Shown here: positions 1-42,349 of the stretch, one piece after another
Numbering within the stretch: the first letter of the stretch is position 1
Layout of the letters: every line of letters begins with the position of its first letter
DNA from: Pseudomonadota bacterium
GTDB lineage: Bacteria > Desulfobacterota > Desulfobulbia > Desulfobulbales > Desulfocapsaceae
Direction: 5' to 3'
Assembly (NCBI GenBank): GCA_018821785.1
Contig: JAHJLI010000206.1
Coordinates: 1-42,349 of the forward strand
Length of the DNA stretch: 42,349 nt
Made by a program: the position numbers and the translations under genes
The notes under the pieces: model-generated
Told to the model about the DNA's origin: nothing
Database searches by the model: none
The model's input: only the letters and a program-made list of their open reading frames with translations

Positions 1-134
1 ATTGCCATAGGGTACCAGCCGGACCACAAAGACCAGCCGACCCTGATCTCCGGCTTGTTCACTTCCGGTTGCGGCTCCGGTGTGCATCCCCAGAGTGTTA
101 CAAATAACAATAAGGTGCTGACGATTCGTTTCAT
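1..134 (-). CDS. Lipoprotein, probable ABC-transporter solute-binding protein (N-terminus only)
   Basis: The gene runs off the left edge, leaving 44 residues. Translation from the ATG at 134 gives a positively charged start (MKR), a hydrophobic stretch and a lipobox-like LWGC, so Cys17 would be the lipidated residue. After a short Pro/Glu-rich linker comes IRVGWSLWSGWYPM. That segment resembles the first beta strand and loop of NitT/TauT/SsuA-type periplasmic binding proteins, which often read KIxVGYxxWPGW. The inferred role is an inner- or outer-membrane-anchored substrate receptor for an ABC importer, ligand unknown. It lies on the same strand as the TMEM43-family gene, 144 bp away. No clear ribosome binding site is visible. 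The lipoprotein start is well supported; the binding-protein family rests on a short match. Confidence 0.6.
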   Translation of the reverse strand, partial: MKRIVSTLLLFVTLWGCTPEPQPEVNKPEIRVGWSLWSGWYPMA

Positions 135-278
135 TAGAAATGAAAACCAAAATGAAATGTTACGATACGGTTTTCAGGCATCAGCCTCAATCAACACCAC
201 CGAGCGAAGACAGGACACTAACCTACTTAAATCATAACATTTTTATCTCAATTAATCAAGCTTTATAATTTTTTCAGG

Positions 279-1478
279 TCAGCTTCCCGGTACAGGAGGA
301 GGCGTTGCCGGCGGAAGGGGTGGTGCCACCACCGGATCTGCCTTTTTTATTTTCCGGAAAAGCACGACGCAGATGACCACCGCTACACCAAGCAAGGACA
401 GCGCCAGCAACGGCCGGTAGACAAACCAGGCTATAGCAATGGTGATAAAAGAGAGTACGCCCGAGAGAAGTGTAGAAATAAACTTTGTTCCGGCACCTAT
501 CAGCGAGCCTATTGCTGGAACAACATCGGCCAGAACCACCAGAGGAGCAAGAAGCATATTTGACCCAATTGCCATGAGCACAAACCCTGCAAAACGAAGG
601 GCCCAGGTCATGATGGTATTCTCCTGTTGAGCCTCCTGGAACATCGTGTCTGCGGCGTGAATGCCCATTGAAAGCAGCTCGATTGTTCCCCCGGCTGCGG
701 CCTTATAGGGCTCAAAACTCGTCCCTACCTGGCGTGCCACCAGGCTGATCTCAGCCGGCAGAACAACCCGATATGTCATGCGCAAATCGCCTACCTGCGG
801 CGAGTTCGAGTCCCGACCAAAATAAAAGCCGTTTGTCTGCATCTGCACCGCCCCTGGCTGAGTCAGCGGTGGACGAACATCGGAGGAGATGGTCAGTGGG
901 CTTTCTCCGCCGATTTTACGGACCAGAAAACCAGGCAGGTTGAAGGCGCCAAGACGAACATTCTCGGCCCTGATGGTCTTTGACTGGTAGGCCATACGAC
1001 CTGGATTGGAGTGCCCATCCGGCTTCTTGAAAGACGCCGAATCGATGATCCGTTCAGACCATTCCTTGCCATAGGTGTAGGTGGTGACGGTCTCCTCTCC
1101 GCCACCGAGTTTTTTTCTCGTTTCGCTCCGGCTCGACTCTTTCCATTGGTACATCTCCACTTCACGGATAAGTGCAATGGCCTGGGCTTGCACTCCCATT
1201 TCCGGATCGGTGAGAGTCTCTGTGGTTTCGGCTCGGCCGGTCACATGTACTAGGCGACCGGCGTTGCCGGAATCGACTGTCTGGGCACTCACGGTTTGGA
1301 CAATGCCACCACCTTCCTTGAGAGTTTTATAGCGCTCAACCGCCCTCCCCTCATTCCAGAAAAGCAGTCCGAAGGCTGCGGCCATCAACACAAGGCCGAC
1401 TATAATCCCTTTGAATGCCCCGCCAATGCGACTGAACCAGGATCTGTTGCTTACCTCGGTATAACTGTCTTCCGCCAT
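279..1478 (-). CDS. TMEM43 (LUMA) family membrane protein
   Basis: This 399-residue protein has the TMEM43/DUF1625 layout. There is one N-terminal membrane segment (about residues 22-42, followed by WNEGRAV), a long soluble region of about 240 residues, and three or four hydrophobic segments near the C-terminus (about 290-375). The tail is rich in Pro (PPLPPATPPPVP). The family's cellular role in bacteria is not established; eukaryotic TMEM43 is an inner nuclear membrane/ER protein. The conserved early motif WNEGRAVxR is present. The ATG at 1478 is preceded by a strong GAGGAGG ribosome binding site, which fixes the start. It appears monocistronic. Family assignment is confident, function unknown. 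Confidence 0.8.
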   Translation of the reverse strand: MAEDSYTEVSNRSWFSRIGGAFKGIIVGLVLMAAAFGLLFWNEGRAVERYKTLKEGGGIVQTVSAQTVDSGNAGRLVHVTGRAETTETLTDPEMGVQAQAIALIREVEMYQWKESSRSETRKKLGGGEETVTTYTYGKEWSERIIDSASFKKPDGHSNPGRMAYQSKTIRAENVRLGAFNLPGFLVRKIGGESPLTISSDVRPPLTQPGAVQMQTNGFYFGRDSNSPQVGDLRMTYRVVLPAEISLVARQVGTSFEPYKAAAGGTIELLSMGIHAADTMFQEAQQENTIMTWALRFAGFVLMAIGSNMLLAPLVVLADVVPAIGSLIGAGTKFISTLLSGVLSFITIAIAWFVYRPLLALSLLGVAVVICVVLFRKIKKADPVVAPPLPPATPPPVPGS

Positions 1479-1699
1479 AATGTACCTCCTCGTTCGAATA
1501 TTTGGTGGGTCTTACCCCGATAACAGGAAGATATAATCCTGGTCAATCTGGTCATAATTTTTTTTAATTCATAACCCCATGAAAGTACATCTATATCGAC
1601 AGTCACAAATTTTACGACAAAAAAAGGCACGGGAAAACTGGATATGGCCCCAGGAGATGCGCTATAATCGAAGAAACCTTCCCCTCAGGGAGAATAAAA

Positions 1700-1800
1700 A
1701 TGGATAATAAGCTTTTACACATGGCACCATCAGCTGGTTTGAACTCATGACCACCGATGTCAAAGGCGCCAAGGATTTTTAGCTATCTTCGGCGAAGACC
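1700..1800 (+). pseudogene. Remnant of a VOC/glyoxalase-family gene
   Basis: An ATG at 1700 with a good ribosome binding site (AGGGAG, about 1688-1693) opens a reading frame that soon stops. A shifted frame starting at 1720 reads HGTISWFELMTTDVKGAKDF and then hits TAG at 1780. This is very like the N-terminal strand and helix of VOC (glyoxalase/bleomycin) proteins, where HGxFxWxELMTTDxxxAKxFY is typical. Allowing one more slip in the T-run at 1775-1780 gives FLAIFGED, matching the next conserved FYxxLFGWE block. After about 1800 no further VOC-like sequence is visible. So this is a 5' fragment with two frame lesions, both at short homopolymers, most simply a decaying gene. Confidence 0.5.
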
Positions 1801-1827
1801 AACCATAACCCCCGATATGGCCCGCTA

Positions 1828-2232
1828 ATGGCAAAGAATAGATGCCCATCGACAGTCACCGCCGACATCAAACGCAATCGCCTTATCATCAGGCTGCGGG
1901 GAGAAGTCCCAAAAAAAGATGTAGAACAAATTTACACCGATGTGCGCTTCTGTGTCGCCGACCTGAAGCCCGGTTTTTCGGTCATCACCGATCTTACCGA
2001 AGCGAGAATCGGCCACCTCAGCGCCATCGGTACCTTTAAGAAGATCACCGCTTACCTTACCGAGAAACAAGTCGGACAGGTTATACGCGTTGTCGGTCAA
2101 GGTAAAGTCATCTTTCAACAACTCGCCAAACTGACAGATAAAACAGCCGGTTATCAACCGATGTACGCAAAAAACATAGAGGAAGCAGAGGTGCTCCTCG
2201 CCGATCTCACCGGCGAAAAACCGGAAAGCTGA
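1828..2232 (+). CDS. Small STAS/SpoIIAA-like protein of unknown function
   Basis: This 134-residue cytoplasmic protein has no signal peptide or membrane segment. The pattern of a strand (RLIIRLRGEV), a helix, then a strand ending VITDLTEARIG, followed by helices and RVVGQGKVIFQQLAKL, resembles single-domain STAS/SpoIIAA-like proteins, which often act as anti-sigma antagonists or lipid-binding modules. No catalytic motif is visible and no partner kinase lies nearby. The start is uncertain: there is no convincing ribosome binding site before 1828, and the VOC remnant sits directly upstream. Its stop codon (TGA, 2230-2232) directly abuts the convergent stop of plsY (2233-2235), so the two genes share a TGATCA palindrome with no spacer. 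Confidence 0.55.
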   Translation: MAKNRCPSTVTADIKRNRLIIRLRGEVPKKDVEQIYTDVRFCVADLKPGFSVITDLTEARIGHLSAIGTFKKITAYLTEKQVGQVIRVVGQGKVIFQQLAKLTDKTAGYQPMYAKNIEEAEVLLADLTGEKPES

Positions 2233-2832
2233 TCAAGTGCTGGTCTTTTTCCAGGGCTTTTCCTGGCCATGCATCAGCCTGTTGATATTTTCATGATGTT
2301 TGGCCCAGATAAGGAGAGCTATAAACGTCGCCGCACCGATGGCAATCTTCGAGGCCCCCAATAGATAGAGCCACAAAGGCACAAAGGCCGAAGCAAGAAG
2401 TGAACCGACGGAAACAAACCCGGACAGCGTAACCGAGGCCAGGAACACCGCCAGACTTATGACTATCACCGGCGGCGAGAGGAACAAAAAAACCCCCAGG
2501 CCGGTTGCCACTCCTTTACCGCCTCGAAAGCGCAAATAAACCGGAAACATATGGCCAACCACAGCCAACACACCGGTCAGGGCAATTATCAGCTCCCGAT
2601 TTGCCGTGTCGGGGAGAAAATACCAGGCCAGCCACATCGGCAACAAGCCTTTCGAACTGTCGCAGAGAAGCGTTAAAAAACCAAGTTTTTTACCGAGGAC
2701 CCGGTTGACGTTGGTCGCTCCAATATTGCAACTGCCTTCCTTTCGTACATCGGTGCCGACCATCTTGCTGATAACCAGACCAAAGGGGATGGCCCCCACC
2801 AGATACCCGACCACCGGAAAGAGAATATCCAT
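2233..2832 (-). CDS. plsY: Acyl-phosphate:glycerol-3-phosphate acyltransferase PlsY
   Basis: PlsY is an integral inner-membrane enzyme that transfers an acyl group from acyl-phosphate (made by PlsX) to glycerol-3-phosphate, the first step of phospholipid synthesis. The 199-residue protein starts with MDILFPVVGYLVGAIPFGLV. It carries the conserved GSCNIGATNVNRVLG motif, the phosphate-binding RFRGGKGVATGLG loop and about five to seven hydrophobic segments, all at normal family spacing and length. An open frame continues upstream to 2988, but those extra 52 residues are not PlsY-like, so the ATG at 2832 is taken as the start. The next gene in the same pathway branch, pgpA, is 3 kb away. Ends exactly where the convergent STAS-like gene ends. 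Confidence 0.93.
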   Translation of the reverse strand: MDILFPVVGYLVGAIPFGLVISKMVGTDVRKEGSCNIGATNVNRVLGKKLGFLTLLCDSSKGLLPMWLAWYFLPDTANRELIIALTGVLAVVGHMFPVYLRFRGGKGVATGLGVFLFLSPPVIVISLAVFLASVTLSGFVSVGSLLASAFVPLWLYLLGASKIAIGAATFIALLIWAKHHENINRLMHGQEKPWKKTST

Positions 2833-3269
2833 AAAGATCAACCCAAGTTTTTTGTGTAGGCCTGCAATGGTGCTTTCCGAGCCCGATAAACACCATTTTT
2901 TACAATATCCCTTTGCGGGAAGAAGTCCCTGTCGTAGTCCGCGACTGCAACCATAAACCAATTTACAAGAGTGGCGCGCCAGCGCCAATTATGACACAAT
3001 ACTTCACTCCATAAGTCAAGATTTTTCATGGCTTATGCCGTTGATGGAATTCAGGTTTACCCGCCTGCTTCTACCCCAAGGGAGCCATCTTTCCAGGGAC
3101 CGGGCTTCCCTTGCTCACAGCGAACCATTCCCGTTGGAGAAAATCTCTGCCATTGATCGTTGAAATGCTTATCTTGCTAATCATGGCATAAATGAAGTTG
3201 CTATGGTACATTGCCGAAGTTCTGTGGCCATAAGGAGCCGTTAACTAACCGATACGAGATCACATTATC
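2833..3269. other. Divergent intergenic region between plsY and def
   Basis: This 437-bp gap separates divergent plsY and def. The minus strand has a TTGACT box at about 3018-3013 that could be a -35 element for plsY, but no well-spaced -10 follows. An imperfect stem pairs AAGGGA-GCC (3078-3086) with GGC-TCCCTT (3103-3112, one bulged T). I could not match it to a known RNA family. The open frames present are not protein-like. Confidence 0.3.
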
Positions 3270-3791
3270 ATGAGTATTCAAAAAATATTTAAATTCCCCG
3301 AGCCGGTTCTCCGGCAAAAAACTGAGAATATTTCCCTTTTTGACGATAACCTGGCGAAACTGGTACAAGATATGGCGGAAACCATGTACGATGCTCCGGG
3401 AGTAGGCCTCGCCGCACCGCAGATCGGCCGATCGGTTAAACTGATCGTTGTCGATATCACCAAGGACAAGGAAGGCGAACCGCAGCACATGCCCCTCGTC
3501 AATCCGGAGATAGTCGCCCATGAGGGTACGCAGATCGATGAAGAGGGCTGTCTGAGTGTTATCGACCTCACTGCCACTGTTAAAAGGCACAAGAAGATCT
3601 CCGTGGCTTACCAGGATTTGCAGGGGCAGGCACAAGAGCTGTCGGCAGAAGACCGCTTTGCCGTGGTCCTGCAGCATGAGATAGATCACCTGAACGGCAT
3701 TCTCTTTATCGACCATCTCAGTCCCTTGAAAAGGGCTCTGTATAAAAAGAAAGTCAAAAAGTGGCAACGCGAAGAGGAGGACCCTTCATGA
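3270..3791 (+). CDS. def: Peptide deformylase
   Basis: The enzyme removes the N-formyl group from the initiator methionine of new proteins, using a catalytic metal (Fe2+ in most bacteria). All three signature motifs are present in its 173 residues: GVGLAAPQ (44-51), EEGCLS (91-96, metal-ligand Cys94) and QHEIDHLNG with HEIDH at 136-140 (two metal-ligand His and catalytic Glu137). Length is normal. The gene is followed, with a 4-bp ATGA overlap, by fmt, which adds the formyl group this enzyme removes; that pairing is common in bacteria. The ribosome binding site before the ATG is weak. The protein begins MSIQKIFKFPEPVLR, a standard PDF N-terminus. Confidence 0.95.
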   Translation: MSIQKIFKFPEPVLRQKTENISLFDDNLAKLVQDMAETMYDAPGVGLAAPQIGRSVKLIVVDITKDKEGEPQHMPLVNPEIVAHEGTQIDEEGCLSVIDLTATVKRHKKISVAYQDLQGQAQELSAEDRFAVVLQHEIDHLNGILFIDHLSPLKRALYKKKVKKWQREEEDPS

Positions 3792-4735
3792 CGACTGCAT
3801 CGCTGCGCATTGTTTTCATGGGAACCCCTGATTTTGCGGCCGCAAATCTTCAAGCCCTGCTTACCGGACCAGACCAGGTGGTGGCGGTTGTCAGCCAGCC
3901 AGACCGGGCAAAAGGCCGCGGCAAGAAGATAAGCCCAACGCCGACAAAGGTAGTAGCCGAGGCGGCTGGTATTCCCGTGCTTCAGCCGACCAAGATTAAA
4001 ACCGAGGAATTTCGTAATGGGCTGCTCAGCTACCAGCCCGACCTGATCGTCGTTGCCGCCTACGGCCGCATCCTTCCGCCGAGCTTACTCGAACTTGCGC
4101 CCATGGGGTGCATCAACGTCCATGGCTCCCTTCTACCGAGATACCGCGGTGCCGCGCCTATTCAATGGGCAATCATCAAAGGTGAAACCGAATTCGGCGT
4201 GACCATTATCCAGATGGATCAGGGTATGGATACCGGTGACATGCTGCTAAAGGCAAAAATCACCGCAGACCCCAAGGAAACCGCCGGCAGTCTGATGGAG
4301 AAACTTTCCATCCTCGGTGGGCAAACACTCTTGCAGGCCATCAAGGGCCTGAAGGAGGGTTCCATTACCCCGGTACCCCAGGATAGCAGCCAGGCGACCA
4401 TGGCCCCGATGCTGAAAAAAGAGGACGGTCTCATCGACTGGAACAGGAGCGCCAAAGAGATAGAATGCCTCATTCGCGGCCTTGATCCCTGGCCCTCCAC
4501 TTTCTGTTACCTTCAGGAAAACCGCCTGAGACTTTTTTCCCCGGAAGTCGTCTATATGGAGAGTCCAGCTCAACCCGGCACCGTTATTCAGGCCGACCAA
4601 CGGGGCATGCTCGTCGCCTGCGGCAAAAACGCCCTGCAAATTGGCGAACTTCAGCCGGATGGTAAGAAAAGGATGACCGTCGAATCCTTCTGCTGCGGCC
4701 ACCCCATTCCCCCCGGCTACATTTTTGGCCGATAA
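3788..4735 (+). CDS. fmt: Methionyl-tRNA formyltransferase
   Basis: Fmt transfers a formyl group from 10-formyl-tetrahydrofolate to Met-tRNAfMet for translation initiation. The 315-residue protein opens with LRIVFMGTPDFAA, the usual fold start. It has the active-site block NVHGSLLPRYRGAAP (110-124, catalytic Asn110 and His112) and Asp148 in QMDQGMDTG, then a C-terminal tRNA-binding barrel. The ATG at 3788 is chosen over the upstream in-frame start at 3761: it has GAGGAGG just before it, overlaps the def stop as ATGA, and gives the usual N-terminus. Coupled to def and followed by larC. Confidence 0.95.
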   Translation: MTTASLRIVFMGTPDFAAANLQALLTGPDQVVAVVSQPDRAKGRGKKISPTPTKVVAEAAGIPVLQPTKIKTEEFRNGLLSYQPDLIVVAAYGRILPPSLLELAPMGCINVHGSLLPRYRGAAPIQWAIIKGETEFGVTIIQMDQGMDTGDMLLKAKITADPKETAGSLMEKLSILGGQTLLQAIKGLKEGSITPVPQDSSQATMAPMLKKEDGLIDWNRSAKEIECLIRGLDPWPSTFCYLQENRLRLFSPEVVYMESPAQPGTVIQADQRGMLVACGKNALQIGELQPDGKKRMTVESFCCGHPIPPGYIFGR

Positions 4736-4751
4736 GTTGAACAAGCCTGAC

Positions 4752-5939
4752 ATGACACCTTCCTCCTCCATGCGAATCGGCTACGCCGACTGTTTTTCAG
4801 GGATCAGCGGCGACATGCTGCTGGGCGCCCTCCTCCATGCCGGTCTTGACCGACAACTCCTTGTCGAAGAACTCTCCAAGTTGCGTCTTGCCGGCCTTGA
4901 TATGCAGATTGCTGAGAAGACCATCCAGTCCATCAGCTGCGTCCAGGTGAGGGTGAACAGCGAGCAACGCCAGGAACTTCGCACCCTGCCCGCCATCTTG
5001 GCTTTGCTTGAGCGAAGTGAATTAGAGGCTCCGGTAGTCAAAAGGGCAAGCCAGGTATTCCGGGCTCTGGCTATGGCCGAGGCCAAAGTCCACAACATCA
5101 CCGCGGAACAGGTCCACTTCCATGAAGTGGGTGCCCTCGATACCATCGTCGACGTGGTCGGAGTCGTCTTCGGCCTGCAGCAACTCGGCATCCGTCGCCT
5201 CGTCTCTTCACCGCTACCGACCGGCCACGGGTTTGTCGAATGTGCCCATGGCCTTCTGCCGCTGCCGGCTCCTGCCGTCTGCGAGCTGCTGCAAGGCATT
5301 CCAACGTATGGAGTCGATCTCCGGCAGGAGCTGGTTACGCCGACCGGTGCGGCCCTCATCGCCACCTTGGCCGACAGCTTTGGCCCCCTGCCGCCGCTAA
5401 CCATAAGCGCCACCGGCTATGGCGCAGGCAGCCGAATCCTCAGTAACGGCCAGCCGAATCTGCTACGGCTGATCATCGGAGAATCTGCAGATGTGGCGGA
5501 ATGTCAGGTAGTTGAAGTGATAGAAACCAATCTGGACGACTGGAGCCCGGAGGGTTTTCCCCACCTCACCGAGCTCCTCTTCGCCCGGGGGGCGCTCGAC
5601 ATGACCCTTACCCCGGTGCATATGAAAAAAGGCCGGCCAGGCTTCACTCTGCAGGTTATCAGTCCCCCTGCTCTCGCCCAACCCTTGAAAGAAACAATTC
5701 TTGCTCATACCACCGCCATCGGTCTGCGATTCCGGCGCGAGGAACGGCAAACCCTGCCGCGGGATATTGTCACTGTCACTACCAAATGGGGAGAGATCAA
5801 GGCCAAAAAGGTACAGAGTCCGACTGGATGGGTCGTCCATCCGGAATATGAGGAATGCCGCAGGGTAGCGCTAAACCACGGACTGCCGCTTTCGGAGGTG
5901 TATAACGAAGTGCGCTGTGCGGGAATAGGAGTGAAATGA
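4752..5939 (+). CDS. larC: LarC, nickel-pincer cofactor (NPN) biosynthesis protein (DUF111)
   Basis: LarC inserts nickel into the pincer nucleotide cofactor used by LarA lactate racemase and related enzymes. The 395-residue protein has the family N-terminus (MRIGYADCFSGISGDMLLGA), the conserved VHFHEVGALDTIVDVVG block, then GHGFVECAHGLLPLPAPA, PTGAALIA, and the C-terminal block with VIETNLDDWSPE and MKKGRPG. LarC length matches the family and no slippage site needing a split LarC1/LarC2 frame is seen. The start is uncertain: TTG at 4725, ATG at 4752 and ATG at 4770 are all in frame, and 4770 would begin exactly at the conserved MRIGY. No larA, larB or larE is in this window, so the client enzyme lies elsewhere. 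Overlaps pgpA by 4 bp. Confidence 0.88.
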   Translation: MTPSSSMRIGYADCFSGISGDMLLGALLHAGLDRQLLVEELSKLRLAGLDMQIAEKTIQSISCVQVRVNSEQRQELRTLPAILALLERSELEAPVVKRASQVFRALAMAEAKVHNITAEQVHFHEVGALDTIVDVVGVVFGLQQLGIRRLVSSPLPTGHGFVECAHGLLPLPAPAVCELLQGIPTYGVDLRQELVTPTGAALIATLADSFGPLPPLTISATGYGAGSRILSNGQPNLLRLIIGESADVAECQVVEVIETNLDDWSPEGFPHLTELLFARGALDMTLTPVHMKKGRPGFTLQVISPPALAQPLKETILAHTTAIGLRFRREERQTLPRDIVTVTTKWGEIKAKKVQSPTGWVVHPEYEECRRVALNHGLPLSEVYNEVRCAGIGVK

Positions 5940-6397
5940 ACCGACTGATAATGGCCCTGGCTACCGGCTTGTATGTGGGAAAAATCGGCAAAGCCCCGGG
6001 AACCTGGGGTTCGCTTGCCGCCTTTCTGCCTTGGTTGCTGATTAAGGACCTGTCTCTGCCCATGTATGCGCTTGTGCTTGGCGCGTTTTTTGTGCTTGGT
6101 TTTTTTGTCTCCGGCTCCGCTGAAAAAATCCTCGACAGCCCGGATGCCAGCTGCATAGTCATCGACGAATTTCTCGGAATGTTCGTCACCCTGTTTGCCG
6201 CTCCCCCGCACCCACTGGCCTGGATTCTCGGATTTCTTCTGTTTCGCATCTTCGATATCGGCAAACCATTCCCGGTTTCCTGGTTTGACCAAAGAATCCA
6301 TGGCGGCATCGGGATCATGATGGATGATGTCGTCGCCGGACTGTACGCCTTCCTGGCCCTCCAGTTCCTCTGGTGGGGTGGTGGCTTGCTTTTCTAA
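5936..6397 (+). CDS. pgpA: Phosphatidylglycerophosphatase A
   Basis: PgpA removes the phosphate from phosphatidylglycerol phosphate to give phosphatidylglycerol in the inner membrane. The 153-residue protein carries GKIGKAPGTWGS near the start, the acidic IDEFLGMFV motif, RIFDIGKPFPV and GGIGIMMDDVVAG, all hallmarks of the family, plus three or four hydrophobic segments. The ATG overlaps the larC stop as ATGA, so it is translationally coupled as the last gene of the def-fmt-larC-pgpA run. It converges on the bd-oxidase operon; only 65 bp separate it from the small ORF on the other strand. Confidence 0.92.
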   Translation: MNRLIMALATGLYVGKIGKAPGTWGSLAAFLPWLLIKDLSLPMYALVLGAFFVLGFFVSGSAEKILDSPDASCIVIDEFLGMFVTLFAAPPHPLAWILGFLLFRIFDIGKPFPVSWFDQRIHGGIGIMMDDVVAGLYAFLALQFLWWGGGLLF

Positions 6398-6462
6398 TAT
6401 AAATAAAGCTCTGGCTGAAGAGGGTGCAACCCCTCCGACCAAAGCTCACCGAGGATGTGCTT

Positions 6463-6561
6463 CTATAAATTCTTCGTTTTGGCCAGTACCGCCACCGCTG
6501 CCTTATAAGAAACGGCAATAAGAACGACCCAGCCGATCAGTAATACTCCAGCTCCAGACAT
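6463..6561 (-). CDS. CydX-like small membrane protein behind cydB
   Basis: A 32-residue ORF lies 39 bp downstream of cydB on the same strand. It starts at ATG 6561 after a clear GAGGAG ribosome binding site (about 6568-6573) and ends with TAG at 6463. The peptide is MSGAGVLLIGWVVLIAVSY followed by a short Ala/Lys tail: one predicted transmembrane helix with a basic C-terminus. Position, size and topology match CydX/CbdX/CydS subunits, which stabilise the haems of cytochrome bd oxidases. The sequence does not obviously match E. coli CydX, so family membership is inferred from context. A random ORF is possible, but the good ribosome binding site and hydrophobic profile argue against it. Confidence 0.65.
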   Translation of the reverse strand: MSGAGVLLIGWVVLIAVSYKAAVAVLAKTKNL

Positions 6562-6600
6562 GGTTTGCTCCTCAATTATAATCTTGCGATCAATTTCATA

Positions 6601-7734
6601 TTAATACGCCTTTTTATCGGCAAGATCCTGACTATCAATTTTCCGTGAATCCATTTGCCGCCACACATAGGCCACATAGGCAAGGACACCGGGAATGGCA
6701 AGTGCCACATAGGTCATTGCCGTCAGGGTGTAGTGGCTTGAAGACGCATTATAGATAGTCAGACTCGACTGAAGGTCTACCTTGGACGGATAAAACGGCG
6801 TACCGTTGAAACCAGCAGTGAAAAAAACCGCCAAGCCGACCAGCACGGTTCCCAATCCTCCGAACCAGATACCGGTGGTAACCTTCGCCAGCCCGGTGCG
6901 GGTGGTTCCGAGGATGACCAAAAAAAGACCGCCCAGCAAAAGAGCCAGGACAAGGGGCATGGCCAGCAAGTTATGGAGATATTTATGGGCCTCCATGCTG
7001 ACCACTCCACTCTTGTCCACGGAATAACCATCGATCAGTAAAAGACTCACCACCACATAGAGCAGGAACGGCAGGGACAGAAGAAAACTGGTAAGGCAGG
7101 ATTTCCTGATCCGTGCCTCAAATTCCGGCACCCCGTTAAAATCTATATTGTTCACCAGATACATGGCCCCCAGGGTTCGGGCGTTGAAGACCAGAAAGAG
7201 ACCTAGAGAAAGATTGAACAGGGAAAAGGCAGCCTCCAGTCCGCGGAGCGGATTGGTCCAGGTCACCTGATTGAAATCATTCAGGGTGAAGTTGGAACCG
7301 GTGAAAAAGGTCCCGACCGCCGCCCCGATCAAGAGAATGCCAACGGAACCGTTGATAAAGAGAAACAGTTCGTAGACCTTTGCACCAAGCAAATTGTTCG
7401 GCTTTTTGCGATACTCATAACTCACTGCCTGGACGATAAAGGTAAAAAGGATGAGCATCCATACCCAGTACGCCCCGCCGAAACTGGTGGCATAAAATTT
7501 TGGAAAGGCGGCAAACAGAGCCCCACCAAAAAGTACCAGGGTGGTAAAGGTCAGCTCCCATTTTCTGCCAAGCGAATTGATTATATAGGATTTTTCCCGT
7601 TCATTCTTTGCCACCTGCCAGAGCAGGGTCTGTCCGCCTTGGACAAAGGTGAGAAAAAGAAAGAGGGATCCTACTACCGAGCAGAGGATCCACCAAATCT
7701 GCTGTAGTGTCACAATATCCAGCTTGCCAATCAT
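6601..7734 (-). CDS. cydB: Cytochrome bd ubiquinol oxidase subunit II
   Basis: CydB is the structural partner of CydA in the bd-type quinol:O2 oxidoreductase of the inner membrane. The 377-residue protein has about eight or nine hydrophobic segments and family landmarks such as IWWILCSVVGSLFLFLTFVQGGQTLL at the start, and FNGTPFYPS before the last helices. The usual E. coli CydB length is 379. The start ATG (7734) lies one base after the cydA stop, so translation is probably coupled. Downstream is the 32-residue CydX-like ORF. In an anaerobe this complex usually protects against oxygen or scavenges traces of it. Confidence 0.93.
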   Translation of the reverse strand: MIGKLDIVTLQQIWWILCSVVGSLFLFLTFVQGGQTLLWQVAKNEREKSYIINSLGRKWELTFTTLVLFGGALFAAFPKFYATSFGGAYWVWMLILFTFIVQAVSYEYRKKPNNLLGAKVYELFLFINGSVGILLIGAAVGTFFTGSNFTLNDFNQVTWTNPLRGLEAAFSLFNLSLGLFLVFNARTLGAMYLVNNIDFNGVPEFEARIRKSCLTSFLLSLPFLLYVVVSLLLIDGYSVDKSGVVSMEAHKYLHNLLAMPLVLALLLGGLFLVILGTTRTGLAKVTTGIWFGGLGTVLVGLAVFFTAGFNGTPFYPSKVDLQSSLTIYNASSSHYTLTAMTYVALAIPGVLAYVAYVWRQMDSRKIDSQDLADKKAY

Positions 7735-7735
7735 A

Positions 7736-9268
7736 TCACGCGCCCTCCGGTCCTATTTTTATCTGCTTCAGCATTATTTTTATTTCCGCCAGTAACAGCA
7801 CGGCAAAGAGTACAAAGAACATTAAAAAGGTCGCCTGCACATGACCGGCACCAATATTGGTCGCCGCCATCTTCACCGGCAGCATATCCTGAATTGCCCA
7901 TGGCTGACGGCCGACTTCAGCCACCACCCAGCCAAATTCCGAAGCAAGCATGGCGAGAAAGAAGGAGAGCACACCAAAACGCAACAGCCAGCGACTCTCG
8001 GCCAGTCTGTTGACAAATGCGGCCCGGAGAAATAGAGCCAGCAAAAGAATCAGAAATGACCCCACATACACCATGAAATGAAAAGAATAGTAGGTTGAGG
8101 CAACCGGTGGCACAACCTCTTCCGGTTTGTCCAGATAACCGAAACCGAGGTACTGCTGATTGACCCTGAACCGTTGCAACGCCGCAGCTTTGGCCGGCTC
8201 ATCGCCTGTCTTGCCAGCGGCCTTATAGGAGGCAAGATCGACTATTGCCTCTTTTCCTTTATCCATCTTTTCAGCAACCGGCATGATCCCTTCCGCTTTA
8301 TTACCGTAGACAAGATCCTCTATTCCAGGAACAAAACCATTCAACTCACGCTTGGCAAGAAGTGACAAGCCCTTGGGGATCGAAACCTCGAAGGCAAAAG
8401 GATCCCGGCCATCGCCAACCTTTTTTCCGCTGTTCAAAATACCGAAAGCAACGATGTCCGCCCCCTTCGAACCTTTATACAAACCCTCATAAGCCGCAAG
8501 TTTCATCGGTTGGGTGTAAGCGTTGGCGTATGCCGATTCATCTCCGGTTAAGGCGGTGAAGAGGCTTGACAGGAGGCCGAACACCGCCGCCACGATGATC
8601 GATTTTTTCGCCATATCAACATGGCGGCCCTTCAGCAGATAATAGGAAGATACAGAAATGACAAAAAGTGACCCGACAATAAAACTGGAACTGGTGGTAT
8701 GGGTAAATTTTGCTACCGCCACCGGAGATAAAATAACCTCCCAGATATTCTGCATCTCGAACCGGGCATTGTCCGGATTAAAGGCCATTCCAACGGGATA
8801 TTGCATCCAGCCATTGGCAACGAGAATCCACAGGGCAGAGAGGTTGGAGCCGATGGCCACCATCCAGGTGGAAAAAAGGTGAAAGCCTTTGGAAGTGCGT
8901 TCCCAACCAAAAAACATGACTGCGAAGAATGTCGCCTCGAGAAAAAAGGCAAAAATCCCTTCAATTGCCAGGGGAGCCCCGAAAATGTCGCCAACCATCC
9001 AGGAGTAGTTCGACCAGTTGGTGCCGAATTCGAATTCCAGAATGATACCGGTCGCGACACCGATAGCAAAATTGATGCCGAACAAGGTCATCCAGAATTT
9101 GGTCAGTCTCTTCCATTCTTCCTTGCCGGTACGTACATAGATCGTCTCAAAAAAGGCGCAAAGAAACGACAGCCCCAAGGTTATCGGGACAAACAACCAG
9201 TGATACATCGCCGTCAGGGTAAACTGCGCCCGCGCCCAATTCACCGTGCCCAGATCTATTTCACCCAT
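7736..9268 (-). CDS. cydA: Cytochrome bd ubiquinol oxidase subunit I
   Basis: CydA carries the three haems and the quinol site of cytochrome bd. The 510-residue protein keeps the haem ligands: His23 in MYHWLF (haem d side), His190 in KFTHTTSSSF and Met399 in SFHFMV (haem b558). It also keeps proton-path Glu103 and Glu111 (AIEGIFAFFLEATFF) and GRQPW (453-457). Lys256 and Glu261 in QPMKLAAYE belong to the quinol-binding Q-loop. The loop from there to Met399 is about 130 residues, so it is the long Q-loop type as in E. coli. The start is fixed by AGGGAGG about 8 bp upstream of the ATG. It lies between DUF4492 and cydB. Confidence 0.95.
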   Translation of the reverse strand: MGEIDLGTVNWARAQFTLTAMYHWLFVPITLGLSFLCAFFETIYVRTGKEEWKRLTKFWMTLFGINFAIGVATGIILEFEFGTNWSNYSWMVGDIFGAPLAIEGIFAFFLEATFFAVMFFGWERTSKGFHLFSTWMVAIGSNLSALWILVANGWMQYPVGMAFNPDNARFEMQNIWEVILSPVAVAKFTHTTSSSFIVGSLFVISVSSYYLLKGRHVDMAKKSIIVAAVFGLLSSLFTALTGDESAYANAYTQPMKLAAYEGLYKGSKGADIVAFGILNSGKKVGDGRDPFAFEVSIPKGLSLLAKRELNGFVPGIEDLVYGNKAEGIMPVAEKMDKGKEAIVDLASYKAAGKTGDEPAKAAALQRFRVNQQYLGFGYLDKPEEVVPPVASTYYSFHFMVYVGSFLILLLALFLRAAFVNRLAESRWLLRFGVLSFFLAMLASEFGWVVAEVGRQPWAIQDMLPVKMAATNIGAGHVQATFLMFFVLFAVLLLAEIKIMLKQIKIGPEGA

Positions 9269-9290
9269 TACTACATCCTCCCTAATTATT

Positions 9291-9365
9291 TAGTGCCTTA
9301 GAAATTCGTTGCTTCTTTTTTATAAACGAATTTCGTGAAGGTACTTATCCCGTTTATCGGGGTTA
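9291..9365 (+). repeat. Two-hairpin dispersed repeat, copy 1 (inside cyd operon)
   Basis: Long arms TAGTGCCTTAGAAATTCGTT and AACGAATTTCGTGAAGGTAC form an imperfect stem around a T-rich loop. It is followed by a second small hairpin (CCCG-TTTAT-CGGG) and a terminal GGTTA. Three relatives are at 17911-17990, 21455-21530 and 35383-35456. Compared with them, both arms here change together (CATT/AATG to CGTT/AACG), which keeps pairing. The copy lies between DUF4492 and cydA and encodes the DUF4492 C-terminus. Confidence 0.8.
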
Positions 9366-9586
9366 ATTCCTGCCGAACCAGTCAGTTGAAAAAGAACATG
9401 GTCGGCCCTTTGTTGATCTGTTGAAAAATTCGTTTTCAGAAAATTCGGAAAAAAGAACAGTTTCAAAACGACAAACATGACAATGAGCTTAACGACGATG
9501 ATTTTCCACAGAGTACGACCAACGGTCATTTCCCGAAAACCATCCCGATATAGCCCGTAACATCTCATTAATATTGACGACTTCAT
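9320..9586 (-). CDS. DUF4492 small membrane protein, first gene of the cyd operon
   Basis: This 88-residue protein has the DUF4492 signature: YRDGFREMTVGRTLWKII, then a hydrophobic helix rich in Val/Leu/Phe ending in LKLFFFPNFL. The family is known mainly as a short ORF directly upstream of cydAB in Bacteroidetes and Campylobacterota, so a role in bd-oxidase assembly is plausible but unproven. The gap to cydA is 51 bp. The last 14 or so codons (NPDKRDKYLHEIRL) and the stop lie inside repeat copy 1 (9291-9365), so the C-terminus appears to derive from the repeat. The start has a modest GGGAAAGG ribosome binding site. Confidence 0.85.
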   Translation of the reverse strand: MKSSILMRCYGLYRDGFREMTVGRTLWKIIVVKLIVMFVVLKLFFFPNFLKTNFSTDQQRADHVLFQLTGSAGINPDKRDKYLHEIRL

Positions 9587-9970
9587 AGATACCTTTCCCC
9601 GACTCCCGATAATACCAGACTGAAGATTGGCTGAATCATCAGCGTACCCCTTACTCCGCTCTCCTCACTTTTCAAGACCGCTCATCGACAGTTTGTTGCG
9701 GTATAAAATAAACAATAAGACAAACAACAGTCAAGATTAATAATAATCATTCGCAAAAAAGAGCAATTTTTTTGTCGGCAAAAAACCTTCCTGCTTTTTC
9801 ATGACTTCAGGTTGACGTAGTACTCATACTTGCGCTATGCTGTGACGTATTCCCACCACGGGGAAAAATCCTTTTATCGGACTTAGGCTCTCAACCGCCA
9901 GCTCTGCGTCGAAACGCCCAATGCGACCCAGCTCAGCAGGTCTCAATTTCACTTCCACCAATACAATTTT
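9587..9970. other. Intergenic region upstream of the cyd operon
   Basis: This 384-bp AT-rich gap lies between the divergent DUF4492-cyd operon and the MotA-like gene. It holds the candidate promoter and Fur-like site described separately (9706-9752). No protein-like frame was found in the rest. Confidence 0.4.
9706..9752 (-). promoter_or_regulatory. Candidate cyd-operon promoter with Fur-like box
   Basis: On the minus strand, TTGACT (9734-9729) is followed after 17 bp by a weak -10 (TTATTT, 9711-9706). Immediately upstream, 9735-9752 reads AATAATAATCATT on the plus strand, 12 of 13 matches to the core of the classical Fur box (AATGATAATCATT). The leader to the DUF4492 ATG would be about 115 bp. 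Only sequence similarity supports this. Confidence 0.3.
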
Positions 9971-10363
9971 ATGATACCTGACCTCTCCCTCGCAACTAAG
10001 GCCGCATGCAGTTTTGAAGACCAGGAAACCCTCGTTCCCATCGTCCTGCAACTCAAGAAATTATCTGAGGTAGTCACAAAACAGGGAATACTTGCCCTGG
10101 AAAATGAACTCCCTCAGCTGAAGGATCCATTTCTTAATCTTGGAGTCCAGCTGATCATTGACAAGGTGGAGGCGGAGAATATTAAAGATATCCTTGACTC
10201 CGACATCTATTATAACCAGTCAAATGGCAGAGAACTCTTGAAGAAAATCATTATCAGGGAAGGATTATTGCGGATCCAGGCCGGTGACACTACAAGGAAC
10301 GTTCTCATCTGCACCAAGGTTTTCCTCGGTAAAATACCTGAAGCCGCCTTCCGCAACCTCTAA
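9971..10363 (+). CDS. Soluble protein resembling the cytoplasmic loop of MotA
   Basis: This 130-residue protein contains KQGILALENELPQLKDPFL (about 37-55) and then GVQLIIDKVEAENIKDILD. In flagellar stator protein MotA the matching region reads REGLLALEEEIxxIxDPFL followed by GLxLVVDGTDPExIRxIL. That part of MotA is the cytoplasmic loop that touches the rotor protein FliG. Here none of the four MotA transmembrane helices is present, and no in-frame ATG exists between the stop at 9884 and the ATG at 9971, so the protein appears naturally soluble. The second half (IIREGLLRIQAGDTTRNV) has no clear match. No flagellar genes are nearby. No ribosome binding site is evident, so the start and even expression are uncertain. 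Confidence 0.55.
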   Translation: MIPDLSLATKAACSFEDQETLVPIVLQLKKLSEVVTKQGILALENELPQLKDPFLNLGVQLIIDKVEAENIKDILDSDIYYNQSNGRELLKKIIIREGLLRIQAGDTTRNVLICTKVFLGKIPEAAFRNL

Positions 10364-10481
10364 TCGCGACAAACTGGCTTCTATATTACTCCCTTGCGGC
10401 CCAGGGATACAAACTTCCGGTGGCCGCCGGGATGTGTGTGTCGGAGATAAAACAGGCTGATGCCTTCTCCGACTCCCGAGT

Positions 10482-12269
10482 TTATTTACCATTTTCGACG
10501 ACAACAATTTCCACCCGCCGATTTTTTGTCCGCCCATCACTGGTGTCGTTGGAGGCAATGGGCTCCTGAATGCCCATACCTTTAACCTGCACCCTTGCTG
10601 CTTCAATCCCACTGCCGACAAGCATTGTCTGTACTGCCATGGCCCTATTTTCAGACAGTTTGGTATTCTCGGGGGAATCTGCATTGGATGAAACGAAGCC
10701 CTTGACAAGCAACTTTGCCTTTGGATGCAGCTTCAGTTTTTCGACGAACCGGTGGTATTCCCTATTCGCCTCACCGGTAAGATTCAGTGAGTTAGGGGCC
10801 AAAGTGAGAACAGTCTTAACCGGCAGCTCAGGAACTTTTCCCTGATCCTTGACAGCTACCACCGCTACGGTCTTCGTTACCTTTTCCGGCACCACAGTCT
10901 CGCCAACAGCAACGTCTCCAGCTGTGGTGGTAGAAGCCGACACCTGTTGGCTGGTAGCCATAACCTTGGCACTCTTGTCTTGTAAAGTTCGTAGGTCAGC
11001 CTGACCAATGTCTGTTTGGACGACATCTTCTACCCCGGATTGGACCGCTGCTCCTTGCCGTGTGTTCTCACCACCGCTATATGCCTTTTCCAAGATGGTA
11101 TGTTTCAACTCCGCCGCTTTTTTGACATTTATCTCCTCCTGGTTCTGCTCGAGCACAGCAACGGCGGGAGAAGATATCACCAGCGGGATCTCTTTCATGA
11201 CAACCGACCTTTCCTCTTTATGGGTATCAAGCCTGGCCATTCTCTCAGTCTTGTCAACCGGATACCAGAAAAAGACTGTAGCAATAGCCAGCACTGCTCC
11301 TCCCACCAGGCCATACTTCAATAGACGAAAGCGACTATCGTTTTCAAGGTTGACTCCCGAAACAATGGCCGGGGCCTTAGAAGAACCTGGTGTAAATCTA
11401 CCCCGGAAATGTTCGAGATGACTTTTTTCGTCTTCCAGTCCCTCAAAATCTTCCTGACTGGGCTGGGACGGCAGGTTCAATTTTTGAACGCACTCTCCCA
11501 CAATTACGTGATCAAGGCTCCGCTTGCCCTTAACACTGGCGGCCACCAGGGAATGGTCGCAAATGATGTTAATCCGTTTGGGAATACCAAGAGAATAGCG
11601 GTGAATAATTTGTGTGGCCTTGGCGGAGAAAAGCTTCTCTTCGGTGCCGGCGACCTTCAACCGATGGCGAATATATTCAGCTGTTTCAACAGCTGTCAAA
11701 GCAGGCAAATCAACTTTAAGGGCAAGACGCTGCCGTACTGCCCGGTTATTGGGCTGAACAAGCATTTCATTGAATTCACGCTGGCCAACAAAAAAGATAT
11801 TTATGAGTTTGGCGTCAGCCTTTTCAATATTCGATAAAAGTCGCAACTCCTCGAGTATTTCCTGACTCAGTCTATGGCAGTCATCAATCAGCAACAATAC
11901 CTTCTTATTTTCATCGTCGGCTTTATGTAAAAAATGGCTGAATTGAATGAGAAACTGCACTTTTGAAGTGAATTTTTTGGTAATGCCGAAACCTTTAGCG
12001 ATTGCGTTATAAAAATCGAGCCTCTCCCTCTTCGGATCGCTGATCACCGCCCATTCCACGGTATTGTCGAGACTCTCGGTCAGGGCATTGATCAGGGTTG
12101 ATTTGCCAGTCCCGGCGTCACCCGTCAACAACAGAAATCCCTTGTTTTCAAGAATACCAAAACGCAAGGTGGCAAGGGCTTCCTTATGCTTTTCACCGAG
12201 CCATAGAAAAATCGGATTAGTGGTTATCTCAAACGGTTTGGATTTTACATTAAAAAATTCTCTGTACAT
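10482..12269 (-). CDS. ExeA-type AAA ATPase fused through a membrane helix to an OmpA-like domain
   Basis: The N-terminal 270 residues are an ExeA/GspA-like AAA+ ATPase: MYREFFNVKSKPFEITTNP start, Walker A GDAGTGKST (50-58), Walker B VLLLIDD (124-130) and sensor segment IFFVGQREF. A single transmembrane helix (about 319-336) follows, then about 130 residues of low-complexity periplasmic linker. A C-terminal OmpA-like peptidoglycan-binding domain (about 475-595) ends with NDTSDGRTKNRRVEIVV, which has the conserved NxxxxGRxxNRRVEI pattern. In ExeA the periplasmic part is usually a PG_binding_1 domain, and it helps place the secretin through the wall. Here OmpA replaces it, so an analogous role in placing an envelope machine is inferred. 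No secretin or type II secretion genes are nearby. Confidence 0.85.
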   Translation of the reverse strand: MYREFFNVKSKPFEITTNPIFLWLGEKHKEALATLRFGILENKGFLLLTGDAGTGKSTLINALTESLDNTVEWAVISDPKRERLDFYNAIAKGFGITKKFTSKVQFLIQFSHFLHKADDENKKVLLLIDDCHRLSQEILEELRLLSNIEKADAKLINIFFVGQREFNEMLVQPNNRAVRQRLALKVDLPALTAVETAEYIRHRLKVAGTEEKLFSAKATQIIHRYSLGIPKRINIICDHSLVAASVKGKRSLDHVIVGECVQKLNLPSQPSQEDFEGLEDEKSHLEHFRGRFTPGSSKAPAIVSGVNLENDSRFRLLKYGLVGGAVLAIATVFFWYPVDKTERMARLDTHKEERSVVMKEIPLVISSPAVAVLEQNQEEINVKKAAELKHTILEKAYSGGENTRQGAAVQSGVEDVVQTDIGQADLRTLQDKSAKVMATSQQVSASTTTAGDVAVGETVVPEKVTKTVAVVAVKDQGKVPELPVKTVLTLAPNSLNLTGEANREYHRFVEKLKLHPKAKLLVKGFVSSNADSPENTKLSENRAMAVQTMLVGSGIEAARVQVKGMGIQEPIASNDTSDGRTKNRRVEIVVVENGK

Positions 12270-12460
12270 AGTATTCCCGCTGAAAAAGCTGCGCCACTTA
12301 ACCGGTGAGAACGAACCCCCTGAACCGGCGGTTTAAGACTCTCTTTGTCCTAACACTAACGTGTCAATATTGCAATTATTTTGCACAGCCGTTATGATGC
12401 AGAGAGAACTTATTTTTCAACTGAAAATCAAACAAATAAATATCTGTCATTAGATTATTT

Positions 12461-13498
12461 ATGCCTAAATCGAACATCTCCCTTACCTTTCTTTTTTTCA
12501 TCTCTCTTGCTCTTGCTACACCACTTTCGGCAGTGGATGAAAACATGCGTTTCAAGGAAGCGCTAGACAAGGCCGACGACTACATCAAGACCTATCGCTA
12601 TTTTGAAGCCGGAGACGCTTTGAAAGAGGCAACCAAAATGGGGGGCCGAACACCCCTCCATGCACATGCGTCCCGCTCTCCTTTATTACGACCTTGGTTT
12701 GATCCCGGAGGCGATCACCGAAGGCGAGAAAGCCGTTGCCCTGGCACCTTTATCCAAGTGGTATAAATACGATCTTGCCAAATTCTATTATGTCGACAAG
12801 CAATACCTAAAAGCCGAACAACAGTTTATCTCCCTTCTCAAGCTCGATCCGGGCTTCACCTTCGGCTATTATTACCTGGCCGAATTATATTTCCGCAATA
12901 AGAACTTCGATATGGCATGGTTGAGTTTCCAAAGAGCTCGCCTGCTCGGCTTCCAAGGAACACATTTAGAGGAAAAGCTGGCTCCACACACCAAGAAACC
13001 GCTAGAAGATTTCACTGATGCATCAGAACAACATGATTTTCAGATTTGTCAAACTCTCTTCAGAAGAAGAGGCAAAGACCATCATCAACCAAATTTTTCA
13101 GGGAAAACTGTTTGAAAACCTGGAACTTGAGTTTAAAAAATGAGAAAGTTGGCGAAACTGACTTCGGGCTGGAAAGCTGGAAAAATGCCTGGCAAGCAAC
13201 GGATGTCACGAAATATCTAACTGCCTACAGTAGTGAGTTTACCCCGCCGGACAATATGGATATTGTCACCTGGAAAAAGAAGAGAACGACATGCCTTACT
13301 CGCCCGAAATTCATTCATGTGACAATCAAGGACCCGGTGATCGAGTTGCTGACCGACACCCACTTACTCATGACCTTTATTCAAGGTTTCGAATCGGACA
13401 CCTACCAGGACTCAGTTATCAAAATCCTGACCATGGTACTGGAAAATGGGAGTTGGAAAATCAGGGAAGAACGATCTGTCCAGGAGCCCTATCGATAG
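12461..13498 (+). pseudogene. TPR / Cds6-like periplasmic protein gene with three apparent frameshifts
   Basis: Four segments in successive frames join into one plausible protein. 12461 to about 12635: signal peptide (ISLTFLFFISLALATPLSA) and first repeat. About 12635 to 13030: TPR units such as YKYDLAKFYYVDKQYLKAEQQF. About 13030 to 13140: FRFVKLSSEEEAKTIINQIF, a parvulin-linker-like repeat. About 13140 to 13498: SWKNAWQATDVTKYLTAYSSEF to SWKIREE, resembling the NTF2-like domain of Cds6-type L,D-transpeptidase-associated proteins. Each change is +1. Two sit at homopolymers, G6 near 12633 and A6 near 13134. Either the gene is decaying or the assembly has homopolymer errors. The predicted location is the periplasm. 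Its end is 25 bp from the convergent VanY-like gene. Confidence 0.6.
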
Positions 13499-13522
13499 AT
13501 AGAAATGAGTTCCTACCTGCTA

Positions 13523-14395
13523 CTAAAGCTTGACATGCCAGGGCTCATAACGTACCCCGAGCATGTTGTCCTGCCAGTATCGATAATCAACAAGCCCTTG
13601 CTCTGCCAACCGTTTATAGACCGGAGTGGTTGTGAAGAGCTCAGAGAAATTACCCAGACCCAAGCCCTTCTGGCCTATATCAAAATCACCGGTGGCGTGA
13701 TAAGAATAACCGGGCGGAGCCAGAGAACGGGAAGCCAGAGAAAGATTTCCTCCGTGCCGCCAGGCTTTGCCGAGAAAAAGATAAAACTGCTTGACTATCC
13801 CCCGAATTCCCGAAGTCAGGATGACATCATCACCAAGGTTGTTTTTTATCCTGGTATATTTTTCCAGTGATTCACCCTTAAACAAGGAGTTGCCTGTTTG
13901 TGGAACCTTCACAATTTCTCCCGCAGCAATCACATGAAGAAGGGCCACAGCCTGCTTGGTACCGAAAAATCCGTAATCACCGGCATCCCTACTATAAATC
14001 ATCTCTAAAAAGGCCAGCTCGGCATTGGTAAAACTGCCGACCGAAGGTTGCCGCCTGGCAATGAGCAATGCCTCATCAAACCCGAGGGTGGAAAAATTGC
14101 CGCTGCCGACATTCAGGTAAAGGCGCGCAAGTTTATCTACCACCGCCCCTAAAAGCTGCTGCCCTGCCTCGTCAAGAACAATATCGTCTGGATGATGGGC
14201 ATCGGGATTGCGGACTTTATAGAGATAATCTTTCAGCCGATCATCCGTTGCCGGATATATCCGAGGATTTTCCTTTCCAAGGGGAGTGTCTTCTGTGGGA
14301 TGATCGCCGGACAGCAGCTCTTCAGCACTCAAGGGGAACGCAGGAGCCAGCAATAAGGTCATGACCGTCATTTTTATAAAGGCTCTTCTGGTCAT
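13523..14395 (-). CDS. VanY/M15-like D-Ala-D-Ala carboxypeptidase family protein
   Basis: This 290-residue secreted protein has a signal peptide (RRAFIKMTVMTLLLAPAFPLSA). Its C-terminal half looks like a zinc M15 (LAS) peptidase: VILTSGIRG, then GYSYHATGDFDIG (His233, Asp239) and a terminal RYEPWHVK (Glu284, His287), the ExWH catalytic motif. The His-to-Asp spacing is one residue shorter than the canonical HxxGxAxD, so this is a subfamily variant. The inferred role is trimming peptidoglycan stem peptides in the periplasm. It starts at ATG 14395 after GGGAGAGAG. It faces the broken TPR/Cds6-like gene, another cell-wall-type protein. Confidence 0.78.
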   Translation of the reverse strand: MTRRAFIKMTVMTLLLAPAFPLSAEELLSGDHPTEDTPLGKENPRIYPATDDRLKDYLYKVRNPDAHHPDDIVLDEAGQQLLGAVVDKLARLYLNVGSGNFSTLGFDEALLIARRQPSVGSFTNAELAFLEMIYSRDAGDYGFFGTKQAVALLHVIAAGEIVKVPQTGNSLFKGESLEKYTRIKNNLGDDVILTSGIRGIVKQFYLFLGKAWRHGGNLSLASRSLAPPGYSYHATGDFDIGQKGLGLGNFSELFTTTPVYKRLAEQGLVDYRYWQDNMLGVRYEPWHVKL

Positions 14396-14752
14396 AATAC
14401 AGTCTCTCTCCCTGTCTGAAATGTTCCCTGCCGCCCAGCTGTTGCGCCTGACAACAAGGGGAAATTACCTGCCGAATATCAACTTGTCAATCACTTATGG
14501 CTTGCTGTTGCTCTAGTGAACAACTGGTTGCAGGTGAAGATCTTCCTTTCCATCTTTTATCATTCTCCACGACCTCCTGCTGCCTACCGGTCAAAGCCGG
14601 GAGGATCTCTGCTGCAAATGAAATTCCTTGAGTTTGGTGTTAATGTCTGTTAATTATACGTGTTTGGTTTTGCAACAATCATGCCCCCTGATGCAAGTCA
14701 TCGTACCTCTCAGGAATTAGCCGCATAATCCGCCGGTAAAGCGATATAACAT
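14396..14752. other. Intergenic region upstream of the glycosylation cassette
   Basis: This 357-bp gap separates the divergent VanY-like gene and the GT2 gene. It contains the candidate promoter at 14628-14656. No other protein-like frame or RNA gene was recognised. Confidence 0.35.
14628..14656 (+). promoter_or_regulatory. Candidate sigma-70-type promoter for GT2-LAB_N-GT39
   Basis: TTGAGT (14628-14633), a 17-bp spacer and TAATTA (14651-14656) have correct spacing and lie about 97 bp upstream of the GT2 start codon. The -10 hexamer is only a moderate match. No other element was used as evidence. Confidence 0.35.
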
Positions 14753-15472
14753 ATGGTAGACGAACTGACCATTATAGTCCCGGTATTTAACGAAGAAGAG
14801 AGCTTACCGGCTTTTTTCCGGGAACTTGACGTCTTTGTTGAAAACGCGCCGGTAGTCGTCCGAGCCCTTTTTATTAACGATGGATCAACCGACAGCAGCT
14901 TGAAGGTGTTGATGGAAAAGTGCCGGGAACGACAAAATTCCTGCACCGTTCTCACCTTGGATGGTAATTACGGACTCAGTACGGCAATTAAAGCCGGCAT
15001 CGACCACTGTACCACCTCACTCATCGGCTACATCGATGCCGATCTTCAGACCCGTCCAGCCGATTTCCTCGCCTACCTCAGTTTTTTTCCTGAATATGAC
15101 ATGGTAAACGGTATACGCCAAAACAGACAGGACCATCTGATAAAAAAACTCTCGTCAAAAATCGCCAACGCCTACAGAAGGCTGATGATCAACGACAAGA
15201 TCCTTGACACCTGCTGCCCCTTAAAAATAATCAAGACCTCCTTCGCCCGGCAGATGCCTTTCTTCATCGGTATGCATCGCTTTATTCCTGCCCTCGTACA
15301 GTTGCAGGGCGGAAAGGTCAAGCAGCTTCCCATCGCCCATTACTCGCGCCACGCCGGCACCAGCAAATACCATCTCTGGAACCGTCTTATCGGGCCTTTT
15401 TTCGACACCCTCGCCTTTCGCTGGATTCGTAGCCGATATATCCGCTACGGCGTTACAAGCCAAAATTCATGA
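14753..15472 (+). CDS. Family 2 glycosyltransferase (polyprenyl-phosphate sugar synthase type)
   Basis: The 239-residue protein has the GT2 N-terminus TIIVPVFNEEESLPAFF, the nucleotide-binding FINDGSTDSS, and the DxD-containing YIDADLQTRP. The end has the HYSRHAGTSKYHLWNR motif typical of dolichol/undecaprenyl-phosphate sugar synthases, such as DPM1 and ArnC. Unlike ArnC it lacks C-terminal membrane helices, so it should be peripheral. The predicted reaction is NDP-sugar plus polyprenyl phosphate to polyprenyl-phosphate sugar on the cytoplasmic face. Its stop overlaps the LAB_N gene as ATGA, and the GT39 gene follows, so the three form one translational unit. Confidence 0.87.
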   Translation: MVDELTIIVPVFNEEESLPAFFRELDVFVENAPVVVRALFINDGSTDSSLKVLMEKCRERQNSCTVLTLDGNYGLSTAIKAGIDHCTTSLIGYIDADLQTRPADFLAYLSFFPEYDMVNGIRQNRQDHLIKKLSSKIANAYRRLMINDKILDTCCPLKIIKTSFARQMPFFIGMHRFIPALVQLQGGKVKQLPIAHYSRHAGTSKYHLWNRLIGPFFDTLAFRWIRSRYIRYGVTSQNS

Positions 15473-16104
15473 ACCCGTATTTTGTCTATGCCATCGGTTT
15501 TTTGGCCCAGATTCTTTTTTCGGCAAGGCTCCTTGTTCAATGGATATCTTCGGAAAAAGCAGGACGTGTCCTGTCCCCCCTGCTTTTCTGGCAACTCAGC
15601 ATCCTCGCATCCTTTCTTCTCGTACTCTATGGCGTTCTTCGCCATGATCTGGCCATCCTTCTCGGCCAGGCGGTTACCTATGGAATTTACATTCGCAACC
15701 TCTCTTATCATGGTTTCTGGAAAAAAATTCCCCGCCCCGCCAGAATATTTATTGTCGCTTTTCCCATCATGGCCATCTGCTGGCTAATCAGCGGCGAAAC
15801 CTATCATTTACAGAAGATCATCGGCAATAAAGATATCTCTTTTGCCCTTATGGTCTGGGGGTTGACCGGTCAGATTGTCTTTACCTTTCGTTTTGTCCTA
15901 CAATGGTTTTATTCCGAGAAGAAAAAACAATCGATCCTTCCGATCGAATTCTGGATCTTCAGCATTCTGGGTTCAATTATGGTCCTCAGCTATGCAATCA
16001 TCCGCAGGGATCCGGTTCTTTTTATCGGTCAACTCTTTGGTTTTGTCGTCTATTTCAGAAACACCCTGCTCTGGTGGCGACAACGCACACATCTTAACAC
16101 GTGA
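15469..16104 (+). CDS. Tandem LAB_N-domain membrane protein
   Basis: This 211-residue protein contains two copies of the lipid A biosynthesis N-terminal (LAB_N) module. The first is GFLAQILFSARLLVQWISSEKAGR with LLFWQLSILASFLLVLYG; the second is GLTGQIVFTFRFVLQWFYSEKKKQ with IEFWIFSILGSIMVLSYA. Each has about three hydrophobic helices, and both repeats keep the R(L/F)xxQW-S-EK motif. LAB_N domains are small membrane modules of uncertain biochemical role. Between a polyprenyl-phosphate sugar synthase and a GT39 transferase, this protein is a good candidate for flipping the lipid-linked sugar, standing where ArnE/ArnF would. That function is inferred only from position and membrane topology. 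Confidence 0.85.
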   Translation: MNPYFVYAIGFLAQILFSARLLVQWISSEKAGRVLSPLLFWQLSILASFLLVLYGVLRHDLAILLGQAVTYGIYIRNLSYHGFWKKIPRPARIFIVAFPIMAICWLISGETYHLQKIIGNKDISFALMVWGLTGQIVFTFRFVLQWFYSEKKKQSILPIEFWIFSILGSIMVLSYAIIRRDPVLFIGQLFGFVVYFRNTLLWWRQRTHLNT

Positions 16105-17618
16105 TGAAGATAACGACGGATCAAAAGGATCAAAAAAACCTGACGCTGCCCTTTCTCCTTGTACTTTGCGGCTATTTCGCTCTACATATTGCTCTCCGAG
16201 TGACGATTTCCGGCTCTCTTGATTATGACGAGGCCGAACAGGCTCTCCTTAGCCAATGGCTGCTGGCAGGCTACACCGAACAACCGCCGCTATATACCTG
16301 GATACAGCATTTCCTCTTCACCCTTTTTGGAAAAAACGTCTTTGCCGTCAGCCTCCTGAAAAACGGGCTTTTACTCCTCACCTACATCTGCGTTTTTTTT
16401 GCCGGCCGGGAAATCCTCGGTGACGACCGCCCGGCAATTCTTGCTGCCGTTTCCCTGCTCCTGATTCCACAAATCGGTTGGGAATCTCAACGGGACATGA
16501 CCCACACCACCCTGGTGGTCTTCGCTGCCGCAGCAACTCTCTGGCAGGTCTTGCGGCTGGTAAAAAACCAGCGCCTTATGAACTACTGTACACTTGGCCT
16601 TCTGCTTGGCACGGGATTCCTCGCCAAGGCGAATTTTGCCTTGTTTATTTTAGTGCTTTTGCTCACACTCTCCTGTTTCGCCGAAGGCAGGAAGGTCCTT
16701 TTTTCAAGAAAAATCCTTATCAGCCTCCTCATTACTGTAGCATTTACCGGAACCTACGTCCTTTGGATGGTCGGCAATCAGGACATCGTTTTTTCAGCCA
16801 CCTATAAATTTAAGCGTGCGGTTGAGAATTCCTGGCACAAAGGGCCCATCAGTTTGATTAGCACCATCTTTCAGTTCCTCACGCCGTTGTGGCTTATCTG
16901 CCTCTGTGTATTCCCGGCAGGTTTCAACCCGAAAGGGAATTCTGAGAGTGGCTTTCACCGGCGATTCATCAACAGATATCTGTTCTTCCTCCTCATCGTC
17001 CTCTTTACTGCAGTTATTGTTGGTAAAGTTACCTACGTGAAAGACAGATGGCTTCAACCGCTGTTGTTCGTCGTTCCAATATTTTTCTTTGCAAGGCTTT
17101 CTCTCGTCTCCATAACAGAATCACGGTTCAAGCTCTTTCTCAGAATTGTTGCTGTTGCCGCGCTGGCCATATACCTTGTTTTTACAATTCGCGTCGCCGG
17201 CGCCTCCTTTACCGGTCGGGTTTGCCGATTAAATTATCCCTTCACCATCGTGGCAGATGAAATGCGCCGACTGGGTTTTACCAACGGTCTTATTATCAGC
17301 GACGATCGCTTTGTCGCAGGCAACCTTCATGTCCAGTTCCCCGGCAGCACAGCCTTGATTCCGAAATATCACTTTGAGACACTGGTCGACAACACCCGAT
17401 ACTCACAAGCCGCGGTGGTGTGGCAAGCTGCCCAATTGTCTGAAATTCCTGCTGATCTCCAGAATTTTCTCGAGACCACGTACAAGCTCCAGGTCACCGA
17501 TTATCCGGTTCACTATCTTGAACTCCCCTATCTTTTTGCCAACAGCCAAACGGTAACCCTCGCCGTCCTCCTCCTCCCTCTAGCTACGCCTCAAAAACCT
17601 GCCTTGGGAGCCCCGTAA
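16104..17618 (+). CDS. GT39/ArnT-like GT-C membrane glycosyltransferase
   Basis: The roughly 504-residue protein has about ten to twelve hydrophobic segments and an N-terminal periplasmic motif DYDEAEQALLSQWLLAGY. The acidic DxDE-like site is the catalytic feature of ArnT/PMT enzymes, which use a lipid-linked sugar. It then has EQPPLYTWIQHFLF and GFLAKANFALF, both typical of GT39. The predicted role is to transfer a sugar from polyprenyl phosphate to a lipid or protein acceptor on the periplasmic side. ATG 16104 overlaps the LAB_N stop as TGATG; GTG at 16101 is also possible. The acceptor cannot be read from the sequence. Confidence 0.87.
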   Translation: MKITTDQKDQKNLTLPFLLVLCGYFALHIALRVTISGSLDYDEAEQALLSQWLLAGYTEQPPLYTWIQHFLFTLFGKNVFAVSLLKNGLLLLTYICVFFAGREILGDDRPAILAAVSLLLIPQIGWESQRDMTHTTLVVFAAAATLWQVLRLVKNQRLMNYCTLGLLLGTGFLAKANFALFILVLLLTLSCFAEGRKVLFSRKILISLLITVAFTGTYVLWMVGNQDIVFSATYKFKRAVENSWHKGPISLISTIFQFLTPLWLICLCVFPAGFNPKGNSESGFHRRFINRYLFFLLIVLFTAVIVGKVTYVKDRWLQPLLFVVPIFFFARLSLVSITESRFKLFLRIVAVAALAIYLVFTIRVAGASFTGRVCRLNYPFTIVADEMRRLGFTNGLIISDDRFVAGNLHVQFPGSTALIPKYHFETLVDNTRYSQAAVVWQAAQLSEIPADLQNFLETTYKLQVTDYPVHYLELPYLFANSQTVTLAVLLLPLATPQKPALGAP

Positions 17619-18008
17619 AGCCGATGACCTGACTGCGGCCACACCGACTTGTTGGAAGGAAAGCCATCAGATAAAATTTGCATGTTATTTGCGAAGAATG
17701 TTTCATGAAGGGGCATATATCCAAGAGAGCTGTATCATATAAATCCAGCTTATCGGACTTAAGCAAATCAACACTTTTATCATTTTTATTCATTTCCGAT
17801 CACATAATGGACCAGATGCATTTCGCTCGGCAGAAGAATCTATTTCCCAAAATAGATTGACAGATGGCCAGAGGTCTCGCAGTATATTCTATTGACGGTT
17901 TGTCTCTCATCAATACCTTAGAAATTCCTTTCTGGTTTTTTAGAATGTATTTCGTGAAGGTACTAATCGCCCTCTTTGTGTGGGAGGTTAAAACGTAACA
18001 GGACAAGT
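17619..18008. other. Intergenic region containing repeat copy 2
   Basis: This 390-bp gap between the GT39 gene and DUF2062 contains repeat copy 2 (17911-17990), which ends 18 bp before the DUF2062 start codon. The remaining sequence is AT-rich with no protein-like frame. Confidence 0.4.
17911..17990 (+). repeat. Two-hairpin dispersed repeat, copy 2
   Basis: Arms CAATACCTTAGAAATTCCTT and GAATGTATTTCGTGAAGGTA are followed by a second small stem (CCC..GGG, 17970-17983) and the shared end GGAGGTTA. Orientation is as copy 1. It is the most diverged copy in the inner arm. It sits directly upstream of DUF2062, so it would lie in that gene's 5' leader if transcribed. Confidence 0.7.
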
Positions 18009-18566
18009 ATGGTTGATTTCTCTCAGATAAAAAATAAAAAAAATCGCCTTCTGCGTTTACGTCCGGCTTTGCGATGGGTTCTTAAGTTGCGCAGCTCGCC
18101 TCGGTCCATTGCCGGTGGATTGGGGCTGGGCATGTTCATCGCCTTTACCCCCACCGTAGGTATCCAGATCATCCTGGCATTTTTGGCCGCCACCCTGTGT
18201 AGAGTTAACCGAGCGGCGGCCATCGTCCCTGTGTGGATCACTAACCCGGTTACCGTTACCCCCGTCTATACTTTTAATTACTGGCTGGGCTCGCTTATAT
18301 GGCCTGGTCCACCACTCTCCGAGGTGAAGGAGTTGTTCAGCCACCTCGGCAGAGCCCTGACCCACCTGCAATTCTGGGAGATGAAAGAGGCTGTTCTTGC
18401 CATGCTGCAAATCGGTATGGAAATTCTCATTCCCTTGTTGATCGGCAGTATTGAAGTCGGGGTGATCTCGGGAATTCTCACATATATCATTTCCCTGAAA
18501 CTGCTCACCTTCTTTTTAACCAGAAGGGCTGAGAAACGGTTGTTGAACAACAGGCAGCGACCGTGA
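18009..18566 (+). CDS. DUF2062 membrane protein
   Basis: This 185-residue protein matches DUF2062: RLRPALRWVLKLRSSPRSIAGGLGLGMFIAF, then PTVGIQIILAFLAATLCRVNRAAAIVPVWITNPVT, with the conserved GxFxxFxPxxGxQ and ITNPxT motifs and three hydrophobic segments. The family is often found fused to or beside GT2 glycosyltransferases and has no assigned biochemical role. The ATG at 18009 (MVDFSQIKN) is preferred over the upstream one at 17976, because that would translate part of repeat copy 2. An AGGA sits 7 bp before 18009. Confidence 0.8.
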   Translation: MVDFSQIKNKKNRLLRLRPALRWVLKLRSSPRSIAGGLGLGMFIAFTPTVGIQIILAFLAATLCRVNRAAAIVPVWITNPVTVTPVYTFNYWLGSLIWPGPPLSEVKELFSHLGRALTHLQFWEMKEAVLAMLQIGMEILIPLLIGSIEVGVISGILTYIISLKLLTFFLTRRAEKRLLNNRQRP

Positions 18567-18617
18567 CCACGGCTGATTTAACTTTAGAAAAAAGTACATT
18601 CTTATGCGAATAATTCA

Positions 18618-20447
18618 TTACCCATCTCGTTTCCGAACGGTCATTTGACATCTGTCACAATCAAACCCCAACTGATATTCCCCGGTATTGTCGACGAGGA
18701 CCAAGGGTTCAACAATTTCTGAAACGTTGTGGCCCATCTTCGCACATATTGTCAGTTGCGCCCGAATACAGTATTTGCAGGTCATCAAGGCGCAATCAGC
18801 AATATCTTTTGCTTTCAGCCGGGACCTGTTGATCCTCTGCACTCCGTGCCGCTGATAAAACTTCAGGGCCTTGCTGTTGCCGATATTGTCGAGAAAGCCT
18901 AATTCCTCCGCCGGCCAGGGATAATCATTAATCGTCTGCTCGGCGTATTCGCTTCTATACCCTTGTTGCCTCTTTGCCAGATGTTCGTCCAATCCATTTC
19001 GCCGCAATTCGTTGAAGACGGCTGCCGAATAAAAGGCGCCGGTTTGCAGGTCGACCTCCACCCTCTGCACCGAAAAGTGGGTTCCACCACATTTTTTTAA
19101 CTGTCTTTCCGCCATTGCCACGATTGTGCCGGCCTGTCTGGCGATCTCTTTTTCGGCTTTCAGAGCAGTTTTTGAGACAAAACCATCTTCATCGCACAGG
19201 GTCATGAGTAACCCATCGACAGTTTCAGTAAGTTCGATCAATACCTCCAGGGTACGACACTGCGCACTCCCGGCAAGTTGCTTGGCAAAGGCTGTATCAG
19301 CGTTGCGATATACAAGAGTACCCATCGGCACCACCATGGCATCCTTGGGATGAATTTTACCCTTATCAACCCGATTGACTTTTACGCCCACCAACCTGCC
19401 CTGAGAATCAAAGAAACACAAACCGTCGCCATTGTTGATGGTCTCGCTTGTCGCCAAGGTGAAAAAGTCCTTTCCCACATCAACCACCTGCCCCAGTTCC
19501 TGTCCCGTCGACTTGGGACTCTCCAGTGCTCCTGGCCTATTTCTCTTTTTCTTGAGAAAATAATTGGTCTTCCCCCGGTTGAACGATTTTGCCGTGTCAG
19601 GCACAAATGAAAAACTGCAGCGACCGGATGATTTGCGCGCAAGCCCGGCATCCGCCTCAATGAGTTCATCGAGAGCCTGTCGGTAAAATGCCGTTACATT
19701 TTTTACATATGCTTCACCTTTCAGACGCCCCTCAATCTTGAAGGAATCGATCCCGGCAGCGATAAGATCGGCAAGATGAGCCGAGAGATCCAAATCTCGC
19801 ATGCTGAGCAGATATCGATCGTGGACGAGGATTTTCCCCCGACCATCACGAAGCGTATATTTATGGCGGCAGAATTGGGCGCACTCGCCCCGGTTGGCGC
19901 TCCTCCCGGCCACGACCTCACTCATATAACACTGACCGCTGTAAGAAACACACAAGGCACCATGAACGAAAAATTCAAGGGTCGCGGTGGTGGCCGCACG
20001 GATCGCCCGAATCTGCATAAGGCTCAATTCTCTGGCTAGGACAACCTGCCTGAATCCTACGTTCTCAAGAAATTGCACCTTCGAAATGGTGCGGTTATTG
20101 GTCTGGGTTGAGGCATGCAGAGGGATTGGCGGCAAGTGGCACTCAAGGAGTCCCATGTCCTGAATGATGAGGGCATCTACACCGATTTCCTGCAGCTGCC
20201 AGGCAAGTCGGGCGGCGAGGTCGAGCTCACGATCATCGAAGATGGTGTTCAGGGCAACATAGACCTTCACCCGGAACGTATGGGCGGCGATCACCAGTTT
20301 TTCGATATCCGCCAGACTGTTGGCGGCAGCAGCCCTGGCGCTAAACTGAGGTCCGCCGATGTAGACGGCATCGGCACCATGGTCAATGGCGGCAAGGCCA
20401 CAAGCAAGATTTTTGGCGGGTGCCAGTAATTCCAGGGCTCGTTTCAC
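18618..20447 (-). CDS. U32 peptidase-family protein with DUF3656, RlhA/YhbU-type
   Basis: The 609-residue protein is in the U32 family: LELLAPAKNLACGLAAIDHGADAVYIGG start, LEFFVHGALCVSYSGQCYMS (about 158-176), and RGECAQFCRHKY (187-197), the block with four iron-sulphur cysteines (Cys166, 173, 189, 193). It continues with SFKIEGRLK and a C-terminal DUF3656-like region. A Cys-rich tail (CKYCIRAQLTICAKMG and FDCDRCQMT) suggests a second metal site. Characterised relatives (RlhA, TrhP, UbiU/V) are Fe-S dependent hydroxylases of RNA or quinones rather than proteases. GTG at 20447 overlaps the DOMON stop, so translation is coupled. The ferredoxin gene is two genes upstream. Confidence 0.85.
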   Translation of the reverse strand: MKRALELLAPAKNLACGLAAIDHGADAVYIGGPQFSARAAAANSLADIEKLVIAAHTFRVKVYVALNTIFDDRELDLAARLAWQLQEIGVDALIIQDMGLLECHLPPIPLHASTQTNNRTISKVQFLENVGFRQVVLARELSLMQIRAIRAATTATLEFFVHGALCVSYSGQCYMSEVVAGRSANRGECAQFCRHKYTLRDGRGKILVHDRYLLSMRDLDLSAHLADLIAAGIDSFKIEGRLKGEAYVKNVTAFYRQALDELIEADAGLARKSSGRCSFSFVPDTAKSFNRGKTNYFLKKKRNRPGALESPKSTGQELGQVVDVGKDFFTLATSETINNGDGLCFFDSQGRLVGVKVNRVDKGKIHPKDAMVVPMGTLVYRNADTAFAKQLAGSAQCRTLEVLIELTETVDGLLMTLCDEDGFVSKTALKAEKEIARQAGTIVAMAERQLKKCGGTHFSVQRVEVDLQTGAFYSAAVFNELRRNGLDEHLAKRQQGYRSEYAEQTINDYPWPAEELGFLDNIGNSKALKFYQRHGVQRINRSRLKAKDIADCALMTCKYCIRAQLTICAKMGHNVSEIVEPLVLVDNTGEYQLGFDCDRCQMTVRKRDG

Positions 20448-21019
20448 TTCTTTGCCACTCCCGGCAACACAATCAGAAAACTCTTTCTAATATGGAAATC
20501 CGGCATGGCCTCTAAGTGATCAATTGCCCAATATGACACTGCCCCTGTGGTGTCGAAAACAACCCCGGCGGCCCCCACTTCAAGTCCTAGACAATCCGGG
20601 ACAATCTTCTTCACATTGATCCGGCAGGCCAGAGAAAATGTATCACCATCTCTGGCCATATGACAGGTAAGCCGGTCAACTGACGCATCCTCATGCATTC
20701 CCTGCCGATAATCGGTGAAATGATACAGGTTCCAGCAGCCGCCAGGACCAAGATTCACCTCCCAATATGCCGATTCGCCTGGAATTCCGAAAAAAATCTC
20801 AAAACACGTTTGCCGCCACAGGTCATGGCGTCGAGAAATAGCTGCGCACGGGGCGGGCCAGACAACGCTCCGCAAATCCCCCTCGAGCCTATATTCGATA
20901 GCTAGCACCCCGGGCAGCCGGTGAAGTGATCCTCCAAAGCAGAAGCCATGAGAATCTCTGACGGGTGCAAATGGTCGGAGTTGAAAATGGTATCCGTGCC
21001 TGCCCTGTGTCTCCGTCAC
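20444..21019 (-). CDS. DOMON-like domain protein
   Basis: This 191-residue cytoplasmic-looking protein has the features of the bacterial DOMON-like family: YRLEGDLRSVVWP, DLWRQTCFEIFFG, AYWEVNLGPGGCWNLYHFTDYRQGM and FSLACRINV. DOMON folds are beta sandwiches that bind haem or sugars, but no clear haem ligand pair could be assigned here. There is no signal peptide. It starts with GTG at 21019, 18 bp after the ferredoxin gene, and overlaps the U32 gene by 4 bp. The three therefore look like one transcript. Function within that set is unknown. Confidence 0.75.
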   Translation of the reverse strand: MTETQGRHGYHFQLRPFAPVRDSHGFCFGGSLHRLPGVLAIEYRLEGDLRSVVWPAPCAAISRRHDLWRQTCFEIFFGIPGESAYWEVNLGPGGCWNLYHFTDYRQGMHEDASVDRLTCHMARDGDTFSLACRINVKKIVPDCLGLEVGAAGVVFDTTGAVSYWAIDHLEAMPDFHIRKSFLIVLPGVAKK

Positions 21020-21036
21020 AACCGTCCCTGACGACT

Positions 21037-21234
21037 CTATTCTTCCTCAATGTCAATGCAATCGACAGGACAAGCCGCAGCAGCGTCTTCAATACACTCA
21101 TCATCCTCTGAGTACTGTTCATACACATAGGCCTTTTCCGTCTCATCATCAAAACCGAATACATCGGGGCAAAGCTCAATACAGCTCTGGCAACCGATAC
21201 ACTCCTCATCTTCCAATGTAACCTTTACCGCCAT
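21037..21234 (-). CDS. Single-cluster [4Fe-4S] ferredoxin
   Basis: The 65-residue acidic protein is like Desulfovibrio ferredoxins I and II. It has ECIGCQSCIELCPDVF (Cys12, 15, 18, 22) and ACPVDCI (Cys55, 59). One [4Fe-4S] cluster is expected. Cys22 and Cys47 or Cys59 may form a disulphide or allow a 3Fe/4Fe change, as in Desulfovibrio. It is a soluble low-potential electron carrier in the cytoplasm, and could supply electrons to the co-transcribed U32 protein. The ATG at 21234 follows GGAGG; the longer frame to 21288 is not ferredoxin-like. Confidence 0.92.
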   Translation of the reverse strand: MAVKVTLEDEECIGCQSCIELCPDVFGFDDETEKAYVYEQYSEDDECIEDAAAACPVDCIDIEEE

Positions 21235-21454
21235 CCGTAAACCTCCTTGAAGTATCGACTTGATATATCTTGATTTTTCAAGACACAACCTCTATTTCGA
21301 AAAAGCACTGGAATCGATACAAAAAGTAAAACCGTAAAAGAACCAGAGCAATTTCTTGCACGCATCACTGAGCAGCATCGATTACTTCATCGATATTTTT
21401 GTTTATATCCGTATTTTCCTCATAATCAATAGAAAAAACTCTTTTCCGAAATTC

Positions 21455-21530
21455 TAACCCCCCGCGCAAGGAAAGATAAATACCTTCACGAAATTCATTC
21501 TTAAAAACAAGAAATGATTTTCTAAACAAC
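21455..21530 (-). repeat. Two-hairpin dispersed repeat, copy 3
   Basis: Read on the minus strand: GTTGTTTAGAAAATCATTTC, a T-rich loop, AAGAATGAATTTCGTGAAGG, then a GC-rich second stem (CC..GGGGGG) and the shared end GGTTAG. The arm provides the last residues and the TAG stop (21522-21524) of the beta-CASP gene. This is the third case where a copy touches the 3' end of a gene. Confidence 0.72.
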
Positions 21531-23099
21531 AACACTTTGGCCGTGGAGAGGGACCACCACATTGTACCCCTCGCCACGAAGATACTCGGCAAACGCAAGA
21601 GTTTGTTCCTCTTCTCCATGCACCAGAGCAATCTTTTTCACCGTCAGATTGGAATCCTTCAATACCCGCATGAGTTCTTGTCTATCCCCATGAGCACTGA
21701 AACCACCAAGGGTAACTACTCTTGCCTTCAGCGGGTAATCCTTGTTATAAAAACGCACCATGGGTGCCAAACCTTTTCGACCTTCGGCATTATATTTTTC
21801 ACCAATCTCCTGCAGATGTCTGCCAAAGGTATTCTGGCCCATATACCCTACTATCAGAACCGTATTACGTTCGTCATGGATCTTGTGGCGGAGGTGGTGC
21901 AACACCCGACCACCCTCACACATGCCTGATCCGGCCAGCACAATGTGCGACCGCTGGTCACGGTTCAGCGCAATCGACTCTTCAACACTCTGCACAAACT
22001 TCAACTGGAGAAAATCAAACGGATTCAGGCCTTTTTTAAGAAAGGCTTCATGGGTTTCCTTGTCATATGTTTCTGGATGCTCCCCAAAAACATGGGTGAT
22101 CTGGGTTGCCAGTGGGCTGTCTACCCAGACCGGCATGGGCGGCACTTCCCGGGCAAGATAGAGCTCATGGAGAAAATAGATCAGTTCCTGGGTCCGGCCG
22201 TAGGCAAAAGCCGGAATGATGACAGAACCGCCCCGATCGAAGGTTTCGACCAGAACCTTTTTGAGGAGGGGCTTCATATCCTGCACTGGTTCGTGAAAAC
22301 GGTTGCCGTAGGTGCTCTCCATAATGAACAGATCGATATTGCGATGTTCCTCGGCAAAATTAAGAGTCGGATCTTTGATGATCGGCTTATTAAATCGCCC
22401 CAAGTCGCCCGAGTAGAGCACTGTTTTTGTCTTGCCTTCCCCCTGGTAACGAATGAGCGACATGGCCGAACCAAGGATATGCCCGGCCTCATAAAAAGTG
22501 CAGGTCAAACCCTCGCCTATGGTGACCGTTTCACCATAGGGAACACCTTGGAAATAGCTCAGCGCTTCCTCCACCTCGGTCATTGTATAAAGGGGAGTAA
22601 TCACCTCGAGATGATGCTCTGTCAGAAGCTTTTCAATGATTTCTCTGCGGAGACCATGTTCTCCGGATTTCAGTATGGATTTTATTTCCTGCAGATCTTC
22701 CCCTGAGATAGCATTCTTCCCATCGCCGGTTTTGACCTTCGCCAGAAATGCTTTGGCCGTTTTATAGTTGAGGTAGGAGGCGTCGCCTTCCTGAATCTTG
22801 GCCGAATCCCGAAGCAGATATTCACTGGCAGCGGCTGTAGCCCTAGAGCAGAATATCTGCCCTTTGAAGCCTTTCCTGGTAACCATCGGCACACGCCCGG
22901 AATGATCGATATGGGCATGGGAGAGAATCATATTGGTCAAGATTTTCGGATCAACGGGTAAAACCCGGTTCTTCGCCTCGGTTTCCTTGCGTTTTCCTTG
23001 GAATAACCCGCAATCCAAGAGAAGAATGTCGTCGTCGGTTGTCACCGTATGAAACGACCCGGTAACCTCTCGGGTTGCGCCGAAAAATGAAACGTGCAT
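21522..23099 (-). CDS. MBL-fold beta-CASP ribonuclease
   Basis: The 525-residue protein has metallo-beta-lactamase motif HAHIDHSG (His61, His63, Asp65, His66), YEAGHILGSAM (third metal-binding His) and SGDLGR. The beta-CASP parts are IMESTYGNR, VDSPLATQITHVF and GGFSAHGDRQELM near the end. This is the CPSF73/YSH1-like class of RNA-processing nucleases, here bacterial, with a C-terminal RMMBL-type segment. Substrates are probably RNA, such as mRNA turnover or 3' processing. Length is normal. The ATG follows AAGGAG. A methyltransferase gene is upstream on the same strand, about 130 bp away. Confidence 0.9.
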   Translation of the reverse strand: MHVSFFGATREVTGSFHTVTTDDDILLLDCGLFQGKRKETEAKNRVLPVDPKILTNMILSHAHIDHSGRVPMVTRKGFKGQIFCSRATAAASEYLLRDSAKIQEGDASYLNYKTAKAFLAKVKTGDGKNAISGEDLQEIKSILKSGEHGLRREIIEKLLTEHHLEVITPLYTMTEVEEALSYFQGVPYGETVTIGEGLTCTFYEAGHILGSAMSLIRYQGEGKTKTVLYSGDLGRFNKPIIKDPTLNFAEEHRNIDLFIMESTYGNRFHEPVQDMKPLLKKVLVETFDRGGSVIIPAFAYGRTQELIYFLHELYLAREVPPMPVWVDSPLATQITHVFGEHPETYDKETHEAFLKKGLNPFDFLQLKFVQSVEESIALNRDQRSHIVLAGSGMCEGGRVLHHLRHKIHDERNTVLIVGYMGQNTFGRHLQEIGEKYNAEGRKGLAPMVRFYNKDYPLKARVVTLGGFSAHGDRQELMRVLKDSNLTVKKIALVHGEEEQTLAFAEYLRGEGYNVVVPLHGQSVVV

Positions 23100-23128
23100 A
23101 GCTGCTCCTTAATCAAGTCTCCAGTTTG

Positions 23129-23155
23129 ATGCCGCCCGATACTTGCCTGCGGCAT
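23129..23155 (-). other. Short inverted repeat between Trm5-like gene and beta-CASP gene
   Basis: ATGCCGC (23129-23135) and GCGGCAT (23149-23155) form a perfect 7-bp stem around a 13-nt loop. It lies downstream of the Trm5-like gene and 30 bp upstream of the beta-CASP start. There is no T-run after it, so a factor-independent terminator is unlikely. It may be a leader hairpin of the beta-CASP mRNA. Confidence 0.3.
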
Positions 23156-23231
23156 GCCGATTTGCCTAGTACTTAACAAACGAGGAACCAAAACTCAACC
23201 GCAATCCCTTGTCTTTGATACCGAAGTGAAA

Positions 23232-24062
23232 TTAGCAAATCCGGGCATCGATACAGATTCTATAGGTCCGAGGTCCACAATGCCCGCACCTGATGATAGT
23301 GAAATTCTTAACTCTCCGGTTGCAGGCTCTGCAGGAGTCAGTGATTTTTGCAACCGAGTCAATAAAGGCATTGGGTCTTTGAAAATCATAAAAATGCAAG
23401 TATCCGCCAGGCTTCAATGCCTGGAGGGCATCGGGGAGAAAGGTCACAGCTGTGGCAGGCAGGGGCATGACAACCCTGTCAAAACGTTCGCTGAGTGTAG
23501 GAAGCACATCACAAACATCGCCAAGATACAGGATAATATTCCCAAGATTTTTGTTGAGCTGCAGATTTTGCAGGGCATAAGCATGGGCCTCCGGATTTTT
23601 TTCTATCCCGACAATAGCCCTGGCACTGCTGAACTGCGAAATGACCAGAGGATAGGGGGCAATACCCGAAAAAAGTACGAGAACCGACTCACCAGGGGTA
23701 ACAAGGGAAGCGATCCGTCGCCTTTCATTTCCGCTCCTTACCGAAAAGTAGACACTTTCCGGATTAAGACGCAGGCGAATTGCAAATTCCTTCACCTCCG
23801 TTTCCTTTCTATTTTCTCCGGCGAGGATGGAGAGGGGGATGGTCCTGAACTCACCGCCATAAAGTCCGGCTCGTTTTGCAACCACCTTAATTCTTCGGTT
23901 GCCGGCCAATATTGCATTGGCGATAAGCTTTTCGTGGGACTTCAGTATTTCGGGGATAATGATGATGGCAATATCCCCCACCACATCATATGACCCTACA
24001 AATGCCTGCTGTTCTTCTGCTGTCAACACTCCAGACAGGGAGTCTTTCAAGCGCATCGTCAT
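23232..24062 (-). CDS. Trm5-like class I SAM methyltransferase
   Basis: The 276-residue protein resembles Trm5/Tyw2 (Met_10) methyltransferases. It has a D1-like YDVVGDIAIIIIPE near the N-terminus, VLVLFSGIAPYPLVIS as the SAM motif I region, and RAIVGIEKNPEAHAYALQNL for motif II with acidic Glu. Motif IV reads FDRVVMPLPATA, where Trm5 has DRVVMNLP. Known Trm5 enzymes make m1G37 in archaeal and eukaryotic tRNA. In bacteria TrmD normally does this, so the substrate here is uncertain. The C-terminus is Cys-rich (CRACNRR and CGHCGPRTYRICIDARIC), which is unusual. The start at 24062 follows AGGGG. Confidence 0.75.
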   Translation of the reverse strand: MTMRLKDSLSGVLTAEEQQAFVGSYDVVGDIAIIIIPEILKSHEKLIANAILAGNRRIKVVAKRAGLYGGEFRTIPLSILAGENRKETEVKEFAIRLRLNPESVYFSVRSGNERRRIASLVTPGESVLVLFSGIAPYPLVISQFSSARAIVGIEKNPEAHAYALQNLQLNKNLGNIILYLGDVCDVLPTLSERFDRVVMPLPATAVTFLPDALQALKPGGYLHFYDFQRPNAFIDSVAKITDSCRACNRRVKNFTIIRCGHCGPRTYRICIDARIC

Positions 24063-24166
24063 CGCTCTATCCCCTAATCAATGAAAAACAGCGTCATGGA
24101 AATTCAATGTTCCAAGACGCTGCTGAGGTTGTAACAGATACGGATGTGGTGTGAACAGTCAGAAAA

Positions 24167-24426
<260 letters not shown>

Positions 24427-24439
24427 ACCCGAATCTTCT

Positions 24440-24469
24440 TATATACTCGTACTTATAAATAAATTTCAA
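24440..24469 (-). promoter_or_regulatory. Candidate promoter for the cold-shock gene
   Basis: On the minus strand, TTGAAA (24469-24464), an 18-bp spacer and TATATA (24445-24440) match a sigma-70-type promoter well. The transcript would have a leader of about 65 nt, which includes the whole hairpin at 24400-24426. Confidence 0.5.
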
Positions 24470-25157
24470 ATGAAAAAGTGCTGAAAATGAAAATTTTTTG
24501 TAAATCTTTTCAAAGAGGGCAATAAAAAATATCAATGGTATTAATGACGATCAATCGATCACTACCACCAACGACCTGAAGAGCAGTCTCATTATCCTGG
24601 TCAACCCTGGTATGCTAAAAGAACCATTTTTTGTAACAGACACTCTTTTCCGTTCTTGTGAATCTCCATGGAACTTCTGCAAGCCCTCAAGAAAAGCATT
24701 TCCAATGTCCAGCAAACACCTTTTTACCTTGCTTGGAAATATTGTGCATCTTGTACATAGAAAAAACTTATGCACACCTTCCCCCAATTACAATTAACGC
24801 CCTGATTGCCTACTACATTGACAGAATTCAGTTATTTTCCAATATATTTAAGCAAAGCCCATTGGTTACATTGCAGCATTCCCGGCAAGCCTTCGGCCTC
24901 ACAACATCATTGTTCAGCAACCAGTCTCGGCTGTCTTCTCTAGAGGCATTTTTTTTGCATATTTTGCATATTTAGCACAATATCGCTCCGTTTTTTATCA
25001 AAAATGCAGACGTTTGTCGCACATTCCTTTTCCAGGTTGATAACAATTGAGGTTGATTTAATGGCTTCTTTATGATTACTTATCCGGGAAAAATCTTCTG
25101 AAAATCTTATATTTTTTGCCTTTATACATTCAATGGTTTTTATACTCGGAGGGAAAA

Positions 25158-25994
25158 ATGTTTAAAATCGTAAAACGTGAAGAAATGTCTCAAGGCACCG
25201 TTATCCTCAATGAAATTGAGGCTCCTTTAATTGCCAAAAAAGCCAAGCCCGGACAATTTGTCATTCTTAAGGCCAATGAAAATGGTGAGCGCATCCCGCT
25301 CACCATGGCCGAGACCAATCCCGCCAAGGGAACAATTACCATCATCTACATGGTTGTCGGAAAATCCACTGCCCTTTTCCGCGACCTCAAGGTCGGCGAG
25401 GGGTATCAGGATGTCATCGGCCCCTTAGGCAAGGCCACCCATCTTGAAAAAGTCGGCAAGGTAGTGTGTGTAGGTGGCGGCACGGGAGTTGCCGTCCTCC
25501 ATCCTATCACCCGGGGCTTAAAGGATGTCGGCAACGACGTGACCTGCATCATTGGTGCGCGCAATAAAGGCTTACTGATCATGGAAGAACACATGAAAGC
25601 CGCCTCCCATGATCTTCGAATTTGTACCGATGACGGCTCCTACGGCCATCACGGCTTTGTCACTGATGTCTTGAAAGAAGTGCTCAAGGGGGGGGATATC
25701 AAACTGGTTGTGGCTATCGGCCCGGTTCCCATGATGAAGGCGGTCAGCAACATTACCAAGGAGTTTAACGTTGAAACCATGGTTAGCCTCAATCCAATCA
25801 TGGTCGACGGAACCGGAATGTGTGGCGGTTGCCGGGTCACCATCGGCGGCCAAACCAAATTTGCCTGCGTTGACGGCCCGGAATTTGATGGTCACCAAGT
25901 CGATTACGACGAACTCATACTCCGCCTCCGAGCATACCAGGAAGAGGAACGGAAATGCCATAATGACTATTGCACTATCCGCGACGCAAAATAA
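25158..25994 (+). CDS. nfnA: NfnA, FAD/NAD-binding subunit of electron-bifurcating transhydrogenase
   Basis: The 278-residue protein is the small subunit of NADH-dependent ferredoxin:NADP oxidoreductase (also described as sulfide dehydrogenase SudB). It has the FAD motif RIPLTM (45-50), the NAD(H) site VGGGTGVAVLHP (105-116) and the [2Fe-2S] site GTGMCGGCRV with FACVDGPEF: Cys222, Cys225, Cys237, with an Asp likely to be the fourth ligand as in characterised NfnA. It works with NfnB to couple NADH, NADPH and reduced ferredoxin. The ATG at 25158 follows GGAGGG; the in-frame ATG at 25116 adds a non-conserved stretch. NfnB follows 83 bp later. Confidence 0.92.
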   Translation: MFKIVKREEMSQGTVILNEIEAPLIAKKAKPGQFVILKANENGERIPLTMAETNPAKGTITIIYMVVGKSTALFRDLKVGEGYQDVIGPLGKATHLEKVGKVVCVGGGTGVAVLHPITRGLKDVGNDVTCIIGARNKGLLIMEEHMKAASHDLRICTDDGSYGHHGFVTDVLKEVLKGGDIKLVVAIGPVPMMKAVSNITKEFNVETMVSLNPIMVDGTGMCGGCRVTIGGQTKFACVDGPEFDGHQVDYDELILRLRAYQEEERKCHNDYCTIRDAK

Positions 25995-26077
25995 CCGTCG
26001 AACCTCTTGTATCTCGCCAACCTTCTTTAGTTGAGTGATATTTACTATCGTCAAATCGATTTTATTCGGAGGAAAAC

Positions 26078-27490
26078 ATGTCAGAAGCAGCAGGTAAAAA
26101 AGCGCAAATCGAAAGAGTTGCCATGCCGGAACAGGATGCTAAAGTCAGAGCTCGCAACTTCCTTGAAGTGCCGACCGGGTATACAGTTAAAATGGCTCAG
26201 GAAGAAGCCTCAAGATGTCTTCAATGCAAAAAACCCGGCTGCGTTGCGGGATGCCCGGTAAGTGTTGATATCCCCGGCTTCATCGATCTTATCGCCCAAG
26301 GCGATATGACCGGTGCCATCCGCAACCTCTGGAGCAAAAATGCCTTGCCGGCGGTTTGCGGCCGGGTCTGCCCACAGGAAGTTCAGTGTGAAGGCAAGTG
26401 TATAGTCGGTAAAAAAGGCCAACCCGTAGCTATCGGCAACCTCGAGCGTTTCTGTGCCGACTATGAGCGGGAACACGGCTCCGGCGAATTGCCGCCAAAG
26501 GCTGGCACCACCGGGAAAAGAGTGGCAGTTGTCGGCTCCGGACCATCCGGCCTCACCGTTGCCGGCGACCTCATCGTCAAGGGCCACGATGTTACAATTT
26601 TTGAGGCCTTCCATAAACCGGGCGGCGTTCTGGTATATGGTATTCCGGAATTTCGCCTGCCGAAGGCCATTGTTGCTCAGGAGGTAAATTTTCTTGAAAG
26701 ACTTGGGGTTACTGTGCAATGCAATGCCGTTGTCGGCAGGACTGTTTCCCTCGACGAACTGTTTGAAGAAGGATATGACGCGATCTATGTCGGGGTCGGT
26801 GCGGGTTTACCGAAATTTATGAATATTCCCGGTGAAAATTTTGTTGGCATCCTCTCCGCCAACGAATACCTCACCCGCGCCAATCTCATGAAGGCCTACA
26901 AATATCCGGAAGTAGACACCCCCATCCCTCTCGGTAAAAATGTCGTCGTTCTCGGTGCTGGCAACGTGGCCATGGACTCGGCCCGTACAGCAATGCGCCT
27001 GGGAGCCGAAAGTGTCAAAGTTGTTTATCGCCGCTCCCGCGATGAAATGCCGGCACGTAGCGCGGAAATCCATCATGCCGAAGAAGAGGGTATTGAGCTC
27101 TTCCTTCTGACCAACCCAACCCGCTATCTTGGCGATGCAAATGGCAGGCTCACCGGCATGGAATGTCTACGTATGGAACTTGGCGAACCCGATGCCTCCG
27201 GCAGACGAAGGCCGGTTGCCGTCAAAGGCTCTGAGTTCGAAATCGCCTGTGACTTGTGCATCGTCGCCGTAGGTTCCGGCGCCAATCCGCTGCTTACCAG
27301 CGAAACCCCCGACATGAAACTGAACAAATGGGGAAATGTCCAGGCCGACGAGAAAAACGGTAAAACCACCAAGCCAGGGGTGTGGGCCGGTGGCGATATC
27401 GTAACCGGGGCTGCAACCGTTATTCTGGCCATGGGAGCTGGACGAGCTGCAGCGGATTCCATCCATGACTACCTAACCCTCGGCTGGTAG
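26078..27490 (+). CDS. nfnB: NfnB, NADPH/ferredoxin subunit (GltD-like)
   Basis: The 470-residue GltD-like flavoprotein has two N-terminal [4Fe-4S] sites: CLQCKKPGCVAGCP (Cys47, 50, 55, 59) and VCGRVCPQEVQCEGKC (Cys94, 98, 104, 108). It has FAD motif VAVVGSGPSGLTVAG, NADPH motif VVVLGAGNVAMDSAR and the closing GDIVTGAATVILAMGAGR. With NfnA it makes the bifurcating NADH/NADPH/ferredoxin complex in the cytoplasm. It is often annotated glutamate synthase small subunit or GltA; the adjacent NfnA makes the Nfn assignment secure. GGAGG lies before the ATG. The stop is followed by a perfect 11-bp stem. Confidence 0.92.
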   Translation: MSEAAGKKAQIERVAMPEQDAKVRARNFLEVPTGYTVKMAQEEASRCLQCKKPGCVAGCPVSVDIPGFIDLIAQGDMTGAIRNLWSKNALPAVCGRVCPQEVQCEGKCIVGKKGQPVAIGNLERFCADYEREHGSGELPPKAGTTGKRVAVVGSGPSGLTVAGDLIVKGHDVTIFEAFHKPGGVLVYGIPEFRLPKAIVAQEVNFLERLGVTVQCNAVVGRTVSLDELFEEGYDAIYVGVGAGLPKFMNIPGENFVGILSANEYLTRANLMKAYKYPEVDTPIPLGKNVVVLGAGNVAMDSARTAMRLGAESVKVVYRRSRDEMPARSAEIHHAEEEGIELFLLTNPTRYLGDANGRLTGMECLRMELGEPDASGRRRPVAVKGSEFEIACDLCIVAVGSGANPLLTSETPDMKLNKWGNVQADEKNGKTTKPGVWAGGDIVTGAATVILAMGAGRAAADSIHDYLTLGW

Positions 27491-27516
27491 AGAAGTCTCT
27501 TTTTCATCTGCTGATA

Positions 27517-27558
27517 CCTCCCTCCTGCCTGGCCCACAGAATGCCGACAGGAGGGAGG
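27517..27558 (+). terminator. Hairpin after nfnB, possible terminator
   Basis: CCTCCCTCCTG (27517-27527) and CAGGAGGGAGG (27548-27558) form a perfect 11-bp GC-rich stem around a 20-nt loop, 27 bp after the nfnB stop. There is no T-tract following, so it may act with Rho, protect the 3' end, or not terminate at all. Confidence 0.45.
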
Positions 27559-27788
27559 GCGGCCTACCCCCGTCAGTCGCATCCTCTTATCGACCCCACC
27601 ATTTTTGCGCCCACTGCAGCTCTACATAACAAATTTTGAACGTCAAGTTCACATAAATGAATCAATTCCTGCTTCTCTTTTTGCATATATTTTCTTTATA
27701 ATATCAATATATTGGAAAACTGTTTGCCGTCAGCAAGATTTCATCTTGTGTGACCCCTTCACTTTTTCATGCAACAAAAATATGCTTC

Positions 27789-28000
27789 TTGTGCCTATTG
27801 TGCAACAGCAACAATTATCAATTTTTAAAGACTTCATGCCGAGCGCATCCGACAGAGTCGTATATGACTATTTTTACGGAATTTTGGCAACAGACACAGC
27901 TCTACCTCCGATTGTGCGTCAGTCAATGCACAATCGGAATTCGGCACATTTGTCGACAGTAAAAGCACAACGCGCACATCATTGTTTTTTTTTTGCACAA
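27789..28000. promoter_or_regulatory. Cluster of six TTGTGC/GCACAA half-sites upstream of nuoA
   Basis: TTGTGC occurs at 27789-27794, 27798-27803 and 27912-27917; GCACAA at 27928-27933, 27965-27970 and 27995-28000. About 0.1 occurrences would be expected by chance in 212 bp. The central pair lies in a perfect 10-bp inverted repeat (27908-27917 and 27928-27937, spacer 10 bp). The motif recalls Rex or CRP-type half-sites (TTGTGA), but the spacing differs. The regulator is unknown. Confidence 0.55.
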
Positions 28001-28053
28001 ATTTGTTTCCAGAAATCCATGTAAGTTGCTGTTTGCCAAAGAAAAATAATTTC

Positions 28054-28083
28054 TTGACAGAAAACAGAGCCGACTGGTAATGA
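28054..28083 (+). promoter_or_regulatory. Candidate nuo promoter
   Basis: Perfect -35 TTGACA (28054-28059), an 18-bp spacer ending in TGG, then TAATGA (28078-28083), an extended -10 (TGGTAATGA). It lies about 90 bp before the nuoA ATG and directly after the half-site cluster. Confidence 0.5.
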
Positions 28084-28169
28084 ATGGTTGTTCATAATTG
28101 TCTTCGGTCTGGTGTGTGCTGAGTGGCGGCCACATTGGTATGAATAAAAGTAGCGAAAAAGGGGAAACG

Positions 28170-28529
28170 ATGTCAACGGAACTGATTCTCTCGGCGGTTA
28201 CCTTAATAGGAATTGCCGCACTTGTTCCCTGTTTTATGGTTATGACCGCGGTATTAGGCCCCCGGTCCAAGGGAAAGATCAAAAATGAAGCATATGAGAG
28301 TGGCGTAGGCCCTGTTATCGGGACCGTTGACCAGAAGTTCAGTGTCAAGTTTTATCTCTTGGCAATTCTCTTTTTGATTTTCGACATTGAGGCGGTTTTT
28401 ATGTACCCATGGGCGGTCTGCGTCCGTGAACTGGGCTGGTTCGGCTTTACAGAGATGGTAGTTTTTATGCTGCTCCTTCTCACTGGACTCATCTACATTC
28501 TCAAGAAGGGGGTGCTCAATTGGCGTTAG
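28170..28529 (+). CDS. nuoA: NADH-quinone oxidoreductase subunit A
   Basis: This 119-residue membrane subunit of complex I has three hydrophobic helices and the NuoA signature: KNEAYESGVGP, QKFSVKFYLLAILFLIFDIEAVFMYPWAV. It sits at the junction of the membrane and peripheral arms near the quinone site. The ATG at 28170 follows GGGGAAACG and gives the usual N-terminus; upstream ATG at 28140 would add ten non-conserved residues. It opens an operon of thirteen genes. It overlaps nuoB by 10 bp. Confidence 0.94.
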   Translation: MSTELILSAVTLIGIAALVPCFMVMTAVLGPRSKGKIKNEAYESGVGPVIGTVDQKFSVKFYLLAILFLIFDIEAVFMYPWAVCVRELGWFGFTEMVVFMLLLLTGLIYILKKGVLNWR

Positions 28530-29032
28530 GATTAGAAGCAAGTCTTGGCAACACGGTTATCACCACCAAACTTGATGCGGTCATCAACTGGGGCCGGCAG
28601 TATTCTTTATGGCCTTTCGTTTTTGGCACCGCCTGCTGCGCTATCGAGTTCATGAGCGCTGCTGCAAGCCAGCACGACATTTCCCGTTTTGGCGCGGAAG
28701 TCGTCAGATTTTCTCCTCGCCAGGCCGATCTTCTCTTGGTCTGCGGAACCATAAGCTACAAACAGGCACCGATCCTGAAACGCATCTATGAACAGATGCC
28801 TTTGCCCAAATGGGTAGTCGCCATGGGTGCCTGTGCCAGCTCCGGAGGGATTTACGACAACTACTGCACAGTGCAGGGCATCGATACCATCATTCCTGTG
28901 GACATATATATCTCGGGCTGTCCGCCAAGGCCTGAGGCAGTACTTGATGCACTTATAAAAATTCAGGAACAAATTCGCGGCGAAAGCGTTTTGATAGACC
29001 GCCAACATGACTTTAAAGGGATTCTCGACTGA
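28520..29032 (+). CDS. nuoB: NADH-quinone oxidoreductase subunit B
   Basis: The 170-residue subunit carries the N2 [4Fe-4S] cluster that passes electrons to quinone. Ligands are the paired Cys39-Cys40 (GTACCAIEF), Cys105 (MGACASSGG) and Cys134 (SGCPPRPE). The start codon is TTG at 28520, after AAGAAGGGGG; no better in-frame ATG precedes the conserved region. Length is normal. It overlaps nuoA, and nuoCD begins 1 bp after its stop. Confidence 0.95.
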   Translation: MALGLEASLGNTVITTKLDAVINWGRQYSLWPFVFGTACCAIEFMSAAASQHDISRFGAEVVRFSPRQADLLLVCGTISYKQAPILKRIYEQMPLPKWVVAMGACASSGGIYDNYCTVQGIDTIIPVDIYISGCPPRPEAVLDALIKIQEQIRGESVLIDRQHDFKGILD

Positions 29033-29033
29033 T

Positions 29034-30749
29034 ATGAATGCGACGGCTCTTGAAAAAATTAAGGCCGCGTTTCCAGACGCCATCTGCACAACGGCTCTGG
29101 ACTCAGTGGTTGTTGAAGTTCAGCCTGAAAACCTGGAGAGAACCCTTTCTCGGTTAAAAAATGATCCAGCCTTCAACTGTGGTCTGCTGGTCGATGTCAC
29201 CGGCATTGACTACCTTCAATACCCGACCCCACAGAAGGTCAGGTTCCATGTGGTGTATACCCTCCGCAACTGGATCGACAACCTCCTCATCCAGGTACGG
29301 TGTGCGGTGGTCGATCCACAGGCAGGCATCCCCACCGCCACCCATTTATGGGGTTCGGCAAACTGGGGAGAGAGAGAGGTCTACGATCAATACGGAATTC
29401 GGTTCAATGGCCACCCCGATCTGAGAAGAATACTCAATCACTGGCAGTTTGAGGGCCATCCGCTACGCAAAGATTACCCGATCGAAAAGGGTCAGATCTG
29501 CTACGAAACGGATCCCCTGGAAGACGAGATCAGGTCCCGTCTCTTCGAAAACGGTATTGATGAAACCACCATGAAGGACATCAATACCGAGATCATGTTT
29601 CTCAATCTCGGGCCCTCCCATCCCGCCACCCACGGGGCGATCAGGATTCTTACCGCACTTGATGGCGAAACCATCCTGGCGAACGTCAACGAAATCGGCT
29701 ATCTGCACCGCGGCTTTGAGAAAACAGCGGAAACCAGGACCTATAATCAAATCATCCCGCTGACCGACAGGCTTAATTACTGTTCTTCGATGATCAACAA
29801 TATCGCCTACGCCAAAGCCGTTGAAGCGTGGCTTGGGGTTACGATCACCGAACGGGCCAAATTCATGCGGGTGGTACTTACTGAGTTTTACCGTGTCCTT
29901 GATCACTTGGTCTGTCTGGCTGCCGCCCTGGTCGACATGGGTGGTTTGACAAACTACTGGTACCTCTATAACGAGAAAGAGGCTGCCTACGATCTTATCA
30001 GCCGCCTCACCGGTGCCCGCCTCACCAGTTCCTTTACCAGGATTGGCGGTATGTATCGTGATTTTTATGAGGGCTGGGAGAAAGACCTGGAATTGCAGCT
30101 TCTGGGCATAGAAAAGGGTATCGGCGATGCTCTGAAATTGGTGGAAACCAACCGTATCGTCCATGACCGGACCCAGGGCGTCTGTGTTGTTTCTGCAGAA
30201 ACCGCTCTCAGCTATGGTTTTACCGGACCGGTCCTGCGAGCAAGCGGTGTCCCCTATGACCTGCGTAAAGATGCCCCTTACTACAATTATGAATCCTTTG
30301 ATTTCGAAGTTCCAGTCGGCACCAATGGCGATATCTACGACCGTTTCATGATTCGCTTTTATGAGATGGCTCAATCGATTCGTATCATTCGCCAAGCCAT
30401 GCAACATATCCCTGAAGGTCCGATCAATGTCAAGGACTCCCAGGTCTGTCTGCCGCCAAAAGATCAAGTCTATAGCAACATTGAAGGTCTGGCCAACCAC
30501 TTCAAACTGATTTTTGAGGGTGTGAAGGTTCCGGCCGGTGAATGGTATGATGCCTATGAGGCCGCAAACGGCGAACTCGGCTTCCATTTTGTTTCCGACG
30601 GATCTGGACAACCCTACAAGCTTAAGGTGCGACCACCGTGTTTCTATACCATGGGAGGTTTTCATAAAATGGTTGAAGGTAATATGATAGCAGACGCCGT
30701 CATCAACCTCAGTTGTATCAATATAATAGGCGGGGAGTTGGACAGATGA
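29034..30749 (+). CDS. nuoCD: NADH-quinone oxidoreductase subunit C/D fusion
   Basis: The 571-residue protein joins NuoC (about 1-165, ending with the HWQFEGHPLRKDYPIE block) to NuoD (about 185-571, starting with TEIMFLNLGPSHPATHG). NuoD keeps IGYLHRGFEKTAE and the quinone-side C-terminus GGELDR. NuoD forms the quinone pocket with NuoB. The fusion is as in E. coli and some deltaproteobacteria. Start taken at 29034 (MNATALEKIK), just after the nuoB stop. It overlaps nuoE as ATGA. Confidence 0.95.
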   Translation: MNATALEKIKAAFPDAICTTALDSVVVEVQPENLERTLSRLKNDPAFNCGLLVDVTGIDYLQYPTPQKVRFHVVYTLRNWIDNLLIQVRCAVVDPQAGIPTATHLWGSANWGEREVYDQYGIRFNGHPDLRRILNHWQFEGHPLRKDYPIEKGQICYETDPLEDEIRSRLFENGIDETTMKDINTEIMFLNLGPSHPATHGAIRILTALDGETILANVNEIGYLHRGFEKTAETRTYNQIIPLTDRLNYCSSMINNIAYAKAVEAWLGVTITERAKFMRVVLTEFYRVLDHLVCLAAALVDMGGLTNYWYLYNEKEAAYDLISRLTGARLTSSFTRIGGMYRDFYEGWEKDLELQLLGIEKGIGDALKLVETNRIVHDRTQGVCVVSAETALSYGFTGPVLRASGVPYDLRKDAPYYNYESFDFEVPVGTNGDIYDRFMIRFYEMAQSIRIIRQAMQHIPEGPINVKDSQVCLPPKDQVYSNIEGLANHFKLIFEGVKVPAGEWYDAYEAANGELGFHFVSDGSGQPYKLKVRPPCFYTMGGFHKMVEGNMIADAVINLSCINIIGGELDR

Positions 30750-31252
30750 GCGACCGTTCACAACTGATTTCTACAGGAAAGCCCTTCCAGTACGACCAGG
30801 AAAGGGATGCTGAATTCGAGAGACTCATCAAACGCTACCCCACCAGAGAATCGATGATTCTTCCTTCTCTCTGGCTGATCCAGGAACAGGAGGGGTGGAT
30901 CAGCCAGGAGGCGATAGCCTACGTCGCCGATCGGATCGGCACCTTCGCCAGCAAGGTATACGAAGCTGTAACCTTCTACACCATGTACCAGCTTCATCCG
31001 ATGGGCAGACATCACATCTGTGTCTGCCGCACCCTCTCCTGCTGGCTACGCGGCAAACAGGAGATTATCGATTACCTGAAGGACGAGATCGGAATCATCC
31101 CCGGTCAAATCGACGAGGACGGCCGCTTCAGTCTGGAAGAGGTTGAATGCTTGGGTCACTGCGGTACCGCCCCGGTTGTTCAGGTCAATGGCGAATTCCA
31201 TGAAGACATGAACGTGGACAAGCTGAAAGCGCTGCTGGCCACATTGAAATAG
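30746..31252 (+). CDS. nuoE: NADH-quinone oxidoreductase subunit E
   Basis: The 168-residue 24-kDa-type subunit carries [2Fe-2S] cluster N1a, ligated by Cys94 and Cys99 (CRTLSC) and Cys135 and Cys139 (ECLGHCG). It has the thioredoxin-like fold with EAVTFYTMYQLHP. ATG 30746 overlaps the nuoCD stop. With NuoF and NuoG it makes the NADH-oxidising module, so this complex I should use NADH directly, unlike the NuoE/F/G-less forms. Confidence 0.95.
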   Translation: MSDRSQLISTGKPFQYDQERDAEFERLIKRYPTRESMILPSLWLIQEQEGWISQEAIAYVADRIGTFASKVYEAVTFYTMYQLHPMGRHHICVCRTLSCWLRGKQEIIDYLKDEIGIIPGQIDEDGRFSLEEVECLGHCGTAPVVQVNGEFHEDMNVDKLKALLATLK

Positions 31253-31266
31253 GGAGGCGGACCGAT

Positions 31267-32541
31267 ATGGAAGTAAAAATTCTCAGTGCCAAGTTCGATA
31301 TCAAGGACGCCAATAAAATTGCCGTTGCCAAACCCCTCGGCGCCTATGCTACCCTCGACAAACTCTTTGCCATGAAGCCTGAAGAGGTTATTGAGGAGGT
31401 AAAGAAGAGCGGCCTCAGGGGCCGAGGTGGAGCTGGCTTTCCAGCCGGGGTAAAATGGGGATTTCTCCCTAAAAATACCGGCAAGCCCATATATCTTACG
31501 GTAAACTCCGACGAATCGGAACCTGCCACCTTCAAGGATCGCTATATCCTGGTCAGAGATCCGCACATGCTCATTGAAGGCATTATTATCTGCAGTTATG
31601 CCATCGGCTGCCATGACACCTATATTTACATCCGCGGGGAATATACCACCCAGGTAAAGGTGCTGCAGGCGGCCATTGATGAGGCCTATGCCGAGGGTTA
31701 CCTCGGCGACAGTGTCGCCGGCCATGATTTCAAACTGGACGTCACCGTCCACCGCGGCGCCGGGGCCTATATCTGCGGCGAAGAGACTGCACTCCTCGAA
31801 TCGATTGAGGGGAAAAAGGGTCAACCGCGCAGCAAACCGCCATTTCCTGCCGTTGCCGGTCTCTATGGTTGCCCGACCATCATCAATAATGTTCAGAGTA
31901 TCGCTTCACTGCCCTTCATCATAGAAAAAGGCGCCGACGCCTATAAGGTATACGGCACCCAGAAGAGCCCCGGCACCCATCTCTTCGGGATCTCTGGTCA
32001 TGTGGAAAAACCGGGCATGTATGAACTGCCGCTTGGTCTGCCGATCCTTGAAGTCATCGATAAGGTTGCAGGCGGCGTATGGAAAGGCCGGAAGCTGAAG
32101 GGCATCATCCCCGGCGGGAGCTCCACTCCTGTTCTTCTGCCGGACGAGGCAAAAGACGTCACACTCGATTACGAGTCGATGGCCGCCCACAAGACCATGT
32201 TCGGCTCGGGCGGCATAGTGGTGCTGGACGAGACGGTTGATATCGTTCAACTCGTTAAAAATCTCATCGATTTTTACCATCACGAATCCTGCGGCCAGTG
32301 TACACCGTGCCGGGAAGGCCTTGGATGGATGTTGAAGATTATCAAAAAGATACTCCGCCGCGAAGGCAGCATGGACGACGTCAACCTGCTACGCGAACTC
32401 TGCGACAACATCGAGATGAAAACAGTCTGCGTCTTATCTGCTGCATGTACCATGCCGGTGCGCAGCTATCTTGATAAGTTCAGGCACGAGTTTGAGGCGT
32501 ATGTTCAGAACGCTTCTTCAGTACAAGCGAAACAGGAATAG
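31267..32541 (+). CDS. nuoF: NADH-quinone oxidoreductase subunit F
   Basis: The 424-residue subunit binds NADH and FMN through GRGGAGFPAGVKW (52-64) and VHRGAGAYICGEETALLES. It carries [4Fe-4S] cluster N3, with Cys342, Cys345, Cys348 (CGQCTPC) and Cys388. Length is normal. A strong AGGGAGG lies before the ATG. It is the electron entry point of the complex. Confidence 0.96.
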   Translation: MEVKILSAKFDIKDANKIAVAKPLGAYATLDKLFAMKPEEVIEEVKKSGLRGRGGAGFPAGVKWGFLPKNTGKPIYLTVNSDESEPATFKDRYILVRDPHMLIEGIIICSYAIGCHDTYIYIRGEYTTQVKVLQAAIDEAYAEGYLGDSVAGHDFKLDVTVHRGAGAYICGEETALLESIEGKKGQPRSKPPFPAVAGLYGCPTIINNVQSIASLPFIIEKGADAYKVYGTQKSPGTHLFGISGHVEKPGMYELPLGLPILEVIDKVAGGVWKGRKLKGIIPGGSSTPVLLPDEAKDVTLDYESMAAHKTMFGSGGIVVLDETVDIVQLVKNLIDFYHHESCGQCTPCREGLGWMLKIIKKILRREGSMDDVNLLRELCDNIEMKTVCVLSAACTMPVRSYLDKFRHEFEAYVQNASSVQAKQE

Positions 32542-32549
32542 GGCACCCC

Positions 32550-34112
32550 ATGGCTGATACGATTAATCTTTTTGTAAACGGAGTTGAAGTCGAGGTCGAA
32601 GCTGGGAAAAATCTGATCGACGCCATCGGTGCCGTCGGCATCGAGATTCCCCACCTCTGCTACCACCCGGCACTCGGCGCCGACGGCAACTGCCGCATGT
32701 GTCTGGTCGGCATCGAAGACGGCAGACCACCTCTGGTCCCGGCCTGCAAGACACCGGCCCAGGCAGGGATGAAGGTGTTGCTTGACGCCGCGCATATCAA
32801 AAAAATCCAGCGCGATGTCATGGAACTTGAGCTGATCAATCATCCAACCGACTGCCCGATCTGCGATCAGGCCGGTGAATGCAAACTGCAGGATTATTAT
32901 ATGACCTACGGTCGGCCGGAAAGTCGGATGACCGTCCCCCAGGTGCAGAAAAGCAAAAAACTCGATTTTGGCTGCGGTGTCGTCCACGATCAGGAACGCT
33001 GTGTGACCTGTGGCCGGTGTGTCCGCTTCTGTCGAGAGATCACCAAAACCGGCGAGCTGGGCATTATCAACCGAACAGATGCGGCTCGAGTTAACATCTT
33101 TCCCGGCAGGCCTCTCAATAACCGCTATGCCCTGAATGTCGTCGATCTTTGTCCGGTCGGCGCCATGACCAGTAGAGATTTCCGCTTCAAGCAGCGGGTC
33201 TGGTTCCTAAAAAAGGCCCCAGGTATCTGTCACGGTTGCGCCAAGGGGTGCAACATCACCATTGAGCATAATCGGGAAAAATACCAGGATGACCTTATCT
33301 ATCGCTTTCGGCCACGCCTAAACCTTCAGGTCAACGGCTATTTCATGTGCGATGCCGGACGACTCAGTTACAGGCAGGAGAATGAAGGCCGTTTGCTCGA
33401 AGCGCGGTTGAACAGCCAGATTCGCCCTCTAGAGGATGTGCTTGCCGCCTACAACCAGGAGATTGAACGAGCCGAAAAAATTGCCATTCTTCTCTCCCCC
33501 AACTGCTCCCTGGAACAGATGGTTGCGGTCAAGGCCCTGGCAACAAAACTTCAGGCCTCACTCTCCGGATTCAGTGCCGGATATATTCAACAGGGCGACG
33601 GCGACGGTTTTCTTATTGAAGATGACAAGTCGGCCAATCGAGCAGGTCTTACACTGCTTGGCATCGATTGTACCCAGGAACACTTTGAAAAGGCAGTGCA
33701 GGAAACTCAGCTCCTGATCAATTTTAACAACGACCTCAGCCGCAGCTATGCCGAACATGAATTAAAGAAACTCCTCAAGGACACCAAGGTTATATTCGCT
33801 ACCTCCCACGATGACAGTCTTGCAACGATGGCCGATATCGCCATACCGGTTGCTGCTTCCAGCGAATATGCCGGAAGTCTTATAAATTGTAACAACATCC
33901 TGCAAACATTTACCGGAGCAGTAAGCAAAAACCACAAGCCTGCCGACATAGGGGAGCTTGCCGCAAAACTCGGCAGTCCCCTGCAAAACCGCGCAGAGCA
34001 ATTTGCAGAGCTCCGGATATACCTCAGTGTCCTTAAAGACTTTGAAGCTGATACAGTCCCGGCCGAGGGATTGAATTTAAACGATAGCGAGGCTGCCAAT
34101 GTCACTGCTTGA
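32550..34112 (+). CDS. nuoG: NADH-quinone oxidoreductase subunit G, short form
   Basis: The N-terminal half has all expected Fe-S sites: [2Fe-2S] Cys37, 48, 51, 66; His98-Cys102-Cys105-Cys111 for N5; Cys151, 154, 157, 201 for N4; and Cys227, 230, 234, 267 for the optional N7. The C-terminal part is only about 240 residues, compared with about 650 in E. coli NuoG, so much of the molybdopterin-enzyme-like domain is missing, though ATSHDDSLATMADIAIPVA and EYAGS segments remain. Short NuoG forms occur in several bacteria. It overlaps nuoH by 14 bp, and no lesion is seen. Confidence 0.92.
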   Translation: MADTINLFVNGVEVEVEAGKNLIDAIGAVGIEIPHLCYHPALGADGNCRMCLVGIEDGRPPLVPACKTPAQAGMKVLLDAAHIKKIQRDVMELELINHPTDCPICDQAGECKLQDYYMTYGRPESRMTVPQVQKSKKLDFGCGVVHDQERCVTCGRCVRFCREITKTGELGIINRTDAARVNIFPGRPLNNRYALNVVDLCPVGAMTSRDFRFKQRVWFLKKAPGICHGCAKGCNITIEHNREKYQDDLIYRFRPRLNLQVNGYFMCDAGRLSYRQENEGRLLEARLNSQIRPLEDVLAAYNQEIERAEKIAILLSPNCSLEQMVAVKALATKLQASLSGFSAGYIQQGDGDGFLIEDDKSANRAGLTLLGIDCTQEHFEKAVQETQLLINFNNDLSRSYAEHELKKLLKDTKVIFATSHDDSLATMADIAIPVAASSEYAGSLINCNNILQTFTGAVSKNHKPADIGELAAKLGSPLQNRAEQFAELRIYLSVLKDFEADTVPAEGLNLNDSEAANVTA

Positions 34113-35385
34113 TATTTTTATGTTTGTCGCAAGAGTTGCCTTCGCGGCCTTTGTCCCGCTCTGCTTTATCGCGGTCTGCGTGTGGATGGAGCGGAGGGGG
34201 GCCGGTTATTTTCAGGATCGGTCCGGCCCAAACCGCGCCCATATCTTTGGCTTTCGGGCTGCCGGATTGGTGCAGAATCTCGCAGATGCAGCCAAGCTTT
34301 TCTTTAAAGAAGATGTCATTTCCGGCCATATCGAACACAAGTTTTATTTTGTTCTGGCCCCGGTGATTGTTTTCTTCACTGCCCTAGTCTCCTTTGCCGT
34401 TGTCCCTTTTGCCGATACTCTGGTGCTCGGCGGTAAGAGTTATATCATGCAGGGTATCCCCCTTGACCTTGGTATTCTCTGGTTTTTGTCCTTTGTCGGA
34501 TTCGGTGTCTACGGCATCATACTCGCCGGTTGGTCGTCAACCAATAAATTCGGCGTCCTCGGCGCCCTTCGCTCGGCGGCTCAGGTTATCAGCTATGAGA
34601 TTCCCATGGGGCTGGCCATCGTCAGTCTGCTCGTTGTCTATGGCACAGTAAATCTGAATGAAATTGCTCAGTTCCAGGGGAAGCTCCTGTTCGGGTTCAT
34701 CCCCATGTGGGGTGCCGTCCTGCAACCTTTGGCAATGGTTATCTTTATAATCGCCGCCTTCGCCGAAACCAACCGAACCCCTTTTGATCTGGCCGAGGGT
34801 GAAAGCGAACTGGTCGCCGGCTTCCATGTCGAATACAGCGCCATGAAGTTTGCAATTTTTTTCATGGGTGAATACGTCGCCATGTTCGCATCGAGCGCCA
34901 TGATCGTCACCCTCTTTTTTGGTGGTTACCAGATTCCGTTCCTCTCTACAGCGACGCTTATCAGCCAGGCCAAGCCGGTGGCCTTCCTTCTGATGGTCAT
35001 CATCCCGGTTGTCATGTACTTTTTCACCGGGTGGGTCAGGAGGAGCAACGTCAGCCACTATCCGCGGGAAAACGATCCGCGGGTGTTCGAGGCTACTGTC
35101 TACATCAAATGTTTTTGGGGCCTGGTTATCATCCTGGAAGTGCTCCTGCTGGCCATCCTGTTCTCTACCTCAGGTGGTGCGACTGCGCATATTTTCGTGG
35201 TGTTATTGCAGGTGTGCACCTTCCTCTTAAAAATCACCATGATGATTTTCGTTTATATATGGGTACGCTGGACCTTGCCCCGTTTTCGCTATGACCAGCT
35301 ACAGAAATTGGGATGGCAGATGCTCCTACCATTGGCACTTCTGAACATTTTCATTACAAGCGCCTTTGTCGTGGCGTTGAGCTAA
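34099..35385 (+). CDS. nuoH: NADH-quinone oxidoreductase subunit H with C-terminal-side insertion
   Basis: NuoH is the membrane subunit linking the quinone site to the proton channels. Conserved parts include MERRGAGYFQDRSGPNR, the FAETNRTPFDLAEGESELVAGFHVEYS loop and IWVRWTLPRFRYDQLQKLGW. The protein is 428 residues versus about 325-340 usually. The extra length lies at about 282-374, between LFFGGYQIPF and the last conserved block, and contains two further hydrophobic segments (about 292-311 and 338-356). Repeat copy 4 begins at its stop codon. Confidence 0.93.
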   Translation: MSLLDIFMFVARVAFAAFVPLCFIAVCVWMERRGAGYFQDRSGPNRAHIFGFRAAGLVQNLADAAKLFFKEDVISGHIEHKFYFVLAPVIVFFTALVSFAVVPFADTLVLGGKSYIMQGIPLDLGILWFLSFVGFGVYGIILAGWSSTNKFGVLGALRSAAQVISYEIPMGLAIVSLLVVYGTVNLNEIAQFQGKLLFGFIPMWGAVLQPLAMVIFIIAAFAETNRTPFDLAEGESELVAGFHVEYSAMKFAIFFMGEYVAMFASSAMIVTLFFGGYQIPFLSTATLISQAKPVAFLLMVIIPVVMYFFTGWVRRSNVSHYPRENDPRVFEATVYIKCFWGLVIILEVLLLAILFSTSGGATAHIFVVLLQVCTFLLKITMMIFVYIWVRWTLPRFRYDQLQKLGWQMLLPLALLNIFITSAFVVALS

Positions 35386-35456
35386 CCCCGGTAAACGGGA
35401 TAAGTACCTTTATGAAATGCATTTAAAAAGCCAAGAAATGAATTTCTAAGGTACTA
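35383..35456 (-). repeat. Two-hairpin dispersed repeat, copy 4 (inside nuo operon)
   Basis: Read on the minus strand: TAGTACCTTAGAAATTCATT, loop TTCTTGGC with T-run, AATGCATTTCATAAAGGTAC, then CCCG-TTTAC-CGGG and GGTTA. It begins at the nuoH stop and ends just before the nuoI ribosome binding site (GGAGAGG). It is the closest relative of copy 1, sharing nearly all of the tail. Confidence 0.8.
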
Positions 35457-35470
35457 AAGGAGAGGATGAC

Positions 35471-35995
35471 ATGAGTGCCAAGGTAAAAACAATGGACCGA
35501 AAGGGCGCGAGTTTTCAGGAACGCCTCTATTTGATTGAGATCTTCAAAGGGATGGCCACTACCTTCGGCCATTTTCTCAGAAACCTTCTCGACAACAAAA
35601 AACTTTACGTTCGCCACTACCCTGAAGTTCAGCCGGAAATTCCGGTGCGCTGGCGCGGTCGACACCGCCTTACAACCCACGCAGACGGAACAGTAAAATG
35701 TGTCGCCTGTTTTATGTGCCAGACTAATTGTCCGGCTAACTGCATCATCATTGAAGCAGGTGAGCGACTGGACGGCAAGACCGAAAAAATGCCGGTAAAA
35801 TTCAATATTGACCTGCTGGAATGCATATACTGCGGCTACTGTGTCGAAGCATGTCCCTTGGACGCAATTCGCATGGATACCGGGATTTTTTCAGTTACCG
35901 ACAACAACAGGGAATCCTTCGTCTTGAGCCTCCCGGAGTTGCTGGCAACCCCGGGAGCCTTTTCCGAAGAAGACTATAAAAAAGGGGGCGCTTGA
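35471..35995 (+). CDS. nuoI: NADH-quinone oxidoreductase subunit I
   Basis: The 174-residue subunit holds two [4Fe-4S] clusters (N6a, N6b): CVACFMCQTNCP (Cys77, 80, 83, 87) and CIYCGYCVEACP (Cys118, 121, 124, 128). It bridges NuoG-type clusters to N2 of NuoB. The ATG follows AAAGGAGAGG. It is separated from nuoH by repeat copy 4, the largest gap in the operon (85 bp). Confidence 0.95.
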   Translation: MSAKVKTMDRKGASFQERLYLIEIFKGMATTFGHFLRNLLDNKKLYVRHYPEVQPEIPVRWRGRHRLTTHADGTVKCVACFMCQTNCPANCIIIEAGERLDGKTEKMPVKFNIDLLECIYCGYCVEACPLDAIRMDTGIFSVTDNNRESFVLSLPELLATPGAFSEEDYKKGGA

Positions 35996-35999
35996 TATC

Positions 36000-36509
36000 A
36001 TGTTTGCCGAGGCTTTATTTTTCGGATTTGCTGTGCTGTCGGTTCTTGGCGCTATTGGGCTGGTGCTCTTTCGCCATCCGATGAACGGGGCGATGAGTCT
36101 GGTGGTTACCATGATCTCCTTGGCTGGGCTTTATGCCCTTCTTTCCGCCAAGCTGATTTTTGCGCTGCAGCTTATTGTCTATGCGGGTGCCATCATGTCC
36201 CTGGTCCTGTTCATCATTATGTTTCTCAACATCCAAGATAGTGATCTCCCGACTGAAAAAGGCCGATGGTTGTACCAGCTCGGGGGGATAATCGTCATTC
36301 TCCCCATCGCCTCTTTCCTTATCAAGATAGTGAAGAGTATCCCCGGCAGTGAAGCGACAATCGTCGGCAGTGGTTTTGGCGGGGTAAAAGAGGTGGGACT
36401 AGTGCTTTTTCAGGACTGGTTGCTGCCCTTTGAAATCGTATCAATTCTCCTGCTGGTTGCGCTCGTCGGAGCGGTGGTGCTGGCAGGTAAGAGGAGGATG
36501 GGCAAGTGA
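36000..36509 (+). CDS. nuoJ: NADH-quinone oxidoreductase subunit J
   Basis: This 169-residue membrane subunit has five hydrophobic helices and the typical HPMNGAMSLVVTMISLAGLYALLSAKLIFALQ region, then IVYAGAIMSLVLFIIMFLN. It takes part in the conformational coupling of quinone reduction to proton transfer. The ATG lies 4 bp after the nuoI stop and the end overlaps nuoK by 4 bp. Confidence 0.93.
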   Translation: MFAEALFFGFAVLSVLGAIGLVLFRHPMNGAMSLVVTMISLAGLYALLSAKLIFALQLIVYAGAIMSLVLFIIMFLNIQDSDLPTEKGRWLYQLGGIIVILPIASFLIKIVKSIPGSEATIVGSGFGGVKEVGLVLFQDWLLPFEIVSILLLVALVGAVVLAGKRRMGK

Positions 36510-36802
36510 TCCAGGATTATCTCATACTCAGTATAATTCTCTTTTGTCTGGGAATTCTAGGGGTTATCACCAGGCGGAATGTATTCTCGGTTTTCATGTC
36601 CATAGAGCTGATGCTTAATGCGGCAAACCTTGCTTTCATAGCCTTTTCAAGACTGCATGAGAGCATGGATGGCCATGTTCTGGCAATGATGGTGATGGCC
36701 GTCGCCGCAGCTGAAGCGGCACTCGCTCTTGCGGTTGTCATTCTCCTGCATAAGCATAAAAGTAAGCTGGACACTAACATATTCAGCCTGTTAAAAGGGT
36801 GA
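36506..36802 (+). CDS. nuoK: NADH-quinone oxidoreductase subunit K
   Basis: The 98-residue antiporter-related subunit has three hydrophobic helices, with the key membrane glutamates in SIELMLNAANLAF and AAAEAALALA. It starts with GTG at 36506, overlapping the nuoJ stop (GTGA). Length is as in E. coli (100). Confidence 0.95.
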   Translation: MIQDYLILSIILFCLGILGVITRRNVFSVFMSIELMLNAANLAFIAFSRLHESMDGHVLAMMVMAVAAAEAALALAVVILLHKHKSKLDTNIFSLLKG

Positions 36803-36806
36803 TTTC

Positions 36807-38720
36807 ATGGAACATACAGTCTCATATCTAGGTTTTATACCCCTCTTGCCGCTGATCGGAGCGGTGGTCATTGGTCTTCTGCACATGTTCACGTGCAGGA
36901 AAACCCCACTGCCGGAAATATTCTATGGTGTCCTGGCCTGCGTCGGTCCTGTTTTGTCATTTCTCCTCGCCCTTGTGGTTTTTTTCCAATTAAAAGGACT
37001 GCCCGCCGAAGAGCGCTTTCTTACCCATAACGTCTTTACCTGGTTTGCCGTGGGTGATCTCCATGTCGACATGGGATTTCTCGCCGACCCACTCAGCTCA
37101 CTGATGCTCCTGTTCGTTACCTTTATCGGTTCACTGATCCATATCTATTCCGTGGGCTATATGGCAGGTGATGAGAATTTCGGTAAATTCTTCTCCTACC
37201 TCAACCTCTTCCTCGGGTCGATGCTCATTCTCGTTCTCGGCAGTGGCCCGGTGGTTATGTTCGTCGGCTGGGAAGGTGTTGGTCTCTGTTCCTATCTGCT
37301 TATCAGCTTTTACAGCAAGGAGACCGACAATGTCATTGCCGGCAACAAGGCATTCATCGTCAACCGCATCGGCGATCTCGGCTTTGTACTCGGTATGGCG
37401 TTTCTCTTCTGGGCCATCGGCGATCTCGGGTTTGACTATCTTTCCCTGAAAGCCAATGTCGCAAGCATTCCACCAGGCGTAGGCCTCGCCGTCTGCCTCT
37501 TACTCTTCATCGGCGCCTGCGGCAAATCGGCGCAAATTCCGCTCTATGTCTGGTTGCCCGATGCCATGGCCGGTCCAACACCGGTTTCTGCCCTGATCCA
37601 TGCGGCAACCATGGTAACCGCCGGTGTCTATATGGTTGCCCGCTTCAGTTTTCTCTACGCCCATTATCCGGTTGCTGGTTCTGTTGTGGCCTGGGTTGGC
37701 ATCTTGACTGCCCTCTTGGCCGCGATCTTTGGCATGTTCCAAAAGGACATCAAAAAAATCCTCGCATATTCAACCGTCAGCCAGCTCGGCTATATGTTTG
37801 CCGGGGTCGGTGTGGCGGCCTATTCCGCTGGCATCTTCCATGTCTTCACCCACGCCTTCTTCAAGGCCCTGCTCTTCCTTGGCGCTGGTTCGGTTATCTA
37901 CGCATTACACCATGAGCAGGACATCTGGAAGATGGGAGGCTTGAAGGATAAGCTGCCCAAAACCTATTGGACCATGATTATTGGAGCCTTCGCTCTTTCC
38001 GGTTGTCCTCCTTTTTCCGGTTTTTTCAGTAAAGACGAAATACTTTTTTCAGCCCTCGCCTCTGGCCATACCGGGATCTGGCTCATCGGAGTACTGGTTG
38101 CTGGAATGACAGCCTACTATACCTTCCGCATGATCTTCCTGGTCTTTCACGGAAAACCACGAGTGCAAGAGTCGTTTGATCATGCCCACGAACCCCCGGC
38201 GGTGATGACCGTTCCGCTTATCATTCTAGCTGTCGGTGCATTGTTCGCAGGATTCCTCAATCTGCCAGGTATCTTCGGTGGCAATCTTAATGTTTCCCAT
38301 TGGCTTGCACCAAGCCTTAGCGAACTGCATCCGCACGTCAGTTTCTGGGTTGAACTGCTCGCCATTACTACCAGTGTCGTCGCTTTTGCCATCGGTATAA
38401 CCATTGCTTTCAAAAAGTTCGGACAGGGGGCTACAGAGCCTGAATTTACCGGCTTCGCCAAGTTTGGTTATCACAAATTCTATGTTGACGAGATCTACAA
38501 TGCAGTTTTTGTGCAACCCTACAAAGCTTTCGGGTCAGTGATTTCGAGATTTTTGGAACCAAATGTCACCGACAGCCATGTCAAGCTCAGTGTTTGGCTG
38601 TATCAGAAGGCCGGAGCTGCATTTAAGGTCTTTCAAATTGGTTATGTTCGGGTCTACGCGATCTATATGGTCATCGGGCTGAGTCTTATGAGCCTTTTCT
38701 TATCTCAAACGATCAACTAG
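36807..38720 (+). CDS. nuoL: NADH-quinone oxidoreductase subunit L
   Basis: The 637-residue antiporter-like subunit is at the far end of the membrane arm. Conserved parts include FVGWEGVGLCSYLLI with the key Glu, LPDAMAGPTPVSALIHAATMVTAGVY, a Lys in GACGKSAQIPLYVWLPDA, and the C-terminal lateral helix. About sixteen hydrophobic segments fit the family. Confidence 0.95.
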   Translation: MEHTVSYLGFIPLLPLIGAVVIGLLHMFTCRKTPLPEIFYGVLACVGPVLSFLLALVVFFQLKGLPAEERFLTHNVFTWFAVGDLHVDMGFLADPLSSLMLLFVTFIGSLIHIYSVGYMAGDENFGKFFSYLNLFLGSMLILVLGSGPVVMFVGWEGVGLCSYLLISFYSKETDNVIAGNKAFIVNRIGDLGFVLGMAFLFWAIGDLGFDYLSLKANVASIPPGVGLAVCLLLFIGACGKSAQIPLYVWLPDAMAGPTPVSALIHAATMVTAGVYMVARFSFLYAHYPVAGSVVAWVGILTALLAAIFGMFQKDIKKILAYSTVSQLGYMFAGVGVAAYSAGIFHVFTHAFFKALLFLGAGSVIYALHHEQDIWKMGGLKDKLPKTYWTMIIGAFALSGCPPFSGFFSKDEILFSALASGHTGIWLIGVLVAGMTAYYTFRMIFLVFHGKPRVQESFDHAHEPPAVMTVPLIILAVGALFAGFLNLPGIFGGNLNVSHWLAPSLSELHPHVSFWVELLAITTSVVAFAIGITIAFKKFGQGATEPEFTGFAKFGYHKFYVDEIYNAVFVQPYKAFGSVISRFLEPNVTDSHVKLSVWLYQKAGAAFKVFQIGYVRVYAIYMVIGLSLMSLFLSQTIN

Positions 38721-38733
38721 GTACGGTGTAAGA

Positions 38734-40257
38734 ATGTTTGAATATGCCCTTTCTGTCATGATCTTTCTGCCAATCCTTGCCGGACTGGCTCTCTTTCTCT
38801 TTCCCTTCAGTGGCGGTGCATCTCGCATTACCGGATTTATCGTTTCCATCGTTGTCCTGTTTCTCGGAATCGAGCTCTTTTTAGGTTTTAGCGGCACCGG
38901 TGCCATGGAGTATGTCGAAAGCAGGGCGTGGATCGAATCCTTAGGAATTCGTTATAGCCTTGGCGTTGACGGCATCAGCCTGCTCGTTCTTATGGCCGGG
39001 TCTATCTTATTTCCCATGGTCTTCACCGTTTTTACTACTCGAACGAAGGGCTATTATGCCAATCTTCTTATTATCCAGGGAGCGATGATCGGTGCCATTT
39101 GCGCCACCGACATGGTGCTGTTCTACATTTTCTGGGAAATCATGCTGCTGCCGGTTTTCTTTATGATCGGTATCTACGGAGGGCCAAATCGATTGCCGGC
39201 AACCCTGAAAATCACCCTCTACACTATCTCAGGTTCTTTGCTGATGCTTGCCGGCATCGTCTACGTCGCTGTTTCCTATCATGACCAGTTCGGCAAATGG
39301 ACCTTTGACATCGTCGAGCTCAGCAATCTCCAGTTGGGCGGAGGTATGGCCGTCCTGGCCTTTTTTATGTTCATGATCGCCTTTGCCATTAAGATCCCGC
39401 TTTTCCCCTTTCACACCTGGCTGCCGGACGCGTATACCGAAGCACCGAGTTCGACCACCTTTGTCCTCTCGGCGATCATGGCCAAGATCGGCGTCTACGG
39501 AGTTATTCGCTTCGTTGTGCCGGTTTTTGAAATCGAACTGGCACGCTTTGCGATACTCCTGTCACTTGCCGGGGTTGTAGGCATGATGTACTGCGGACTT
39601 GCGGCAATTGCCCAAAAAGATATGAAACGCATGCTGGCCTTTTCCTCCGCCTCGCATATGGGCATCATTGCTCTTGGAGTCTTCTGCATGAACGTTCAGG
39701 CCTTGACCGGCTGTCTTTTTCAGATTGCCGCCCATGCCACCAGCACCGGGGTACTTTTCCTCTTTATCGGCCTGATGGAAGAGCGGATGCAAACTCGAAA
39801 CATTGCCGATTTCGGTGGTATTGCCTATCGGGCGCCAATCTTTGCAACCTTTTTTGCCATCGCCATGCTCGCTTCTGTTGGATTGCCGGGGACCAGCGGT
39901 TTCATCGGTGAGTTTCTCATTATCCTTGGCGCTATCAAATTCAGTGGCTTTATCGGTTTTCTAGCCGGCACTTCGCTTATCGTCGGAGTCTGTTATATGC
40001 TGTGGATGTTCCAGAGGGTGTTTTTCGAAAAACCGGGCGAGGGCACTGAGAAGTTTAAAGATCTTACGATCCCTGAGGCACTGACCTTTCTGCCGGTCAT
40101 TTTGCTGATAATTGGTATGGGGATTTTCCCCCAGCCATTCCTTAAAAAAATCGAACCCACGGCGCAGCTGCATATTGCGGAAGTTTCGGTCATGACCAAA
40201 ACCGTGCTCGCTGATAACGCACTACCGATTGCATTAGACACTCTTCAAAAGAATTAA
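38734..40257 (+). CDS. nuoM: NADH-quinone oxidoreductase subunit M
   Basis: The 507-residue antiporter-like subunit has FYIFWEIMLLPVFFMIG (key Glu), FAIKIPLFPFHTWLPDAYTEAPSS and SASHMGIIALG motifs, and about fourteen hydrophobic segments. It is a proton-pumping channel subunit of complex I. Length matches E. coli NuoM (509). Confidence 0.95.
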   Translation: MFEYALSVMIFLPILAGLALFLFPFSGGASRITGFIVSIVVLFLGIELFLGFSGTGAMEYVESRAWIESLGIRYSLGVDGISLLVLMAGSILFPMVFTVFTTRTKGYYANLLIIQGAMIGAICATDMVLFYIFWEIMLLPVFFMIGIYGGPNRLPATLKITLYTISGSLLMLAGIVYVAVSYHDQFGKWTFDIVELSNLQLGGGMAVLAFFMFMIAFAIKIPLFPFHTWLPDAYTEAPSSTTFVLSAIMAKIGVYGVIRFVVPVFEIELARFAILLSLAGVVGMMYCGLAAIAQKDMKRMLAFSSASHMGIIALGVFCMNVQALTGCLFQIAAHATSTGVLFLFIGLMEERMQTRNIADFGGIAYRAPIFATFFAIAMLASVGLPGTSGFIGEFLIILGAIKFSGFIGFLAGTSLIVGVCYMLWMFQRVFFEKPGEGTEKFKDLTIPEALTFLPVILLIIGMGIFPQPFLKKIEPTAQLHIAEVSVMTKTVLADNALPIALDTLQKN

Positions 40258-40272
40258 GGCAGGGTACCCATT

Positions 40273-41682
40273 ATGAACGATTTTTTATCATTGCTCCCCC
40301 TTCTCATCATCAGTTCAGGGGCCATCATTTTGATGCTTCTCGCCGCTTTTGAAAAAAGTCGCCTGGAGACGGCTTCCTATCTGAGTATGGGTTTTTTCGC
40401 CGTGGCCTTTTTTGTCCAGCTGCTCGTCGGCTGCGGCCCAACAATTGTCATTTTCAACAATGTCTTCAACGGCATGCTGGCAGCGAGCAACTTCACGCAG
40501 GCGGCGAGTTTGATTATCCTCGCCTGCGGTTTCTTTACCGCCATGACCACCCATAGCTATTTCAAGGTCAATCATTTTAGCAGCTTGGAATTTTATGCGA
40601 TCATGATGTTTGGGGCCTGTGGAATGCTTCTCCTGACCCTGTCCCAGGAGCTTATTACCAGTTTTATTGCCCTGGAAATCATGTCTCTTGCCATTTACGT
40701 CCTCGTCGGCTACAACCGGTCGAATGTTAAGGCAGCTGAAGCAGTATTGAAATACCTCATGCTCGGGGCCTTCGCCGGTGCCTTTTTCACCATGGGAACG
40801 GCGCTCATCTATGGCGGGGTAAAGAGCACCAAGTTTGTCGAAATCGGTGCATTCTGTGCTGCCAATTCGGCGACAGCACCTCTTATACTTGGGGGAACCT
40901 TTTTCATTTTTGTCGCGCTTCTCTTCAAAGCTGCGGCTTTTCCCTTCCATGCCTGGGTTGTTGATGTCTATGATGGGGCCTCCACTCCGGTCACCGGCTT
41001 TATGGCCACCGCGTTGAAAACCGCAATTTTCACCGTCTTTGCCAACTTTCTTGCGCAAAACAGCGGATTACACGGCAGTTGGGTGACATTTCTCTTCTAT
41101 ATTTCTGTCCTTACCATGTTCGGCGGCAACCTGATCGCCATTGGCCAAAGCAATTTGAAAAGGATGCTGGCCGCCTCCGGTATCGTCCACTCCGGATATC
41201 TGCTCATAGCCCTTGTTGCCATCAGTACCGAGCATTTTACTGGTAGCGTCATCGCTTACTACCTGGCCGCCTATGCTGCTGGAACCCTTGGAATGTTCGC
41301 CGCCCTTGCCTATCTTGGCGGTGAAGGTGAAAAGCGCTGTACTTTTGATGATTTCAAAGGCCTTGCCAAAGTTCGACCTTACTCGGCTGCGGCAATTACA
41401 GTTTTTCTCCTCTCCATGGCCGGCATTCCTCCGACTGCTGGTTTTATGGGAAAATTCTATGTGATTACCAGCGCCATCGCGGCAGATCATATGGCCCTTG
41501 CCATCCTTGGAATCGTCAGCAGTATCCTTTCTATGTGGTACTACCTGCGACTGATCATTAACATGTATTTTCACAAAACCGAGGATACCTTTGAGACAAA
41601 GGAATCAGTTTTTGCGACCGCCTGTACCTTCATTCTGGTGTTCTGTGTATTCGCCATTGGCATTTATCCTATCGTCATTTAA
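40273..41682 (+). CDS. nuoN: NADH-quinone oxidoreductase subunit N
   Basis: The 469-residue antiporter-like subunit has FIALEIMSLAIYVLVGYNR, KYLMLGAFAGAFFTMG and LFKAAAFPFHAWVVDVYDGAS motifs and about fourteen hydrophobic segments. It is the third proton channel of the membrane arm and the last nuo gene. A CBS-domain gene follows 70 bp later. Confidence 0.95.
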   Translation: MNDFLSLLPLLIISSGAIILMLLAAFEKSRLETASYLSMGFFAVAFFVQLLVGCGPTIVIFNNVFNGMLAASNFTQAASLIILACGFFTAMTTHSYFKVNHFSSLEFYAIMMFGACGMLLLTLSQELITSFIALEIMSLAIYVLVGYNRSNVKAAEAVLKYLMLGAFAGAFFTMGTALIYGGVKSTKFVEIGAFCAANSATAPLILGGTFFIFVALLFKAAAFPFHAWVVDVYDGASTPVTGFMATALKTAIFTVFANFLAQNSGLHGSWVTFLFYISVLTMFGGNLIAIGQSNLKRMLAASGIVHSGYLLIALVAISTEHFTGSVIAYYLAAYAAGTLGMFAALAYLGGEGEKRCTFDDFKGLAKVRPYSAAAITVFLLSMAGIPPTAGFMGKFYVITSAIAADHMALAILGIVSSILSMWYYLRLIINMYFHKTEDTFETKESVFATACTFILVFCVFAIGIYPIVI

Positions 41683-41752
41683 ATTGAACGTGAACATTCG
41701 GCACTGAACTATTGTTTGCCTGCCCACAGATTCCAAGTCGGGAGCCCACAAA

Positions 41753-42193
41753 ATGAAAGTTAAAGATATTTTGGCAGCAAAAGGAAATCGAGTTGTCACC
41801 ATTGAAAATGGTACCAGCGTTATTGACGCCATGTCGATTTTTTCAGCGAATCGTATCGGCTCCCTGCTGATAGTTGACAAAAACAACACTATCCTTGGCA
41901 TCATCGGTGCTCGTGATGTCTTGATGGCGGTGGTCAATCATCTCGAAAAACTGAAAACTATGGCGGTTGACGAAATTATGACCACCAATCTGATTGTCGG
42001 CACAGAAGACGACTCTGTCGACTATATCCTGGCGATCATGACTGAAAACAGAATTCGCCACGTGCCCATTATGAAAGGCAAGGAACTCAAGGGGCTGGTG
42101 TCAATCGGCGATGTAGTCAAGGCCCTGCTCAAGGAAAAGGCCGTAGAGAACAGGTACCTCAAGGACTATATCGCCGACAAGTATCCGGGGTGA
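41753..42193 (+). CDS. Two-CBS-domain protein
   Basis: The 146-residue cytoplasmic protein consists almost wholly of a CBS pair: VKDILAAKG to IIGARDVLMAV and VDEIMTTNL to GLVSIGDVVKALL. CBS pairs bind adenosine nucleotides and often act as energy or redox sensors. A GGGAG precedes the ATG. Its place 70 bp after nuoN suggests co-transcription with, or control related to, complex I, but that is inference. Confidence 0.9.
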   Translation: MKVKDILAAKGNRVVTIENGTSVIDAMSIFSANRIGSLLIVDKNNTILGIIGARDVLMAVVNHLEKLKTMAVDEIMTTNLIVGTEDDSVDYILAIMTENRIRHVPIMKGKELKGLVSIGDVVKALLKEKAVENRYLKDYIADKYPG

Positions 42194-42195
42194 CC

Positions 42196-42349
42196 TCAGG
42201 TAATACCAAGGTAGGCCTTCTGCACGGCTTTGTTGCTTCTGAGGTTCACTGCCGAATCGGTGACGGTGATCTCTCCGGTCTGCAGGACATAGCCGCGATG
42301 GGCGATGGACAGGGCCATGAGGGCGTTCTGCTCGACGAGCAGGATGGTC
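42196..42349 (-). CDS. livF: LivF-type branched-chain amino acid ABC transporter ATPase (C-terminus only)
   Basis: The last 50 codons are visible: ILLVEQNALMALSIAHRGYV, then LQTGEI and a terminal KAYLGIT. ILLVEQN with the switch-region Gln/Asn and the ending AYLGI(T) are typical of LivF. The gene continues past the right edge. It ends 3 bp from the convergent CBS gene stop. The rest of a liv operon is expected outside. Confidence 0.85.
   Translation of the reverse strand, partial: TILLVEQNALMALSIAHRGYVLQTGEITVTDSAVNLRSNKAVQKAYLGIT

What the first reader, a model, noticed from the sequence alone, without database searches (positions are those of the whole stretch)
9291..35456. Dispersed 75-bp two-hairpin repeat in four intergenic copies
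Copies at 9291-9365 (+), 17911-17990 (+), 21455-21530 (-) and 35383-35456 (-) share the order long imperfect stem, T-rich loop, second small hairpin, and final GGTTA. Arms have the consensus GTACCTTAGAAATTCATT and AATGAATTTCGTGAAGGTAC. No transposase is nearby. It may be a REP/MITE-type element or a mobile RNA-structured element not tied to a known family.
Basis: seen in the sequence. Interest (0 to 1): 0.72.

Follow-up and report, generated by a model that had tools for sequence, protein, structure and literature searches.

The report
TTAG-targeted two-hairpin mobile repeat family
The four repeats are copies of a small folded mobile DNA element, present well over a hundred times in this bacterium and also found in many of its relatives, which sits next to the letters TTAG and for which no transposase could be identified.

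Summary
The four copies are real; genome-wide 107 places match the 17-base core, none its reversed control. A covariance model finds 149 of 150 scored candidates (a cap); sampling suggests about 350 copies. It occurs in 22 of 37 genomes of relatives (own included) and 58 of 146 of the order. Covariation supports both hairpins.

Empty orthologous sites show insertion of a 68-74 bp unit between TTAG and TTAG/TTAA. Copies are intergenic, without net orientation preference towards genes (39 sense, 36 antisense) or GC skew: a mobile DNA repeat rather than a cis-RNA.

It is REP/MITE-like but not a canonical REP: TTAG replaces GT[AG]G, and it has two hairpins. 1 of 33 Y1-transposase loci examined holds a full copy; G005 has 98 copies and no Y1 match. 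No autonomous copy was found in the parts read.

Unexpected: in G005, 45 copies carry 31 different stem arms, yet 31 of 45 are perfectly paired over 9 bp, and some form mosaic arrays.

The parts
9294..9362 (+). Copy 1 (69 bp): long hairpin with internal loop A/GTG and T-rich loop, then second hairpin; between TTAG 9290-9293 and TTAA 9363-9366; upstream of a cytochrome bd oxidase subunit I gene (7736-9268, -)
   Evidence: absent at the orthologous site of G004, G006, G003 (and G009, weaker alignment); neighbour gene
17914..17987 (+). Copy 2 (74 bp), flanked by TCAA 17910-17913 and TTAA 17988-17991; longer second hairpin
   Evidence: 65.7 bits; the orthologous site could not be aligned
21458..21521 (-). 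Copy 3 (64 bp), 5'-truncated: begins at the internal TTAG of the element, fused to the TTTAG that holds the stop codon of a beta-CASP metallo-hydrolase gene (21522-23099, -); right flank TTAG 21454-21457
   Evidence: 61.6 bits; absent in G004, which keeps the stop codon but also lacks a few neighbouring bases; gene
35386..35453 (-). Copy 4 (68 bp) between TTAG 35454-35457 and TTAG 35382-35385 (the latter holds the stop codon of the NADH dehydrogenase subunit gene 34099-35385, +)
   Evidence: of 13 orthologous sites 3 hold this family, 2 a diverged relative, 7 are empty, 1 not alignable; gene

Best explanation
It is a non-autonomous mobile DNA element of 68-74 bp, a REP/MITE-like repeat with two hairpins. 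SHOWN: the unit is present at sites that are empty in relatives; TTAG (or TTAR) borders it on both sides in copies 1 and 4; by eye its outer ends are not inverted repeats of one another; both hairpins are kept by covariation; the copies lie between genes. INFERRED: an enzyme supplied in trans recognises the folded single strand, cuts 3' of TTAG at the left end and after the terminal hairpin at the right end, and joins the piece 3' of another TTAG. The most likely enzyme type is an HUH single-strand nuclease of the IS200/IS605-TnpAREP kind, acting on single-stranded DNA of either replication strand. The enzyme itself was not identified. Confidence that it is a mobile non-autonomous DNA element is about 0.95; that the enzyme is HUH-type about 0.4.
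For: Copy number and reversed-pattern control; model hits. Filled and empty sites, the empty ones with a single TTAG-like site. Covariation on 112 rows: 96.6% of cells paired, 189 double-change cells against 55.7 in shuffles, 0 of 500 shuffles as high; slid structures 39-54% paired. Right-end 4-mer exactly TTAG in 47 of 112 rows though the search pattern did not ask for it (per position T 81, T 95, A 75, G 80 of 112). Left 4-mer exactly TTAG in 14 of 30 G000 copies found without asking for it (counted by hand on the print). Tandem copies share one TTAG or TTAA, as insertion after the terminal TTAG would give. Copy 3 begins at the internal TTAG, as if that TTAG had been the cutting site. Two hairpins, no terminal inverted repeats and fixed tetranucleotide targets are the known manner of IS200/IS605 elements (established knowledge; PMC6006769: abstract, section 12 and passages seen).
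Against: Of 33 Y1 loci examined (of 75 matches) 1 holds a full copy, about 850 bp from the Y1 domain (L033), no more than the background; a left-end fragment lies about 260 bp from a truncated Y1 frame in L035. G005 (97% complete) has 98 copies and no Y1_Tnp match; G084 (84% complete) has 16 matches and none. No bias with GC skew (18 against 12; 24 against 29), whereas IS608-like elements prefer the lagging strand (PMC6006769, passages). The IS200-like elements of G011 have other ends, judged by eye. No long copy with a transposase gene between its ends was found in the stretches held. The tag is inexact: 53 of 112 right ends are none of TTAG, TTAA and CTAG.
Confidence: 0.5

Rival explanations
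1. A classical MITE moved by a DDE transposase that makes a 3-4 bp duplication (TTA or TTAG).
For: TTA/TTAG stands on both sides of the unit, and one of the two may be a target duplication; for copy 1 a 3-bp TTA duplication fits about as well as tetranucleotide targeting.
Against: By eye the outer ends (TACC.. and ..CGGGG) are not inverted repeats of one another; the inverted arms stop about 20 bp short of the right end. Pairing is kept in the second hairpin too.
Confidence: 0.15
2. A cis-acting RNA or processing element (3'UTR, attenuator) kept by selection on the host at each site.
For: Strong structure with covariation; in G005 many loci have their own stem and keep it paired; copies often abut stop codons (16 sense copies of 95 placed); the G000 sample leans to sense (15 sense, 6 antisense).
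Against: No preference in the larger set: 39 sense and 36 antisense in co-directional gene pairs, 15 divergent, 5 convergent. 7 of 13 orthologous sites of copy 4 are empty. G-U and A-C pairs 30 each without the constant T.G pair. No Rfam match above gathering score in the window, only chance-level ones in 5 loci.
Confidence: 0.12
3. A true REP moved by a RAYT, whose gene is absent from the assemblies or too diverged for Pfam PF01797.
For: RAYT-length Y1 frames (about 220-350 residues) occur in many genomes of the genus; over the order, copies are found in 55 of 129 genomes with a Y1 match and 3 of 17 without (p 0.064, taking the 146 genomes of both calls as the same). TnpAREP subclass 2.6 has atypical structures without GT[AG]G (PMC6006769, section 12).
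Against: 1 full copy at 33 Y1 loci; G005 without a Y1 match has 98 copies; the TTAG tag and two-hairpin form differ from GT[AG]G REPs.
Confidence: 0.2

Closest known systems
REP / BIME repeats with RAYT (TnpAREP)
   Same: High-copy intergenic hairpins with a bulged stem and a conserved tetranucleotide at the foot; mosaic arrays in G005
   Different: TTAG instead of GT[AG]G; 68-74 bp with two hairpins; 1 full copy at 33 Y1 loci
IS200/IS605-derived small elements (PATE; a passage in PMC4853749 seen)
   Same: Hairpins, no terminal inverted repeats, insertion beside a fixed tetranucleotide
   Different: No autonomous element with these ends found in the parts read; no bias with GC skew
CGTC-tagged REPs (PMC3733652, abstract)
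   Same: Tagged repeats said to lack a dedicated transposase
   Different: Other tag, shorter repeats, mainly alpha-proteobacteria
DDE MITEs
   Same: Short non-coding multi-copy insertion with empty sites
   Different: No terminal inverted repeats at the outer ends, by eye

Membership tests
REP (RAYT-associated) | many copies between genes, palindromic | tested here: met
REP (RAYT-associated) | unpaired GT[AG]G at the foot of the hairpin | tested here: not met
   the conserved foot is TTAG, read on the aligned copies
REP (RAYT-associated) | copies flank a RAYT gene | tested here: not met
   1 full copy at 33 Y1 loci examined, of 75 matches; plus one left-end fragment
REP (RAYT-associated) | RAYT present in genomes with the repeat | tested here: inconclusive
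   55 of 129 with Y1 against 3 of 17 without, p 0.064; G005 and G084 lack a Y1 match
BIME | mosaic arrays of palindromic units with conserved spacers | tested here: met
   met in G005 arrays; the copies of the window are single
IS200/IS605 non-autonomous element | insertion 3' of a fixed tetranucleotide | tested here: inconclusive
   TTAG-like on both sides, empty sites have one TTAG-like site; a short duplication looks the same
IS200/IS605 non-autonomous element | orientation biased to the lagging strand | tested here: not met
   18 against 12 and 24 against 29 by sign of GC skew
IS200/IS605 non-autonomous element | autonomous element with the same ends in the genome | tested here: inconclusive
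   none in the stretches held; G011 IS200 ends differ by eye; genomes were not read whole
DDE MITE | terminal inverted repeats at both outer ends | tested here: not met
   judged by eye
Rfam RNA families | match above gathering score | tested here: not met
   0 matches in the window; only chance-level matches in 5 loci

The most novel reading that the evidence does not exclude
The two arms of the hairpin are copied from one another. In G005 many loci have their own stem sequence, yet both arms agree. This is what would be expected if the element were propagated through a folded single strand whose one arm is re-synthesised on the other (self-primed or template-switched copying), so that stems drift freely in sequence but not in pairing: a mobile element whose identity is a shape, moved by a system that is not a Y1 transposase.
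Probability: 0.15. Interest if true: 0.8.

Novelty: new variant of a known kind. Interest (0 to 1): 0.55.

Why it matters
It is a widespread, high-copy mobile repeat family with another tag (TTAG) and a two-hairpin build, and the expected transposase was not detected in a genome that carries about a hundred copies, many of them well paired. That makes it a clean case for asking what moves such repeats, and the compensated stem variation within one genome gives a handle on whether copying, correction or selection keeps hairpins paired.

Tried and rejected
RAYT partner by flanking: not supported. Long autonomous copy with a gene between left and right ends: 40 loose candidates, some of them the same place in two overlapping loci; the one with convincing ends (G000 C76) encloses a 320-residue open frame that looks like an ordinary membrane transporter and lies beside fragment copies (the gene name is recalled, no family search was made). 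Solo left ends read in G005 are truncated or decayed copies. IS200-like elements of G011 as donors: ends do not match by eye. Cis-RNA reading: disfavoured by orientation and empty sites. Replication-strand bias: none seen (in G005 53 of 98 copies lay within 60 kb of a sampled stretch, 45 were dropped; that G-rich means leading strand is recalled). Virus carriage: 0 exact pattern matches in viral contigs. The automatic RNAalifold structure on the first alignment gave no pair and a sequence-only model (R1), not used; R2 was built with a structure taken from the fold of copy 1, so its hits lean to that structure; controls are. In one search two of five measures were reached by some shuffles (20 and 25 of 500). 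A5 holds 112 rows from 100 of 110 fetched loci; one row (L171, +) is an antisense match over another copy and was dropped only. Integron attC and IS110 readings were considered from recall and dropped without a test. Other transposase families were not searched. Literature: five answered searches; no listed title or abstract start describes this repeat, but only open-licence papers are held and supplements could not be read. PMC12306157 (two passages) counts many REP-like sequences in Desulfotalea psychrophila; I could not see whether they include this element. Papers seen: abstracts with outlines of PMC6006769 and PMC3733652, section 12 and passages of PMC6006769, one passage of PMC3733652, passages of PMC12306157 and PMC4853749; the rest as search listings.

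Full report
Check of the observation. The four copies are real and placed nearly as stated. The core AATTTCGTGAAGGTACT with up to 3 mismatches occurs 4 times in the window against 0.085 on average (maximum 2) in 200 simulated windows. In the whole genome (G000, 5.47 Mb in 315 contigs, 94% complete) the core occurs 107 times with up to 2 mismatches and the reversed control 0 times.

Family size. A covariance model (R2, built from 34 copies) gives 149 matches at E 0.01 of 150 candidates scored, so the number is capped. In 400 kb of stretches of G000 outside the window it finds 26 copies at E below 0.001, about 65 per Mb or about 350 per genome. The contigs used were known to hold copies, so this may be somewhat high. 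In 470.6 kb from nine relatives, chosen for synteny or similarity to G000 stretches, 11 matches at E 0.01 were found, so density is lower there.

Anatomy. Consensus: TTTAG | TACCTTAGAAATTCGTTTCTTGTTTTTTATAAACGAATTTCGTGAAGGTACTTATCCCGTTTACCGGGG | TTAG. Outer stem 8 bp (its first two letters belong to the left TTAG), asymmetric internal loop A/GTG, inner stem 10 bp, T-rich loop; then a GC-rich hairpin of about 6 bp. On 112 rows from 100 loci of named genome contigs, 96.6% of cells are paired, 12 pairs have double changes, and none of 500 shuffles reaches any of the five observed measures; sliding the partners drops pairing to 39-54%. These rows were aligned to the model, which favours the structure. 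The first, unfitted alignment of 34 copies gives 87.8% paired and 24 double-change cells against 10.5 shuffled (0 of 500), while two other measures were reached by 20 and 25 of 500 shuffles. Some copies have lost the internal loop and are perfect palindromes.

Insertion. Between two NADH dehydrogenase genes, 13 orthologous sites were compared: 3 hold this family (G000, G001, G003), 2 a diverged relative in the same place (G007, G011), 7 are empty with a single CTAA, CTAG or TTAG at the stop codon, 1 cannot be aligned. Copy 1 is absent from G004, G006 and G003 (and G009, weaker alignment), which have TTAT or a similar sequence where G000 has TTAG-unit-TTAA; copy 3 is absent from G004; copy 2 could not be judged. 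So the element is mobile and its ends are defined. Copy 3 begins at the internal TTAG of the element, which suggests that TTAG is the cutting site (inference). Whether one of the two TTAGs is a duplication or both belong to the mechanism cannot be told apart.

Context. In G000, 30 copies with a home-made gene finder: none inside genes, 11 overlapping a gene end by 1-24 bases; 15 sense and 6 antisense in co-directional pairs, 7 divergent, 2 convergent (tallied by hand). In named contigs, 111 copies: 13 dropped at edges, 3 inside predicted frames, 39 sense, 36 antisense, 15 divergent, 5 convergent; 16 sense copies start at a gene's stop codon and 8 antisense copies end at one. The larger set argues against a strand-specific RNA role; the smaller leans to sense.

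Spread. 22 of 37 genomes (own included) have matches, some in other families of the order; 58 of 146 genomes of the order (own included) in a stricter search with 30 candidates scored per genome. None in viral contigs. At least three subfamilies exist: TACC.. (G000), TGCCTTACAGATT.. (G018, G028 and others) and TGACTTAGAAATA.. (G005).

Search for the mover. Y1_Tnp (PF01797) has 6 matches in G000 and 75 in 15 genomes of the genus, none in G005. Of 33 of these 75 loci, read with up to 1.5 kb on each side, 1 holds a full copy, about what density alone gives, and one more (L035) a left-end fragment. G005 has 98 copies at E 0.001. Over the order, copies occur in 55 of 129 genomes with Y1 and 3 of 17 without (p 0.064), a weak association that genome size and completeness may explain. 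Orientation shows no bias with GC skew (18/12, p 0.36; 24/29, p 0.58). No autonomous copy was found, but only part of each genome was read and other transposase families were not searched.

An unexpected pattern. In G005, 45 copies (46 found, one too short dropped; one or two rows look misparsed) carry 31 different 9-base left arms; 31 of 45 are perfectly paired over 9 bp (shuffled mean 2.9, maximum 8), and against the modal pair there are 71 compensated double changes and 28 uncompensated ones. Decay after insertion alone would give mostly uncompensated changes; in the inner stem of the 34 G000 copies there are 13 compensated and 32 uncompensated cells (summed by hand). Either many well-paired founder elements spread, or selection acts at each locus, or one arm is copied from the other. 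In G005 the element also forms arrays with further units mostly about 85 or 113 bp apart. Of 8 arrays printed, in 5 the units share one stem sequence (nearly exactly), in 2 they do not, and in 1 the second unit lacks the hairpin. This resembles BIMEs.

Verdict. A real, mobile, non-autonomous two-hairpin repeat family inserted at TTAG: REP/MITE-like in behaviour, not a canonical REP by tag, build or transposase link. The most likely mechanism is recognition of the folded strand by an HUH-type enzyme in trans; the enzyme is unidentified, and absence of a Y1 match in G005 and of strand bias stand against the simplest form of that idea. It is a new variant of a known kind; novelty in print was checked only by the searches named in Tried and rejected.

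Noticed in passing
L322, L324, L326, L320, L325, L344, L349, L350 (genome G005): BIME-like mosaic arrays: one complete unit followed by further units mostly about 85 or 113 bp apart, some with extra hairpins (..CCCGTCAAGCGAGTACTGAAAAGAGT..); in these arrays the units share one stem sequence, in L333, L337 and L353 they do not.
   Followed up: partly
L149 and L150, between the two NADH dehydrogenase genes: G011 and G007 carry a diverged relative of the element at the same CTAA site where G000 has copy 4.
   Followed up: partly
L068, L082, L104:12533-12620, L110:10000-10084: Longer copies with an additional hairpin and an ACTGAAAAGAGT-like linker before the last hairpin; the same module stands apart from the copy in L072.
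   Followed up: no
L215 (contig titled Chloroflexi GWC2_73_18): A copy nearly identical, near flanks included, to one in L235 (Desulfobacterales GWB2_56_26), which suggests a misbinned contig.
   Followed up: no
   Followed up: no
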